A DNA stretch of 56,550 nt from Pseudomonadota bacterium (lineage in GTDB: Bacteria > Pseudomonadota > Alphaproteobacteria > Rhizobiales > Aestuariivirgaceae), in assembly GCA_963205315.1 (NCBI GenBank), contig CAUJIO010000017.1, forward strand, positions 1 to 56,550. Reading direction: 5' to 3'. Below the pieces are notes generated by a model. The model did not search any database. It saw nothing but the letters and a program-made list of their open reading frames with translations, and was not told the origin of the DNA. This document shows, piece after piece, positions 1 to 56,550 of this stretch. Every line of letters starts with the position of its first letter. The first letter of the stretch is position 1. The position numbers were made by a program, and so were the translations under genes.

Positions 1-7
1 GAATGAT

Positions 8-37
8 GACGGCGCAAGGTTTTGCCCTTGCGCCGTC
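8..37 (-). terminator. Stem-loop downstream of metK
   Basis: A perfect 12-bp inverted repeat (arms 8-19 and 26-37, six-base loop) lies about 48 bases past the metK stop codon. It is the expected place for a transcription end or an mRNA-stabilising hairpin. There is no clear T-run on either strand, so intrinsic termination is not certain. Confidence 0.5.
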
Positions 38-84
38 CATAAAAGTGGTGCTTCCGGTAGGTCTCGGTCACGTCACCGCGGACT

Positions 85-1278
<1,194 letters not shown>

Positions 1279-1367
1279 AATTTCATGTGCCCCAACACTG
1301 ACCCGCGGGCTTTTTGACAGCGATAACAATAGCGGTCAAGCATCCCGGCGGGCAATGCGGGCCAGGA

Positions 1368-1769
1368 CTACTCTTTCGCGTCGGCGATGACCTTGGCAAT
1401 GGTCGAGATCAGCCTGCGCTTGTTGACGCTGTCGGCGTCCCGGAAAGCTTTCGCCAGCGAGATTCCTTCAACATTCATCAAGGCTGAAAGCACAGCATCT
1501 TCACCACGGGGTTCACCCATGCCGCCATGCCCCTCGACACCCGGCAACTCCTCAAAGAAGAATTGCACGGGCACGCCAAGAATCTTGGCGGCGTAGTAGA
1601 GACGGCTGGCGCTGATGCGATTGGCGCCCTTCTCATATTTTTGAACTTGCTGGAACGTAATACCCAGCAGTTCGCCCAGTTTTTCCTGGCTCATGCCAAT
1701 CAGTTGCCGCCGCATTCTCATACGGCTGCCGACGTGCACGTCGACGAAGTTCGGATCGCGTCTTGTCAT
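1368..1769 (-). CDS. phrR: PhrR/PraR-like HTH transcriptional regulator
   Basis: This is a 133-residue XRE-family DNA-binding protein. The helix-turn-helix lies at about residues 17-72 (RQLIGMSQEKLGELLGITF, then QQVQKYEKGANRISASRL), followed by a short acidic tail. The length, HTH sequence and position next to lnt match the PhrR/PraR group of rhizobial regulators. In Sinorhizobium, phrR lies beside actA (lnt) and responds to low pH; that is established knowledge, and the same role here is inference. The ribosome site GAGG precedes the start by about nine bases. An inverted repeat just upstream (1782-1804) may be its own operator. Confidence 0.85.
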   Translation of the reverse strand: MTRRDPNFVDVHVGSRMRMRRQLIGMSQEKLGELLGITFQQVQKYEKGANRISASRLYYAAKILGVPVQFFFEELPGVEGHGGMGEPRGEDAVLSALMNVEGISLAKAFRDADSVNKRRLISTIAKVIADAKE

Positions 1770-1781
1770 TCTTACTTACCT

Positions 1782-1804
1782 CAGACCTGATGCCCCCCGG
1801 TCTG
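1782..1804. promoter_or_regulatory. Inverted repeat upstream of phrR-like gene
   Basis: CAGACC and GGTCTG form a perfect 6-bp dyad with an 11-base spacer, ending 13 bases before the regulator start codon and touching its ribosome site. This is a plausible autoregulatory operator or a 5' UTR hairpin. No consensus for the family was available to compare. Confidence 0.3.
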
Positions 1805-1949
1805 ATGCTCGACGTCACGGCAGCCAGTCTCCCGACTGAAACCGCAACATTCGAACAATCGAGGATTAATATACAACCCGTTCACGCGCAATTGATTTTG
1901 GACGCTGTCGCATGTTGCAGAGCAGCACGGCTGATCGCCGTGACCAAAT

Positions 1950-3530
1950 TCAGACTGTTTTGGCCCGCATTCGAATGAGACATGCGCCTGTTGCGAGGCT
2001 TACGATCAATATCGCCGTAACGAGATCTCCAAATCGCGCATAGAAGGTTGCAGAAATCGCAGCCGGAAGTGTCGAATCAATGACCCCTGATTCGAGGAGC
2101 GGCAGACGCATCACATATGTTCCGTAGGGACTGATGACGGCGGAAACTCCGGTGTTTGCCGCGCGAACGATCGGCAGGCCCTGCTCGATGGCCCGCAGGC
2201 GCGTTTGTGCAAGATGCTGATAGGGCCCGGTCGAGCGTCCGAACCAGCCATCGTTTGTGACATTGATGATCATGCCGGGCCGCGCCACGGGATCGACGAG
2301 CCGGTCCGGAAAGATCGCCTCGTAACACACCAGCATCGCCACACCCGGCAATCCGGGCACGGACAATGTGACAGGCCCCGGCCCCGCCGCAAAACTGCCG
2401 GGGACCGTGACGACCTTGCGGAAGCCCAGCGGTTCGAGCAGCCATTCGAATGGCAGGAATTCACCGCCGGGCACCAGCCGCCACTTGTCGTAGCGCGTCA
2501 CCACATCGGCATTGCCATCGAAGGTGATGATGCTGTTGTGAATGTTGGGCACACCATCGTTGGCGCCCTCGGCATCGCGGCGGATGGAGCCGGTGATCAG
2601 CACGGTGCGCCCACCCAGCAACGGCTTCAGTTCTGCCTTCGCGACCGGGCTCTCATCAATGAAAAAGGACACGGCGGATTCAGGCCAGATCACATGCGTC
2701 ACGCCGGCAATGCCATTGGGCTGAGACGCCGTCGGCTCCGTGGACATCCGCTTCAGCGTATCGAAGATGGTCCGCGCGTGGTCGTCGCGCCATTTCTGTT
2801 CCTGCCCGATGTTGGGCTGCACGATGCGCAGGCTGACTCCTGGCATCGTCTCGCCCGCATCGCCGCTCAGACGCAGCAAGCCGAATGCCCACCCCAACGG
2901 CAGCAGGCAGAGCAACACTGCGGCAGCCCTTCTGGCCGGTCGCGATTGCTCCTTCAGCAGCACCAGCGGCAGTCCCGCCCAGAGCATGACCAGCACCGTC
3001 AGCCCGGTCATTCCGGCATATGCCGCAAGCTGCGCCACCGCACCCATGCCGTCGACGGCAAGTCCGGGCGCCGCCCATGGAAAGCCGGTCATCAGATGGC
3101 CGCGCAGCCACTCCACCGCACCAAGAGCCGCCGCACACATCAGCACCAGCGCCAGCCCCCGGCCGCCGGCCCGGCGCGCCACCACGGCGGCAAGCCCCCA
3201 GTAGATGGCCATTCCGCCCGCCAACGCCCCCAGCATGAAGGGCATCATCCAAAGATAGGTGGCAGCATCGACAAGGAAGGCAAAACCGATCCAGTGAAAC
3301 GCCACCGAAAAATAGCCGAGGCCGAAAAGCCATCCGGTGCCGAAGCCGCTGCGCCACGACCTCAGTTCGACATCGCCGAGCAGCGCCAGAAACACCGGCA
3401 CGGCAATGAACAGGGCCGGCCACAGATCGAGCGGCGGCATGGACAGGGCTGCCACGCAGCCGGCGGCAATGGCCGTTGTCGCCCGCCACCAGCCACGCAA
3501 CGCGGCAATGCTCTCGAACAATCGAATCAT
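1950..3530 (-). CDS. lnt: Apolipoprotein N-acyltransferase
   Basis: This inner-membrane enzyme adds the third acyl chain to lipoproteins. It has 526 residues. The N-terminal half is a string of hydrophobic segments (about residues 15-220), followed by a carbon-nitrogen hydrolase domain. The catalytic Glu-Lys-Cys set is visible: Glu in VIWPESAVSFF, Lys in YDKWRLVPGGEFLPFE and Cys in MLVCYEAIFP. The length is normal. The orthologue in Sinorhizobium is ActA, needed for acid tolerance (established knowledge). It sits upstream of the PhrR-like regulator and metK on the same strand, with a 180-base gap that probably holds the regulator's own promoter. Confidence 0.95.
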   Translation of the reverse strand: MIRLFESIAALRGWWRATTAIAAGCVAALSMPPLDLWPALFIAVPVFLALLGDVELRSWRSGFGTGWLFGLGYFSVAFHWIGFAFLVDAATYLWMMPFMLGALAGGMAIYWGLAAVVARRAGGRGLALVLMCAAALGAVEWLRGHLMTGFPWAAPGLAVDGMGAVAQLAAYAGMTGLTVLVMLWAGLPLVLLKEQSRPARRAAAVLLCLLPLGWAFGLLRLSGDAGETMPGVSLRIVQPNIGQEQKWRDDHARTIFDTLKRMSTEPTASQPNGIAGVTHVIWPESAVSFFIDESPVAKAELKPLLGGRTVLITGSIRRDAEGANDGVPNIHNSIITFDGNADVVTRYDKWRLVPGGEFLPFEWLLEPLGFRKVVTVPGSFAAGPGPVTLSVPGLPGVAMLVCYEAIFPDRLVDPVARPGMIINVTNDGWFGRSTGPYQHLAQTRLRAIEQGLPIVRAANTGVSAVISPYGTYVMRLPLLESGVIDSTLPAAISATFYARFGDLVTAILIVSLATGACLIRMRAKTV

Positions 3531-3598
3531 GCGCCGGCACTATAGGTGGATAAGGCGAAGTCTGATAGAAACCGCCGCTGGGCGGAGGGCGTTTCGAG

Positions 3599-4405
3599 AT
3601 GAACGACGTTGCACGTGGATTGAAGGCCGATTCGGAGATGATTCTCATTGAACATCTGCCCTTCGAATCCGACGGCGGCATCGCCAGCCGCGCCCGGCTG
3701 GGCTTGCTTGTCCTCGCCACCGACTTCACCATCGAGCACGAATGGCGCGCCATCATCGGCGGCCTCCCGGGCGTTGCGCTCTACGAGAGCCGCATTCTCA
3801 ACGACGCGCAGATCACACCCGAAACCTTGCGCGCCATGGAACCGCGCATCGCCGCCGCCACCGATGTGATCCTGCCCGGCAGTCCGCTTGATGTCGTGGC
3901 TTATGGCTGCACCTCGGCCTCGATGGCGATCGGTGAGGAAAAGGTCTTCGACCGCATCCGCTCCGTCAGGCCCGAAGCGCGATGCACCACCCCCATCACC
4001 GCCGCCTTTGCCGCATTCCGGGCTCTTGGCGCCAGGCGCATCGGCGTGCTGACGCCCTATCGCGCCGACGTCAATCGCATAGTCGCCGACTACATCGGTG
4101 CCCGTGGCTTCGAGGTTCCGGTCTTCGGCTCCTTCAATGAGCAGGACGACGGCAAGGTTTCGCGCATTACGCCTGCCTCGGTGAAGCAGAGCGTCAAGAC
4201 CATCCTGTCGCACGCGCCTGTCGATGCTGTCTTCGTCTCCTGCACCTCGGTGCGCCTCGCTGAAGCCGCCCGCGGCATCGAAGCCGAAACCGGCGTGCCC
4301 ATCACCTCGTCGAACCATGCCATGGCGTGGCATGCGTTGCGCCTCGCCGGCATCACGGACGTCATGCCGCAATGGGGCAGGCTGTTCGAAACGCAGATGG
4401 CATGA
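3599..4405 (+). CDS. eutA: EutA-like Asp/Glu racemase-maleate isomerase family protein
   Basis: This 268-residue protein belongs to the maleate isomerase/arylmalonate decarboxylase branch of the Asp/Glu racemase superfamily. The two catalytic cysteines expected for the fold are present in VVAYGCTSASMAIG and VFVSCTSVRLAE. The closest family I recognise is EutA of ectoine utilisation clusters, whose reaction is not firmly established. The start is supported by a GGAGGG ribosome site nine bases upstream. The stop overlaps the next gene by an ATGA junction, implying translational coupling. The ectoine partners eutB, eutC and doeB are absent nearby, so a role in ectoine use is uncertain. It may racemise or isomerise an intermediate of the local pathway. 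Confidence 0.75.
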   Translation: MNDVARGLKADSEMILIEHLPFESDGGIASRARLGLLVLATDFTIEHEWRAIIGGLPGVALYESRILNDAQITPETLRAMEPRIAAATDVILPGSPLDVVAYGCTSASMAIGEEKVFDRIRSVRPEARCTTPITAAFAAFRALGARRIGVLTPYRADVNRIVADYIGARGFEVPVFGSFNEQDDGKVSRITPASVKQSVKTILSHAPVDAVFVSCTSVRLAEAARGIEAETGVPITSSNHAMAWHALRLAGITDVMPQWGRLFETQMA

Positions 4406-4998
4406 TGCACGAGGTTCACCGCGAGGCCATTCCGGCGCGAGCCCACTGGAGTCGCATTCTGCACAAGGGGCAAACGCTCCGCATCATCGACACCCATGGC
4501 CAGCAGGCCGTCGATTTTCTCTGCTACAATGCCCACGATTTCGACGAGCGGTATCACGAGCCCAACACCATCAAGAAGGCTGGCCGCATCCTGCTCACCA
4601 CGGGTGATGTGCTCTACTCCGACCGCGCCAATCCGCTCTTCACCATCGTGGCGGATACGTTCGGCGGCCACGACACCATCGGCGGCTGCTGTTCGGAGCC
4701 ATCGAACCGCATGCTCTATGGTGTTGCCAATGCAGGATGCCGAGAGAACTTTCTCGCCGCGCTGAAGCCATATGGCCTCGGCTGGCGCGACATCGTGCCG
4801 AACGTCAACTGGTTCATGACCGTGCCGGTGGGTGCGGCCGGAAACGCCGCCATCGCACTCGGCTCATCGCAGCCAGGCGACCACGTCGACATCCGCGCAG
4901 AAACGGATGTGCTGGCAGTAATCTCCAACTGCCCGCAGGTCCTTAACCCCTGCAACAACTTCAATCCGACCGGGATCGAAGTGGTGGTTTTCGCCTGA
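4402..4998 (+). CDS. DUF1989 (urea carboxylase-associated / carboxyguanidine deiminase-like) protein
   Basis: This 198-residue protein of the DUF1989 family was formerly called urea carboxylase-associated protein. Family hallmarks are visible in order: QAVDFLCYN, ADTFGGHDTIGGCC, CRENFLAAL, VNWFMTVPV and the C-terminal ISNCPQVLNPCNNFNPT. The conserved cysteines in GGCC, CRENF and SNCPQ look like a metal site. Relatives CgdA and CgdB are carboxyguanidine deiminases in guanidine degradation (established knowledge). Others in the family are uncharacterised. The start codon overlaps the stop of the EutA-like gene (ATGA). The neighbouring ureohydrolase gene converges on it and would release urea. 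A role in deiminating an amidine or guanidine compound is inferred. Confidence 0.8.
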   Translation: MMHEVHREAIPARAHWSRILHKGQTLRIIDTHGQQAVDFLCYNAHDFDERYHEPNTIKKAGRILLTTGDVLYSDRANPLFTIVADTFGGHDTIGGCCSEPSNRMLYGVANAGCRENFLAALKPYGLGWRDIVPNVNWFMTVPVGAAGNAAIALGSSQPGDHVDIRAETDVLAVISNCPQVLNPCNNFNPTGIEVVVFA

Positions 4999-5010
4999 AA
5001 GGCCCTCGTC

Positions 5011-5985
5011 CTACATCCGCCGGCGTTTCGCCACGTCCTCGGCCATCGAGCACAGAATCTCGAACATCATCGTCACACCCGCATGCGCGGTAATGCCCGA
5101 CGGGTCGAATGGCGGCGACACTTCCACCACATCTGCGCCGACGATGTTCAAACCCCTCAGTTCACGGAGCATCTGCTGCGCCTGGAATGTGGTGAAGCCG
5201 CCCACCTCCGGCGTGCCGGTCCCCGGCGCATAGACCGGATCCAGCATGTCGATGTCGAAGCTGACGTAAGTGGGCTGATCTCCGACGATGGCGCGCGCTT
5301 CGGTCATGATCGCCCTGGGTCCCTTCTCCATCGCCTCTTCGATGCGCACGAGCCGTACGCCCATCTTCTCGCCCCATTCGAAATCGTCGAGATCATACAT
5401 CGAGCCGCGCAGGCCGATCTGGATCGTCCGCTTCGGGTCGAGCACGCCCTCTTCGATGGCGCGGCGGAACGGCGTGCCATGGGTATACTTGAAGCCGCCG
5501 AAATAGCCGTCGTAGAGATCGGTGTGGGCGTCGAAATGAATCATGCCGACCGGCTTCTTTTCCCCCACCGCCCGCAGGATCGGCAACGAGCACAGGTGAT
5601 CGCCACCCGCCGACAGCGGCCGGATGCCCTTGCCCACGAGCGTCTTGAAATAGCCCTCGACCCGTTTCAGCGCGTCCTCGACGCTCGCCGGATTGACCGG
5701 GCAATCACCCAGATCCGCGACATTGGCGAGATCATAGGGCCTGATCATCATTGTCTGGTGCATGGGGCGCACCATGGCGGACATGTCGCGCATCTGGCGC
5801 GGCGCATGGCGGGGTCCAGGCCGGTTGGTGGTGCCGCCGTCCCACGGCACACCGACGATGCCGATGTCGAGTCCAGCCGCGTCTTCCAGCGGCACATGCG
5901 GCAGGCGCATGAAGGTGGCGATGCCGCCAAAGCGCGGCGTGACCAGTCCGGAGATCGGTTGGTTGAAGTTTTTCGGGTGTGGCAT
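5011..5985 (-). CDS. Ureohydrolase (agmatinase family, guanidino-acid hydrolase, GpuA/GbuA-like)
   Basis: This 324-residue arginase-fold hydrolase cleaves urea from a guanidino compound using two manganese ions. All metal motifs are present: AGGDHL, HFDAHTD and SFDIDMLDP. The sequence resembles 3-guanidinopropionase and 4-guanidinobutyrase of Pseudomonas more than true agmatinase, notably GVPWDGGTTNRPG, YTHGTPFRRAIEEG and the ending GVTMMFEILC; this comparison is from memory. Such enzymes yield beta-alanine or GABA plus urea. The gene converges with the DUF1989 gene and lies beside DauA- and AruI-like genes that would supply guanidinobutyrate precursors. The exact substrate cannot be fixed from sequence alone. 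Confidence 0.9.
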   Translation of the reverse strand: MPHPKNFNQPISGLVTPRFGGIATFMRLPHVPLEDAAGLDIGIVGVPWDGGTTNRPGPRHAPRQMRDMSAMVRPMHQTMMIRPYDLANVADLGDCPVNPASVEDALKRVEGYFKTLVGKGIRPLSAGGDHLCSLPILRAVGEKKPVGMIHFDAHTDLYDGYFGGFKYTHGTPFRRAIEEGVLDPKRTIQIGLRGSMYDLDDFEWGEKMGVRLVRIEEAMEKGPRAIMTEARAIVGDQPTYVSFDIDMLDPVYAPGTGTPEVGGFTTFQAQQMLRELRGLNIVGADVVEVSPPFDPSGITAHAGVTMMFEILCSMAEDVAKRRRM

Positions 5986-6004
5986 GGAAATGTCCTGGTG
6001 GGAC

Positions 6005-6556
6005 TTAGAGCTTGGGGGCCGTCATGATTTCCATCTGCCAGTCGTCGACCGTGGAAATAATGCCAGCTGAGGAAACAGTGATTTGCACCTTGACCGTATA
6101 TTTACCTGGTCCCTTCAACGTCGTCGACCGGGAGAAAGATGTGGCTTTCCAGTTCGCCACGCCGGCCACCTCGACGGCAGAGGCTGCAAAGTCATATTCT
6201 GCGTCGGGGTTCCACGACGTGACAACCCCGTCTTTCACACTGACGATTTGCATAGGGCAGTAGCCGCCAACCTGTTCTGCAGCAAATGACCCGCACAGGG
6301 TTTCAGACGAGAACCGGCCTATTGCAATCCATGTCTGTCCGGCTGGAACATTGATGGTCGCCACCGCTCCCGGGATATCCTTGAAAACGGTACTGGTCGC
6401 CTCGAACGATTCCACGCTCCTGACGACAGTGATGCCATTGATCGCCCCGCCTTTGAGGGTGGAGGCAGCCATGCCGCTGGATGTGGCCTGCCCCACCACA
6501 GCCAGAGTTGCGGCGACCCCGACCACGCACCGGTAAGATAAGTCCCTGCTGGCCAT
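6005..6556 (-). CDS. Hypothetical secreted protein
   Basis: This 183-residue protein was not assigned to a family. It begins with a short basic stretch and a hydrophobic segment (CVVGVAATLAVVGQATSSG), consistent with a Sec signal peptide cut near residue 30. The remainder is rich in Ser, Thr, Val and Gly and looks beta-rich. It has two cysteines close together (in ETLCGSF and GGYCPM) that could form a disulfide in the periplasm. It is transcribed in the same direction as the ureohydrolase, 19 bases upstream of it. No function is proposed. Confidence 0.6.
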   Translation of the reverse strand: MASRDLSYRCVVGVAATLAVVGQATSSGMAASTLKGGAINGITVVRSVESFEATSTVFKDIPGAVATINVPAGQTWIAIGRFSSETLCGSFAAEQVGGYCPMQIVSVKDGVVTSWNPDAEYDFAASAVEVAGVANWKATSFSRSTTLKGPGKYTVKVQITVSSAGIISTVDDWQMEIMTAPKL

Positions 6557-6695
6557 CCAACTGTTCTCCTGCTGTAAACTGTCGCCGCTAGATTGTCGGA
6601 TTACACTTCCTCAGCCACTGCTGGAAGTCAACGCGGAAACACCGTGGTTACTGTCCGGCGAGCGCGAGAGGACGCTGAATGCCTCGGGATAACCC

Positions 6696-7877
6696 TCACG
6701 CCTTCACCACCAGCTTTCTTGGCGTCTGGCACAGGCACTCCGCACCCTTGGACGTGATCAGAATTGTTTCCGACAGTTCCAGTCCACCATCATCGAGCCA
6801 AAGCGCCGGCATGAAGTGCAGCGTCATGTTGGGCTGCAGGACGGTCTTGTCGCCGCGCCGGATCGACAGCGTGCGCTCGCCCCAGTCGGGTGGATAGGAC
6901 AGGCCGATCGAATAGCCGGCCCGCGAATCTTTCGTGAAGCCGCGCTTCTGCAACGTGCCGAAGAAGGCGTCCGCCACTTCGCCGCAGGTCGTGCCTGGCG
7001 TACATTTGTCGAGTCCCGCCTGCGTCGCCTCAGACACCGCCTTCTCAGCTTCGAGGAACTTCTGCGGCGGCTTGCCCAGATAGACCGTGCGCGACAGCGG
7101 CGCATGATAGCGCCGGTAGCAGCCACCGAGTTCGAAGAACGTGCCCTCGTTGTTGAGGAAAGGCCGGTCGTCCCATGTCAGGTGCGGTGCCGTGGCATCG
7201 ATGCCAGACGGCAGCATCGGCACGAAGGCGCAATAGTCACCCCAATGCCCATCGGCTCCGAGGATCGCCTGCTTCTGGATCTCGGCCACCAGCACATTCT
7301 TCTTGAGGCCCGGTTCAACCAGTTCAACCACCTTGGCATGCATCGCATCGACGATTTTCGCGGCGCGGCGGATGAACTCCACTTCATGATCGCTCTTAAT
7401 GATGCGCTGCCAGTTCACCAGTCCCGTCGAATCGGAGAAGGCCGCATCCTTCAGATGTGTGCGCAGCGACTGGTTGGCCGCCGCCGAGTACCAGTAATTG
7501 TCCATCTCGACACCGATGCGTGCCTTGGCCCAGCCGCGCGACGCAATGGTCTTCGACAGGTCCTGCATCGGATGCCTGTCGGGGTTCTGCACATAGGTGT
7601 CTTCGTAGCCGAGAATATTGTCCTGCGTCATGAACACCGTGCGCTTGGCGCCTTGCGCATCCATGCCGCGGCCCCACCAAATGGGCTCGCCCTCGAGCCC
7701 GAGCAGCACGGCCTGATGCGTGTAGAACGACCAGCCGTCATAGCCCGTCAGCCACGCCATGTTGGACGGGTCCGACACGATGATCAGATCGAGCCCCTTC
7801 TCGATCATCGCCGCGCGGGTGCGGGCAATGCGGCGGTGATACTCGGCGAGCGGAAAGTACAGTGTCACATTTGTCAT
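6696..7877 (-). CDS. doeA: Ectoine hydrolase-like M24 family protein (DoeA/EutD)
   Basis: This 393-residue creatinase/aminopeptidase (M24) fold protein starts at MTNVTLYF. The sequence follows the DoeA/EutD pattern closely: SNMAWLTGYDGWSFY, WWGRGMDAQGAKRTV, YRRYHAPLSRTVYLG and SYPPDWGERTLSIRRGD. DoeA opens the ectoine ring to N-acetyl-diaminobutyrate (established knowledge). The metal ligands of true M24 peptidases appear replaced (Glu in FFELGG, Pro-Leu in APLSRT), as in creatinase and DoeA relatives. The gene is divergent from the D-amino-acid dehydrogenase gene, with only 64 bases between the starts. No deacetylase doeB, doeCD or ectoine importer is visible, so the natural substrate may be another cyclic amidine or a guanidino compound. 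Confidence 0.82.
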   Translation of the reverse strand: MTNVTLYFPLAEYHRRIARTRAAMIEKGLDLIIVSDPSNMAWLTGYDGWSFYTHQAVLLGLEGEPIWWGRGMDAQGAKRTVFMTQDNILGYEDTYVQNPDRHPMQDLSKTIASRGWAKARIGVEMDNYWYSAAANQSLRTHLKDAAFSDSTGLVNWQRIIKSDHEVEFIRRAAKIVDAMHAKVVELVEPGLKKNVLVAEIQKQAILGADGHWGDYCAFVPMLPSGIDATAPHLTWDDRPFLNNEGTFFELGGCYRRYHAPLSRTVYLGKPPQKFLEAEKAVSEATQAGLDKCTPGTTCGEVADAFFGTLQKRGFTKDSRAGYSIGLSYPPDWGERTLSIRRGDKTVLQPNMTLHFMPALWLDDGGLELSETILITSKGAECLCQTPRKLVVKA

Positions 7878-7941
7878 GGCTGCCATGATTGATCGGTTCG
7901 GCATTCTTGCGCAAGTGGCAGACGCGCGGCTATGTGAATTC

Positions 7942-9033
7942 ATGAGCAATGAATTTGACATCATCGTAATCGGCGCCGGCATTGCCGGTGCTTCGGTCGC
8001 CGCCCATCTGGCAGAAACCCGCTCGGTCGCCCTTCTCGAAATGGAAGAGCGTCCCGGCTATCACACCACCGGCCGCTCGGCCTCCATGTATGAGCCGAAC
8101 TACGGCCCGCCCTCGATGCTGGCGCTGACCCGGGCGGCGCGGCAGCATTTCGATGAAGGCGGGTTCCTGACGCCGCGCGAAACCATGTTCGTCATGCCCG
8201 ATGGCCAGGAGGACGATTTCGAGAAACTGATGGCCAAGCAGAAGGGCATCTCGGAAATCTCCGTCTCCGACGCCACAAGGCGCTTCCCGTTGCTGCGCGA
8301 GGGCTATGCCAAACGCGCCATTTTGGACTCTGGTACAGCGGATATCGACGTCGATCTGCTGCACAACAGCTACCTGCGCCTGTTCCGGCAGCGCGGCGGC
8401 GAATTGCACTGTTCCTCGCCCGTCACTGCCATCGAGAAGAACGGCCAGTGGAAGCTGAGGGCCGGAGACCTTTCCCTCAGCGCACGGATCATCGTCGATG
8501 CCGCAGGCGCCTGGGGCGATGCGGTGGCAGCACTCGCCGGCAAGAAGCCCGTGGGCCTGCAGCCAAAGCGCCGGTCCGTGGCCATCGTTCCGGCGCCCGA
8601 CTGCGACAATTTCATGAGCCTTCCGATGGTGGGCGACATCGGCGAGACCTGGTACTGCAAGCCGCAATCGGGCAAGTTCTTCGTGTCCCCCGCCGATGCA
8701 ACGCCCGTCGATCCGCATGACGCCTATGCCGACGACATGACGCTGGCCGAGGGCATTGACCGCTTTCAGAACGCTGTGAACTACGAGGTGACCCGCGTCG
8801 AACGCACCTGGGGCGGCCTCCGCTCTTTCGCGCCCGACGGCAGTCCGGTCGTGGGCTACGACAAGGCCGATGACGGCTTCTTCTGGCTCATCGGCCAGGG
8901 TGGCTACGGCATCCAGTCCTCGCCCGCACTCTCGCGGCTCGCGGCAGCACTCGTGCGCCACGAAAAACCTCCGTCCGACATCATGGACGAGGGGCTGATC
9001 CTGGCCGATATTTCGCCAGACCGCTTCGGCTGA
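7942..9033 (+). CDS. FAD-dependent D-amino-acid dehydrogenase (DauA-like)
   Basis: This 363-residue protein of the DAO/glycine oxidase family starts at MSNEFDIIVIGAGIAGAS, the dinucleotide-binding motif; in-frame extension upstream is not conserved in style. The motifs PGYHTTGRSA, GLQPKRRS, TWGGLRSFAPDG and QGGYGIQSSP match the D-arginine dehydrogenase (DauA) group as I recall it. DauA oxidises D-arginine to 2-oxo-5-guanidinovalerate. The conserved arginines that hold the carboxylate (in PKRRS and GLRSF) are present. Some side-chain pocket positions after GRSA appear to differ, so the substrate may be another D- or N-substituted basic amino acid. The product would suit the AruI-like decarboxylase at 16571. 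Confidence 0.75.
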   Translation: MSNEFDIIVIGAGIAGASVAAHLAETRSVALLEMEERPGYHTTGRSASMYEPNYGPPSMLALTRAARQHFDEGGFLTPRETMFVMPDGQEDDFEKLMAKQKGISEISVSDATRRFPLLREGYAKRAILDSGTADIDVDLLHNSYLRLFRQRGGELHCSSPVTAIEKNGQWKLRAGDLSLSARIIVDAAGAWGDAVAALAGKKPVGLQPKRRSVAIVPAPDCDNFMSLPMVGDIGETWYCKPQSGKFFVSPADATPVDPHDAYADDMTLAEGIDRFQNAVNYEVTRVERTWGGLRSFAPDGSPVVGYDKADDGFFWLIGQGGYGIQSSPALSRLAAALVRHEKPPSDIMDEGLILADISPDRFG

Positions 9034-9036
9034 TCG

Positions 9037-9840
9037 CTATCCCGCCAGCAGTGGGAACTCCGGCGCGTCCATCACCGCGCCGTGGGACAGCGTCACACTA
9101 CGGAAAGGTGGCGAGGTGTTGATGCCCTCACGCTTGGCATAGCGCACATTGTCGCCCATCAGCCGGAGCGAGAAGGCGCGGCGCTGGTCGACCTTGCTCG
9201 TGTTCGCCGGCGCGCCATGCAGGGTGAGGTAATTGAAGGCCACCGCATCGCCCGGCTCCAGCGCCCAGCCGAGCACGTTGAACTGCGCGCGGTTGCCATT
9301 GATGTCCGGCACAGGTTCCAGGCCGTCGTTTTCGTTGAGCGCCGTCTTGTTGAAACGCTCGGGCCGGTAATACTTGCCCCACTTGTGCGAACCGCCGACG
9401 AATTCCAGCGTGCGCTCGCGCGGCACGCTGTCGAGGGGAATCCATAAGGACACCGTGTCGGTGCCGTCGACGCAATAATAGGGCTGGTCCTGATGCCACG
9501 GCGTCGGCACATCGGCGCCCGGTTCCTTCACCAGCACATGTTCGTGAAACAGCCGCACGGTTTTCGTCCCCATCAGCGCCCGGCCGATCGCCGCCGCATC
9601 GGAGTTGAAGATGAAGTCCTTGTATTCGGGGATCCGGTCCCAGTTGCAATAGTCGCCGACGAAGCGGCCGTTGCCATCCTTGCCCTGATAGATCTTCACG
9701 TCCGCGGATGGCTCGGCCAGATTGCGGTCAACACCCTTGCGCAGAACCTCGACCCAATCCTTGAACACGCCACGCAACACAGCGGCACCGTCGCTGCGAA
9801 AGGCCTCGATCGTTTCGGCGGACGGCATACTGGTCATCAT
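9037..9840 (-). CDS. Phytanoyl-CoA dioxygenase (PhyH) family Fe(II)/2-oxoglutarate oxygenase
   Basis: This 267-residue protein has the iron-binding facial triad: His and Asp in PTPWHQDQPYY and the distal His in YLTLHGAPANTS. A basic residue in RRAFSLRLMGD probably binds 2-oxoglutarate. Family members hydroxylate small molecules, including amino acids and ectoine (EctD is a distant relative), but nothing in the sequence fixes the substrate. It converges with the D-amino-acid dehydrogenase (stop codons three bases apart) and is divergent from the LysR regulator, which may therefore control it. Hydroxylation of the imported compound is a possible first step (inference). Confidence 0.85.
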   Translation of the reverse strand: MMTSMPSAETIEAFRSDGAAVLRGVFKDWVEVLRKGVDRNLAEPSADVKIYQGKDGNGRFVGDYCNWDRIPEYKDFIFNSDAAAIGRALMGTKTVRLFHEHVLVKEPGADVPTPWHQDQPYYCVDGTDTVSLWIPLDSVPRERTLEFVGGSHKWGKYYRPERFNKTALNENDGLEPVPDINGNRAQFNVLGWALEPGDAVAFNYLTLHGAPANTSKVDQRRAFSLRLMGDNVRYAKREGINTSPPFRSVTLSHGAVMDAPEFPLLAG

Positions 9841-9900
9841 CGTTCTCCCTGTCTCAGGCCGGAACTTGCCAACTTGCAGCCATCACGTAAAATAATAACT

Positions 9901-10878
9901 ATGGATGCTCAGAATCAGAAAATCGGATTGCCTGCCGTCTCGCTGCGGCAAATGCAATATGCGCTGGCCGCCGCCGATGCCGGCAATGTCACCGATGCCG
10001 CCCGGCATCTCAATGTGTCGCAGCCCGCCGTGTCCGCTGCCATCGCCGCACTCGAAGCGCACTACGCCACCCGGCTCTTCATCCGCCGCCCCGGCCAGGG
10101 AATTTCCCTCACGCGATTTGGCCAGTCGCTGTTTGGTGAAATCCGCAGCCTGTTGAAACAGGCGCGCAGTGTCTTCGACCTGTCGGAAACCAGCACCGTG
10201 ACGCGCGGCGAGATCACCATCGGCATCTATGAGGCACTGGCGCCCTATTACCTTCCGGCCATTCTGTCCCGGCTCTCGGAGAAGCTTCCCGATGTCCGCG
10301 TCAACTTCTTCGAAGCCGAACTGGATGGACTGCTTGCGCGCCTCCATGATGGCAGCGCCGATCTGTGCATCACCTATGACGTCGGTCTCGATCACGACAT
10401 ATCGGCCACCACGCTCTATGAACTGCGTCCCTTTATCCTTGCCGCCGCACGCCATACGCTCACCAGGTCTCCCAGCGCCCGGCTGAAGGACCTCGACGGC
10501 CAGACTCTCGTCTTGCTGCAGCAGCAGGCCAGTGCGCAATATGTGCTGGGCCTGCTGCACGCCAGCCGCGTCCGCCCGTCGCGCATCATCCGTGCCCAGA
10601 GCTTTGAACTGCAGCGCAGCCTGGTCGCCAATGGCCTTGGCCTCGCGCTGTCGCATACGCGCCCCCTCGTCGCCACATCCTATGACGGCAAGAAGCTCGT
10701 CGCCGTGCCGGTGTCCGATCGCCTCGAGCCGCAGCGCGTGCTGCTGGCTGTCTCCAGCCGCCATCGTGCCGCGCCGATTGCCACGGCCGTAGCGCATGAG
10801 GTGCAGAAAACCTTCGCGGGCCTGCCTGAGGCGGCTGTGGACGACGGAATTTTGATCAACCGGAAAAAACGTGCTTAA
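9901..10878 (+). CDS. LysR-family transcriptional regulator
   Basis: This 325-residue protein has an N-terminal winged helix at about residues 18-77 (NVTDAARHLNVSQPAVSAAI) and a LysR effector-binding domain. The start is the ATG after a 60-base divergent gap facing the PhyH gene, a typical LysR arrangement. It lies 50 bases upstream of dppA on the same strand. By position it probably controls the PhyH gene and the importer operon in response to the imported compound or a metabolite of it. The inducer is unknown. Confidence 0.9.
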   Translation: MDAQNQKIGLPAVSLRQMQYALAAADAGNVTDAARHLNVSQPAVSAAIAALEAHYATRLFIRRPGQGISLTRFGQSLFGEIRSLLKQARSVFDLSETSTVTRGEITIGIYEALAPYYLPAILSRLSEKLPDVRVNFFEAELDGLLARLHDGSADLCITYDVGLDHDISATTLYELRPFILAAARHTLTRSPSARLKDLDGQTLVLLQQQASAQYVLGLLHASRVRPSRIIRAQSFELQRSLVANGLGLALSHTRPLVATSYDGKKLVAVPVSDRLEPQRVLLAVSSRHRAAPIATAVAHEVQKTFAGLPEAAVDDGILINRKKRA

Positions 10879-10887
10879 GTGATTTGA

Positions 10888-10902
10888 CGCCCCGGCGGGG
10901 CG
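10888..10902 (+). other. Short GC hairpin between the LysR gene and dppA
   Basis: A 6-bp perfect stem (CGCCCC/GGGGCG) with a three-base loop lies just after the LysR stop. It is followed by an A-rich stretch, not T-rich, so it is at best a weak terminator or a 5' hairpin of the dppA message. Confidence 0.3.
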
Positions 10903-10928
10903 GATGAAAAAATGTCAGGGAGTTACCA

Positions 10929-12533
10929 ATGAAATTCAAGACACTCTTCGGCGCGGCGCTGCTGGCCTCCACCATGCTGGTGGCCGGTGCGGCCAACGCC
11001 AAATCGCTCGTTTACTGCTCGGAAGGCTCGCCCGAGAACTTCAGCCCGTCGATGAACACCACCGGCACCAGTCTTGATGCCGCGCGTCCGGTCTACAACA
11101 CACTGGTCCAGTTCACCCCCGGCACCACCCAGGTCGAACCCGGCCTCGCCGAGAGCTATGAAGTCTCAGATGGCGGCAAGACCATCACCTTCCACCTCCG
11201 CAAGGGCGTGAAGTTCCACTCTGGCGTCAATGGTTTCACCCCGACGCGCGATCTCAACGCCGACGACGTGATCTGGTCCTTCGGCCGCCAGTGGAAGCCC
11301 GACCATCCCTTCGCCAAGGTGTCCGGCGGCTCTTATGACTATTTCAACGACATGGGCATGCCCGATCTTCTCGCCTCGATCGAGAAGGGCGCGGATGACC
11401 TGACCGTCGTCATGAAGCTCAACAAGCCGAACGCGCCGATCCTCGCCAACCTCGCCATGGATTTCGCCACCATCCAGTCGGCCGAATATGCCGATTACCT
11501 GATGAAGAAGGGTACGCCCGAACAGTTCGACCAGATTCCGGTCGGCACAGGTGCCTTCTCCTTCGTCGCCTATCAGAAGGACGCGGTGATCCGCTACAAG
11601 GCCAATGCCGATTATTGGGGTGGCAAGCCGAAGGTCGACGATCTCGTCTATGCCATCACGCCCGATGCGACGGCCCGCTACGCCAAGCTTCAGGCCAATG
11701 AGTGCCAGGTGATGGGCTATCCGAACCCCGCCGATCTCGCCGCCATGAAGGCCAACGCCGATGTCCAGGTGCTGGAACAGGCCGGCCTCAACATCGGCTA
11801 CCTGGCGATGAACGCCCAGAAGCCGCCGTTCGACAAGGTTGAAGTCCGCAAGGCCATCGCCATGGCGATCGACCGCGATGCGATCCTCAAGGAAGTCTAC
11901 CAGGGTGCGGGCCAGAAGGCCAAGAACCCGATCCCGCCGACCATGTGGTCCTATGACGACTCGACAGTTGACTATGAGTACAACCCCGACAAGGCCAAGG
12001 AGATGCTGAAGGCCGCGGGCGTCGAGAAGCTCGACACCGACCTGTGGTGGATGCCGGTACAGCGCCCTTACAATCCCAACGCCAAGCGCATGGCCGAAAT
12101 GATGCAGGCGGATCTCGCCAAGGTCGGCATCAACGCCACGCTCGTGTCTTACGAGTGGGGCGAATACCGCAAGCGCCTGCAGGCCGGTGAGCACCAGATG
12201 GGTCTCCTCGGCTGGACCGGCGACAATGGCGATCCGGACAACTTCCTCGCCGTGCTCTTGGGCTGCGACAAGGACGGCAAGCCCAACGCCCAGAACATTC
12301 CGAAGTGGTGTGATGCCAAGTTCAACGAGGACATCACCAAGGCGGCGGAAATCACCGACCCGGCCGAGCGCACCAAGCTCTACCAGGATGCCCAGAAGAT
12401 CCATCACGATCAGGCGCCCTGGCTGAACATCGCGCACTCGACGGTATTCGAACCGATCCGCAAGGAAGTGACCGGCTACAAGGTCAGTCCGCTCGGCAAG
12501 CACGAGTTCCAGAACGTCGACGTCGCCGAGTAA
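10929..12533 (+). CDS. dppA: ABC transporter substrate-binding protein, dipeptide/oligopeptide type
   Basis: This is a 534-residue periplasmic solute receptor of the SBP_bac_5 family. A signal peptide is obvious (MKFKTLFGAALLASTMLVAG, cut after AANA). The family-typical ITFHLRKGVKFHSG and YNPDKAKEMLKAAG segments are present. A CAGGGAG ribosome site precedes the start. It is the first gene of a complete dpp-type importer operon. These receptors take dipeptides but also amino acid derivatives, opines and other nitrogen compounds. The gene neighbourhood suggests a guanidino or amidine compound (inference). The hairpin and REP element after the gene may set its expression above that of the permeases. 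Confidence 0.93.
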   Translation: MKFKTLFGAALLASTMLVAGAANAKSLVYCSEGSPENFSPSMNTTGTSLDAARPVYNTLVQFTPGTTQVEPGLAESYEVSDGGKTITFHLRKGVKFHSGVNGFTPTRDLNADDVIWSFGRQWKPDHPFAKVSGGSYDYFNDMGMPDLLASIEKGADDLTVVMKLNKPNAPILANLAMDFATIQSAEYADYLMKKGTPEQFDQIPVGTGAFSFVAYQKDAVIRYKANADYWGGKPKVDDLVYAITPDATARYAKLQANECQVMGYPNPADLAAMKANADVQVLEQAGLNIGYLAMNAQKPPFDKVEVRKAIAMAIDRDAILKEVYQGAGQKAKNPIPPTMWSYDDSTVDYEYNPDKAKEMLKAAGVEKLDTDLWWMPVQRPYNPNAKRMAEMMQADLAKVGINATLVSYEWGEYRKRLQAGEHQMGLLGWTGDNGDPDNFLAVLLGCDKDGKPNAQNIPKWCDAKFNEDITKAAEITDPAERTKLYQDAQKIHHDQAPWLNIAHSTVFEPIRKEVTGYKVSPLGKHEFQNVDVAE

Positions 12534-12546
12534 GCAACAGCATGCT

Positions 12547-12570
12547 CACTCTCAACGGCGCTTGAGAGTG
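12547..12570 (+). other. Intercistronic stem-loop after dppA
   Basis: A perfect 9-bp inverted repeat (arms 12547-12555 and 12562-12570, six-base loop) lies 14 bases after the dppA stop. Hairpins here commonly protect the receptor message or attenuate transcription into the permease genes. The T content after it is modest, so partial termination is possible. Confidence 0.5.
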
Positions 12571-12584
12571 GGCTTTCCTACTTC

Positions 12585-12651
12585 CGTCATTCCGGCGCAG
12601 GCCGGGCCCCATCGATACGGCTGAGTGGGTCCTGGCCTGCGCCGGGATGAC
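12585..12651. repeat. REP-like extragenic palindrome
   Basis: The two arms (12585-12610 and 12626-12651) match as an inverted repeat at 23 of 26 positions by eye, around a 15-base centre. The sequence begins and ends with the CGTCAT/ATGACG and GGCGCAGGCC pattern often seen in repetitive palindromes of alphaproteobacteria (from memory). It sits inside the dppA-dppB gap, where a folded RNA would stabilise the upstream dppA message. Confidence 0.75.
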
Positions 12652-12683
12652 GTCAGGTGGATCCCAAATCCTGACAGGTGTCC

Positions 12684-13697
12684 ATGATCCGATTTCTCCT
12701 GAAGCGTCTGGCGCTTACCTTGCCGACCTTCTTTGCCCTCATGTTCGTCACCTTCGTGATGATCCGTCTGGTTCCCGGCGATCCCATCGAGGTGCGCCGC
12801 GGCGAACGCGGCATCAGTCCCGAACGCCTTGAACAGTTGCGTCACGAAATGGGCCTCGACCAGCCGATCTGGAAACAGTTCGTTGATTACGTCTGGGCGA
12901 TCCTGCATGGCGACTTCGGCACCTCCATCGTCTCCAAGACTCCCATTCTTCACGAGTTCGCGACGCTGTTCCCGGCGACGCTCGAGCTCACATTCTGCGC
13001 CATGATCTTCGCCATCGTGCTGGGCATTCCGGCCGGCGTTATCGCCGCTTCGCGCCGCGGCGGCGTCTATGACCAGTCGCTGATGGGACTGGCGCTCACC
13101 GGTTATTCGATGCCGATCTTCTGGTGGGGCCTGATCCTCATTCTTGTCATGTCGAACACGCTTCACCTGACGCCGGTTTCTGGCCGCGTCGATCTCATCA
13201 AGTTCTATTATGAGCCGGTGACCAACTTCATGCTCATCGACTCCCTTCTCTCCGGCCAGAAGGGCGCCTTCTGGGATGCGCTGCACCACCTCATCCTGCC
13301 CACCATCGTGCTCGGCACCGTGCCGTTGGCCGTCATCGCCCGCATGACCAGGTCGGCCATGCTCGAAGTGCTGGAAGAAGATTACGTCCGCACCGCCAAG
13401 GCCAAGGGGTTGTCGACCTATCGTATCATTGGCGTCCATGCGTTGCGCAACGCCCTGATCCCCGTTGTTACCGTCATCGGGCTGCAGATCGGCGGGTTGC
13501 TGGCCGGTGCGGTTCTGACCGAAACGATCTTTTCATGGCCGGGCGTCGGCAAATGGCTGGTCGAGTCGATCGGCCGGCGTGACTATCCCGCGCTGCAGGG
13601 CGGCATCATGCTCATCTCCACCGTGGTCATCATGGTGAACCTCATCGTCGATCTGCTCTATGGCCTCATCAATCCGAGGATCCGCCATGCCAAGTGA
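12684..13697 (+). CDS. dppB: ABC transporter permease, dipeptide type
   Basis: This 337-residue inner-membrane permease has the DppB/OppB pattern: N-terminal helix FLLKRLALTLPTFFALMF followed by RLVPGDPIEV. Further hydrophobic segments and the coupling loop EDYVRTAKAKGLSTYRII follow. The ATG at 12684 was chosen over an in-frame GTG six bases earlier, because a CAGG ribosome site sits five bases before the ATG. It overlaps dppC by 11 bases. It forms the translocation channel with DppC. Confidence 0.94.
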   Translation: MIRFLLKRLALTLPTFFALMFVTFVMIRLVPGDPIEVRRGERGISPERLEQLRHEMGLDQPIWKQFVDYVWAILHGDFGTSIVSKTPILHEFATLFPATLELTFCAMIFAIVLGIPAGVIAASRRGGVYDQSLMGLALTGYSMPIFWWGLILILVMSNTLHLTPVSGRVDLIKFYYEPVTNFMLIDSLLSGQKGAFWDALHHLILPTIVLGTVPLAVIARMTRSAMLEVLEEDYVRTAKAKGLSTYRIIGVHALRNALIPVVTVIGLQIGGLLAGAVLTETIFSWPGVGKWLVESIGRRDYPALQGGIMLISTVVIMVNLIVDLLYGLINPRIRHAK

Positions 13698-14595
13698 CAT
13701 CGCTGCAGCAGCCCCCGCCGCTCCAACTGCACCCCCCGGCCCGCTCACCGCCTTCTGGCGCGCCTTCCGCGAGAATCGTGGCGCCGTCGCCGGCCTGATC
13801 GTCGTCGTCACCATTTTGCTGGTGGCCATCTTCGCCGGCGTCATTGCACCCCACGACCCGATCGAACAATACAAGGGGTTCACCAAGCTGCCGCCGTTCT
13901 GGGCAGAAGGCTCCGACCCGCGCTTCCTGCTCGGCACCGATGCAGTGGGCCGCGACATGCTCTCGCGCCTCATGTACGGCGCCCGCGTTTCATTGTTCAT
14001 CGGTATTGCCGTGATGGCCGTGTCGATGGTCTTCGGCATCGCACTGGGCCTGGTCGCGGCCTTCTTCGGCGGCATCGTCGATGTGCTGATCATTCGCATC
14101 ATGGATCTGGTCATGGCCATTCCATCGCTGGTGCTGGCCATTCTCATCATCGCCATCATCGGGCCGAACCTGACGAACACCATCATCGCCGTCACCATCG
14201 TCGGCCTGCCGCGCTATGTGCGCCTTGTGCGCGCCTCGGCCCTGACCGAACTCACCAAGGACTATGTCACGGCGGCCAAGGTCGCGGGCGTCCGCCCGTG
14301 GCGGCTGATGACTGTCTCGGTATTGCCGAACTGCCTTGCGCCTCTGATCGTGCAGGCCGCCCTCGGCCTCTCCGATGCGATTCTCGAAGCGGCAGGCCTG
14401 GGTTTCCTGGGTCTCGGCGCCCAGCCGCCAACGCCCGAATGGGGCGCCATGCTGGCCGACACCCGCGACCTGATGATGTCACATCCCTGGGTCATGGCCT
14501 TCCCCGGCCTGTCGATCCTCACCACCGTCCTGGCCATCAACCTGATGGGCGACGGCCTGCGCGACGCGCTCGACCCGCGCCTCAGGAGGAGCTGA
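13687..14595 (+). CDS. dppC: ABC transporter permease, dipeptide type
   Basis: This 302-residue permease partner of DppB has a cytoplasmic Ala/Pro-rich N-terminus (residues 1-20). It continues with a first membrane helix (VAGLIVVVTILLVAIFAGVI), the LGTDAVGRDMLSRLMYGARVS signature and the coupling loop TKDYVTAAKVAGVRPWRLM. The start is the ATG inside the end of dppB; the 11-base overlap implies coupled translation. It is normal for the family. Confidence 0.94.
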   Translation: MPSDIAAAAPAAPTAPPGPLTAFWRAFRENRGAVAGLIVVVTILLVAIFAGVIAPHDPIEQYKGFTKLPPFWAEGSDPRFLLGTDAVGRDMLSRLMYGARVSLFIGIAVMAVSMVFGIALGLVAAFFGGIVDVLIIRIMDLVMAIPSLVLAILIIAIIGPNLTNTIIAVTIVGLPRYVRLVRASALTELTKDYVTAAKVAGVRPWRLMTVSVLPNCLAPLIVQAALGLSDAILEAAGLGFLGLGAQPPTPEWGAMLADTRDLMMSHPWVMAFPGLSILTTVLAINLMGDGLRDALDPRLRRS

Positions 14596-14598
14596 GCA

Positions 14599-15585
14599 AT
14601 GCCGCTTCTCGAAATCAAGAACCTCACCGTCGAGTTCAAGACCGGGTCCGGCGCCTTCCGCGCGGTGGATGGCGTCTCGCTGAGCGTCGACAAGGGTGAA
14701 GTCCTCGCCATCGTCGGTGAATCGGGCTCCGGCAAGTCGGTGTCGATGCTCGCCGTCATGGGCCTCCTGCCATGGACCGCCACCGTCACCGCCGATCAGA
14801 TGACCTTTGAAGGCAAGAACCTCCTCGGCATGACGGCGAAGGAGCGCCGCAAGATCATCGGCAAGGACATCGCCATGATCTTCCAGGAACCGATGTCGAG
14901 CCTCAATCCCTGCTTCACCGTCGGCTTCCAGTTGACCGAGGCGCTGAAGACCCATCTCGACCTCGACAAGCAGGCCCGCCGCAAGCGCGCCGCTGAATTG
15001 CTGGGCCTCGTCGGCATCCCTTCGCCGGAACAGCGGCTGTCCTCCTTCCCGCATCAACTCTCGGGCGGCATGAACCAGCGTGTCATGATCGCCATGGCCA
15101 TCGCCTGCAATCCGAAGCTGCTGATCGCCGACGAGCCGACGACAGCACTCGACGTCACCATCCAGGCACAGATCCTCGAGCTGCTGGTGCGGCTGCAGAG
15201 GGAAACCGGCATGGGCCTCGTGCTCATCACCCATTCCATGGGGGTCGTCGCCGAAACTGCTGAGCGCGTCAGCGTGCAATATGCCGGCCAGAAGGTGGAA
15301 GAGCAGAATGTCGCCGATCTCTTCCGCAATCCCCGCCACCCCTATACGGCCGCATTGCTCTCCGCCTTGCCTGAGCGCGCCACCGCCCGCCGCCTGCCCT
15401 CGATCCCCGGCGTCGTGCCGGGCCAGTTCGACCGGCCCAAGGGCTGCCTTTTCGCGCCGCGCTGCCAGTTCGCCACCGATCTCTGCCGCAATTCCGTGCC
15501 GATGCGTGTCGCCGGCACGCTCTGCCACTATCCCTTGAACAACGGCATCCCCGACAGCCATCCCGGCAAGGAGAAGGCCGCATGA
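14599..15585 (+). CDS. dppD: ABC transporter ATP-binding protein, dipeptide type
   Basis: This 328-residue ATPase of the Dpp/Opp importer carries Walker A GESGSGKS, signature SGGMNQR and Walker [13 protein letters not shown]. It also has the C-terminal oligopeptide-transporter extension with cysteines ([14 protein letters not shown]) typical of DppD. It starts three bases after dppC and overlaps dppF by ATGA, so the operon is tightly coupled. Confidence 0.95.
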
Positions 15586-16568
15586 GCATCGTCCTCACCG
15601 CCCGCGATCTCACCCGCTACTACTCCGTCTCGCGCGGCGCCTTTTCGCAGCCCGGCATCCTCAAGGCGCTGGATGGCGCCAGCTTCACGCTCGAGCGTGG
15701 CAAAACGCTCGCCGTGGTCGGCGAATCCGGTTGCGGCAAGTCTACACTCGCCCGGGCCGTCACCATGATCGAGTTGCCGACCTCGGGCTCACTCAACATC
15801 GCCGGCGACGAAATCGTCGGCGCCTCGAAGAAGACCCTGCGGGCGCTGCGCCCCAAGGTCCAGATCGTCTTCCAGAACCCCTATGGCTCGCTCAATCCGC
15901 GCCAGAAGATCGGCCATGCCCTGGAAGAGCCGCTGCTGGTCAACACCAGCTTGAGCCAGGCCGAGCGCACCGAAAAGGCCCGCGCCATGATGACGAGGGT
16001 CGGCCTGCGCCCCGAACATTATGACCGCTATCCGCACATGTTCTCCGGCGGCCAGCGCCAGCGCATTGCGATTGCCCGCGCCCTGATGCTCGATCCGGAA
16101 GTGCTGGTGCTCGATGAGCCGGTTTCGGCCCTCGACGTGTCGATCCAGGCGCAGGTACTGAACCTGCTGGCCGATCTGCAGGAGCAGCACAACCTCGCCT
16201 ATCTCTTTATCAGCCACGACTTGTCCGTCGTGCGCCACATCGCCAACGAGGTGATGGTGATGTATCTGGGCCGTGTCGTCGAACAGGGCCCGCGCGATGT
16301 CATCTTCGCCAACCCGCAGCACCCCTATACCAAGGCGCTGCTGTCGGCCACGCCGCAGCCCAATCCGGATGTGAAGCGCGAGCGCATCGTGCTGAAGGGC
16401 GAGTTGCCATCGCCGCTCAATCCACCATCCGGCTGCACCTTCCATCCGCGCTGCCCATTGGCTTTCGAGCTCTGCAAGAGCGTCAACCCGGCCCTGCTTG
16501 CACACGAGGGAAGCCTTGTGGCATGCCACGCCGTGAACCAGCCCCAAGCGGAAACAAAGGCAGCCTGA
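15582..16568 (+). CDS. dppF: ABC transporter ATP-binding protein, dipeptide type
   Basis: This 328-residue second ATPase of the importer has Walker [10 protein letters not shown], signature SGGQRQR and Walker [13 protein letters not shown]. The C-terminal region has the cysteine motif [10 protein letters not shown]. It overlaps dppD by four bases. The TPP-enzyme gene begins three bases after its stop, so import and catabolism appear to be co-transcribed. Confidence 0.95.
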
Positions 16569-16570
16569 TA

Positions 16571-18154
16571 ATGTCCAAGCGTGCAGAACTCTCGACCGGC
16601 GAGGCTCTCGTCGGCCTTCTCGAAGCCTATGGCGTCGACACGATCTTCGGCATTCCCGGCGTTCACAACATCGAGATGTACCGCGCCCTGCCGCGTTCGA
16701 AGATCCGCCATGTGCTTGTGCGCCACGAACAGGGCGCCGGCTTCATGGCGGATGGCTATGCCAGGGCCACAGGCAAGCCGGGCGTCTGCTTCACCATCAC
16801 CGGACCCGGCGTCCTGAACATCCTCACACCAATGGGCCAGGCCTGGTCGGATTCGAGCCCCATGCTGGTGATCGCCACCGCCCTCGACATTCGCGACTCC
16901 GCGCAAGGCCGTGGCCGTTTGCACGAAATGCTCGATCAGCGCGGGGCCGCCGCCACCGTCACCACCTTCCACATGCGCGCCTATACGCCGAAGGATGTGC
17001 GCGATGCCATCGCCCGCGCCTTCGCCAATTTCGCCAGCCAGCGGCCGCGCCCCGTTTACATCGAAATCCCCATCGACACGCTGAAGGAACCGGCAGGAGA
17101 CGGCTGGACGGCCCGCGCCCTGCCGAAACTGCCATTGCCCGATCCCCAACAGATCGGAGCCGCCACCGCGCGGCTCAACGCCGCCAGGCGCCCGCTCATC
17201 CTGCTCGGTGGCGGCGCCATGGGTGCGGGCGCCGAAGCTCTGGCTATTGCCGAGAAACTGCAGGCGCCGATCCTGACGACCGTTGCCGGCAAGGGCGTCG
17301 TGCCGGCCGATCATCCCCTCTGCATGGGCCATCGCCTCGGCCGCGCCGCTGCCGTGTCTTTCCTCAAGAGCTCCGATGCCATCCTCTGCGTCGGCTCGGA
17401 ACTCTCCGAAACCGACTTCTGGGACACCGATGTGCTGATCGATGCGAACCTTATCCGCATCGACATCGACCCCGCCTCGCTGGCAAGGCCGCACACCGCC
17501 GAGATCGCCATTCTGGGTGACGCGCGTGCAGCGCTCGCCGCCATTGCACCGGCCATCACCGCGCGCAGCACCAAGGGCCTCGCAACGGATGACCTGCAGG
17601 ATGCCCCGCCGGATGCGGTGCGCCAGATGCTCATCAAGGTGCTGGACGTGATCCGCGCCTCGCTGCCGGCCGAAACCGTCTTCGCCTCCGACATGACGCA
17701 GATCGCCTATGCCGCGAATGAGGACTTCGACGTGCTGCGGCCGCGCACCTGGATTCACCCTGTCGGCTTCGGCACCCTGGGCTTCGGCCTGCCCGCCGGC
17801 ATCGGCGCCAAGTTCGGCGTCGCTGAAACTCCGGTGGCCATCCTGCATGGCGACTACGGCATTCAATACACCCTCAATGAACTCGGCACCGCCGTCGAAC
17901 ACAAGCTGCCAGTCATCGTGCTGCTGTGGAACAACGAGCTCCTCGGCGCCATCCATGACAGCATGGCGAGGGCTGGCATTCAGCCCAACAACGTCACGCT
18001 CCGCAATCCCGATTTCCAGGCCTTGGCCAAAGCCTATGGCTGCAACGCCGAGAAACCTTCGTCGCTCAAGGCGCTGGCCGATGTCATCAAGGCGGCACTC
18101 AAGGCCGAAGGTCCGACGCTGATCGAGATGACCCCACGCATGGTCAATGGCTGA
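16571..18154 (+). CDS. aruI: Thiamine-diphosphate decarboxylase, AruI-like (5-guanidino-2-oxopentanoate decarboxylase)
   Basis: This 527-residue protein has the three-domain acetolactate-synthase fold. The N-terminal catalytic Glu lies in LVRHEQGAGFMADGYA and the C-terminal ThDP motif runs from HGDYGIQY to LLWNNE. The opening TGEALVGLLEAYGVDTIFG and GIPGVHNIEMYR match AruI, which decarboxylates 2-oxo-5-guanidinovalerate to 4-guanidinobutyraldehyde in the arginine transaminase route. The start ATG follows dppF by three bases. An aldehyde dehydrogenase for the next step is not in the window. A DauA-like enzyme (7942) and an AruH-like aminotransferase (24719) could both supply its substrate. Confidence 0.78.
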   Translation: MSKRAELSTGEALVGLLEAYGVDTIFGIPGVHNIEMYRALPRSKIRHVLVRHEQGAGFMADGYARATGKPGVCFTITGPGVLNILTPMGQAWSDSSPMLVIATALDIRDSAQGRGRLHEMLDQRGAAATVTTFHMRAYTPKDVRDAIARAFANFASQRPRPVYIEIPIDTLKEPAGDGWTARALPKLPLPDPQQIGAATARLNAARRPLILLGGGAMGAGAEALAIAEKLQAPILTTVAGKGVVPADHPLCMGHRLGRAAAVSFLKSSDAILCVGSELSETDFWDTDVLIDANLIRIDIDPASLARPHTAEIAILGDARAALAAIAPAITARSTKGLATDDLQDAPPDAVRQMLIKVLDVIRASLPAETVFASDMTQIAYAANEDFDVLRPRTWIHPVGFGTLGFGLPAGIGAKFGVAETPVAILHGDYGIQYTLNELGTAVEHKLPVIVLLWNNELLGAIHDSMARAGIQPNNVTLRNPDFQALAKAYGCNAEKPSSLKALADVIKAALKAEGPTLIEMTPRMVNG

Positions 18155-18824
18155 CAGGGCCAGGAACAGCGCCGTCATCTTCGATGTCGACGGCGTGCTG
18201 CTGGAACTCACGGCCGCCGAGGAAGACGCCTTTTTCCTGGCTTTCGAGCGGCGATACGGCCTCACCGGCCTGTCGCGCGACTGGGACAGTTATCGCGTCC
18301 GCAACGATGAGCATATCATCGCCGAGATTCTCGAAACGCACGGCCTGCCTGCACAGGACAGCGCGGCGGTCGTTGAAGACTATCTGGCCATTCTCTCGTC
18401 CGGCCTTGAGCGTGGCACCATTCCATCCGTCACCATTCCGGGCGCCGCCGATATGCTCCGTGAACTGAGCATCACGCACAGCACCGGGATCGCGACTGCC
18501 AATTTGCTGGCCGCCGCACGCCTGCGGCTGGAAAACCAGAACCTCTGGGCTCCGGTCTCGCTGCTCGCCTTTGGCGCCGAAGGCAGCGGTCACAAGCGTG
18601 ATACCGTTGCCCGCGCCATCGCCGCAACCAGTCTACCAAAGCACCGCATCGTTTATATTGGCGACAACCTGAATGACGTCGATGCCGGCTTCGCCAACGG
18701 CGTTCACTTCATCGGCTTCTCCACCGATGCCGCCCGCCGCAAAACTCTGCAAGCCGCGGGAGCTCTCCACATGTCGGGAGATCACCTCACAACACTTCAT
18801 CTGGTCAGGCACCTTCTGCAATAG
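18147..18824 (+). CDS. HAD-superfamily hydrolase
   Basis: This 225-residue phosphatase-like protein has the nucleophile motif IFDVDGVLLEL at the N-terminus and the acidic motif IGDNLNDVDAGFANG near the end. It overlaps the AruI-like gene by eight bases, so it is the last gene of the importer operon. HAD proteins dephosphorylate small metabolites; nothing here fixes the substrate. It may be a house-cleaning phosphatase. Confidence 0.85.
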   Translation: MADRARNSAVIFDVDGVLLELTAAEEDAFFLAFERRYGLTGLSRDWDSYRVRNDEHIIAEILETHGLPAQDSAAVVEDYLAILSSGLERGTIPSVTIPGAADMLRELSITHSTGIATANLLAAARLRLENQNLWAPVSLLAFGAEGSGHKRDTVARAIAATSLPKHRIVYIGDNLNDVDAGFANGVHFIGFSTDAARRKTLQAAGALHMSGDHLTTLHLVRHLLQ

Positions 18825-18899
18825 AGAAGGGCTGGCGCAAGCTGTCAGGCCGCACCAGCCCACCGGTTCGGCAGCGGAGGACTGCCGGAGGAGAGGAGG

Positions 18900-19388
18900 C
18901 TACATCTTCGGCATGATCACCTGATCGATCACATGGATCACGCCATTGTCAGCCGCGATGTCGGCCTGGACGACCTTGGCACCATCGACCATTACGCCAT
19001 CTGTCCCGTTGACCTTGATCTCCGAGCCCTGCACCGACTTGGCCATGGTTTCCTTGCCGGCCACATCGGCCGCCATCACCTTGCCCGGCACCACATGATA
19101 GGTGAGGATGGCGACGAGCTTGTCCTTGTTCTCGGGCTTCAGCAGGTCGTCGACCGTGCCGGCCGGAAGCTTGGCAAAGGCTTCATCGCTGGGCGCAAAC
19201 ACCGTGAAGGGTCCCGGCCCCTTCAAGGTGTCGACAAGGCCGGCGGCCTGCACGGCGGCAACCAGCGTCTTGAACGATCCAGCGCCAACCGCCGTATCGA
19301 CGATATCGGCGGCATAGGCCTGGGCCGAGAGCGCGAAGCTCGATACGGCGAAAGCGCCAGCGGCAATCAGATTGCGGTAGGAACGCAT
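18900..19388 (-). CDS. Secreted fasciclin (FAS1) domain protein
   Basis: This 162-residue protein has a clear signal peptide ([20 protein letters not shown], cut near SAQAYA) and one FAS1 domain. The family motifs are [15 protein letters not shown] and [13 protein letters not shown], with a C-terminal [12 protein letters not shown]. Such single-domain proteins are periplasmic or surface proteins with roles in adhesion or symbiosis in rhizobia; the exact role here is unknown. It is convergent with the HAD gene and divergent from the acyltransferase fusion gene. Confidence 0.93.
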
Positions 19389-19481
19389 GTCAGTCTCCCT
19401 ATTGTCATGATTGACGCATGCGGTTACGGCCTGATTTTTTCAGCGGTTCAACACGCGTTTTCACAATAAGTTTTTCATCTT

Positions 19482-19510
19482 TTGGTGATCCAACACAGGT
19501 CTGACATAAT
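19482..19510 (+). promoter_or_regulatory. Candidate sigma-70-type promoter for the acyltransferase fusion gene
   Basis: TTGGTG (19482-19487) and CATAAT (19505-19510) are separated by 17 bases, about 49 bases before the start codon at 19559. The region is AT-rich compared with its surroundings. The prediction rests on sequence pattern only. Confidence 0.4.
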
Positions 19511-19558
19511 TGACCGCGACATCATTCCGATGCCAACGGCGAGGGCGATACCGCATCC

Positions 19559-22500
19559 ATGAGTGACCAGACGAATGACCAGGCATCCGAATCGGCCAGC
19601 CAGTTCGCACTCCTGAAATCCCGCAGCTTCCTGCCGCTGTTCGTCACCCAGGCCATCGGCGCTTTCAATGACAATGGACTGCGCAACGGCATCGCCATTC
19701 TCATCACCTTCGACCTGGCGGTGAAGCAGGGCTGGGATGCAGGCCTCTTTGTTCAGGCGGGCCTCGCCCTTTTCATGCTGCCCTACTTCCTCTTCTCCGC
19801 CATTGCGGGGCAGCTGGCCGACAAGCACGACAAGGCCATTCTGGCGCGTTGGATCAAGTTGTTCGAACTTGCCGCCATGGTCTTCGGCGCCTTCAGCCTG
19901 TGGCTCGAGAATCCCTTCATGCATTTGTGCGTGCTGTTTCTCGCCGGCACCACCGCGGCCTTCTTCGGGCCGATCAAATACGGCGTTCTGCCGCAATATC
20001 TGAAGCGCAGCGAGCTGATCGCCGGCAATGCGCTGATCGAGCTCGGCACCTTTGTCACCATCCTGCTCGGCACCATCTTTGGCGGCGTTCTGGTGCTAAG
20101 CGACTGGGGCCGGCCCATTCTCGCGATAACGATCGTAGCACTCGGCGCCATTGCCTGGATCGCCGCCTTCTTCATGCCTTCGGCACCCGGCAACAAGTCG
20201 ATCGTTTTCGACTGGAACGTTCCGCGCCAGACCCTGAAGCTTCTGTCCTATGCGCGCGAACGCGACGATGTCTTCTGGTCGGTCATCGGCGCCTCGTGGT
20301 TCTGGTTCCTCGGCGCCGCCATCCTCGCCCAGTTCCCGGTCTTCACCCGCGACGTGCTGCTGGCCGACGACACGGTGGCCAACATCTTCATCGCCACGTT
20401 CACCATCGGCATCGGTGCGGGCTCGATGCTTACCAATGTGCTGCTGAAGGGCGATGTCTCGCCACGCTATGTGCCCATAGCCGCCATCATGATGACGGTG
20501 TTCCTGCTCGATCTCTATTTCGGCGCAACTGCTGTCACAGCGGCCTTCACCGGCACCAGCCTCAATCCGCCCACCGCCTTCTTCGCCCATTGGACCGGCT
20601 GGCGCGTCGGCGTCGACCTGTTTTTCATCGCCTTCTTCGGTGGCATCTATGCCGTTCCGCTGAATGCCATCATGCAGCATCGCTCCAATCCGGTGCGGCG
20701 CTCGCGGGTGATCGCCGCCAACAACGTCATCAACGCCATCTTCATGATCGGCTCGGCAGTCGCGGCGGCAACCTTGCTCAAGGTCATGTCGCCGCAGGGC
20801 TTCTTTTTGCTGCTCGCCATCTGCAATGCCGGTGCGGCCATCTGGATCTGCCGCCTGCTGCCGCAGGAATTCATCGCCTCCATCGGCCGCCAGATCTTCC
20901 GCCTGCTCTACCGTGTCGAGGTGAAGGGCATGGAGAATTTCCGCGCGGCAGGCCGCAAGGCCGTCATCGTCGGCAACCACACCTCGCTGCTCGATGGCCC
21001 GCTGCTCTCGGTCTTTCTGCCGGAGCGCGCTTCCTTTGCCATCAATACCCATGTCGCCAAGACCTGGTGGGCCAGCCTCAGCTTTCCTCTCTTCAACATG
21101 ATCCCGATCGATCCCACCAACCCGATGGCGCTTCGCGTGCTGGTGGACGAATTGAAGAAGGGCCGCAAGGTAGTGATCTTCCCCGAAGGCCGCCTCACCG
21201 TCACCGGCGCATTGATGAAGGTCTATGAGGGGCCCGGTGCCATCGCCCAGATGGCCAAGGCCAAGGTGCTCCCGGTGCGCATCGATGGCGCACTCTACAC
21301 GCCCTTCTCGCGCATGCGCGGCAAGCTGCGCCTCAAGCTGTTCCCGAAGATCACCCTCACCTTCCTGCCGCCCGTGAAGTTCGATCCACCGGAAGGCATG
21401 CGCGGCGCCGCACTGCGCGAGCATCAGGCCGACCGGCTCTATGATGTGATGACCGACATGGTCTTCCGCACCTCCAATGTCGACCGCACATTGTTTCAGG
21501 CGCTGCTTGATGCGCGCGCCACCCACGGCGGAAAACATCTGGTGGTTGAAGACATCCAGCGCAACCCGGCCAGCTATGACCGGTTGGTGATGGGCAGCTT
21601 CATCCTCGGCCGCAAGATGGCGGCGCTGACACCTGGCGAAGAGAACGTCGCCGTGCTGTTGCCCAATGCCATCGGATGCGTGCTCGCCATTTTCGGTCTT
21701 CACGCCACCGGCCGTGTTCCCGCCATGCTGAACTTCTCGACCGGTGCCGTGAACATGGCCGCCGCCTGCACCGCCGCCCAGGCCTCGACCATCGTCACCT
21801 CCCGCCGCTTCATCGAAGCTGGCAACATGCAGGAGGACATCAGCCTGCTCGGCGAGGGCCGCAAGATCATCTATCTTGAGGACCTGCGCGAAGGACTGAC
21901 CTTCGGCGACAAGCTTTATGGCCTGTGGACGAAATTCTTCACGGAAACCGCGCTGCGCTCTGCGGGGGCCTCACGCGATCCCAATTCCCCCGCCGTCATC
22001 CTCTTCACATCGGGGTCGGAGGGCGTGCCCAAGGGGGTCGTGCTGTCGCATCGCAACCTGCACGCCAACCGCTATCAGGCCGCCGCGCGCATCGCGTTCA
22101 CCGCACAAGATATCGTCTTCAATTCGCTTCCGATCTTCCATGCCTTTGGTCTTCTGGCCGGTGCCCTGCTGCCGATCTTCAGCGGCATCCGCTGCTTCCA
22201 GTATCCATCGCCGCTGCATTACAAGGTCGTGCCGGAACTCTGCTACGACACCAATGCCACCGTCCTCTTCGGCACTGACACGTTCCTCATGGGTTATGCC
22301 CGCAACGCTCACCCCTATGATTTCTTCAACATCCGCCTGGTGGTCGCCGGCGCCGAGCGGGTCAAGCCCGAGACCCGCGACATCTGGGTCGAGAAATTCG
22401 GCCTGCGCATCCTGGAAGGCTATGGCGCCACCGAATGTTCGCCCGCTGTTGCTTTCAACACCCCGATGCACAACAAGTCCGGCACGGTAGGACGGTTGTT

Positions 22501-23017
22501 TGACGGCATCTCCTACCGCCTCGAACCGGTGCCTGGCATCGAGAACGGCGGCCGACTCTTCGTCAAAGGTCCCAACGTCATGCTCGGTTATCTGCGCGCC
22601 GACAATCCCGGCGTCATCGAAGCCCCGCCCGATGGCTGGTACGATACCGGCGACATCGTCAGCATCGACGACATGGAATTCGTCACCATTCTCGGCCGCG
22701 CCAAGCGCTTCTGCAAGATTGCCGGCGAGATGATCTCGCTTGCCGCAGTCGAAGCAAAGCTGCAGCAGGCCTTCGCCGAAGGCCAGCATGCCGTCGTCGC
22801 CGTACCGGATGCCAAGAAGGGCGAGCAGCTGGTCATGTTCACCAACGATGCAGCACTCGATGCCAAGAAGGTTGGAGACGGCATGAAAGCGGCGGGCGCG
22901 ACAGCGCTGCAGGTGCCGCGCAACGTCATCGTCATGCCCGAACTCCCGGTGCTGGGCTCAGGCAAGACCGATTATGTCACCCTCAATCGCCTGGCCCGGG
23001 AGCAGGTCAAGCCATGA
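19559..23017 (+). CDS. aas: Trifunctional MFS / PlsC acyltransferase / acyl-ACP synthetase (LplT-Aas fusion)
   Basis: This 1152-residue fusion protein remodels lysophospholipids. Residues about 15-425 form an LplT-like MFS transporter (AIGAFNDNGLRNGIAIL at the start). Residues about 440-640 are a PlsC acyltransferase with VGNHTSLLD and FPEGRLTVTG motifs. Residues about 670-1150 are an AMP-binding acyl-ACP ligase with LFTSGSEGVPKGVVLSHRN and EGYGATECSP. The three-part order is known in proteobacteria; E. coli has LplT and Aas as separate proteins. It imports lysolipid, activates a fatty acid and re-acylates it at the inner membrane. It overlaps the AcnX gene by four bases, a surprising functional neighbour. 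Confidence 0.93.
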   Translation: MSDQTNDQASESASQFALLKSRSFLPLFVTQAIGAFNDNGLRNGIAILITFDLAVKQGWDAGLFVQAGLALFMLPYFLFSAIAGQLADKHDKAILARWIKLFELAAMVFGAFSLWLENPFMHLCVLFLAGTTAAFFGPIKYGVLPQYLKRSELIAGNALIELGTFVTILLGTIFGGVLVLSDWGRPILAITIVALGAIAWIAAFFMPSAPGNKSIVFDWNVPRQTLKLLSYARERDDVFWSVIGASWFWFLGAAILAQFPVFTRDVLLADDTVANIFIATFTIGIGAGSMLTNVLLKGDVSPRYVPIAAIMMTVFLLDLYFGATAVTAAFTGTSLNPPTAFFAHWTGWRVGVDLFFIAFFGGIYAVPLNAIMQHRSNPVRRSRVIAANNVINAIFMIGSAVAAATLLKVMSPQGFFLLLAICNAGAAIWICRLLPQEFIASIGRQIFRLLYRVEVKGMENFRAAGRKAVIVGNHTSLLDGPLLSVFLPERASFAINTHVAKTWWASLSFPLFNMIPIDPTNPMALRVLVDELKKGRKVVIFPEGRLTVTGALMKVYEGPGAIAQMAKAKVLPVRIDGALYTPFSRMRGKLRLKLFPKITLTFLPPVKFDPPEGMRGAALREHQADRLYDVMTDMVFRTSNVDRTLFQALLDARATHGGKHLVVEDIQRNPASYDRLVMGSFILGRKMAALTPGEENVAVLLPNAIGCVLAIFGLHATGRVPAMLNFSTGAVNMAAACTAAQASTIVTSRRFIEAGNMQEDISLLGEGRKIIYLEDLREGLTFGDKLYGLWTKFFTETALRSAGASRDPNSPAVILFTSGSEGVPKGVVLSHRNLHANRYQAAARIAFTAQDIVFNSLPIFHAFGLLAGALLPIFSGIRCFQYPSPLHYKVVPELCYDTNATVLFGTDTFLMGYARNAHPYDFFNIRLVVAGAERVKPETRDIWVEKFGLRILEGYGATECSPAVAFNTPMHNKSGTVGRLFDGISYRLEPVPGIENGGRLFVKGPNVMLGYLRADNPGVIEAPPDGWYDTGDIVSIDDMEFVTILGRAKRFCKIAGEMISLAAVEAKLQQAFAEGQHAVVAVPDAKKGEQLVMFTNDAALDAKKVGDGMKAAGATALQVPRNVIVMPELPVLGSGKTDYVTLNRLAREQVKP

Positions 23018-24279
23018 GCCTCGTTCTCGATGATCGTTCGCGCAGCTTGCTCGATGGTGCCTCTGGACAGGCCATGCAACTGGCCATGCGCCTTGTCGTC
23101 AAGGCCGCCAGCATCATGGGAGCGGAACGGCTCCGCCCGGTCTCCTTCGCCCACCTCGACGCCTGCTTCTACACCGGCCAGGCGCATGTCGATTTCATCC
23201 GCTACCTGCTCGACAACGGCGCATCGCTTGCTGTTCCAACCTGGACCAACAACGGCGTCGTCAGCCTCGCCGATCCGGAACTTCGTCCGTCTACGGAAGA
23301 TCCGCAAACTGTCAGCGGCGCGGCTGAACTCATGCGCCTGTACGCGCGGCTCGGCTGCAGCCCGACATGGACCTGCGCACCTTACCAGCACGCCGGCGGC
23401 CCGAAGTTTGGCGATCACATCGCGGTGGGCGAATCCAACGCCGTCTCCTATTACAATTCCGTCGTTGGCGCCCGCACCAACAAATATGGTGACTACCTCG
23501 ATGTTGCCTGCGCACTGACCGGCCTTGCACCGGATGCCGGACTTCACCGCGACGAGAACCGCAAGGCTACGCTGCATGTCGATTGCACGGCGCTGCCCGA
23601 AGCCTGGCGCGCCACCGATGTGTTCGCCCATCTCATCGGTCATCACACCGGCCGTCTTTCTGGCCGCCGCGTGCCCGTGATCTCGGGCCTTCCGCCGTCG
23701 GCCGGAAAGGATGCGCTGAAGGCCATCAGTTCCGCCGTGGCCTCCTCGGGCGGCGTCGAACTGTGGCACGGTGCGGGTGTCACGCCCGAGGCGCCGGACC
23801 TCGCCTCGGTCTTCATTGGAACCGAAGTCCATCGTGTAACTCCAGAGGATCTGGCTCACGCTCACCGCGATCTCTCGACCGCACAGGACGGCCCGCTCGA
23901 TGCCGTGGCGCTCGGCACGCCGCATTTCTCGCTGTCCGAGTTCGGCATGCTTGTAAGCCTGCTTGACGGCCGCAAGATCCGCCGCGGACTGCCCTTCCTC
24001 GTCTCCACCAGCCGCGTGGTGCGCGCCCTTGCCGCCGAGAAGGGCTGGATCGCCGCGCTCGAAAAATCCGGCGTGGAGATTCCCGTCGATGTCTGCACTT
24101 ATTATTCGCCGCGTGTACGGGGACTGACAGGCCGCATCATGACCAACGCCGCCAAATGGGCCTACTACGCCCCGGGCATGCTCAACGTCGAAGTTGCCTT
24201 TGGCTCGCTCAAGGAATGCGTCGAAAGCGCTGTTCGCGGCGAAGTGTGGCGAGACCCTGACTTGTGGACGTCACAATGA
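23014..24279 (+). CDS. Aconitase X catalytic subunit (AcnX, DUF521)
   Basis: This 421-residue protein matches the large-subunit portion of aconitase X. Recognisable segments are VSFAHLDACFYTGQAHVDF, TCAPYQHAGGPKFGDHIAVG, ESNAVSYYNSVVGARTNKYG and AVALGTPHFSLSE. Characterised bacterial AcnX enzymes are cis-3-hydroxy-L-proline dehydratases and archaeal ones are phosphomevalonate dehydratases (established knowledge). The small swivelling subunit is encoded immediately downstream, so this is the two-gene form. The start overlaps the fusion gene stop (ATGA). No hydroxyproline epimerase or reductase is next to it, so the substrate is open. Confidence 0.88.
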   Translation: MSLVLDDRSRSLLDGASGQAMQLAMRLVVKAASIMGAERLRPVSFAHLDACFYTGQAHVDFIRYLLDNGASLAVPTWTNNGVVSLADPELRPSTEDPQTVSGAAELMRLYARLGCSPTWTCAPYQHAGGPKFGDHIAVGESNAVSYYNSVVGARTNKYGDYLDVACALTGLAPDAGLHRDENRKATLHVDCTALPEAWRATDVFAHLIGHHTGRLSGRRVPVISGLPPSAGKDALKAISSAVASSGGVELWHGAGVTPEAPDLASVFIGTEVHRVTPEDLAHAHRDLSTAQDGPLDAVALGTPHFSLSEFGMLVSLLDGRKIRRGLPFLVSTSRVVRALAAEKGWIAALEKSGVEIPVDVCTYYSPRVRGLTGRIMTNAAKWAYYAPGMLNVEVAFGSLKECVESAVRGEVWRDPDLWTSQ

Positions 24280-24689
24280 TCCGCTCAACCGTTCTCAACG
24301 CTGCCGCAGCAGAAGGCCCCGTACTCGCGCTGGAGGAACCCCTGAGCTTCTGGGGTGCCTTCGATCCGCAAACCGGCATCATTCTGGACGTTCATCATCC
24401 CCAGCGTGGGGCCTGCCTCAAGGGCACCATCCTGTTGATGCGGGAAACGCGAGGCTCGGGCTCCGCACCCGGCGCCATTGCCGAGGCCATCCGGCTCGGC
24501 ACCGCCCCCGCCGCCATCATCCTGAGCCTCGCCGACATCAACCTCGCCATTGGCGCCGATGTCGCTGAGACACTGTATGGCCGCGCCTGCGCCATTCTCA
24601 GCGTGACGCCCGATGAACTTGCAACCCTGATGCGCGCGGCAAGATTGCGCATCACTGCCGAAGGTGAAATCACCGTCGAAACCGTGTAA
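24276..24689 (+). CDS. Aconitase X small (swivel) subunit, DUF126
   Basis: This 137-residue protein matches the swivelling domain of AcnX. It has the family pattern LSFWGAFDPQTGIILDVHHP followed by GACLKGTILLMRETRGSGS. The ATG at 24276 was chosen over a GTG at 24264, because it makes the usual ATGA overlap with the large-subunit stop. It is required with the upstream gene product to form the dehydratase active site. Confidence 0.9.
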   Translation: MIRSTVLNAAAAEGPVLALEEPLSFWGAFDPQTGIILDVHHPQRGACLKGTILLMRETRGSGSAPGAIAEAIRLGTAPAAIILSLADINLAIGADVAETLYGRACAILSVTPDELATLMRAARLRITAEGEITVETV

Positions 24690-24718
24690 CAGGCGGCCAC
24701 AAAGCTGAAGGGTCTCGC

Positions 24719-25891
24719 ATGCGCCTCGCCAAAATCACCGAACGTCTCTCCGGTCTCGGGTCGGAGAAATGGGCCGTCCACATCGAAGGCAGGCGCCGCG
24801 CCGCCTTGGGCGAGCCCTTGATCTTCCTGTCGATCGGCGAGCCTGACGCGCCGCCCCCTGCAGCTATTCTCGATGAAGCCGAAAAGCAGATGCGCGCCGG
24901 CCGTATCCGTTATGCCGAAGGCCGCGGCGAAGCCAACGCCCGCCGGGCACTCGCCCGCGTGTATACGCGCCAGACCGGCCGCGCCATTCACGAGAACCAG
25001 TTCATCTATCTCCCCGGCACGCAGACCGCTCTCTACGCCGCGATGATGACGGTCTGCGACATGGGCGACGAAGTGCTGATGGCCGATCCCTATTATGCCA
25101 CCTACGAAGGCGTCATCGCCGCCGCCGGCGGCGTCACCGTGCCGGTGCGCGTCGATCCCGATCACGGCTTTCATCTGAAGGCTGCCGATCTCGAAAAATA
25201 CATCACGCCGAAGTCACGCGTGCTGCTCATGAATACGCCGTCAAACCCGACCGGCGCCGTCTTCACCCGTTCGGAAATCGAGAAGATTGGCAGGCTTTGC
25301 GAAAAGCATGACCTGTGGATCATCTCGGATGAGGTCTATGCGACCCTCACCTACGGCAACACGGTCTTTTCCTCGCCCTTCGATGTGCAGGAACTCGAGA
25401 AGCGCACCATCGTCGTGTCGTCGATTTCCAAGTCGCATGCCATACCGGGCTTCCGCTCAGGCTGGATTGCCGCGTCTGCGGAATTCTGCGACCGTTGCAT
25501 CCCGGTCACCGAGACCATGCTGTTCGGCTCGCAGCCCTTCATCGAGGATGCACTGGCCTTCGCCCTCGACAATCACTTCCCCGAGCTCGACGCCATGAAG
25601 CGGGATTACGAGGCCCGCGCCCGCGCCCTCGTCGCCGCGCTGAAGGGATCGGCGAAGGTCTCCGCCCGCATGCCGGAAGGCGGCATGTTCATCATGGTCG
25701 ACGTGCGCAAGACCGGCCTGTCAGGCGAAGCCTTCGCCCACCGTTTGCTGGAAGAGGAAGGCGTCGTCACCATGCCGGGCGAAAGCTTCGGCGCAGGCGG
25801 CAGCGGACATTTGCGCGTGGCCCTCACCGTCGACGAAGCCCAGATCACCGAAGCCTGCAAGCGGATCGTGAGGCTGGCGGAGAAGATCTGA
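24719..25891 (+). CDS. aruH: Class I/II aminotransferase, AruH-like (arginine:pyruvate transaminase)
   Basis: This 390-residue PLP enzyme of fold type I has the PLP-lysine in VSSISKSHAIPGFRSGW and the aspartate of HDLWIISDEVYATL. The sequence follows Pseudomonas AruH at many points from memory: a FLSIGEPDAPPP-type opening, PSNPTGAVF, TETMLFGSQPFIEDA and PEGGMFIMVDVRKTGLSGEA. AruH moves the amino group of L-arginine to pyruvate, giving 2-oxo-5-guanidinovalerate, the substrate of AruI. It follows the AcnX genes by 29 bases and converges with mgdD. Another basic or aromatic amino acid could be the true substrate. Confidence 0.75.
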   Translation: MRLAKITERLSGLGSEKWAVHIEGRRRAALGEPLIFLSIGEPDAPPPAAILDEAEKQMRAGRIRYAEGRGEANARRALARVYTRQTGRAIHENQFIYLPGTQTALYAAMMTVCDMGDEVLMADPYYATYEGVIAAAGGVTVPVRVDPDHGFHLKAADLEKYITPKSRVLLMNTPSNPTGAVFTRSEIEKIGRLCEKHDLWIISDEVYATLTYGNTVFSSPFDVQELEKRTIVVSSISKSHAIPGFRSGWIAASAEFCDRCIPVTETMLFGSQPFIEDALAFALDNHFPELDAMKRDYEARARALVAALKGSAKVSARMPEGGMFIMVDVRKTGLSGEAFAHRLLEEEGVVTMPGESFGAGGSGHLRVALTVDEAQITEACKRIVRLAEKI

Positions 25892-25927
25892 TCCCGGTTT
25901 CGCACCTCGACAGAAAAAGCGAGGACG

Positions 25928-26515
25928 CTACCTCACCTGGTAGCCGAACTCTTCCGCCTGCTCGGTGATCCACTCCCAGAAGCTTTCCGAGAAGCCGCGG
26001 AACACCGATAGCTCGAAGGCATCCTCGCCAACCCGAGTCATGTGCACGCCGACATGCGCCATCTGCGTCAGCGCCGACTTGCCCGCCGGAAATTCATCCG
26101 CATGAAGATCAACTGGCGTGCCCTTGGCCAGCACATTCCGCACCTTCGGTCCTTCGATGCGAATGATGACCCGGCCATGGCTCTGGTCGCTCACCGAGGC
26201 GATGCCGTCGAGCGCGGATTTCAGTTCGCGGTAGAGCGCCCCTTCGCCGCGGCCTTGCGCCACCACGAAATACTGGTCCGGCCCCGCCCAGCGCGGTTCA
26301 TATTCCGCCAGAGCTTGGGCCGTGGCCTTGCCCTTGCCCGCGCGCGCGATGACGGTAGCGATGGACAGCGGATGGCGCACGCTGAAGGTGACGCCGGGTG
26401 CGCCCCGGTCGGCGCCGAAGCGGCCTTGCACCGCCACGTCGGCCAAGGGCGAGACGCGCGGCAGGATGACTTCGGCCACCGCAACGGGTTTGGATCTGAC
26501 TGGAGCTTTAGGCAT
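25928..26515 (-). CDS. mgdD: N-methylglutamate dehydrogenase subunit D (sarcosine oxidase gamma-like)
   Basis: This 195-residue protein resembles the sarcosine oxidase gamma subunit, the smallest folate-binding-like chain of the heterotetramer. Its C-terminus SVFRGFSESFWEWITEQAEE is typical of the family. It overlaps mgdC by eight bases and ends the minus-strand operon. The assignment as MgdD rather than SoxG rests on the linked gmaS and mgsABC genes. Confidence 0.87.
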   Translation of the reverse strand: MPKAPVRSKPVAVAEVILPRVSPLADVAVQGRFGADRGAPGVTFSVRHPLSIATVIARAGKGKATAQALAEYEPRWAGPDQYFVVAQGRGEGALYRELKSALDGIASVSDQSHGRVIIRIEGPKVRNVLAKGTPVDLHADEFPAGKSALTQMAHVGVHMTRVGEDAFELSVFRGFSESFWEWITEQAEEFGYQVR

Positions 26516-29426
26516 GGAGTCGCTTGTTCTCCTTGTCGAAATGCACAGGATCGCAGATTTCGCCCATCACCTTGTGGCCGCGCAATCCGTCCCACACCTG
26601 AACCACCTCGCCATGCCGCGCGCGGCCATTGGCGATCAGTGCCAGGCCAATCCACATGTTGAGCATCGGCGACCACGCCACCGAGCAGACATAGCCCTGA
26701 TCCGCCGCCATCGACGGCCGGTCGCCGTCCTTGAGGATATGCGAGCCGGAGCGAATGCGGTCTTGCGGATCAACCGGCCTGATGCCGACGACGCATTGCC
26801 GGTTCGGGTCGGTCAGACCCGGACGCTGCGCCATCATCCGGCCGATATAGTCCTTTTTGGAGGACATCATTTTGCCGAGGCCCAGATCGGCGGCGGTCGT
26901 CGTACCGTTCAGCTCGCCGCCCGCCACATGGCCCTTCTCGATGCGCATGATCGACAGCGCTTCGACGCCATAGGGCACGATGCCGAATTCATCGCCCGCC
27001 TGCATCACAGCGCGCGCCACCATGTTGCCGTAGTCTGCCGGCACCGCCAGTTCGTAGGCATGTTCGCCCGAGAACGACAGGCGGAACAGCCGCGCCGGAA
27101 CACCATTGAGGACCGTCACCTCGAGCGCCGCCATGTAAGGAACGCTCTGGTCGTTCATCTCCAGCCCGTCGACGATCTTCTGCAGCGTCGCCCGCGCCTT
27201 GGGGCCAGCCACCGCCATCTGTGCCCATTGCTCGGTCACCGTCACATAGGTGACATCCAGTTCGGGGAACAGCGCCTGATGCGCGAATTCCATCTGCGCC
27301 ATCACCTTGGCGGCATTGGCGGTCGTGGTCGTCATCACATAGTGATCGTCCGCCAGGCGCGACGTCGTGCCGTCGTCATAGACGATGCCGTCCTCGCGCA
27401 GCATCAGGCCATAGCGGGCGCGGCCCACCGCCAGCGTCGAGAAGGTATTGCAATAAAGCTTGTCGAGGAAGGCACCGGCGTCCTTGCCTTGCACGTCGAT
27501 CTTGCCGAGCGTCGAGACATCGCAGATGCCGACGCGCTCACGCGTGGCGACGACTTCGCGCGACGCTGCCGCCAGCCAATCCTCGCCCTCGAGCGGGAAC
27601 CATGATGAGCGCATCCACAACCCGGTCTCGACGAACACCGCACCCAGTTCATCGGCCCAGTCATGCAGCGGCGTCTTGCGCACCGGCTGGAAGTGATGGC
27701 CATGGAACGGCCCGGCAAAGGCGCCGAACGACACTGGCGTATAGTAGGGCCGGAAGGTCGTGGTGCCGACCTGCTCCATCGACTTGCCTGTGGCTTCGGC
27801 CAGAATGGCAATGGCATTGACATTGCCGAGCTTGCCCTGATCGGTCGCCATGCCAGTGGTGGTGTAGCGCTTGGCCAGTTCGATATCGCGATAGCCCTCG
27901 CGCGCCGCCAGCGGCAGGTCCTTGGCGGTCGAGTCGTTCTGGTAATCGATGAAGGCCTTGCCGTGCGACTCCTTCACCCACCACAAGGGCGCGATGGCGA
28001 AGGCCTCGTCGCGGCACTTCGGCGTAGCGGGAGCTTTTCCCTTGAGCGTGCCGGCGCGCGCGCCATCCGCCAGGCATTCCGACAGCAGCATGCGGCCTGC
28101 CGCGGCGCCCGCCACAATGAAATCCTTGCCCGTGTCCGGCGGCACGAAGCCGAGGATCTGATCGTTCCACGCCGGCCTGCCACCGCGATGGCAGGCGAGA
28201 TTGACGATGGGACTCCAGCCGCCCGACATCGCCACGGCATCGCAACCGATATGTGTGTGGTCATCGAGTTCGATGCCGGCGGCCAGCTTCTTGCCGCCGA
28301 CATCGGCAATCCTCCGCCCACGGAGCACCGGAACGCCGCCCGCATCCGCCTTCGACTCGCTGCGCGAGTCGACGATCGCCTCGACATGCACGCCATGGGC
28401 CTTCATGTCCCGCGCCGTGCGGTAGCCTGAATCATTGTTGGTGAACACCACGACGGACTTTCCCGCCGCCGCCGCGTAGCGGTTGGCATAGGTGCGCATG
28501 GCAGAGGCCAGCATCACGCCAGGAATGTCGTTACCGCCGAACGCCACCGGCCGCTCTTCCGCGCCCGCCGCCAGAACGGCCTTCTTGGCGATGATGCGCC
28601 AATAGCGCTGTCTGGGTTCATAGGGGGATGGCGCGATGACGTGATCGTTCACGCGTTCCGCCGCGCCGAAGATATTGCCATCATACCAGCCGAACACCGT
28701 GGTGCGCGGCATCAGCGTCACGTTGGGCATGGAACCCAGCTCGGCGATCACGCCGTCCGCCCACGCGATACCGGAATCCCCGTCGATCTCCTCGCGCTCG
28801 TTCAGCAGCGATCCGCCGAGCCTGGCGCTTTCATCGGCCAGAATGACACGCGCACCCGAACGCCCCGCCGTCAAGGCCGCCATCAGTCCGGTGGGGCCGG
28901 AGCCAATGACCAACAGATCGCAATGCGCATAGGCCTTTTCATACTTGTCTGGATCGGCCTCTTTCGACGCCGTGCCCAATCCCGCCGCCTTGCGGATGAT
29001 CGGCTCGTAGATCTTCTCCCAGAAGCTCTTCGGCCACATGAAGGTCTTGTAGTAGAAGCCGGCAACGAACATCGAAGACGCCAGCGAATTGATGGCACCG
29101 ATGTCGAAGTCGAGCGAGGGCCAGCGGTTCTGGCTCTGCGCCGTCAATCCCTCGTAGAGCTCGATCATCGTGGCGCGGGTGTTGGCTTCCTTGCGTCCGC
29201 CCTCGCGCAGTTCGACGAGCGCATTGGGTTCCGCGGCACCTGCGGTGATGACGCCGCGCGGCCGGTGATACTTGAACGAGCGCCCCATCAGGTGCACGCC
29301 GTTGGCGATCAGCGCCGAGGCCAGCGTGTCACCCGGATGGCCGGTGAAACTCTTGCCGTCGAATTTGAAATTGAGCGATGCCGTGCGGTCGATCAATCCG
29401 CCCGATGAGAGCCGGTAGGAGGTCAT
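26508..29426 (-). CDS. mgdC: N-methylglutamate dehydrogenase subunit C (sarcosine oxidase alpha-like)
   Basis: This 972-residue large subunit begins with a ferredoxin-like [2Fe-2S]-fold region (residues about 10-100, GHPGDTLASALIANGVHLMG, FKYHRPRG). An NAD-binding fold follows (about 170-200, LLVIGSGPTGLMAAL), and the C-terminal third is a glycine-cleavage T-protein-like folate domain (from about 590). It transfers the methyl-derived carbon of N-methylglutamate to tetrahydrofolate. It overlaps mgdB by four bases and mgdD by eight. Sarcosine oxidase alpha has the same architecture; the operon context favours N-methylglutamate dehydrogenase. Confidence 0.9.
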   Translation of the reverse strand: MTSYRLSSGGLIDRTASLNFKFDGKSFTGHPGDTLASALIANGVHLMGRSFKYHRPRGVITAGAAEPNALVELREGGRKEANTRATMIELYEGLTAQSQNRWPSLDFDIGAINSLASSMFVAGFYYKTFMWPKSFWEKIYEPIIRKAAGLGTASKEADPDKYEKAYAHCDLLVIGSGPTGLMAALTAGRSGARVILADESARLGGSLLNEREEIDGDSGIAWADGVIAELGSMPNVTLMPRTTVFGWYDGNIFGAAERVNDHVIAPSPYEPRQRYWRIIAKKAVLAAGAEERPVAFGGNDIPGVMLASAMRTYANRYAAAAGKSVVVFTNNDSGYRTARDMKAHGVHVEAIVDSRSESKADAGGVPVLRGRRIADVGGKKLAAGIELDDHTHIGCDAVAMSGGWSPIVNLACHRGGRPAWNDQILGFVPPDTGKDFIVAGAAAGRMLLSECLADGARAGTLKGKAPATPKCRDEAFAIAPLWWVKESHGKAFIDYQNDSTAKDLPLAAREGYRDIELAKRYTTTGMATDQGKLGNVNAIAILAEATGKSMEQVGTTTFRPYYTPVSFGAFAGPFHGHHFQPVRKTPLHDWADELGAVFVETGLWMRSSWFPLEGEDWLAAASREVVATRERVGICDVSTLGKIDVQGKDAGAFLDKLYCNTFSTLAVGRARYGLMLREDGIVYDDGTTSRLADDHYVMTTTTANAAKVMAQMEFAHQALFPELDVTYVTVTEQWAQMAVAGPKARATLQKIVDGLEMNDQSVPYMAALEVTVLNGVPARLFRLSFSGEHAYELAVPADYGNMVARAVMQAGDEFGIVPYGVEALSIMRIEKGHVAGGELNGTTTAADLGLGKMMSSKKDYIGRMMAQRPGLTDPNRQCVVGIRPVDPQDRIRSGSHILKDGDRPSMAADQGYVCSVAWSPMLNMWIGLALIANGRARHGEVVQVWDGLRGHKVMGEICDPVHFDKENKRLHA

Positions 29427-29707
29427 GCCTTGCCTCCCTTCGTCTTGCCGTAGTCACGCACTGTGACGCAGCCGAACACCTCGTGCGTCTCGGTATCGCG
29501 CGAGATCACCAGCCAGGCGCGGCAGCCGCCCGAGTGATGCACGAATTCATCGAAGCGTCCCTTCGGATTGTTCCGGAGATAGACGTAGTCGTACCATTGC
29601 TCCATCGAGGAGGGATCGTTGCTGGCGGGCCGCTTGACACTGGCATCGCCGAGGAAGGTGAACTCCTCGACCGGCCGTGTTCCGCAATGTGGGCAGGGGA
29701 TCAGCAT
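29423..29707 (-). CDS. mgdB: N-methylglutamate dehydrogenase subunit B (sarcosine oxidase delta-like)
   Basis: This 94-residue zinc-binding small subunit has CPHCGTRPVEEF at the N-terminus and HHSGGCRAWLVISRDTETHE further on, which supply the usual Cys/His zinc ligands. It overlaps mgdC by four bases and follows mgdA by ten. It is a structural part of the heterotetramer. Confidence 0.9.
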   Translation of the reverse strand: MLIPCPHCGTRPVEEFTFLGDASVKRPASNDPSSMEQWYDYVYLRNNPKGRFDEFVHHSGGCRAWLVISRDTETHEVFGCVTVRDYGKTKGGKA

Positions 29708-29717
29708 CTGTATGGCC

Positions 29718-30968
29718 TCAATGCAAATTGGGCGTCGCGCCCTGGCCTTTTTCGTCGATCATGTGACCGGTGCGGAACCTGTCGAGACGATAGGCGGCGT
29801 TGAGCTTGTGGGGTTCGTTCCTGGCAATCGTGTGAGCGAAGCACCAGCCCGAGGCGGGCGTCGCCTTGAAGCCGCCATAGCACCAGCCAGCATTGAGATA
29901 GAGCCCGTCGATATGGGTCTTGTCGATGATCGGCGAACCATCCATCGACATGTCCATGATGCCGCCCCAGGAGCGCAGCACGCGCACCCGCGCCAGCGAC
30001 GGGATCATCGCCACGCCGGCCTCGATCACGTGTTCCACCATCGGCAGGTTGCCGCGCCGCGCATAGGAATTGTAGCCGTCGATGTCGCCGCCGAAAACGA
30101 GGCCGCCCTTGTCCGACTGCGACACGTAGAAATGCCCGGCGCCGAATGTCACGACGCCGTCGATGAACGGCTTCAACCCTTCCGAGACGAAGGCCTGCAG
30201 CACATGGCTCTCGATCGGCAGCTTCATGCCGGCCATCGCCGCCACTTCCGATGAATTGCCGGCGGCGGCGAGCCCCAGCTTCTTGCACTTGATGAAGCCG
30301 CGGTTCGTATCGACGCCAACCACCTTGCCATTTTCGGTGCGGATGCCGGTTACCTCGCAGCGCTGGATGATGTCGACACCGCGGGAGTCGGCACCGCGCG
30401 CATAGCCCCAGGCCACCGCGTCGTGGCGCACCGTGCCGCCGCGCCGCTGCAGCAATCCGCCCTTGATCGGAAAGCGCGCATTGGCATAGTCGAAGAACGG
30501 ATACATCCGCTTGACGTCATGCGCGTCGAGCAATTCGGCATCCACGCCATCGATCCGCATCGCATTGCCGCGCCGCGCGTAGGCGTCGCGCTGCGCATCC
30601 GTGTGGCAGAGATTGAGCACGCCGCGTTGCGACACCATGGCGTTGAAGTTGAAATCCTGTTCCAGATTTTCCCACAGCTTCATCGACCATTCGTAGAACG
30701 GGTTGTTGCCGGGCAGCATGTAGTTGGAACGGATGATCGTCGTGTTGCGGCCGATATTGCCGGAGCCGAGCCAGCCCTTCTCCAGCACTGCGATGTTCTT
30801 GAGGCCATGTTCCTTGGCGAGATAATAGGCTGTGGCCAGCCCATGTCCGCCACCGCCGACGATGACGATGTCATATTCCGGCTTCGGCTCCGGTTCACGC
30901 CAGGCCGGCGTCCAGTCCTTGTGGCCGGACAGCGTATTCTTCAGCAGCGAAAAGATGGAATATTTCAT
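29718..30968 (-). CDS. mgdA: N-methylglutamate dehydrogenase subunit A (sarcosine oxidase beta-like)
   Basis: This 416-residue flavoprotein was started at MKYSIFSLLKNTL; upstream in-frame residues come from a repeat-like spacer. The FAD motif is YDIVIVGGGGHGLATAYYLA. The histidine in GGTVRHDAVAWGYARGAD corresponds to the covalent FMN attachment site of sarcosine oxidase beta. It oxidises the N-methyl group of N-methylglutamate, releasing glutamate. It is the first mgd gene, 90 bases after gmaS. Confidence 0.9.
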   Translation of the reverse strand: MKYSIFSLLKNTLSGHKDWTPAWREPEPKPEYDIVIVGGGGHGLATAYYLAKEHGLKNIAVLEKGWLGSGNIGRNTTIIRSNYMLPGNNPFYEWSMKLWENLEQDFNFNAMVSQRGVLNLCHTDAQRDAYARRGNAMRIDGVDAELLDAHDVKRMYPFFDYANARFPIKGGLLQRRGGTVRHDAVAWGYARGADSRGVDIIQRCEVTGIRTENGKVVGVDTNRGFIKCKKLGLAAAGNSSEVAAMAGMKLPIESHVLQAFVSEGLKPFIDGVVTFGAGHFYVSQSDKGGLVFGGDIDGYNSYARRGNLPMVEHVIEAGVAMIPSLARVRVLRSWGGIMDMSMDGSPIIDKTHIDGLYLNAGWCYGGFKATPASGWCFAHTIARNEPHKLNAAYRLDRFRTGHMIDEKGQGATPNLH

Positions 30969-30984
30969 CGTGCCTCTGTCTCTT

Positions 30985-31034
30985 GCCCCCTCCGCCGCCT
31001 TTCTCGCCACCTCCCCCGCAGCGCGAGGGAGGGT
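30985..31034. repeat. REP-like GC-rich intergenic element
   Basis: The gap between gmaS and mgdA holds a G/C-biased element with CCTCCC/GGGAGG arms around CGCAGCGCG and a second CCCCTCCGCCGCC block. On the minus strand it reads like the widespread CTCCCTCGCGCTGCGGGGGA family of repeats in Hyphomicrobiales (from memory). It could fold within the operon transcript. Confidence 0.45.
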
Positions 31035-31058
31035 CCGCATGAAAGGCGCAGGCTGGGT

Positions 31059-32363
31059 CTAGCAATCCAGCGTCGTGTCGCGCTCCCACTGGGTGAGATG
31101 GCGGCAATACTGGTTCCACTCATTGTGCTTGAGCTTGAGATATCCGGCAGAGACCTCCTTGCCAAGCGCTTCCGTCAGATAGCTGTCCGCCTCGAAGTTC
31201 CGGAGCGCGTCAAGCAGGTTGAGCGGCAGCTTCTTGGCGTCCTTCACTGTGTGGCCCTCGGCGTACATGTCGATGTCGAGGCGCTTGCCCGGATCCATCT
31301 TGGCCTCGATGCCGTGCATGCCGGCAACCAGGATCGAAGCGAGCAGCAGATAGGGATTGGCGGCATTGTCCGGCAAGCGGTATTCGGCGCGGCCGCCATC
31401 GGGAATGCGGACCATATGCGTGCGGTTGTTGCCGCCATAGGTGATCGACGAGGGCGACCATGTCGCACCCGAAATCGTGCGCGGCGCGTTGATGCGCTTG
31501 TAGGAGTTGACCGTCGGATTGGTGATGGCCGTCATCGCCGCCGCATGATGCATCAGCCCGCCGAGGAAATGATAGCCGAGCTGCGACACGCCAAGCTCGC
31601 CCTTCTCGTCTTCGAACAGGTTGGTCTTGCGGTCATTGTCCCACACCGAGAGATGCACATGGCAGCCGTTGCCGGTGAGGTTGATGAAGGGCTTCGGCAT
31701 GAAGGTGGCGCGCATGCCATGCTTCTCGGCGATCGACTTCACCATGAACTTGAAGAACGCCAGCTGGTCGGCGGTCGTCAGCGCGTCGTTGAAGTTCCAG
31801 TTGATCTCGAATTGGCCATTGGCGTCTTCGTGGTCGTTCTGATAGGGGCCCCAGCCGAGCTGCACCATGGTGCTGGAGATTTCGCCGATGACGTCGAGGC
31901 GGCGCATGATGGCAGCCTGATCGTAGCACGGCTTGTCCTGCGTATCGCGCGAGTCGGAAACCGCCGAGCCATCGGCATTGATGAGGTGGAACTCGGGCTC
32001 GACGCCCGCCATCAGCTTCATGCCCTTCGCGGCATATTTCTCGGTCAGCTTGCGCAGCACCACGCGCGGCGCCTGCGCCAGGGGCTCGCCGTTCATCCAC
32101 GGTTCGCCCGCCACCCAGGCCACTTCCGGCCGCCACGGCAGCGGTATGATGGCATTGGTATCGGGCATCACCAGAATGTCGGGATGAGCCGGCGTCTGGT
32201 CGAGCCAGGTGGCAAAGCCGGCAAAGCCTGCGCCCGCCTTCTGCATGCGCTTGGCCGCTTCCGCCGGCACGAGCTTCGCCCGCTGCACGCCGAACAGGTC
32301 GGTGAAGTTGAAGAGGAAGAACTTGATATTGTGTTCTTTGGCGTAGCTGGCGAGATCGCCCAT
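31059..32363 (-). CDS. gmaS: Gamma-glutamylmethylamide synthetase (GlnT-type glutamine synthetase)
   Basis: This 434-residue glutamine synthetase-fold ligase joins methylamine to the gamma-carboxyl of glutamate using ATP. Glutamine synthetase motifs are present: GVEPEFHLIN, NDHEDANGQFEINWNF, NGCHVHLSVWD and the NRTHMVRIPDGGRAEYRLPD region. The short N-terminus and the position between mgsABC and mgdABCD identify it as GmaS rather than housekeeping GlnA. It follows mgsC by 57 bases. Confidence 0.9.
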   Translation of the reverse strand: MGDLASYAKEHNIKFFLFNFTDLFGVQRAKLVPAEAAKRMQKAGAGFAGFATWLDQTPAHPDILVMPDTNAIIPLPWRPEVAWVAGEPWMNGEPLAQAPRVVLRKLTEKYAAKGMKLMAGVEPEFHLINADGSAVSDSRDTQDKPCYDQAAIMRRLDVIGEISSTMVQLGWGPYQNDHEDANGQFEINWNFNDALTTADQLAFFKFMVKSIAEKHGMRATFMPKPFINLTGNGCHVHLSVWDNDRKTNLFEDEKGELGVSQLGYHFLGGLMHHAAAMTAITNPTVNSYKRINAPRTISGATWSPSSITYGGNNRTHMVRIPDGGRAEYRLPDNAANPYLLLASILVAGMHGIEAKMDPGKRLDIDMYAEGHTVKDAKKLPLNLLDALRNFEADSYLTEALGKEVSAGYLKLKHNEWNQYCRHLTQWERDTTLDC

Positions 32364-32420
32364 GATGTCTCCGTTTCCTGCCCAGTCGATTTTCTTGTCA
32401 GTGTTCTTTTGAAGTTGAGT

Positions 32421-33749
32421 CTAGAAGCCGCCCTTGCCGGGAATCCAGCTGGTTCCGGCCAGCGGCACCTGCGCCATCGCCGCCGCTTCGAGCGTCAACG
32501 CGCAGAGGTCTTCCGGCTCCAGATTGTGCAGGTGGCTCTTGCCGCAAGCCCGCGCCACCGTCTGGGCTTCGAGCGTCATCACCTTCAAGTAGTTGGAGAG
32601 CCGCCGCCCCGCCTTGACCGGGTCGAGGCGCGCCGCCAGCACCGGGTCCTGCGTGGTGATGCCGGCCGGATCGCGGCCCTCATGCCAGTCGTCGTAAGCG
32701 CCCGACGTTGTGCCGAGCTGCTTGTATTCTTCCTCGTGCACCGGATCGTTGTCGCCAAGAGCGACAAGCGCCGCCGTGCCGATCGCTACCGCATCAGCTC
32801 CAAGCGCCAGCGCCTTGGCAACGTCGGCGCCCGAGCGGATGCCGCCCGAGATGATGAGCTGCACCTTGCGATGCATGCCGAGATCCTGAAGCGCCTTCAC
32901 GGCGGGTCGCAGGCATGCAAGTGTGGGAATGCCGACATGCTCGATGAACACGTCCTGTGTCGCCGCCGTGCCGCCCTGCATGCCGTCGAGCACCACCACG
33001 TCGGCCCCGGCCTTCACCGCAAGCGCCACATCGTAGTAGGGACGCGTGCCGCCGACCTTCACATAGATCGGCTTCTCCCACATGGTGATTTCACGCAGCT
33101 CGTGAATCTTGATTTCGAGATCGTCCGGCCCTGTCCAGTCGGGATGGCGGCAGGCCGAGCGCTGGTCGATGCCCTTCGGTAGGCAGCGCATCTGCGCCAC
33201 GCGGTCCGAAATCTTCTGGCCGAGCAGCATGCCGCCGCCGCCGGGCTTCGCACCCTGGCCGACAACGACTTCGATGGCATCGGCCTTGCGCAGGTCGTCC
33301 GGGTTCATGCCGTAACGCGATGGCAGATACTGATAGACGAGCTGCTTCGACTGGCCGCGCTCTTCCGGTGTCATGCCGCCGTCGCCGGTGGTGGTCGACG
33401 TACCGGCCATCGAGGCGCCGCGGCCCAGCGCTTCCTTGGCCTGGGCGGAGAGCGAGCCGAAGCTCATGCCGGCGATGGTGATCGGGATCTTCAGCTCGAT
33501 CGGCTTCTTGGCGAAGCGCGTGCCCAAGATAACATCGGTGCCGCACTTCTCGCGGTAGCCTTCCAGCGGATAGCGCGAGATCGAGGCGCCCAGGAACAGC
33601 AGGTCGTCGAAATGCGGCACCTTGCGCTTGGTGCCGGCACCACGGATGTCATAGATGCCGGTGGTTGCGGCCCGGCGGATTTCGGCCAGCGTATAGTCGT
33701 CGAAGGTGGCGGACTTGCGCGGCGGTGTGCGGGGAATGTTGGTATCCAT
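32421..33749 (-). CDS. mgsC: N-methylglutamate synthase subunit C (FMN glutamate synthase-like)
   Basis: This 442-residue protein corresponds to the FMN-binding synthase domain of glutamate synthase: ITIAGMSFGSLSAQAKEALG, VVVGQGAKPGGGGMLLG, VLDGMQGGTAATQ and IISGGIRSGADVAKALALGA. With MgsA and MgsB it converts methylamine-derived or gamma-glutamylmethylamide nitrogen and 2-oxoglutarate into N-methylglutamate. It is nine bases downstream of mgsB. Confidence 0.92.
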   Translation of the reverse strand: MDTNIPRTPPRKSATFDDYTLAEIRRAATTGIYDIRGAGTKRKVPHFDDLLFLGASISRYPLEGYREKCGTDVILGTRFAKKPIELKIPITIAGMSFGSLSAQAKEALGRGASMAGTSTTTGDGGMTPEERGQSKQLVYQYLPSRYGMNPDDLRKADAIEVVVGQGAKPGGGGMLLGQKISDRVAQMRCLPKGIDQRSACRHPDWTGPDDLEIKIHELREITMWEKPIYVKVGGTRPYYDVALAVKAGADVVVLDGMQGGTAATQDVFIEHVGIPTLACLRPAVKALQDLGMHRKVQLIISGGIRSGADVAKALALGADAVAIGTAALVALGDNDPVHEEEYKQLGTTSGAYDDWHEGRDPAGITTQDPVLAARLDPVKAGRRLSNYLKVMTLEAQTVARACGKSHLHNLEPEDLCALTLEAAAMAQVPLAGTSWIPGKGGF

Positions 33750-33758
33750 GATCGAACC

Positions 33759-34442
33759 TCAATACGCGTCGGCGTGGTCGACGTTGAAATTGTAGAGCTT
33801 GCGGGCCGAGCCATAGCGGCGGAACGATTCCGGCCTATGCTTCAGCTTGGCGCGTTCCAGCAGCTTGGCGAGATCCTCGAGATGTTCAGCGCGCATCTCC
33901 TTCTCGATGCAGTCGGAGCCGAGATTGTCGGCTCGGCCGCGCACATAGAGGCGCGCTTCGTAGATCGAGTCGCCCAATGCTTCACCGGCATCGCCGCAGA
34001 CCACGAGATTGCCGGCCTGCGCCATGAAGGCTGACATGTGGCCGACATTGCCACCCACCACGATATCGACACCCTTCATCGAGATGCCGCAGCGCGACGA
34101 GGCATCGCCCTCGATGACGATGAGCCCGCCATTTGCGGTGGCCCCGGCGGATTCAGACGCATTTCCCTTCACCCAGACCACGCCCGACATCATGTTCTCG
34201 GCGAGGCCCACGCCCGCGTGGCCGTGAATAGTGATTTCGGCATGCTTGTTCATGCCGCCGCAATAGAAGCCGACATGGCCCTGGATGTCGACCTGCAGCG
34301 GTGCGTCGAGCCCGCAGGCAATGGCATGCTGTCCCATTGGATTGCGGATGATCCAGTGGCGTTCGTTGGTATCCTTCGGCAGCTTGTAGAGCGTCTGGTT
34401 GATGGCCGTGATGCCCATCGCCTTGAGATCAAGCTCGTTCAT
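33759..34442 (-). CDS. mgsB: N-methylglutamate synthase subunit B (GXGXG domain)
   Basis: This 227-residue protein is the GXGXG beta-helix domain of glutamate synthase encoded alone. Repeated glycine-spaced turns are visible (IQGHVGFYCGG, IHGHAGVGLAENM, VVGGNVGHMSAFM, VVCGDAGEALGDSIYEA). It provides structural contacts between the amidotransferase and synthase subunits. Confidence 0.92.
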   Translation of the reverse strand: MNELDLKAMGITAINQTLYKLPKDTNERHWIIRNPMGQHAIACGLDAPLQVDIQGHVGFYCGGMNKHAEITIHGHAGVGLAENMMSGVVWVKGNASESAGATANGGLIVIEGDASSRCGISMKGVDIVVGGNVGHMSAFMAQAGNLVVCGDAGEALGDSIYEARLYVRGRADNLGSDCIEKEMRAEHLEDLAKLLERAKLKHRPESFRRYGSARKLYNFNVDHADAY

Positions 34443-34477
34443 CAGTTTCCGTCCCTTGAATTTGGTTCTGACCCTGA

Positions 34478-34505
34478 AGAGCCCGGGCTTGTGGGTCCGG
34501 GCTCT
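34478..34505 (-). other. Intercistronic stem-loop between mgsA and mgsB
   Basis: A perfect 9-bp inverted repeat (34478-34486 and 34497-34505, ten-base loop) lies in the 90-base gap, the longest gap within mgsABC. There is no T-run. It may set different message levels for mgsA and mgsB. Confidence 0.45.
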
Positions 34506-34532
34506 GCGGGAATGTCGTTGAAGTCTCGAAAC

Positions 34533-35435
34533 TCAGGCGTGGCCGCCCCAGGTGTAGATGGTAGTGGGCTCCGGCTCCCAGATCTTGGCGTCGTCCGCAC
34601 CCGGCAGATGGGCGATGGCGCGATATTCGGTGGCCATCGCCACCCACTCGTCCGTCTCGGCCATCACCGCATGCTTGCAGGCGATCGGATCGCGCACCAC
34701 GGCAAAGCCGTCCGCGGTGCCGACCAGGAAGGTGTAGAAGCCGTCGAGATCCTTGAGGCCGTCCTGCAGCGCTTCCTTCAGCGTCGCGCCGCCGCGCAGC
34801 TTCCATGTCATGTAGGCCGCGGCCACTTCCGTATCGTTCTCGGTCTGGAACTCCATGCCCTCGCGCTTCAGGTTCTCGCGCAGGCGGTTGTGGTTCGACA
34901 GCGAGCCGTTGTGCACGAGGCAAAGGTCGGCACCGGTGGCGAAGGGATGCGAGCCGGCAGTGGTTACCGCACTCTCGGTCGCCATGCGCGTATGTCCGAT
35001 GATATGCGTGCCATGCGCCTTGGAGAGATCGAACTTGCTGTAGACGTTCTCCGGCAGCCCGGTTTCCTTGAAGATCTCGATGGTGTGCCCGGAGCCCACC
35101 ACGCGCACCGCCGGATGGTTCTTCTTCAGCCACTTGACCACGTCATCTTCCTTGGCCGTGGTGACGAGGATGCAGTGATTGCCGATCTGGCTGACTTTGG
35201 CGTCGCACTTGAAGGCCTTTTCGAGACCCGTATCGACCGCCTTCCAGTCATAGGAGGCGTCATCATGGGCGAGCGAGAACTTGGTCTCGCTCTTCTTCAC
35301 CGGATTGCGGTAGATGGCGACCCCGGCGGAGTCAGGTCCGCGGTTGGTCATTTCGACAATCATGGGTTTGAACATGGCACCCAGCTGCGGCTGCAGCTTG
35401 GGATTCTTGAGATAAAGTCCGACGATACCGCACAT
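34533..35435 (-). CDS. mgsA: N-methylglutamate synthase subunit A (class II glutamine amidotransferase)
   Basis: This 300-residue protein is a class II amidotransferase whose Cys2 nucleophile is in MCGIVGLYL. The glutaminase-domain motifs SGHTIEIFKE, GHTRMATESAVT and LVHNGSLSNHNRLR are present. It works with MgsB and MgsC. It is the first gene of the mgs-gmaS-mgd series. The toxin-antitoxin pair lies upstream on the same strand, with an 82-base gap that probably holds the operon promoter. Confidence 0.92.
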   Translation of the reverse strand: MCGIVGLYLKNPKLQPQLGAMFKPMIVEMTNRGPDSAGVAIYRNPVKKSETKFSLAHDDASYDWKAVDTGLEKAFKCDAKVSQIGNHCILVTTAKEDDVVKWLKKNHPAVRVVGSGHTIEIFKETGLPENVYSKFDLSKAHGTHIIGHTRMATESAVTTAGSHPFATGADLCLVHNGSLSNHNRLRENLKREGMEFQTENDTEVAAAYMTWKLRGGATLKEALQDGLKDLDGFYTFLVGTADGFAVVRDPIACKHAVMAETDEWVAMATEYRAIAHLPGADDAKIWEPEPTTIYTWGGHA

Positions 35436-35517
35436 GGGTCATCACCTCTGCTGGGTTGATGGACGGGACCTTATCAGTCCCTTTCGCGGCATTCAACTAG
35501 CAGGAACTATTTTTTCA

Positions 35518-35910
35518 CTACGGGAATGGCCGCCATGCAAGCGGATGGGACTGAAGGAGCCGATCCTTCGTCAGGAATTTGCAACCCTCAGCTGCAGCGG
35601 TACTTACAAGAAGGCGGTCGAACGGGTCCTTGTGTGCCGGTTCAGGTCCGATCTTCGCAAGAATATGCTGCGGTAAAATTGGCAGCAGTTGCACATTTGC
35701 CGCTTCCAGCAATTCAGGCCATGCCTGCACACCTCGCACGAGCGGCAGTTTGCGCAGCCGGGATTTGATTTCTACCTCCCAAAGGCTAACGGCACTGACG
35801 ATCAAATCCCCCTCGCGCTGTGCTTGCTCCAGGATGCCAGGCTCCGACAGCCCCCTGTCTACGTCATCGATCAACTCGATGACGTAATGGGTATCGAGCA
35901 GAATTCTCAT
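35518..35910 (-). CDS. PIN-domain toxin (VapC-like ribonuclease)
   Basis: This 130-residue protein has the PIN-domain acidic residues: Asp in ILLDTHYVIE, Glu in VSLWEVEIKSR and Asp in KDPFDRLLVSTA, with a final LTKDRLL. PIN toxins cleave RNA. The Phd-type antitoxin gene lies upstream and overlaps it by four bases, the standard pair layout. It sits between the mgs operon and the XRE-cupin regulator. Target and activity are not known. Confidence 0.9.
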   Translation of the reverse strand: MRILLDTHYVIELIDDVDRGLSEPGILEQAQREGDLIVSAVSLWEVEIKSRLRKLPLVRGVQAWPELLEAANVQLLPILPQHILAKIGPEPAHKDPFDRLLVSTAAAEGCKFLTKDRLLQSHPLAWRPFP

Positions 35911-36185
35911 TTTTCTTCATCGGGAAACGTAATGGGCGTGATGAGAAAGTCCTCAGGCAGTGGGTCGTCGAAATCCGCCGGGATATATTCCACAACCCGG
36001 CCGATCCCGTGCTTGCGCTTGTATTCACGCAGGCCTTCCCAGTTGATGCCTTTCGGCTTCTTCTTGTGAATCACAAGATCGGCAACCGGTTCGCCATCGC
36101 GCGTGATCACCACCGTCTCACCCGCCTCGGCCCGGCGGACAAGTTCGGAGAATTTGTTCTTGGCGTCTTTGATGGAGATGTTCAC
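35907..36185 (-). CDS. Phd/YefM-family antitoxin
   Basis: This 92-residue antitoxin reads as MNISIKDAKNKFSELVRR from the GTG at 36185, a typical Phd/YefM beginning; a GTG at 36215 would add ten residues that do not fit the family. The upstream stretch instead holds two palindromic 10-mers (36194-36213), which suits an operator and supports the shorter start. The Phd fold covers about residues 1-55, and the C-terminal tail (NWEGLREYKRKHG onward) would bind the toxin. Confidence 0.85.
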   Translation of the reverse strand: MNISIKDAKNKFSELVRRAEAGETVVITRDGEPVADLVIHKKKPKGINWEGLREYKRKHGIGRVVEYIPADFDDPLPEDFLITPITFPDEEK

Positions 36186-36193
36186 CCGCCCAA

Positions 36194-36213
36194 GGTAGCT
36201 ACCGGTAGCCACC
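36194..36213. promoter_or_regulatory. Tandem palindromes upstream of the antitoxin
   Basis: GGTAGCTACC (36194-36203, perfect palindrome) is followed directly by GGTAGCCACC (36204-36213, one mismatch). Paired palindromes just before an antitoxin start are the usual binding site of Phd-type autorepressors. They lie between the XRE-cupin gene stop and the chosen start. Confidence 0.5.
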
Positions 36214-36221
36214 AAGTCAAA

Positions 36222-36878
36222 TCACTCTTCCCGCCGGTATGAAATCACCGAGAGATAGCGGATGGGCAGCTCCCGCAATTCATCCGGGCCGTGGGGTGCG
36301 TCGGCGTCGAAGAACAGGGCGTCACCCGGATGCATGTCATACGTCTTGTCGCCATGCCGGTAGATCACATTTCCCTCCAGCATATAGAGGAATTCCTGGC
36401 CGGCATGCTGGAATGTCGGGAACACGTCCGACTTGTGCGTCAGTGTGATCAGGTAGGGCTCGACCATCACCGGCCCATGCGGGCTGTGGCCGAGCAACTG
36501 GTATTGGTGCCCCGCCCGCGTGCCGCGCCGCTCGATTGTCAGCCCCTGCCCGGCCTTGACGAAGGTGGCGTCGCGGGTCTCCTCATAGCTTTTGAAAAAC
36601 GCCGTGACGGGAACTTGCAGGGCCTTGCCCAGCGCCTGCAGCGAGGCGAGAGATGGTGACGTCGCGCCATTCTCGATCTTGGACAGCATGCCGGCCGACA
36701 TCTCGGCCGCCTTGGCCAGTTCGGCGATGGTGAGGCCCAGCTTCTCGCGGAAGCCCTTCACCTCGCGGCCGATCGCCTGCTCCAACAGCTTGCCCTGCAC
36801 CTCGCCATGGCCATGCGGGTCCTGGAATGGCAATTCTGACGGCAGCTGTCCGGGCTTCCTCTTGTCGGCCTTGTCCAA
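36222..36878 (-). CDS. XRE-family regulator with cupin sensor domain
   Basis: This 218-residue regulator has an N-terminal HTH (about residues 40-100: LGLTIAELAKAAEMSAGML, KIENGATSPSLASLQALGKA) and a C-terminal cupin (FQHAGQEFLYMLEGNVIYRH, MHPGDALFFDADAPH). The HTH-plus-cupin form often controls amine or amino-acid catabolism. It is the probable regulator of the methylamine operon, although a toxin-antitoxin pair now separates them. Its own 5' region contains AT-rich repeat boxes shared with the cysD promoter region. Confidence 0.9.
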   Translation of the reverse strand: MDKADKRKPGQLPSELPFQDPHGHGEVQGKLLEQAIGREVKGFREKLGLTIAELAKAAEMSAGMLSKIENGATSPSLASLQALGKALQVPVTAFFKSYEETRDATFVKAGQGLTIERRGTRAGHQYQLLGHSPHGPVMVEPYLITLTHKSDVFPTFQHAGQEFLYMLEGNVIYRHGDKTYDMHPGDALFFDADAPHGPDELRELPIRYLSVISYRREE

Positions 36879-36947
36879 TTTCTTTCCTCCCAGGAAACCT
36901 TATAATGGACCGGAGGATGGCTCAAGCACCGTTCCATCGGATTCAAA

Positions 36948-37065
36948 ATAGGATATTCCCGATTTTTGGATCACGTTTTAGTATTCCTCAGCATTTTCAC
37001 TTGGGTTTGAATAGGAAATAGGATATCTAGCGCCGCAGCAACGACCATTAAAGGTAAAATCCTAT
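36948..37065. promoter_or_regulatory. AT-rich divergent control region with ATAGGATAT repeats
   Basis: The divergent gap between the XRE-cupin gene and cysD holds ATAGGATAT at 36948-36956 and again at 37018-37026, exactly 70 bases apart. An extra ATAGGAA lies at 37011 and an inverted ATCCTAT at 37059-37065, two bases before the GTG of the long cysD frame. The stretch is much richer in A and T than its surroundings. These are candidate operators for the XRE-cupin regulator or for the HTH-like part of the long CysD protein. Confidence 0.45.
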
Positions 37066-37066
37066 C

Positions 37067-38230
37067 GTGGATAGCGTCGCAAAATCCTTCCTGGCCGAAA
37101 TCGAACGGTTCCTTGAAACCGCCGGTCTTGAGCCGACGACCCTCGGCAAGCAGGCGCTGGGCGATCCGTCATTCGTGTTTGACCTGCGCAAGGGCCGCTC
37201 GCCCTCCACCCGCACCATTGGAAAGTTGCGGGTCTGGATGCAGCAGCAAAACGCCCTCTCGAAGCCCGCGGCCTCGACCGCACCCGCCCCCCTCACAGGA
37301 GAGACGACCAAGGTGGCAAACCCTGCGAAGCACGACCTCACCCATCTGGAACGCCTCGAAGCCGAGTCGATCCACATCATCCGCGAAGTCGCCGCCGAGT
37401 GTGAAAAGCCGGTGATGCTCTATTCGATCGGCAAGGACTCGGCCGTCATGTTGCATCTGGCGCTCAAGGCCTTCTATCCGTCGAAGCCTCCCTTCCCGCT
37501 GATGCATGTCGATACCGGCTGGAAATTCCAGGACATGTACAAGCTGCGCGACGAGACGGTGAAGAAGGGCGGCTGGGATCTGATTTCCTACAAGAACCCG
37601 GAAGGCGTGGCCAAGAACGTCAATCCCTTTGACCACGGCTCGGCGCTTCACACCCAGATCATGAAGACCGATGGCCTCAAGCAGGCGCTCGACAAGTACG
37701 GCTTCGATGCTGCCTTCGGTGGTGCCCGCCGCGACGAGGAAAAGTCCCGCGCCAAGGAGCGCATCTTCTCCTTCCGCGACTCGCGCCACCGCTGGGACCC
37801 GAAGAACCAGCGTCCCGAGCTGTGGAACCTCTATAACGCCCGCAAGAACAAAGGCGAGTCGATCCGCGTCTTCCCGCTCTCGAACTGGACCGAACTCGAC
37901 ATCTGGCAATATATCTACCGCGAGAACATCGAGATCGTTCCGCTGTACTTTGCAGCCGAGCGTCCCATCGTCTGGCGCGATGGCCAGATGATCATGGTCG
38001 ATGACGACCGCATGCGGCTGAACCCCGGTGAAAAGCCGGAGATGCGCAAGGTGCGGTTCCGCACGCTGGGTTGCTATCCCCTCACCGGAGCGATTGATTC
38101 CACCGCCACCTCGCTCCTCGACATCGTCGAGGAAATGCTGGTCGCCACCTCCTCCGAACGCCAGGGCCGCGTCATCGACAAGGACGCCGCCGCCTCCATG
38201 GAAAAGAAGAAGCAGGAAGGTTACTTCTGA
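37067..38230 (+). CDS. cysD: Sulfate adenylyltransferase subunit 2 with N-terminal HTH-like extension
   Basis: CysD is the catalytic ATP sulfurylase subunit that forms APS with CysN. The CysD core begins near residue 83 and has the PP-loop [20 protein letters not shown], then [20 protein letters not shown]. From the GTG at 37067 the frame is 387 residues, about 80 more than usual. The extra N-terminus ([33 protein letters not shown]) resembles small HTH-like rhizobial proteins, an inference from memory. An internal AGGAGA (37297-37302) precedes an in-frame GTG at 37313, which would give a normal 305-residue CysD. Both forms may be made. The stop overlaps cysNC by one base (TGATG). Confidence 0.93.
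37297..37315 (+). promoter_or_regulatory. Internal ribosome-binding site and GTG start within cysD
   Basis: AGGAGA at 37297-37302 lies ten bases before an in-frame GTG (37313-37315) exactly where homology to ordinary CysD begins. It supports a second, standard-length CysD start inside the longer frame. Confidence 0.55.
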
Positions 38231-40137
38231 TGACCCGTTTCATCGAATTCACCGGCGGCGACGTCGAAGCCTATCTCCACGCCCAGGAGCAGAAGGACCT
38301 GCTCCGCTTCATCACCTGCGGCTCCGTCGATGACGGCAAGTCGACACTGATCGGCAGGCTCCTCTATGAAGCCAAGATGCTGTTCGAGGATCAGCTGACC
38401 GCCCTTGAGGCTGACTCGAAGAAGATGGGCACGCAGGGCGGCAATCTTGATTTCGCGCTGCTGGTCGACGGCCTCGCCGCCGAACGCGAGCAGGGCATCA
38501 CCATCGACGTCGCCTATCGCGCCTTCACCACCGACAAGCGCAAGTTCATCGTCGCCGATACGCCAGGCCACGAACAATACACCCGCAACATGGCGACCGG
38601 CGGCTCAACCGCCGACCTCGCCATCATCCTCATGGATGCGCGCAAGGGCGTGCTGACGCAAACCCGCCGCCACACCTTCATCTGCACGCTCCTCGGCATT
38701 CGCCATCTCGTCGTCGCCGTCAACAAGATGGACCTGATGGGCTTCGATCAGGATGTGTTCCGCAAGATCGAGGAAGACTACCGCGCTTTCGCCAAGTCGA
38801 TTGGTGCCGATGATGTGACCGTCATCCCTGTCTCGGCGCTGATGGGCGACAACATGATCGACCGTTCGCTGAACATGCCCTGGTATCACGGCCCGACGCT
38901 GATGGCGCATCTCGAGACGGTGCCGGTGGGCGACGATCTCGAAACCAAGCCATTCCGTTTGCCCGTACAGTGGGTCAACCGTCCGAACCAGAATTTCCGC
39001 GGCTTTTCCGGCACCATAGTGTCGGGCAAGGTGAAGCCGGGCGATGCCATCAAGGTATTGCCCTCGGCCCGCACCTCCACGGTCGAACGCGTCGTCACCT
39101 ATGGCGGCGATCTCGAGGAAGGTATTGCAGGCCAGTCGCTCACCATCACCCTGAAGGACGAGATCGACATCAGCCGCGGCGACGTCATCTGCGCGGCCAA
39201 CGATCCGGTCGAAGTCTCCGACCAGTTCCAGGTCGAAATCCTGTGGATGAGCGACGAGCCGATGTTGCCCGGCCGTCCCTACCTCTTCAAGTCCTCCACC
39301 AAGACCGTGCCGGGAACGCTCGACGACCTGAAATACAAGGTCAACGTCAACACCATGGAGCATGTGGCGGCCAAGACCTTGACGCTCAATGAAATCGGCG
39401 TCTGCAATCTCGAACTCGATACGCCGATTGCCTTCGCGCCCTATCTTGAGAACCGCCATCTTGGGTCCTTCATCATCATCGACCGCTTCACCAACAACAC
39501 GGTGGGCATGGGCCTCATCCGCTTCGCTTTGCGGCGCGCGGCGAACATTCACTGGCAGGCCGTCGACGTCCACAAGAATGCCCGCGCCGCCATCGCCGGC
39601 CAGAAGCCGGCAGTCCTGTGGTTCACGGGTCTTTCCGGTGCGGGCAAGTCGACGATCGCCAACCTGGTCGAGAAGCAGCTCCACGCCGCCGGTCACATGA
39701 CCTATCTTCTCGATGGCGACAACGTCCGCCATGGACTCAACCGTGACTTAGGCTTCACCGATGCCGACCGCGTGGAGAACATCCGCCGCGTCGGCGAAGT
39801 CTCGAAGCTGATGGTCGATGCCGGCCTGCTGGTGCTCGTCTCCTTCATCTCGCCCTTCAAGTCCGAGCGCCTCATGGCGCGCGAACTGATGGACGAGGGC
39901 GAATTCATCGAGATCTTCGTTGATACGTCACTGGCCGAAGCCGAGAAGCGCGACGTGAAGGGCCTCTACGCCAAGGCCCGCCGCGGCGAAATTGAACACT
40001 TCACCGGCATCTCGTCTCCCTACGAAAAGCCGGAGAATCCCGAAATCCGTGTCGATACCTCGAAGCTCACGCCCGAGGGCGCAGCCGACGTGATCGTGCA
40101 ATACCTGAAGGATGCGGGCCGCCTTACCAAGGCTTGA
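38230..40137 (+). CDS. cysNC: Bifunctional sulfate adenylyltransferase subunit 1 / APS kinase
   Basis: This 635-residue fusion (also called NodQ-like) activates sulfate to PAPS. The CysN GTPase occupies about residues 1-440: P-loop [14 protein letters not shown], effector motif [15 protein letters not shown] and NKMDLM. The CysC kinase follows from about 455, with [20 protein letters not shown] and the [16 protein letters not shown] motif. The gene is coupled to cysD by a one-base overlap. No sulfotransferase or sulfate transporter is in view. A strong hairpin follows the stop. Confidence 0.96.
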
Positions 40138-40160
40138 CCCGCCACATCGAAAGCCTGGCC

Positions 40161-40190
40161 ATGGAGCGGCGCAAACACGTGCCGCTCCAT
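40161..40190 (+). terminator. Stem-loop after cysNC
   Basis: A perfect 10-bp inverted repeat (ATGGAGCGGC and GCCGCTCCAT) with a ten-base loop lies 24 bases after the cysNC stop and is followed by a short pyrimidine-rich run. It is a likely transcription end. Confidence 0.6.
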
Positions 40191-40457
40191 CTGTCTTGCG
40201 CGAGACTCCCCGCGCGGCCCGTCGCTACAATTTTAGCCGGATGGCTAAGGCCCCACACACCAACCGTCCGGTTTGACGGCTGCCATTAACCAGGATTTGC
40301 AGCGGAAAGTCGAGGATGCGTCCATCGACTGGGAAGCAAGCAAAATGTTCGGTGATATGACAGGCAACTTGGCGATCCGGAAACCAGCTTCCGGCTGCAT
40401 CTCGTTTCAGCACTTTTCTAAGCGCGAGCGTTCGAATGGATCGGGAGACGCCGGCTG
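40191..40457. other. Intergenic region before the diguanylate cyclase gene
   Basis: No convincing gene is seen here. Two small dyads, TTAGCC/GGCTAA (about 40233-40248) and CCGTC/GACGG nearby, lie in the left half. A 61-codon open frame (40273-40458) ends with TGA overlapping the cyclase ATG and could be a leader peptide, but its composition is not persuasive. The right half probably carries the cyclase promoter. Confidence 0.4.
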
Positions 40458-41627
40458 ATGCTTCAGCGCGCCCGATATTTCATTCTGGCCTTTGCCGTGG
40501 TGGCGCTGTTCGCCGTCGCCCGCAATGACCTGTCTGAGATGCGTGCGCTGACGGCCGACAAATCCTTCTTCACCAGCCAGTTGGCCGACGTCACGAAGAT
40601 CGAAAAGGAGATTCTGCAATTCCGGGCCGATGCGAGCGCCTTCGTCCTGGGTCACGGAGACGTGACCAAGTCCGATGTCCTGCTGTCATTTGAAGGCGTT
40701 TGGTGGCGGCTCAATACGCGCTGGACGAAATACATCAATCCCGAAATCGACGCGGTGCGGAGCTACAGCCGCGATATGCAGAAATTCTGGGCAGCGCTGC
40801 AAACAATTGCAGCCGATGTCGCGGCACTCCAGCCAGGCGATGTTGAACGGCTGGGTCGGATTGATGCGGTCATGCAGCGGTTCCAGCCCGCGATGACGAC
40901 GATGAACGCGGATGCCTACAACGAGATGATCCAGCGTTCGGCAGGCATTGCGCAGATGCAGCAAGCCGTAACGCGCAGCATCGACAGCTTCCAGTGGTTC
41001 TTCATGATTGCCTGCTTTGCCGGATTTTTTGTCCTGCTGTTGCAGCTCAGGCGAAGTGAAAAACTCTATGCCGATCTGCAGAAGCGTGAGGCTGAAATCC
41101 GGGTTCTTGCCACCACCGACCCCCTGACCGGTCTCAACAACCGCAGGCATTTTGACGAACAGATGCGCGCCATCGATGAATGCACCTGTCCCAGGCAGGT
41201 TCAGTTGCTGCTCATCGACCTCGATGGCTTCAAACAGGTCAACGACCTCTACGGACATGAGGCGGGCGATCAGGTGCTGTGTGAAGTCGGTGCCCGCATT
41301 CGCACGGCAGCTGGCGATGGCGCAGTCGTTGCGCGTCTCGGCGGAGATGAATTCGCGATTGTCTTCTCAGGGCAAGTCGATCAGGCCCGTGAAATCGCCT
41401 CCACCATTATCGCGGCCGTGCAATCACCCGTGATGTATGCCGCCAATGCCCTGCGGGTCGGCGTCAGCATCGGCATATCCGGATCGCAGCCGGGCAATCG
41501 GCAATCGGTCAATCTGTTGCGCGAGGCTGATAGTGCCCTGTATCAGGCCAAGAACACCGGGCGCAATCGCTACGTCGTTTTTGCCTGCAGTCCTGCAGCA
41601 CAGCAACGCTGCAAGTCAGCCGCCTGA
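40458..41627 (+). CDS. Membrane diguanylate cyclase (GGDEF domain)
   Basis: This 389-residue protein makes cyclic di-GMP. Membrane helix 1 covers about residues 7-21. A roughly 155-residue presumably periplasmic sensor region without a recognised domain follows, then membrane helix 2 at about 180-196. A short coiled linker leads to the GGDEF domain (TTDPLTGLNNRRHFDEQM; intact GGDEF at 295-299). The RxxD inhibitory site expected five residues before the motif is missing (GDGA instead), so product inhibition through that site is not expected. A GGAG site lies 11 bases upstream of the start. The 3' end overlaps the convergent gene by 12 bases. Confidence 0.92.
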   Translation: MLQRARYFILAFAVVALFAVARNDLSEMRALTADKSFFTSQLADVTKIEKEILQFRADASAFVLGHGDVTKSDVLLSFEGVWWRLNTRWTKYINPEIDAVRSYSRDMQKFWAALQTIAADVAALQPGDVERLGRIDAVMQRFQPAMTTMNADAYNEMIQRSAGIAQMQQAVTRSIDSFQWFFMIACFAGFFVLLLQLRRSEKLYADLQKREAEIRVLATTDPLTGLNNRRHFDEQMRAIDECTCPRQVQLLLIDLDGFKQVNDLYGHEAGDQVLCEVGARIRTAAGDGAVVARLGGDEFAIVFSGQVDQAREIASTIIAAVQSPVMYAANALRVGVSIGISGSQPGNRQSVNLLREADSALYQAKNTGRNRYVVFACSPAAQQRCKSAA

Positions 41628-42215
41628 TCCTTTGCGCGACAGATGCCGGTCAAGCAGATCAAGGCGGTCATTGCCAAAGTAGAGCTTGGCTCCGGTATCG
41701 AACGTCGGCACCCCGAACACGCCCCGCGCGACGGCCGCTTCCGTATTCTTCTCGATCCTGCTTTTGTAGATCTCGCTCACCGCGGCATCACGCACCGCAA
41801 GCGGAGAAAGCCCGGCAGCTTCGCCCCAGCGCGCCAACTGGTCGAGGTCTGTGATGTCCGCCGCCTCGGCCCAGTAGCCGCGCAGCACCAGCGTCACGAA
41901 CGCCTCCGCCTTGCCCAGTTCAGCAGCCAGCTGGCAGACCCGCAACGCGCGTGAATTGCGCAACGGATACTGCGGATGATAGCGGAGCGGCATATCCTGC
42001 AACTCCGCCCAGTCGAGGATGTCTTGCCGGAACCACGCCACGCGGGCAGGCGTCGACTCGAGCGGCTTCACGCCGCCGATCTCGTCAAGCAGGCGCGGCA
42101 GATGAATGGGACGCCACACGATGTCGCTTCCATGCCGGCGCGCCAGGTCGCACAGCCGTTGAGTTGCCAGATAGACCCAGGGCGAATGCACATCGAACCA
42201 GTAGGTAAGGTTCAT
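41616..42215 (-). CDS. DsbA-family / 2-hydroxychromene-2-carboxylate isomerase-like protein
   Basis: This 199-residue kappa-GST/HCCA isomerase fold protein starts at MNLTYWFDVHSPWVYLAT, where the serine in HSPW takes the place of a thioredoxin cysteine. The C-terminal ARGVFGVPTFDTGAKLYFGN is the usual cis-proline and end region. Family members isomerise aromatic-acid intermediates using glutathione, or act as oxidoreductases of unknown substrate. The gene is coupled to the AMP-ligase gene by a four-base overlap, at the end of the hutFH operon. The substrate is unknown. Confidence 0.85.
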   Translation of the reverse strand: MNLTYWFDVHSPWVYLATQRLCDLARRHGSDIVWRPIHLPRLLDEIGGVKPLESTPARVAWFRQDILDWAELQDMPLRYHPQYPLRNSRALRVCQLAAELGKAEAFVTLVLRGYWAEAADITDLDQLARWGEAAGLSPLAVRDAAVSEIYKSRIEKNTEAAVARGVFGVPTFDTGAKLYFGNDRLDLLDRHLSRKGSGG

Positions 42216-43756
42216 GCCAGCGGCTCCAGTCTGTTCTCCGCCACCCATTGCCTGAGCTCCACCTTGCGGATCTTGCCCGACGGCGTCAACGGGAACGCTT
42301 CGACTTGATAAAACACCGCCGGCACCTTGAACTTGGCAATTCGCTCTGCGCACAGTGACTGTAACTCGGCTGCCGAAACGGGAGCCGCCATCTTCACTGC
42401 GGCCGCGACGATCTCGCCGTAATAGCTGTCCGCGATGCCAAACACGGCAACACTCGCGACGCCCGGATGAGCCTGCAAAACATTTTCGATTTCCGCCGGA
42501 TAGATGTTTTCACCGCCACGGATGATCATGTCGCGCAAGCGTCCTCCAGCGATAACCAGATGGCCATCGTCGCGCAGATAGCCAAGGTCTCCGGTTCTCA
42601 GCCAGCCATCATCGAGAATTGTCTCGGCCGTATCCTCCGGCCGCTTGTAGTAGCCCGCCATCACCATTGGACCACGCGCCTGGATCTCACCGATCTCGCC
42701 CGGACTGCGGGTGGCAAGCGTAACCGGATCGACAATGCGCAACTCATATCCCGGCAACGCGGTGCCCGCCGTATCCCATCGTTGCGGATCGTCCGCAGAC
42801 GGACAAACGAACAGTGTCGCGCCTTCCGTCTGTCCATAGACCTGCGAAAGCCCCGGCATTGGAAACTCCGCGGCACAGCGCCTGAGCACATCCGGATTGC
42901 AGTCCGCCCCGCCGCAGCTTCCGGCCCTCAGCGATGACAAGTCGTAGTTTCCGCGAGCCGGATGATCGAGCATGGCGAGATATGACGTCGGCACACCCGA
43001 CAGGAACGTGCAGCGCTCGGCTTCGATGATGCGGAACATTGCTTCGGGATCGAAACTCGGCACGCCGACATAGGCCGCACCGTTCTGCAGACAGCCAAGC
43101 AGATTGAGAATACACCCGGCGCAGTGAAACAGCGGAATGATCGACGTCCAGCGGTCACCGGCGCCAAGCCCTAGCCTTGCCGATGCACCGTGCCCCACCA
43201 TCATCATCGCCCGGTGCGACAACAGCGCCCCCTTCGGAAATCCGGTGGTCCCGGACGTATAAAGCAGCGATGCAATGGCTGATGGATCAGCGGCCAAGGG
43301 CATGAACGCCCGCCGTTCATCCAGCAATGCGGGATAGTCGTCTTCCAGCGTCAGCACATGATCGAGCAGCGGCAAACCGGGCCGCAGCGCAGTGACATGC
43401 TTGAGGTAGGGATTGGAACGATAGGCCGTGGAACATATGAGTGCACGTGAGTCCGACTGCTTCAGCGCATAGCCGAGGTCATCCTTGCGATAATGGGTGT
43501 TGAGCGGCACGAACACTGCCCCCATCGCCGCGCACGCCATCTGCACCACTGCCCATTCGGCCCGGTTCTCGGCCAGCAACGCGATGTGATCGCCCGCCAC
43601 GAGCCCCCGCTTCGCCAGCGCCCCAGCCAGAGCCAGTGCGTCGTCGCGATACTGCCGGAAAGTCAGCCGCGCCTGTTGATGTGGAAACACCAGCGCATCG
43701 GCATCCGGCCAGGTTCGCGCGGCATGTTCAAGCGCCGTCCAGGGATGATCGAACAT
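42212..43756 (-). CDS. AMP-dependent acyl-CoA synthetase/ligase
   Basis: This 514-residue ANL-superfamily ligase has the P-loop LLYTSGTTGFPKGALLSHRA, A5-type motif VYGQTEGATLF and A8-type hinge LRTGDLGYLRDDGHL. The C-terminal lysine segment is LTPSGKIRKVEL. It activates a carboxylic acid to acyl-AMP and then probably acyl-CoA. It follows hutH by nine bases and overlaps the isomerase-like gene by four, so it is part of the hut operon. A CoA ligase is not a known step of histidine breakdown; the acid may be an imidazole-type or an aromatic acid (inference). Confidence 0.9.
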   Translation of the reverse strand: MFDHPWTALEHAARTWPDADALVFPHQQARLTFRQYRDDALALAGALAKRGLVAGDHIALLAENRAEWAVVQMACAAMGAVFVPLNTHYRKDDLGYALKQSDSRALICSTAYRSNPYLKHVTALRPGLPLLDHVLTLEDDYPALLDERRAFMPLAADPSAIASLLYTSGTTGFPKGALLSHRAMMMVGHGASARLGLGAGDRWTSIIPLFHCAGCILNLLGCLQNGAAYVGVPSFDPEAMFRIIEAERCTFLSGVPTSYLAMLDHPARGNYDLSSLRAGSCGGADCNPDVLRRCAAEFPMPGLSQVYGQTEGATLFVCPSADDPQRWDTAGTALPGYELRIVDPVTLATRSPGEIGEIQARGPMVMAGYYKRPEDTAETILDDGWLRTGDLGYLRDDGHLVIAGGRLRDMIIRGGENIYPAEIENVLQAHPGVASVAVFGIADSYYGEIVAAAVKMAAPVSAAELQSLCAERIAKFKVPAVFYQVEAFPLTPSGKIRKVELRQWVAENRLEPLA

Positions 43757-43765
43757 CGATTGTAC

Positions 43766-45298
43766 CTATGCGCACCCCAGATCACCGAGAAGGCCCGGCA
43801 CGAAGCGCGCGAAAGTGCCCGTTTCGATCAGTCCCGCCACGGCTTCCATATCGGTCGAGAACTCACGGTCTTCTTCGCGTGTTGCCGCCTTCGAGCGGAC
43901 CAGCGCGTGCGCCTCTTCCAGCAAGGGTGAAGACACCAGGGGCCGGCGGAACTCGAAGCCCTCGGCCGAAGCCATCAGCTCGATGGCGATGATGCGCGCC
44001 AGGTTGGCATTCATTGGCGTGAGCCGCCGCGCCCCATGCGTCGCCATCGACACATGGTCCTCCTGATTGGCCGACGTGGGGGCCGAATCGACCGACGCCG
44101 GATGCGACATCTGCTTGTTCTCGCTCATCAGCGCCGCCGCCGTGCATTGCGGAATCATGAAGCCGGAATTCAGCCCCGGATTGCGGATCAGGAACGGCGG
44201 CAGCAGCGAGATCGATGAATCGATCAGCGCCGCGATGCGCCGCTCGCACAGCGATCCCATCTCCGCCACCGCCATGGCGATCATGTCGGCCGCGAAGGCC
44301 ACGGGCTCCGCGTGGAAGTTTCCGCCCGACAGCACGGCGCCATCCTCCGCAAACACCAGCGGATTGTCGGACACCGCATTGGCCTCGATGGTCAGTGTGC
44401 GCGCCGCATTGGCCAGCAGGTCGAAACAGGCGCCCATCACCTGCGGCTGGCAGCGGAATGAATAGGGGTCCTGCACCCGGTCGTCACCCTCGAGATGCGA
44501 GGCGCGGATCTGGCTGCCGGACAACAGGCGGCGGTAATGCGATGCCGCGAGCTGCTGCCCCGGATGCGGCCTCAATGCGTGAATGCGCGGATCGAAGGGC
44601 GTATCGGAGCCCATCACCGCATCGACCGACATTGCACCCGCCAGCACTGCGGCTTCCGCATTGCGCTCGGCGGCCATCAGACCGGCCAGCGCCAGCGCTG
44701 TCGAAACCTGCGTGCCATTGAGCAGCGCCAGGCCCTCCTTGGGGCCGAGGACGACAGGCTTCACGCCAGCGGCCTCGAGCGCCCTGGCGCCGGATACGCG
44801 CTGGCCCTTCACCCATGCCTCGCCCTCACCGATCAGCACGAGGCTCATATGGGCAAGCGGCGCCAGATCACCCGATGCCCCCACCGACCCCTGCCCCGGG
44901 ATGACCGGCAGCACGTCGGAATTGATCAAGGCCGCCAGCGCCTCCATCGCCGCCAGCGAGATGCCGGATGCCCCCTGCGCCAGCGCATTGAGCTTCATCA
45001 GCAGGATGAGGCGGACCACCGCGCCACTGAGCGGCGCTCCCACTCCAGCCGAATGCGAGCGCACGATGTTGATCTGCAGCGCGTTGAGGTCTTTGGCCGC
45101 GATGCGCGTCTTGGCCAGCTTGCCGAAACCGGTATTGACGCCATAGATCGCGTCCCCGGTTTGCAGCAGCCGCGCCACTGTCTCCGCACTGCGGCTGATC
45201 AGTCCGCGCGCTTTGGACGACAGCTCCACCGTGATGTGCCCCGCCAGTGCCGCCCTGATATTGTTCAAATCAATCGGCCGTTCCCCGATGCGGATCAT
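43766..45298 (-). CDS. hutH: Histidine ammonia-lyase
   Basis: This 510-residue enzyme deaminates histidine to urocanate. The MIO cofactor tripeptide Ala-Ser-Gly lies in [17 protein letters not shown], and the N-terminal active-site region [15 protein letters not shown] is intact. It overlaps hutF by four bases (ATGA type) and is normal in length. Confidence 0.96.
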
Positions 45299-46659
45299 GA
45301 TTGCAGCCTCCCGATGGCAGCGCGGAAGTTCCGCGCGATTGTGTCTTCATTGAAATGATGGCGGTCCTTGACTACGTGACGGCCGGCGACGAGCACGTCC
45401 TTCACGCAAGCATTGCCGCCGGAAAAGATCCAGGTATCGAGTGCGGCATCTTGGCCGCGCCCGATCAGCGAGGCATGGTTCTCATCCAGCACGATGATGT
45501 CGCAGCGGTTCCCCGCGGCGATCGCCCCCACCGGCTGCGTCATGGATTGCGCCCCGCCGCGGCAGGCCGCCTCGAACAGCGTCCGCCCGGTCGATTGCCC
45601 GGGGCCAGATGCCAGCGCATTGCGTGTCCGGTCTTTCAGCCGCTGCGAATATTCCAGCATGCGCAAGTCTTCCGCCGGCGAAACGCTGATGTGGCTGTCG
45701 GAGCCAATGGCGATGGCGCCTTGCGCCCGCATGAAGTCGACCGCCGGGAAGATCCCGTCGCCCAGATTGGCTTCCGTCGTCGGGCACAGGCCGGCAATCG
45801 CGCCCGATCTCGCCAGCTTCGATGTCTCGTCTGCCGTCATGTGCGTGGCGTGGATGGCCGTCCAGCGCGGCGAGAGGTCGAACTGGTCCATCAGCAACTC
45901 CACCGGCCGCCGGCCGCAAAAGGCGATGCAATCGTCCACTTCCCGGGTCTGTTCCGCCACATGAACATGGATCGGCGATGCCGCTTCGATCCCGTCGATG
46001 ACCTCCCGCAGCAGTCCGGGCGTCACCGCCCGCAGCGAATGCGGCGAGATGCCGACACGCCGCAATTTATGACCCTTGGCCTCAGCCAGCAGCCGCTGGT
46101 AGATCGCCAGAAACCGCTCGGACCCGTTGATGAAACGCCGCTGCCCCGCAACCGGGTCCTGCCCGCCAAACCCGCCATGCGCATAGAGCGTCGGCAGCAT
46201 CGTGATGGCGATCCCGGCCTCGTCAGCCGCCGCCATGCAGCGCAGGCTCATCTCCGCCGGATTGTCATAAGGAGAGCCGTCGGGCTGGTGATGCAGGTAC
46301 TGGAATTCGCCAACCACCGAAAAGCCGGATTTCAGCATCTCGACATAGAGCTGCGCCGCCACAGCCTGCAGGTCGTCCGGCGACAGCCTGAGCGCAAAAC
46401 CGTACATCACCTCCCGCCACGTCCAGAAACTGTCGGCGCCGGGGCCCGCCCGTTCAGCCAGCCCCAGCATGAAACGCTGGTGCGCATGGGAATGCACGTT
46501 GGGCACCGCCGGCAGGGCGATCCCCTTGATATGATGGCCCTCCCGGCGACCGGCTGTCACTGCGGCGATCATCCCCGCGGCATCCACCGCCACCGTCACA
46601 TCGTCTCGCCAGCCGTCCGGCGTCAGCGCCGAGCTGAAATGAAAATTCCTGCTTTCCAT
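45295..46659 (-). CDS. hutF: Formimidoylglutamate deiminase
   Basis: This 454-residue amidohydrolase converts formimino-glutamate to formyl-glutamate and ammonia. Metal and substrate motifs are visible: [54 protein letters not shown] and [16 protein letters not shown]. It is the first gene of the minus-strand hut operon, divergent from hutI across 48 bases. This is the HutF/HutG variant of the pathway; hutG is not in the window. Confidence 0.95.
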
Positions 46660-46673
46660 GTCTGAAAGTATAC

Positions 46674-46695
46674 TGTATATACAACCTTATACAAG
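46674..46695. promoter_or_regulatory. Putative HutC operator between hutF and hutI
   Basis: TGTATATACA (46674-46683) is a perfect palindrome matching the TGTA-N2-TACA site described for HutC. CTTATACAAG (46686-46695) next to it carries a second TACA half-site. They sit centrally in the 48-base divergent gap, so one repressor could control both hut operons. Confidence 0.65.
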
Positions 46696-46707
46696 TGGAA
46701 TTTACCC

Positions 46708-47904
46708 ATGCTCCTGACGAATCTGAAGGCTGCCACCATGCAGCACGGCTACGGCCTCATCGAGGATGCCGCCATCCTCATCGAGGACGGCAAGATCGCC
46801 TGGGTCGGCCCCAGGGCGGAGGCGCCGGCCGCCGCCCATCCCTATAATTGTCAGGGCAGGCTGGTCACCCCCGGCCTCATCGACTGCCATACTCACCTCG
46901 TCTACGGTGGCAATCGCGCCAATGAATTCGAGATGCGCCTGGGCGGCATCGCCTATGCCGAGATCGCCAAGTCTGGCGGTGGCATTGCCTCCACCGTCCG
47001 CGCCACGCGGTCGCAGTCCGATGGCCAGCTTGTTGCCGCAGCTCTAAAGCGACTCGATACTTTACTCGTGGAAGGCATTACGACGATCGAAATCAAGTCG
47101 GGTTACGGCCTCGATGTCCGCACTGAAATGAAGATGCTGCGGGTTGCCCGCGAGCTCGGCAAGCTGCGCCCGGTGGACGTCGTCACCAGCTATCTCGGCG
47201 CCCACGCCCTGCCGCCGGAATACCATGACAATCGTGAGGGTTATCTCAAGCTCGTCTGCGAGGAAGCGATCCCGGCCATCGCCACGCAGAAACTGGCCGA
47301 TGCGGTTGACGCCTTTTGCGAGAAGATCGCATTCACCGTCGAGGAAACGGCCCGCGTCTTCAATACCGCGCGCGGTTACAATCTGCCCGTCAAGCTCCAT
47401 GCCGAACAACTGTCCAATCTCGGCGGCGCGAAGATGGCGGCCTCATTCCATGCCCTCTCGGTGGACCATGTCGAATATCTGGACGACGACGGTATCGAGG
47501 CTATAGCAAAATCCGGCACCGTCGCGGTCTTGCTGCCCGGGGCATTCTACTATCTCAAGGAAACCCAGCAGCCGCCCGTCGCCGCCCTGCGCCGTGCCGG
47601 GGTGCCCATGGCAATCGCGACGGACCTCAACCCCGGGTCGTCGCCCATTCATTCCCTGCTCACCACCATGAACATGGCCTGCCTGCTCTTCGGGCTGAGA
47701 CCCGAGGAAGCCCTGCGCGGCGTCACCGTCAACGCCGCCAAGGCTCTCGGCCTCGCCGATCGCGGCATGCTGGCTGCCGGTCAGAAGGCCGACCTCGCCT
47801 TCTGGGACGCCGAACGCCCGGGCGACCTCTGCTATCCCATCGGCTTCAATCCGCTGTCGGCCGTCATGCGCAATGGCAAGCTCGTCAGGGGCAGCCTCAC
47901 ATGA
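46708..47904 (+). CDS. hutI: Imidazolonepropionase
   Basis: This 398-residue amidohydrolase opens imidazolonepropionate to formimino-glutamate. The metal motif [19 protein letters not shown], the family loop [14 protein letters not shown] and the later [11 protein letters not shown] and [10 protein letters not shown] segments are intact. It overlaps hutC by four bases. Confidence 0.97.
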
Positions 47905-48632
47905 CCGAGGCCCAGCCGCTCTATGCCAAGGTGAAGGACCACATCCTGGCGCAAATCCGGAACGGTGTGTGGGAGCCCGGCGCCCGCGTGCCCTCCGAAA
48001 ACCAGTTGGTGGAGAGCTTCTCCGTCAGCCGCATGACGGCCAACCGGGCCTTGCGCGAACTGACCGCCGAGGGCTTCCTGTCGCGCGTGCCGGGCGTCGG
48101 CACCTTCGTCAAGGAGACACCTGCCCGCTCCAGCCTGATGGAACTCCGCAACATCGCCGAGGAGATCGCCCAGCGCGGCCACCGCTATTCCGCCCGCATC
48201 ATGGCGCGCGGCGAGATCGAGGCCAACCCGGCGCTGGCCGAGGAGTTCGAGGCCAAGCTCTCCGACCGCCTGTTCCACATCGTCATCGTGCACGAGGAAA
48301 ACGGTGTGCCGGTGCAACTCGAAGACCGATACGTGAGCGCCGCCGTGGTGCCGGACTTCATGGCCCAGGATTTTTCCTCCATGACGCCCACCGCCTATCT
48401 GCTGGCCTGTGCTCCCGTCGATGAACTTGAGCACACCGTTGAAGCCTCCCTCCCCACCCATGACCAGCAGCGCCTTCTGGGAATTGGAGCGCTGGAGCCG
48501 TGCCTCGTCCTGCGCCGCCGCTCCTGGAGCCGTGGAGCGGTCGTCACCGCTGTGACGCTTACCTATCCCGCCAGCCGATACGCCCTTTACAGCCGCTACC
48601 GCACCTCCGAGCGCGGCACCCTTTCCCAATAG
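47901..48632 (+). CDS. hutC: Histidine utilization repressor (GntR family, HutC)
   Basis: This 243-residue GntR-type regulator has a winged HTH (about residues 8-75, [20 protein letters not shown]) and a UTRA effector domain that senses urocanate. The start is the ATGA overlap with hutI. It probably binds the TGTATATACA site between hutF and hutI. It lies nine bases before hutU. Confidence 0.95.
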
Positions 48633-48641
48633 GAGACATCA

Positions 48642-50312
48642 ATGAACACCCGCCGCGACAATACCCGCGTCATCAAGGCCGCCACCGGCACCACGCTCAC
48701 CGCCAAGTCGTGGCTCACCGAAGCCCCGCTCCGCATGCTGATGAACAATCTCGACCCGGGCGTGGCGGAGCGCCCGGAAGAACTCGTCGTCTACGGCGGC
48801 ATCGGCCGCGCCGCGCGCAACTGGGAGGCCTATGACCGCATTGTCGCCGGCCTGCGCTCGCTTGAGGACGATGAAACCCTGCTGGTGCAGTCCGGCAAGC
48901 CCGTCGGCATCTTCCGCACCCACAAGGATGCGCCGCGTGTACTGATCGCCAACTCCAACCTCGTGCCGTATTGGGGCACCTGGGATCATTTCAACGAGCT
49001 CGATAAGAAAGGCCTGATGATGTACGGCCAGATGACGGCCGGTTCGTGGATCTACATCGGCACGCAGGGCATCGTGCAGGGCACCTACGAGACGTTCGCC
49101 GAGGTTGGCCGCAAGCACTATGGCGGCAACCTCAAGGGCAAGTGGTTCCTGACCGCTGGCTTGGGCGGCATGGGCGGCGCCCAGCCGCTCGCCGCCACCA
49201 TGGCCGGCGCCTCGATGATTGCCATCGAGTGCCAGCCCTCGCGCATCGATTTCCGCCTGCGCACCCGCTACGTCGACACCAAGGCCAATACCATCGACGA
49301 AGCCCTCGAAATCATCGACCGCTCGCACAAGGCCGGTAAGCCCATCAGCGTCGGGCTGCTTGGCAATGCAGCGGAACTTGTGCCTGAAATGGTCAAGCGC
49401 GGCATCCGCCCCGATGCGGTCACCGACCAGACCTCGGCCCATGATCCCATCAACGGCTATCTCCCCGCCGGCTGGTCATTGGCCGAATGGGAGGAGAAGC
49501 GCGTCTCCAACCCGCAGGCCGTCAAGGCCGCCGCCATGGCCTCGATGAAGGTGCATGTGCAGGCCATGCTGGACTATTGGCATCAGGGCGTGCCCACCCT
49601 CGACTACGGCAACAACATCCGCCAGATGGCCCTTGAAATGGGCCTGAAGAACGCCTTCGAGTTTCCGGGCTTCGTCCCGGCCTATATCCGCCCGTTGTTC
49701 TGCCGCGGCGTGGGCCCTTTCCGCTGGGCTGCCCTTTCCGGCAACCCCGAAGACATCTACAAGACCGACCAGCGCGTAAAGGAGCTGATCCCTGACGATC
49801 CGCATCTCCACAACTGGCTCGACATGGCGCGCGAACGCATTGCCTTCCAGGGCCTGCCAGCCCGCATCTGCTGGGTGGGCCTAGGCCAGCGCCACAGGCT
49901 TGGCATGGCCTTCAACGAGATGGTGAAGAACGGAGAACTTGAAGCCCCCATCGTCATCGGCCGCGATCATCTCGATTCCGGCTCCGTCGCCTCGCCCAAC
50001 CGCGAAACCGAATCGATGCTGGATGGTTCCGACGCCGTTTCCGACTGGCCGCTCCTCAACGCCCTGCTCAACACCGCGTCGGGCGCGACCTGGGTTTCGT
50101 TGCATCACGGTGGTGGCGTCGGCATTGGTTACAGTCAACACGCCGGCATGGTGATCGTTGCCGACGGCACCGATGACGCCGCCCGCAGGCTGGAGCGCGT
50201 GCTGTGGAACGACCCCGGCACCGGCGTCATGCGCCACGCCGACGCGGGCTATGACATCGCCGTCAATTGCGCAAAGGAACAGGGGCTGAAGCTTCCCGGC
50301 ATCACCATGTGA
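48642..50312 (+). CDS. hutU: Urocanate hydratase
   Basis: This 556-residue NAD-dependent enzyme hydrates urocanate to imidazolonepropionate. Family motifs are [36 protein letters not shown] and [14 protein letters not shown]. The catalytic-region cysteine lies in [12 protein letters not shown]. It is the last gene of the hutICU operon. The 247-base gap downstream shows no convincing gene or terminator. Confidence 0.97.
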
Positions 50313-50559
50313 GGTGCCTCGCAATACAACGGGAATGCCGCGGTGCTGGTTGAACGATGGCGAGTTCAGGCGCACAACGGAAAGTCGCACGGCGCCAGCT
50401 CCTGCGCGCTGCGGATATTCGACTGCCGCCACAGCAAGGGATATGTCTCTGCGGCCCTATACCGCAACTCCGCGCCCGGCTTGGCTGGTGGTTCGACCGT
50501 CGGGCTAGGTCTGTCTGCCGATCTCTTGAAATTTCGCAACCGGGCGAAAGGTTGAGCAC

Positions 50560-51720
50560 ATGGCATCCAGCAAAGACACCCGCTGGGGACACGTCGCCCT
50601 TATCATGTCGACGGCGTTGTGCATTGGCATGGCGATCGGACTGTTTCCAGCGCTGCTGGCACTCAATCTCGATGCGCGCGGTTATGACTCCACGTCGAAC
50701 GGACTGCTCGCCGCCATGCACGGCCTCGCTGGTTTGGCCGTCAGCCCATTTGTGCCACGCCTCATGGCGGGACTGGGTGCGCTGAAGACCTACTTTATGG
50801 CCCTGGCATGCGCCGCCGCCGCGGCCCTGCTGTTCACATTGTCTGACGACATCGGCGCCTGGTTCGCATTGCGTTTCCTGATGGGTGTGGGACTCGGCAT
50901 TCAGTGGATCGTCAGCGAAACCTGGGTCAACCAGATTGCACAAGGTCCTCGCCGCGGCACCATCATCAGTGTCTATCTGCTCGTGCTTACGGTCGGATTG
51001 GCGACTGGCCCGCTTATTTTGACCGTCACGGGTTTTTCGAGTGCCGCGCCTTTCTTCATCGCGGCGGCGATCCTTGCCCTGTCGGGCCTTCCCTTGTTGT
51101 TTCTTCCCGCGCAGCCCGTTGCGGTGGGCGGACACGGCAAACATCTTCCGCTCCTTGACGCGCTCAGACGCAAACCATCGGCAATGCTTGCAGCCGTCAT
51201 GGATGGCTTCATCTTCCAGTCTTTCATGGCCTTGCTGCCGCTCTACTTCCTTCGTCTCGGATCACCGGAGACGGCGGCCATCGGAATGCTGAATGCCTTT
51301 TTTCTCGGGAGCTTTACGCTTCAGCTCGTCGTGGGCTACGCACTCGACCGCCATTCTCCAGCCGCCGTGTTGTTCTGGTCGAGCCTCATTCTGCTGATGG
51401 GCCTCGCCATCACCGCCGTTCCAAACCTCGGCTTGGGCTGGATTTGGTTCGCCGTATTTCTGATGGGCGGCCCGGCCGTGGCAATCTTCACCGCGGGCCT
51501 CGCTGGAATCAGCGATGCTTTTACGGCTGAAGAGATGCCAAGTGGCACGGCGATGTTCACCATGGTCTGGCACGTCGGAGGCCTGGCCGGACCGGTCATG
51601 GCCGGAGTGGCGATGGACGTGTGGAACCCGTTCGGTTTCGCTGCGGTGATTGCCGCTTCATTGATGATTCTCGCGCTGGCCAACGGCTTGGCGATGCGCC
51701 CCGCGCTGCTGGCACGCTGA
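50560..51720 (+). CDS. MFS transporter
   Basis: This 386-residue major facilitator protein has about twelve hydrophobic segments. It fits the group of small solute exporters annotated as YcaD/CynX-like: GLFPALLALNLDARGYDSTS near the N-terminus and RFLMGVGLGIQWIVSETW around the fifth helix. It stands alone, 247 bases after hutU and convergent with the esterase gene. The substrate is unknown; a link to histidine or urocanate transport is possible only by position. Confidence 0.88.
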   Translation: MASSKDTRWGHVALIMSTALCIGMAIGLFPALLALNLDARGYDSTSNGLLAAMHGLAGLAVSPFVPRLMAGLGALKTYFMALACAAAAALLFTLSDDIGAWFALRFLMGVGLGIQWIVSETWVNQIAQGPRRGTIISVYLLVLTVGLATGPLILTVTGFSSAAPFFIAAAILALSGLPLLFLPAQPVAVGGHGKHLPLLDALRRKPSAMLAAVMDGFIFQSFMALLPLYFLRLGSPETAAIGMLNAFFLGSFTLQLVVGYALDRHSPAAVLFWSSLILLMGLAITAVPNLGLGWIWFAVFLMGGPAVAIFTAGLAGISDAFTAEEMPSGTAMFTMVWHVGGLAGPVMAGVAMDVWNPFGFAAVIAASLMILALANGLAMRPALLAR

Positions 51721-51808
51721 GGCATCGCGAGGCAGGCGATCGCAATCATTCTGCGGTCCAGGACGACACAACGCGCGACAGCGCCTGCGCCGCCGAACCG
51801 GTGGCAAC

Positions 51809-52453
51809 TCAGGCGGACGTCATGCCCGAAAGCCCTGCCCGCACGTGCGCCAGTTCATCGTCGTTCACGCCATGCGATGAACCGGGATAGATGCGCTCGG
51901 TGACGCTGGCACCCATGCGCTTGAAAACGCCGGTCGTCTCCTGCACGCGGGCCAGCGGAATATGCGGATCGTGATCTGAACAGCCAAGAAACACGCGCGC
52001 GCCTTCCAACGTGCCGGCATAGTCGCGCGGAGTTCCGGGTGGCCCGATGGCGCCGCCACTCAGAATCCCGATGAACCCATAGGGACGCGGATTGCGCAGC
52101 GCCGTCTCCGCCGTCAGGCAGGCGCCCTGGCTGAAGCCGATGACACCGAGCTTCTCCGGCACAACGCCTGCAGCGAGAATGTCCGCGATGATTGCTGCGA
52201 CACGCGCCATGGCCCGCGACAGATGAGGCTCGTTCGCAGCAGTCGGAGCCATGAAGCTCTGCGGATACCAGGTATAGCCTTCCGCTTGCGGCGCCAGATA
52301 GCAGAGGTCGGGCATCGCGATGGCGTCGGCCAGCGGTAGCATGCTCTCGGCCGTCGCACCACGTCCATGGATCAGCACCACAAAACCCTTGGCCCGCGCT
52401 GGTGGCGCACCCGCACGGCGCAACTGGTGTTTGTCGATGACGTCATCAAGCAT
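51809..52453 (-). CDS. Alpha/beta hydrolase, phospholipase/carboxylesterase family
   Basis: This 214-residue esterase has a full catalytic triad: Ser in VIGFSQGACLTAE, Asp in CSDHDPHIPL and His in PGSSHGVNDDEL. An oxyanion HGRG motif lies near residue 30 (VLIHGRGATAESML). It cleaves small esters or lysophospholipids. It lies three bases downstream of the serine hydrolase gene, probably in one operon. Confidence 0.88.
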   Translation of the reverse strand: MLDDVIDKHQLRRAGAPPARAKGFVVLIHGRGATAESMLPLADAIAMPDLCYLAPQAEGYTWYPQSFMAPTAANEPHLSRAMARVAAIIADILAAGVVPEKLGVIGFSQGACLTAETALRNPRPYGFIGILSGGAIGPPGTPRDYAGTLEGARVFLGCSDHDPHIPLARVQETTGVFKRMGASVTERIYPGSSHGVNDDELAHVRAGLSGMTSA

Positions 52454-52456
52454 CGG

Positions 52457-53668
52457 CTACTCCTGGGTCAACGCCACGCCAATCGCATGCAATGCCTTCA
52501 GCGTCGCGATGTTGTAGGGCGTGTTGAGGAAGTCGGGCCAGCTCGACAGCTTTACCGCCACCATGTTGTAGTCCCAGTTCACATAGATCATCTGGCCGAA
52601 CACGCCGCGCGCCATGATGGCCCGCGATCGTGGATCCTCGATCCACCACTGGTTCTTGTAAGCGCCTTCCGGCAGCACATAGGTGTAGGGTTCCTGGAAG
52701 ATCGCGTGATTGCCGTTGCGCGTCGCTTCCACCCATTCGGGCGGCAAGATACCCGCACCATACTCGAGATAGAGAAGTCCCAGCCGCCCATAATCGCGCA
52801 GCGTTGCGTTGAAACCTCCATCGGCCAATGCATAGCCCGCCGCATCGACGGTGAAGCAGGCATGTTCTTCCGCGCCCATCGGCTGCCAGATTTCCTCCGA
52901 CACGATTTGCGGCAGGCGCCTGCCCATCGCCCGTTCCATGCAGAAGGCCAGTACATCCGTCTCGATCGAGCGGTAGGAGAACAGGTCGCCATGCCGGCGC
53001 TGCAGTTTCTCCAGCCCCATCACCAGTTCGAACATGTGTCGCGGCCAGCGGAAATTGGGATCGCTGTCGGGTGGAATGGGCTTCCAGCCCGACGCCACAT
53101 CGGACTTGCCGATATCGGAATAGGGATCGGAATAGTTTTCGACAAACTCGACCCCGCTCGTCATGTCGAGCACCTGTTGCAGGCTGGCGCCGCGATAGGC
53201 CGTGTCGTTCAGTTCGGGCAGGTAGTCGGTGATCTTCGCCGTCACATCGAGCACGCCGCGGCCGATGAGAGTTCCCGCCGCCGCCGCCGTCACCGATTTC
53301 GCCACCGATTGCGAGAGATGCAGCGTGCGCCCGTCCATGCCGTTATAGTAACGCTCGAACACGATGGCGCCATTGCGGATGACGAGAAAACCATCCGTGT
53401 ACGTCTCATCCAGCAGCCCCGCCAGCGACGTGATCGTGCCGTCAGTTGCCGCGACCTCCAGCCCATCAAGGGCCCGGTCGTCGCGCGGCAGGATGCGGAT
53501 GTTTCCCCAGCCGCGCCAGACCTCCGCTGTCGGCAATATCTGCCGCACATTCTGGAAGGCCCAGCGGTTCCACGGCGGCCGGTCCCAGTCCATCCTTGGC
53601 GGAATGAGCGCAGGCGGCGAACCCTGCATGATCGGCAGAGGCTGCTCGGAATTGCGATAGGAGGACAT
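52457..53668 (-). CDS. Serine hydrolase, class C beta-lactamase-like
   Basis: This 403-residue penicillin-binding/beta-lactamase fold enzyme has the SxxK motif in HLSQSVAKSVTAAAAG and a tyrosine motif region LFSYRSIETDVLAF. No signal peptide is evident, so a cytoplasmic esterase or amidase role is more likely than resistance. Related enzymes include 6-aminohexanoate-dimer hydrolases. It begins just after the potD terminator and precedes the esterase by three bases. Confidence 0.87.
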   Translation of the reverse strand: MSSYRNSEQPLPIMQGSPPALIPPRMDWDRPPWNRWAFQNVRQILPTAEVWRGWGNIRILPRDDRALDGLEVAATDGTITSLAGLLDETYTDGFLVIRNGAIVFERYYNGMDGRTLHLSQSVAKSVTAAAAGTLIGRGVLDVTAKITDYLPELNDTAYRGASLQQVLDMTSGVEFVENYSDPYSDIGKSDVASGWKPIPPDSDPNFRWPRHMFELVMGLEKLQRRHGDLFSYRSIETDVLAFCMERAMGRRLPQIVSEEIWQPMGAEEHACFTVDAAGYALADGGFNATLRDYGRLGLLYLEYGAGILPPEWVEATRNGNHAIFQEPYTYVLPEGAYKNQWWIEDPRSRAIMARGVFGQMIYVNWDYNMVAVKLSSWPDFLNTPYNIATLKALHAIGVALTQE

Positions 53669-53684
53669 GCGGCTCCCTGAAATG

Positions 53685-53711
53685 AAAAACCCCGGCGATG
53701 ATCCGCCGGGG
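53685..53711 (-). terminator. Rho-independent terminator of the pot operon
   Basis: On the minus strand an 8-bp perfect stem (CCCCGGCG/CGCCGGGG, six-base loop) is followed directly by five Ts (53685-53689). It lies 18 bases after the potD stop, a textbook intrinsic terminator. Confidence 0.85.
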
Positions 53712-53729
53712 CTCGCGTCGGATATAGGC

Positions 53730-54764
53730 TTACTTCAGAACGTCGGTCCAGATCTTGCTGTAGATCTCGGTCACTTCCGGAGCGCAGGGCTTGAGGAATT
53801 CGCCGGCCGATTCCAGTTCCTTCGGCACCGTGAGTTCAGGCGCACCCTTCATTTCATCCGGCAAGAACGGTTCCGAACCCTTGATGCCGTTGGCATACTT
53901 GGCAAAACCCGAGATCATCGCCGCGTTCTGCGGGTCCATGATGAAGTTCAGGAACAGCTTGGCGTTCTCGGGATTCTTGGCATCCTTCAGGATGGCGGCG
54001 CTATCCATGAAGAACGGAAATCCTTCCTTCGGATAGCCGAATTTCACATCCTTGTTGGCAAGCCGCGAACGGATCGCCGCGCCATTCCAATAGAAGGCGG
54101 CGCCGAAATCATGGCTCGCAAACTTTTCGATCACGCCGTAATCCATGGCGATCCACTTCGGCTTCGCCTCGACCAGCTTGTCATGCACCTTCTTCAGGAC
54201 TTCCTTGTCGGCGGTGCACCACTGGCCGCCGAAATAGCGGATCGTGGTGAACATCACGTCGTTCATTTCCGGCGCCACGTTGATCTTGCCCACCAGTTCG
54301 GCCGGCGGATCGAGGAAGATCGACGAGGTGTTGATGTCGCCCTTGTACAGCGAGGTATCGACGATCATGCCCGTCAGGCCTCACTGCCACGGCACCGAGT
54401 AATGGCGGCCCATGTCCCAGTCGACATTGACCCAGCGCTCGTCGACATTCTTGAAGTTCTCCATCTGGTCGGGGCGCGATTCGAGCAGCAGCCCCTCGTT
54501 GATCCAGATCGGCATGAAGTTGGCGGACGGCACAACGATGTCGAAGCCATGGCCGCCGGCGCGCACTTTCGCCAGTGCCGCATCGTTCGAGTCATAGTCG
54601 GTGATGGTCACCTTGACCTTGTACTGCTCCTCGAATTTCTTGATCATCTCGGGACTTGTATAGTTGCCCCAGTTGAAGATGTTAAGCTCGCCATCGGCAT
54701 GGGCAGCGCCCGCCGTGGCGATCATCGCAAGGCCCGCAAGGGCCGTCGTCAGTCTGGCTTTCAA
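53730..54764 (-). pseudogene. potD: Polyamine-type ABC substrate-binding protein, interrupted by an in-frame stop
   Basis: Read through, this is a 344-codon PotD/PotF-like periplasmic receptor: signal peptide MKARLTTALAGLAMIATAGA (cut near AAHA), then ELNIFNWGNYTSPEMIKKFE. Codon 128 is TGA (54381-54383), between YSVPWQ and GLTGMIVDTS, where relatives have tryptophan (PWQWG). A single TGG to TGA change explains it. Both halves stay in frame and well conserved, so the lesion is recent, a sequencing error, or tolerated by restart at the ATG five codons later, which would lack a signal peptide. TGA is used as a stop throughout the window, so recoding is unlikely. Confidence 0.85.
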
Positions 54765-54797
54765 TTGTCTTCTCCCTGTTTCACGTCACGTCCAACG

Positions 54798-55598
54798 TCA
54801 CACCTTCTTCCGGCTCACCAGGAAGAACACGGTGACGATCACCACCGATATCGCCAGGAACACTGTCGATATGGCATTCATCTCCGGCGTGATCACACGC
54901 CGCAATTGGCCCAGCATGTAGGTCGGCAGCGTATCCTGTCCACCTGACTTGACGAACTCGGTAATGACCACGTCATCGAGCGAGATGACGAAGGCCAGCA
55001 TGAAACCGGCAAGAATGCCCGGCCACAGCAGTGGCAGCGTGATGCGGCGGAAGGCATTCCATGGCGTCGCATAGAGATCGGCCGCCGCCCGTTCCATCGT
55101 CAGGTCCATGTTCTCGAGCCGTGCCCGGATGGGCAGATAGGCAAACGGAATGCAAAAGGCCGTATGCGCCATGACGAGATAGCCGAGCCCGGAATATCCG
55201 GTCCACACCTTGATTCGCGCGAACACGATGAGCAACGCCACCGCCGTGACGATTTCCGGCACCATCAGCGGCTGGTTGATGAAGGCATATTTGAACGTCA
55301 GGCCGGGATAGGGTTCGGTGCGCGTCGTCGCCAGTGCTGCCATGGTGGCGGCAATCGTCGCAATCGTCGCGGCGAACACCGCGATGACCAGCGAGCGGAT
55401 GGCGGCCTCCTGCACTTGTGTGTTGTTCCAGGCCGACACGAACCACTGCAGAGACAGTCCTTCCCATACCGCCAGCGACTGGCCGGCATTGAAAGCAAAG
55501 AGCACCAGCGTCACGATGGGAAGATAGAGCAGGAAGAAGCAGATCATCGCAATGGTGGTGAACCCCCACTGCCGCCGCACATCGAAGCGACTAGCCAT
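54798..55598 (-). CDS. potC: Spermidine/putrescine-type ABC transporter permease
   Basis: This 266-residue permease starts at MASRFDVRRQWG (upstream in-frame residues belong to the potB frame). About six hydrophobic segments are visible (CFFLLYLPIVTLVLFAF first). The binding-protein-dependent loop is ERAAADLYATPWNAFRRITL, and the FVISLDDVVITEFV motif is typical of PotC. It overlaps potB by eight bases and is followed by potD. Confidence 0.93.
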   Translation of the reverse strand: MASRFDVRRQWGFTTIAMICFFLLYLPIVTLVLFAFNAGQSLAVWEGLSLQWFVSAWNNTQVQEAAIRSLVIAVFAATIATIAATMAALATTRTEPYPGLTFKYAFINQPLMVPEIVTAVALLIVFARIKVWTGYSGLGYLVMAHTAFCIPFAYLPIRARLENMDLTMERAAADLYATPWNAFRRITLPLLWPGILAGFMLAFVISLDDVVITEFVKSGGQDTLPTYMLGQLRRVITPEMNAISTVFLAISVVIVTVFFLVSRKKV

Positions 55599-56514
55599 GC
55601 CGCGCTCCCGTCTTCGTGGCGTTGCGCACATAGACCAGCAAGGCCAGCATGACGATGGCCATCAACGAGATGGAGATCGCCGCACCCAGCGGCCAGTTCC
55701 GGCCCTGGCCGAACTGCAGGTCGATCAGATTGCCCAGCATCATGTTCTTGCCGCCGCCAAGCACGCGTGGCGTCACATAGGCGCCGAGCGACGGAATGAA
55801 CACGAGGATCGAGCCGGCGATGATCCCTGGCTTCACCAGCGGCACGATGATCCGCCACAGCACCTTGAAACTGTTGGCGTAGAGATCATACCCCGCCTCC
55901 ACCAGGCGGAAGTCGAGCTTCTCCATGCTGGCGTAGAGCGGCAGCACCATCAGCGGCAAGTAGACATAGACCATGCCGAACAGGATGCCCCAGTCGGTGT
56001 ACATCATCTGGATCGGCTGATCGATGATCCCCGCCCACTGCAGGGCGGAATTGATCACGCCCTCGTTGCGGATCACCTCCTGCATGGCGAAGGTGCGGAT
56101 CAGCAGGTTCGTCCAGAACGGAATGGTAATGAGGAACAGCCATAGGTCGCGATAGCGCTCGGACCGCGTGGCGATGAAATAGGCCGTCGGAAAACCGAAG
56201 ATCAGCGTCAGCACCGTCGTCGTCAGCGACAGTTTCACCGAGCGCCAGAAGATCGCCAGATGCGCATCGTTGATGCCCAGCGTGTCGTCGAAGATGTCGC
56301 GCTCGAACAGCACGTTGAGCCAGCCGTCGAGCGAGAACTGTCCGAACTTCACATCGCCGTAGTCGCCCTTCGCCATGAAGGAATAGGCCAGCACCACGAA
56401 CAGCGGTCCGATGGCGGCAACCAGGATGATGATCATCGCCGGCGCCGACAGCAGCCAGCGCCCCCGCACGTCGCGTGCCTTGGCCAGTTCGGAGGTTTCG
56501 CGGGCGCTTGCCAT
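55591..56514 (-). CDS. potB: Spermidine/putrescine-type ABC transporter permease
   Basis: This 307-residue permease partner has a cytoplasmic N-terminus of about 20 residues and a first helix LLSAPAMIIILVAAIGPLFV. The coupling loop EAGYDLYANSFKVLWRIIV and FIPSLGAYVTPRVLGGG are typical of PotB. Its start abuts the stop codon of the upstream gene. Confidence 0.93.
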   Translation of the reverse strand: MASARETSELAKARDVRGRWLLSAPAMIIILVAAIGPLFVVLAYSFMAKGDYGDVKFGQFSLDGWLNVLFERDIFDDTLGINDAHLAIFWRSVKLSLTTTVLTLIFGFPTAYFIATRSERYRDLWLFLITIPFWTNLLIRTFAMQEVIRNEGVINSALQWAGIIDQPIQMMYTDWGILFGMVYVYLPLMVLPLYASMEKLDFRLVEAGYDLYANSFKVLWRIIVPLVKPGIIAGSILVFIPSLGAYVTPRVLGGGKNMMLGNLIDLQFGQGRNWPLGAAISISLMAIVMLALLVYVRNATKTGARHG

Positions 56515-56550
56515 CTAGTCCCTCAACACCTGGGCGGCGTGGTCATCGAG
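56515..56550 (-). CDS. potA: C-terminal end of the upstream gene, probably the polyamine transporter ATPase
   Basis: The last eleven codons and the TAG stop of a minus-strand gene (ending LDDHAAQVLRD) enter the window and abut potB. The position at the head of a potBCD operon and the style of the tail suggest PotA. The rest lies outside the window. Confidence 0.5.
   Translation of the reverse strand, partial: LDDHAAQVLRD

Follow-up and report, generated by a model that had tools for sequence, protein, structure and literature searches.

Which compound do the enzymes encoded at positions 3,599–18,824 of this DNA serve? The stretch that we analysed as a whole, hereafter the window, measures 56,550 nt. 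The earlier note had named ten kinds of gene in this region and read them as one route for importing and degrading an unusual guanidino amino acid; all ten kinds are present, in the intervals of Table 1. Judging from the sequences, we consider it fairly probable that the region would serve the breakdown of a guanidino amino acid in the D configuration, either D-arginine or a closely related compound, supplied in part as peptides.

Table 1. Genes of the locus, their positions in the window and their principal matches
Gene product	Position	Strand	Place in cluster	Match
EutA-like protein, Asp/Glu racemase superfamily	3599..4405	+	module, not core	TIGR02990, 223.1 bits (cut-off 318)
DUF1989 protein	4402..4998	+	module	PF09347, 206.9 bits
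Ureohydrolase, 3-guanidinopropionase (GpuA) type, predicted	5011..5985	-	core	3NIP, 427 bits
ORF, 183 aa, between ureohydrolase and M24	6005..6556	-		no Pfam or NCBIfam match
M24-fold relative of DoeA/EutD (ectoine hydrolase)	6696..7886	-	module	TIGR02993, 617.7 bits (cut-off 613)
DauA-like FAD D-amino-acid dehydrogenase (DAO)	7942..9033	+	core	DauA 3NYC, 267 bits
PhyH-family Fe/2-oxoglutarate oxygenase	9037..9840	-	module	PF05721, 89.9 bits
LysR-type regulator	9901..10878	+		PF03466, PF00126
dppABCDF dipeptide-type ABC importer	10929..16568	+	module between DAO and AruI	NCBIfam and Pfam matches
AruI-like TPP 2-oxo-acid decarboxylase, putative	16571..18154	+	core	NF005712, 597.1 bits (cut-off 500)
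HAD-family hydrolase	18147..18824	+		PF13419, 43.3 bits

Core genes and modules

The ureohydrolase, M24 and PhyH genes lie on the minus strand and the other named genes on the plus strand. The genes are tightly packed: the HAD and AruI reading frames overlap by 8 bp, those of the EutA-like and DUF1989 proteins by 4 bp, and AruI starts 2 bp after dppF. A HAD hydrolase often adjoins AruI (L079, L080, L213, L215, L217, L218, L219), and is absent beside it in L212 and L255. The 183-aa ORF, which among 256 loci matched solely two stretches of the same contig (L009, L182), probably lies outside the pathway.

Linkage was surveyed in 37 genomes of the Aestuariivirga genus, with distances measured from match to match. 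The ureohydrolase occurs in 33 of these, DAO in 31, AruI in 33 and M24 in 14. Ureohydrolase and DAO share a contig in 28 of the 31 genomes that have both, always at most 2 kb apart, and DAO and AruI do so in 24 of 30, always within 8 kb; this same-contig linkage indicates a neighbourhood that is more than chance. DAO and AruI are separated by 6–29 bp in 14 genomes, with no importer between them, and by 6.5–8.0 kb in ten, where the gap holds dpp genes in all seven of the loci read. M24 is missing altogether from 23 of the 37 genomes, and in 17 of the 37 the core lies within 12 kb and M24 is absent. Where M24 and the ureohydrolase are on the same contig (11 of the 14 genomes with both) they are always adjacent, with matches 17–27 bp apart in eight of the 11; genome G002 also carries them as a pair (L044). 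The place of M24 between DAO and ureohydrolase is taken in L082 and L083 by an M19 dipeptidase (PF01244, 315.9 bits in L082), whose gene overlaps DAO by 1 bp and 4 bp, respectively.

Gaps in this pattern also occur. No match to ureohydrolase, DAO or AruI was found in G014, G015 or G034; in G002 and G027, DAO is the one core gene without a match, G035 has AruI alone, and G012 lacks AruI. Completeness is 74–82% for G012, G034 and G035.

The remaining genes are more sporadic. Among the 18 closest ureohydrolase loci, several of them cut by contig ends, PhyH occurs in five, the EutA-like gene in seven and DUF1989 in three. Clustering of 31 neighbourhoods at 35% identity gave no relative of the LysR gene. 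In the 62 more distant ureohydrolase loci, DAO, AruI and M24 were all lacking nearby, save for two weak matches (21% and 25%). The core thus defined is DAO–AruI–ureohydrolase, with M24, dpp, PhyH, EutA-like and DUF1989 as modules. A neighbourhood survey, which the earlier note had proposed as its check, therefore finds DAO, AruI and ureohydrolase occurring together, contrary to the outcome that the note named as refuting its reading, and M24 beside the ureohydrolase whenever they share a contig. The idea of one obligatory route does not fit the 17 genomes with a compact core and no M24, nor the 14 with DAO and AruI adjacent and importer-free; PhyH, EutA-like and DUF1989, present in subsets of the closest loci, and LysR, without a relative at that identity in the neighbourhoods compared, are likewise hard to count as parts of a single route.

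Core enzymes and candidate substrates

The best solved relative of the DAO is D-arginine dehydrogenase, DauA. Residues Y53, R222, E246, Y249 and R305, which PMC11193025 assigns to amino-acid binding and gating in DauA, are retained. E87, which contacts the guanidinium group (PMC11193025), is lost, being T in the window and S or T in the group, and T50, described in PMC9996824 as hydrogen-bonding the guanidinium, is replaced by E. Both changes occur together in 18/18 group proteins and 10/10 family-f1 proteins (the sets overlap). By alignment, the acid near the guanidinium is predicted to have moved within the DAO, from the E87 site to position 50. Another family shows the pairing independently: three of its loci (L229, L230, L231) have a DAO with E87 next to a GbuA-type ureohydrolase, with an AruI relative elsewhere in those genomes; in L234 an E87-bearing DAO sits beside a GpuA-type ureohydrolase, and its genome, G113, is absent from the AruI matches.

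The ureohydrolase scores 427 bits against 3-guanidinopropionase 3NIP and 324 against guanidinobutyrase 3NIO. At the specificity position named in PMC10833137 (GpuA Y157, GbuA M161), the window protein and 15 aligned group relatives all carry Tyr, the Met of GbuA being absent. By these sequence measures the enzyme is classed as of 3-guanidinopropionase (GpuA) type. The same Tyr is found in 9/9 more distant ureohydrolases read, whose neighbourhoods lack the core; it is therefore a feature of the subfamily at large, not a lineage-specific change. The protein also passes the agmatinase model TIGR01230 (191.8, cut-off 174.3); we set this label aside because 3NIP far outscores solved agmatinases such as 7LOL (190 bits). 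The AruI-like protein passes NF005712 (5-guanidino-2-oxopentanoate decarboxylase), a subfamily-type model, and its decarboxylase function is thus putative. All five Dpp subunits are present by NCBIfam and Pfam matches; DppA scores under its equivalog cut-off (740.8 versus 1005), and has the wild-type residue at both positions that differ between the solved structures 8z1y and 8z1z (changed in 8z1z), which supports the importer part of the earlier note. Its DauA–AruI–ureohydrolase logic is likewise carried by the family scores and by the residues near the guanidinium group.

Because of these families, residues and linkage, we propose a core pathway in which a D-amino acid would be oxidised by the DauA-like flavoenzyme and the resulting 2-oxo acid decarboxylated by the AruI-like TPP enzyme, giving a guanidino aldehyde. 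An aldehyde dehydrogenase from another part of the genome would turn the aldehyde into a guanidino acid, and the GpuA-type ureohydrolase would split the latter into urea and an omega-amino acid. No aldehyde dehydrogenase lies within the cluster, so the oxidation step must come from elsewhere; the genome has 17 PF00171 matches. At the front end, dppABCDF may import dipeptide-like forms, which could be turned into the core substrate by PhyH or by a hydrolase, namely M24 or, at the related loci L082 and L083, the M19 dipeptidase. Several observations speak against a guanidino amino-acid route as such: the absence of an aldehyde dehydrogenase from the cluster, the missing E87 contact, the TIGR01230 pass, a Tyr that is not special to the group, L234, the gaps in G002, G027, G035 and G012, and the 62 distant ureohydrolase loci with no more than two weak matches nearby.

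Narrower forms of this explanation differ in substrate. In a serious contender, short of probable, the locus would gather the usual route for D-arginine (DauA, AruI, KauB, GbuA) in one place with an importer, and D-arginine or its dipeptides would yield 4-aminobutyrate and urea. The AruI model pass, DauA as nearest solved relative, the wild-type DppA positions, the M19 dipeptidase adjoining DAO in L082 and L083, and the three genomes from another family that pair DAO with a GbuA-type ureohydrolase are consistent with it; the replaced E87, the T50-to-E change and a ureohydrolase of GpuA rather than GbuA type argue against it.

An unlikely form invokes a non-arginine substrate, such as D-2-amino-4-guanidinobutyrate (norarginine) or a hydroxylated arginine, leading to 3-guanidinopropionate or a hydroxy analogue. 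That end product would suit a GpuA-type enzyme, and the moved acid in DAO and the PhyH oxygenase of some clusters point the same way. However, the Tyr is a subfamily trait, L234 separates the DAO and ureohydrolase traits, and predicting ureohydrolase specificity by docking is called daunting in PMC10833137. None of the papers listed by our literature search dealt with norarginine catabolism. That the substrate is unusual at all may be suggested by the residue shifts in the DAO and, to a lesser degree, by the GpuA-type ureohydrolase. A still more specific version, slightly less likely again, is an undescribed route in which a norarginine-like or hydroxylated D-guanidino amino acid would be imported in dipeptide-like or cyclic form, the DauA homologue would carry its acid on the lid loop, degradation would end in 3-guanidinopropionate hydrolysis, and the DoeA homologue would be one of several swappable front-end hydrolases.

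Accessory proteins and the ectoine reading

The M24 protein is, by sequence, classed as a true ectoine-hydrolase relative. It passes TIGR02993 and, in a by-eye alignment with DoeA 6TWK and prolidase 3Q6D, matches the DoeA residues at positions that we take to be the metal ligands of M24 peptidases, the ligands being replaced in it as they are in DoeA. In the M24 tree, the DoeB-linked sequence from L045 and that from L046, which has a DoeB fragment, branch within the same clade, and in L234 a DoeB (508.2 bits, cut-off 402.7) sits between M24 and ureohydrolase. These features, and the close M24–ureohydrolase spacing with the pair in G002, could fit an ectoine or other cyclic-amidine pathway in which ring opening falls to M24, and the deacetylase DoeB is replaced by the ureohydrolase or a different enzyme. 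We consider this decidedly improbable: the 23 genomes without M24 include 17 with a full core within 12 kb, a search of the window's own genome, G000, gave no DoeB above cut-off (best 276.3 bits, on contig C10, versus 402.7), and Pfam and NCBIfam searches of the window's cluster gave no DoeB, EutB, EutC or ectoine transporter. To our knowledge, no guanidino substrate of DoeA has been described.

The EutA-like protein fails TIGR02990, and its Cys residues at aa 104 and 215 are conserved in 15/15 aligned sequences, including maleate isomerase 4FQ7. The PhyH oxygenase has an HxD at aa 116, and its best solved relative is MysH (9C9N). The DUF1989 protein scores below the cut-offs of both models, TIGR03424 (UAAP2; 245.2 versus 284.7) and TIGR03425 (170.3 versus 205.95); the cluster has this single protein and no CgdA/CgdB pair above cut-offs. 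An Rfam scan of the whole window found no family at threshold, hence no guanidine riboswitch match. Such a DUF1989 protein gives no grounds to infer carboxyguanidine chemistry.

A chance neighbourhood of unrelated amino-acid genes would account for the patchy EutA-like, DUF1989, PhyH and LysR genes, but is highly improbable given that DAO/AruI/ureohydrolase pairs share contigs in 23–28 genomes and that the DAO–ureohydrolase pairing recurs in another family.

Comparison with known systems

A locus that degrades a D-guanidino amino acid would offer a genetic handle on possible nitrogen recovery from D-arginine-like compounds by environmental bacteria, and such an amino acid may be a source of the guanidino acids split by GpuA-type enzymes. 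GpuA (3NIP) is the closest solved ureohydrolase, with the same Tyr at the specificity position and 59% identity over the aligned part; this activity is putative here.

In Pseudomonas, the genes of the DauA/AruI/KauB/GbuA route, in which KauB also takes part, are scattered in the genome. The P. aeruginosa route resembles our locus in its DauA-like dehydrogenase, AruI-like decarboxylase and GbuA/GpuA-family ureohydrolase, whereas the cluster described here is compact, includes a dipeptide-type importer, lacks an aldehyde dehydrogenase, and has a moved DAO acid and a GpuA- rather than GbuA-type ureohydrolase. Like the guanidine carboxylase pathway (CgdA/CgdB), it encodes a DUF1989 protein; unlike that pathway, it has a lone one that misses both cut-offs, and no riboswitch match. 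With ectoine clusters (DoeA/EutD, DoeB/EutE, EutABC) it shares a DoeA-family M24 protein and a distant EutA relative nearby, but M24 is paired here with a ureohydrolase, and DoeB, EutB, EutC and an ectoine transporter are lacking. Since a DoeA-family gene can have a ureohydrolase as its partner in place of DoeB, it would be unsafe to take every EutD/DoeA as a sign of ectoine use.

Layout of the cluster and its predicted core

The gene cluster picked out in the earlier note stands. It lies on contig C17, which is the window, of a 4.67-Mb genome (G000), with lnt and a fasciclin-like gene on its flanks. The gene for AruI, an AruI-like TPP decarboxylase, lies 2 bp after dppF and overlaps the HAD gene, which suggests that the dpp importer and AruI are probably co-transcribed as a single transcript. 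The EutA-like protein has both racemase/isomerase-type cysteines. An aldehyde dehydrogenase step, which has no gene in the cluster, could be served by any of 17 PF00171 proteins matched in the genome.

Features of the window and of related loci
Feature	Coordinates	Strand	Content
Gene cluster, window	3599-18824		
EutA-like and DUF1989 genes, cluster			Overlapping; between lnt and fasciclin-like gene
Ureohydrolase and M24, cluster		minus	
DAO, PhyH, LysR, dppABCDF, AruI, HAD, cluster			Remaining genes between lnt and fasciclin-like gene
183-aa ORF, window	6005-6556		Between ureohydrolase and M24; among 256 loci, matched on this contig only
Aconitase X array, window	23014-25891		Large and small subunits, class I aminotransferase; tight array behind acyltransferase gene
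Aminotransferase of that array	24719-25891		
Sox-like array, window	25928-35435		SoxG-, SoxA- and DAO (SoxB-like) genes, small ORF of SoxD size, glutamine-synthetase-like gene, split glutamate-synthase-like genes
L234, another family	2478-13284		Ureohydrolase, DoeB, M24, DAO, dpp and HAD in one place
L251	2834-4569		Paralogous ureohydrolase (56% to the window's) directly adjoining creatininase-family protein (PF02633)
L247, contig C24 of the window's genome	8451-10040		Second DUF1989-ureohydrolase pair, divergent
L044	8504-10655		M24-ureohydrolase pair without DAO

We counted orthologues in 37 genus genomes, whose completeness of 66-100% means that part of the absences may be assembly gaps. 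The ureohydrolase occurred in 33, the DauA-like FAD D-amino-acid dehydrogenase (DAO) in 31, AruI in 33, and M24, a relative of the ectoine hydrolases DoeA and EutD, in 14; G014, G015 and G034 lacked all of ureohydrolase, DAO and AruI. Measured match to match, ureohydrolase and DAO shared a contig in 28 of 31 genomes, every pair within 2 kb, as did DAO and AruI in 24 of 30, at 6-29 bp in 14 genomes and 6.5-8.0 kb in 10. Fisher tests on presence, which ignore kinship, associated ureohydrolase with DAO (p = 0.00023) and with AruI (p = 0.002), and DAO with AruI (p = 0.0096). Linkage, distances and tests together identify DAO, AruI and ureohydrolase as the predicted core of the cluster. M24 showed no association by these tests in the 37 genomes (p 0.28 or more); it shared a contig with the ureohydrolase in 11 of 14 genomes, every pair within 1.2 kb. 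The idea that the whole gene list forms one route gives way here, since with this distribution of M24 and 14 genomes with DAO and AruI adjacent it does not describe an obligatory path.

The wide DAO-AruI gap was filled with dpp genes in all seven of the ten wide-gap genomes that were read (G000, G001, G006, G010, G024, G029 and G030; G017, G026 and G032 were left out). Linked M24 sits between ureohydrolase and DAO, 17-27 bp from the ureohydrolase in 8 of 11 genomes, as against the intervening ORF of the window. At L082 and L083, the latter from a different genus of the same family (G277), an M19 dipeptidase takes the place of M24 on the DAO strand, overlapping DAO by 1 and 4 bp. M19 dipeptidases generally prefer a C-terminal D-residue.

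DppA scored 695 bits against the solved dipeptide-binding protein 8z1y, and has the 8z1y residues at both positions where 8z1z differs. We take 8z1z to be a deliberate mutant, the protein to be from E. coli and the two residues to anchor the dipeptide termini. Two dppABC types occupy the same site in the Aestuariivirga group, with DppA 56-59% or 72-91% identical to that of the window; DppD and DppF are 79-91% identical across both.

At least 565 ureohydrolase relatives were matched, and the 80 best were surveyed. Of these, 18 loci, several of them cut by contig ends, were at least 74% identical and carried DAO (12), AruI (7), EutA-like (7), M24 (6), PhyH (5) or DUF1989 (3) genes. The other 62 had no DAO, AruI or M24 save two weak matches (21% and 25%), so the ureohydrolase outside the group would serve other contexts. 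The gene pair of L251 suggests that a cyclic guanidine is opened and urea then released. As in L247, DUF1989 and ureohydrolase are together in L148. The gene pair of L044 has, on one side, genes that by eye seem flagellar; its genome carries PhyH, dpp and AruI as a set on a separate contig (L255).

Aconitase X recurs near AruI in L217, L218, L219 and L255. We asked whether the aminotransferase beside it in the window might be an arginine transaminase; among NCBI models it matched GntC best, with a score far under the cut-off (257.5 against 415). AruI relatives in other families adjoin an aminotransferase in L165, L227, L239 and L240, and lie one gene apart from it in L228. The Sox-like array is presumably an N-methylglutamate (methylamine) pathway.

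The M24 protein and ectoine hydrolases

M24 scored above the ectoine hydrolase model cut-off, and its metal-ligand positions, read by eye, hold the same residues as DoeA. It matched DoeA at 495 bits against 46 for creatinase 1CHM, and we rejected a creatinase acting in creatine degradation; an ordinary metal dipeptidase was rejected because of these DoeA-like substitutions at the ligand positions.

When 29 proteins were placed in a quick tree, with SH-aLRT support and no bootstrap, the M24 proteins of L045 and L046 fell inside the clade of ureohydrolase-linked proteins (8-row group, 98). The former lies 25 bp from an above-cut-off DoeB, the ectoine-pathway deacetylase, in G018, and the latter adjoins a DoeB fragment; therefore, the same enzyme type occurs in an ectoine operon and next to a ureohydrolase. 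Ten ureohydrolase-linked and six DoeB-linked proteins differed at 15 columns, nearly all lineage-wide, and this comparison showed no specificity change between the two sets. At every differing column but position 224, the DoeB-linked L045 protein has the ureohydrolase-linked state; a single member of the ureohydrolase-linked ten departs at that position too.

At L234, DoeB (508.2 bits, cut-off 402.7) lies between M24 and ureohydrolase, beside DAO, dpp and HAD, a gene set that seems to bridge an ectoine operon and the cluster of the window, whose genome has no DoeB above cut-off. Our conclusion is that M24 is genuinely related to DoeA and serves as a putative optional front-end enzyme.

Active-site residues and substrate

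Aligned to DauA, the DAO of the window keeps Y53, R222, E246, Y249 and R305. In DauA, E87 contacts the substrate guanidinium (PMC11193025) and T50 hydrogen-bonds to it (PMC9996824). All 18 group proteins aligned have S/T for E87 and E for T50; thus, the acid near the guanidinium is predicted to be retained but shifted. In a second set (24 of 30 loci read, six dropped), E50 with S/T87 occurred in all ten proteins of family f1 and neither state in 14 of 14 from other families, nine of which keep E87.

The ureohydrolase specificity position is Y157 in GpuA, a 3-guanidinopropionase, and M161 in GbuA (PMC10833137); the window's enzyme has Tyr. In three genomes of another family, an E87 DAO adjoins a GbuA-type ureohydrolase that carries Met and is 75-76% identical to GbuA, AruI relatives lying elsewhere in the genome. 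These genomes seem to hold the classical form of the D-arginine route. L234, from a genome without a listed AruI match, combines an E87 DAO with a GpuA-type ureohydrolase, so the two traits can part.

For the core, the guanidino amino acid route claimed earlier is well supported by linkage and residues: DAO, AruI and ureohydrolase would oxidise a D-guanidino amino acid, decarboxylate it and release urea. Plain D-arginine is a plausible substrate, at rather less than an even chance. A norarginine-type (non-arginine) substrate is unlikely. The specificity-position Tyr recurs in nine of nine more distant ureohydrolases read (of 11 chosen loci; L103 and L146 absent) and is not special to the group, which slightly lowers the standing of this substrate and of a novel route and slightly raises that of plain D-arginine. 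An undescribed route for a D-guanidino amino acid other than arginine seems improbable. Free-guanidine assimilation was rejected, with a single DUF1989 protein below cut-offs and no riboswitch match.

Our search of open-licence papers turned up no account of these genes in combination. Set against the known D-arginine/2-ketoarginine route, the cluster of the window is a new variant of that route, not a new kind of system.
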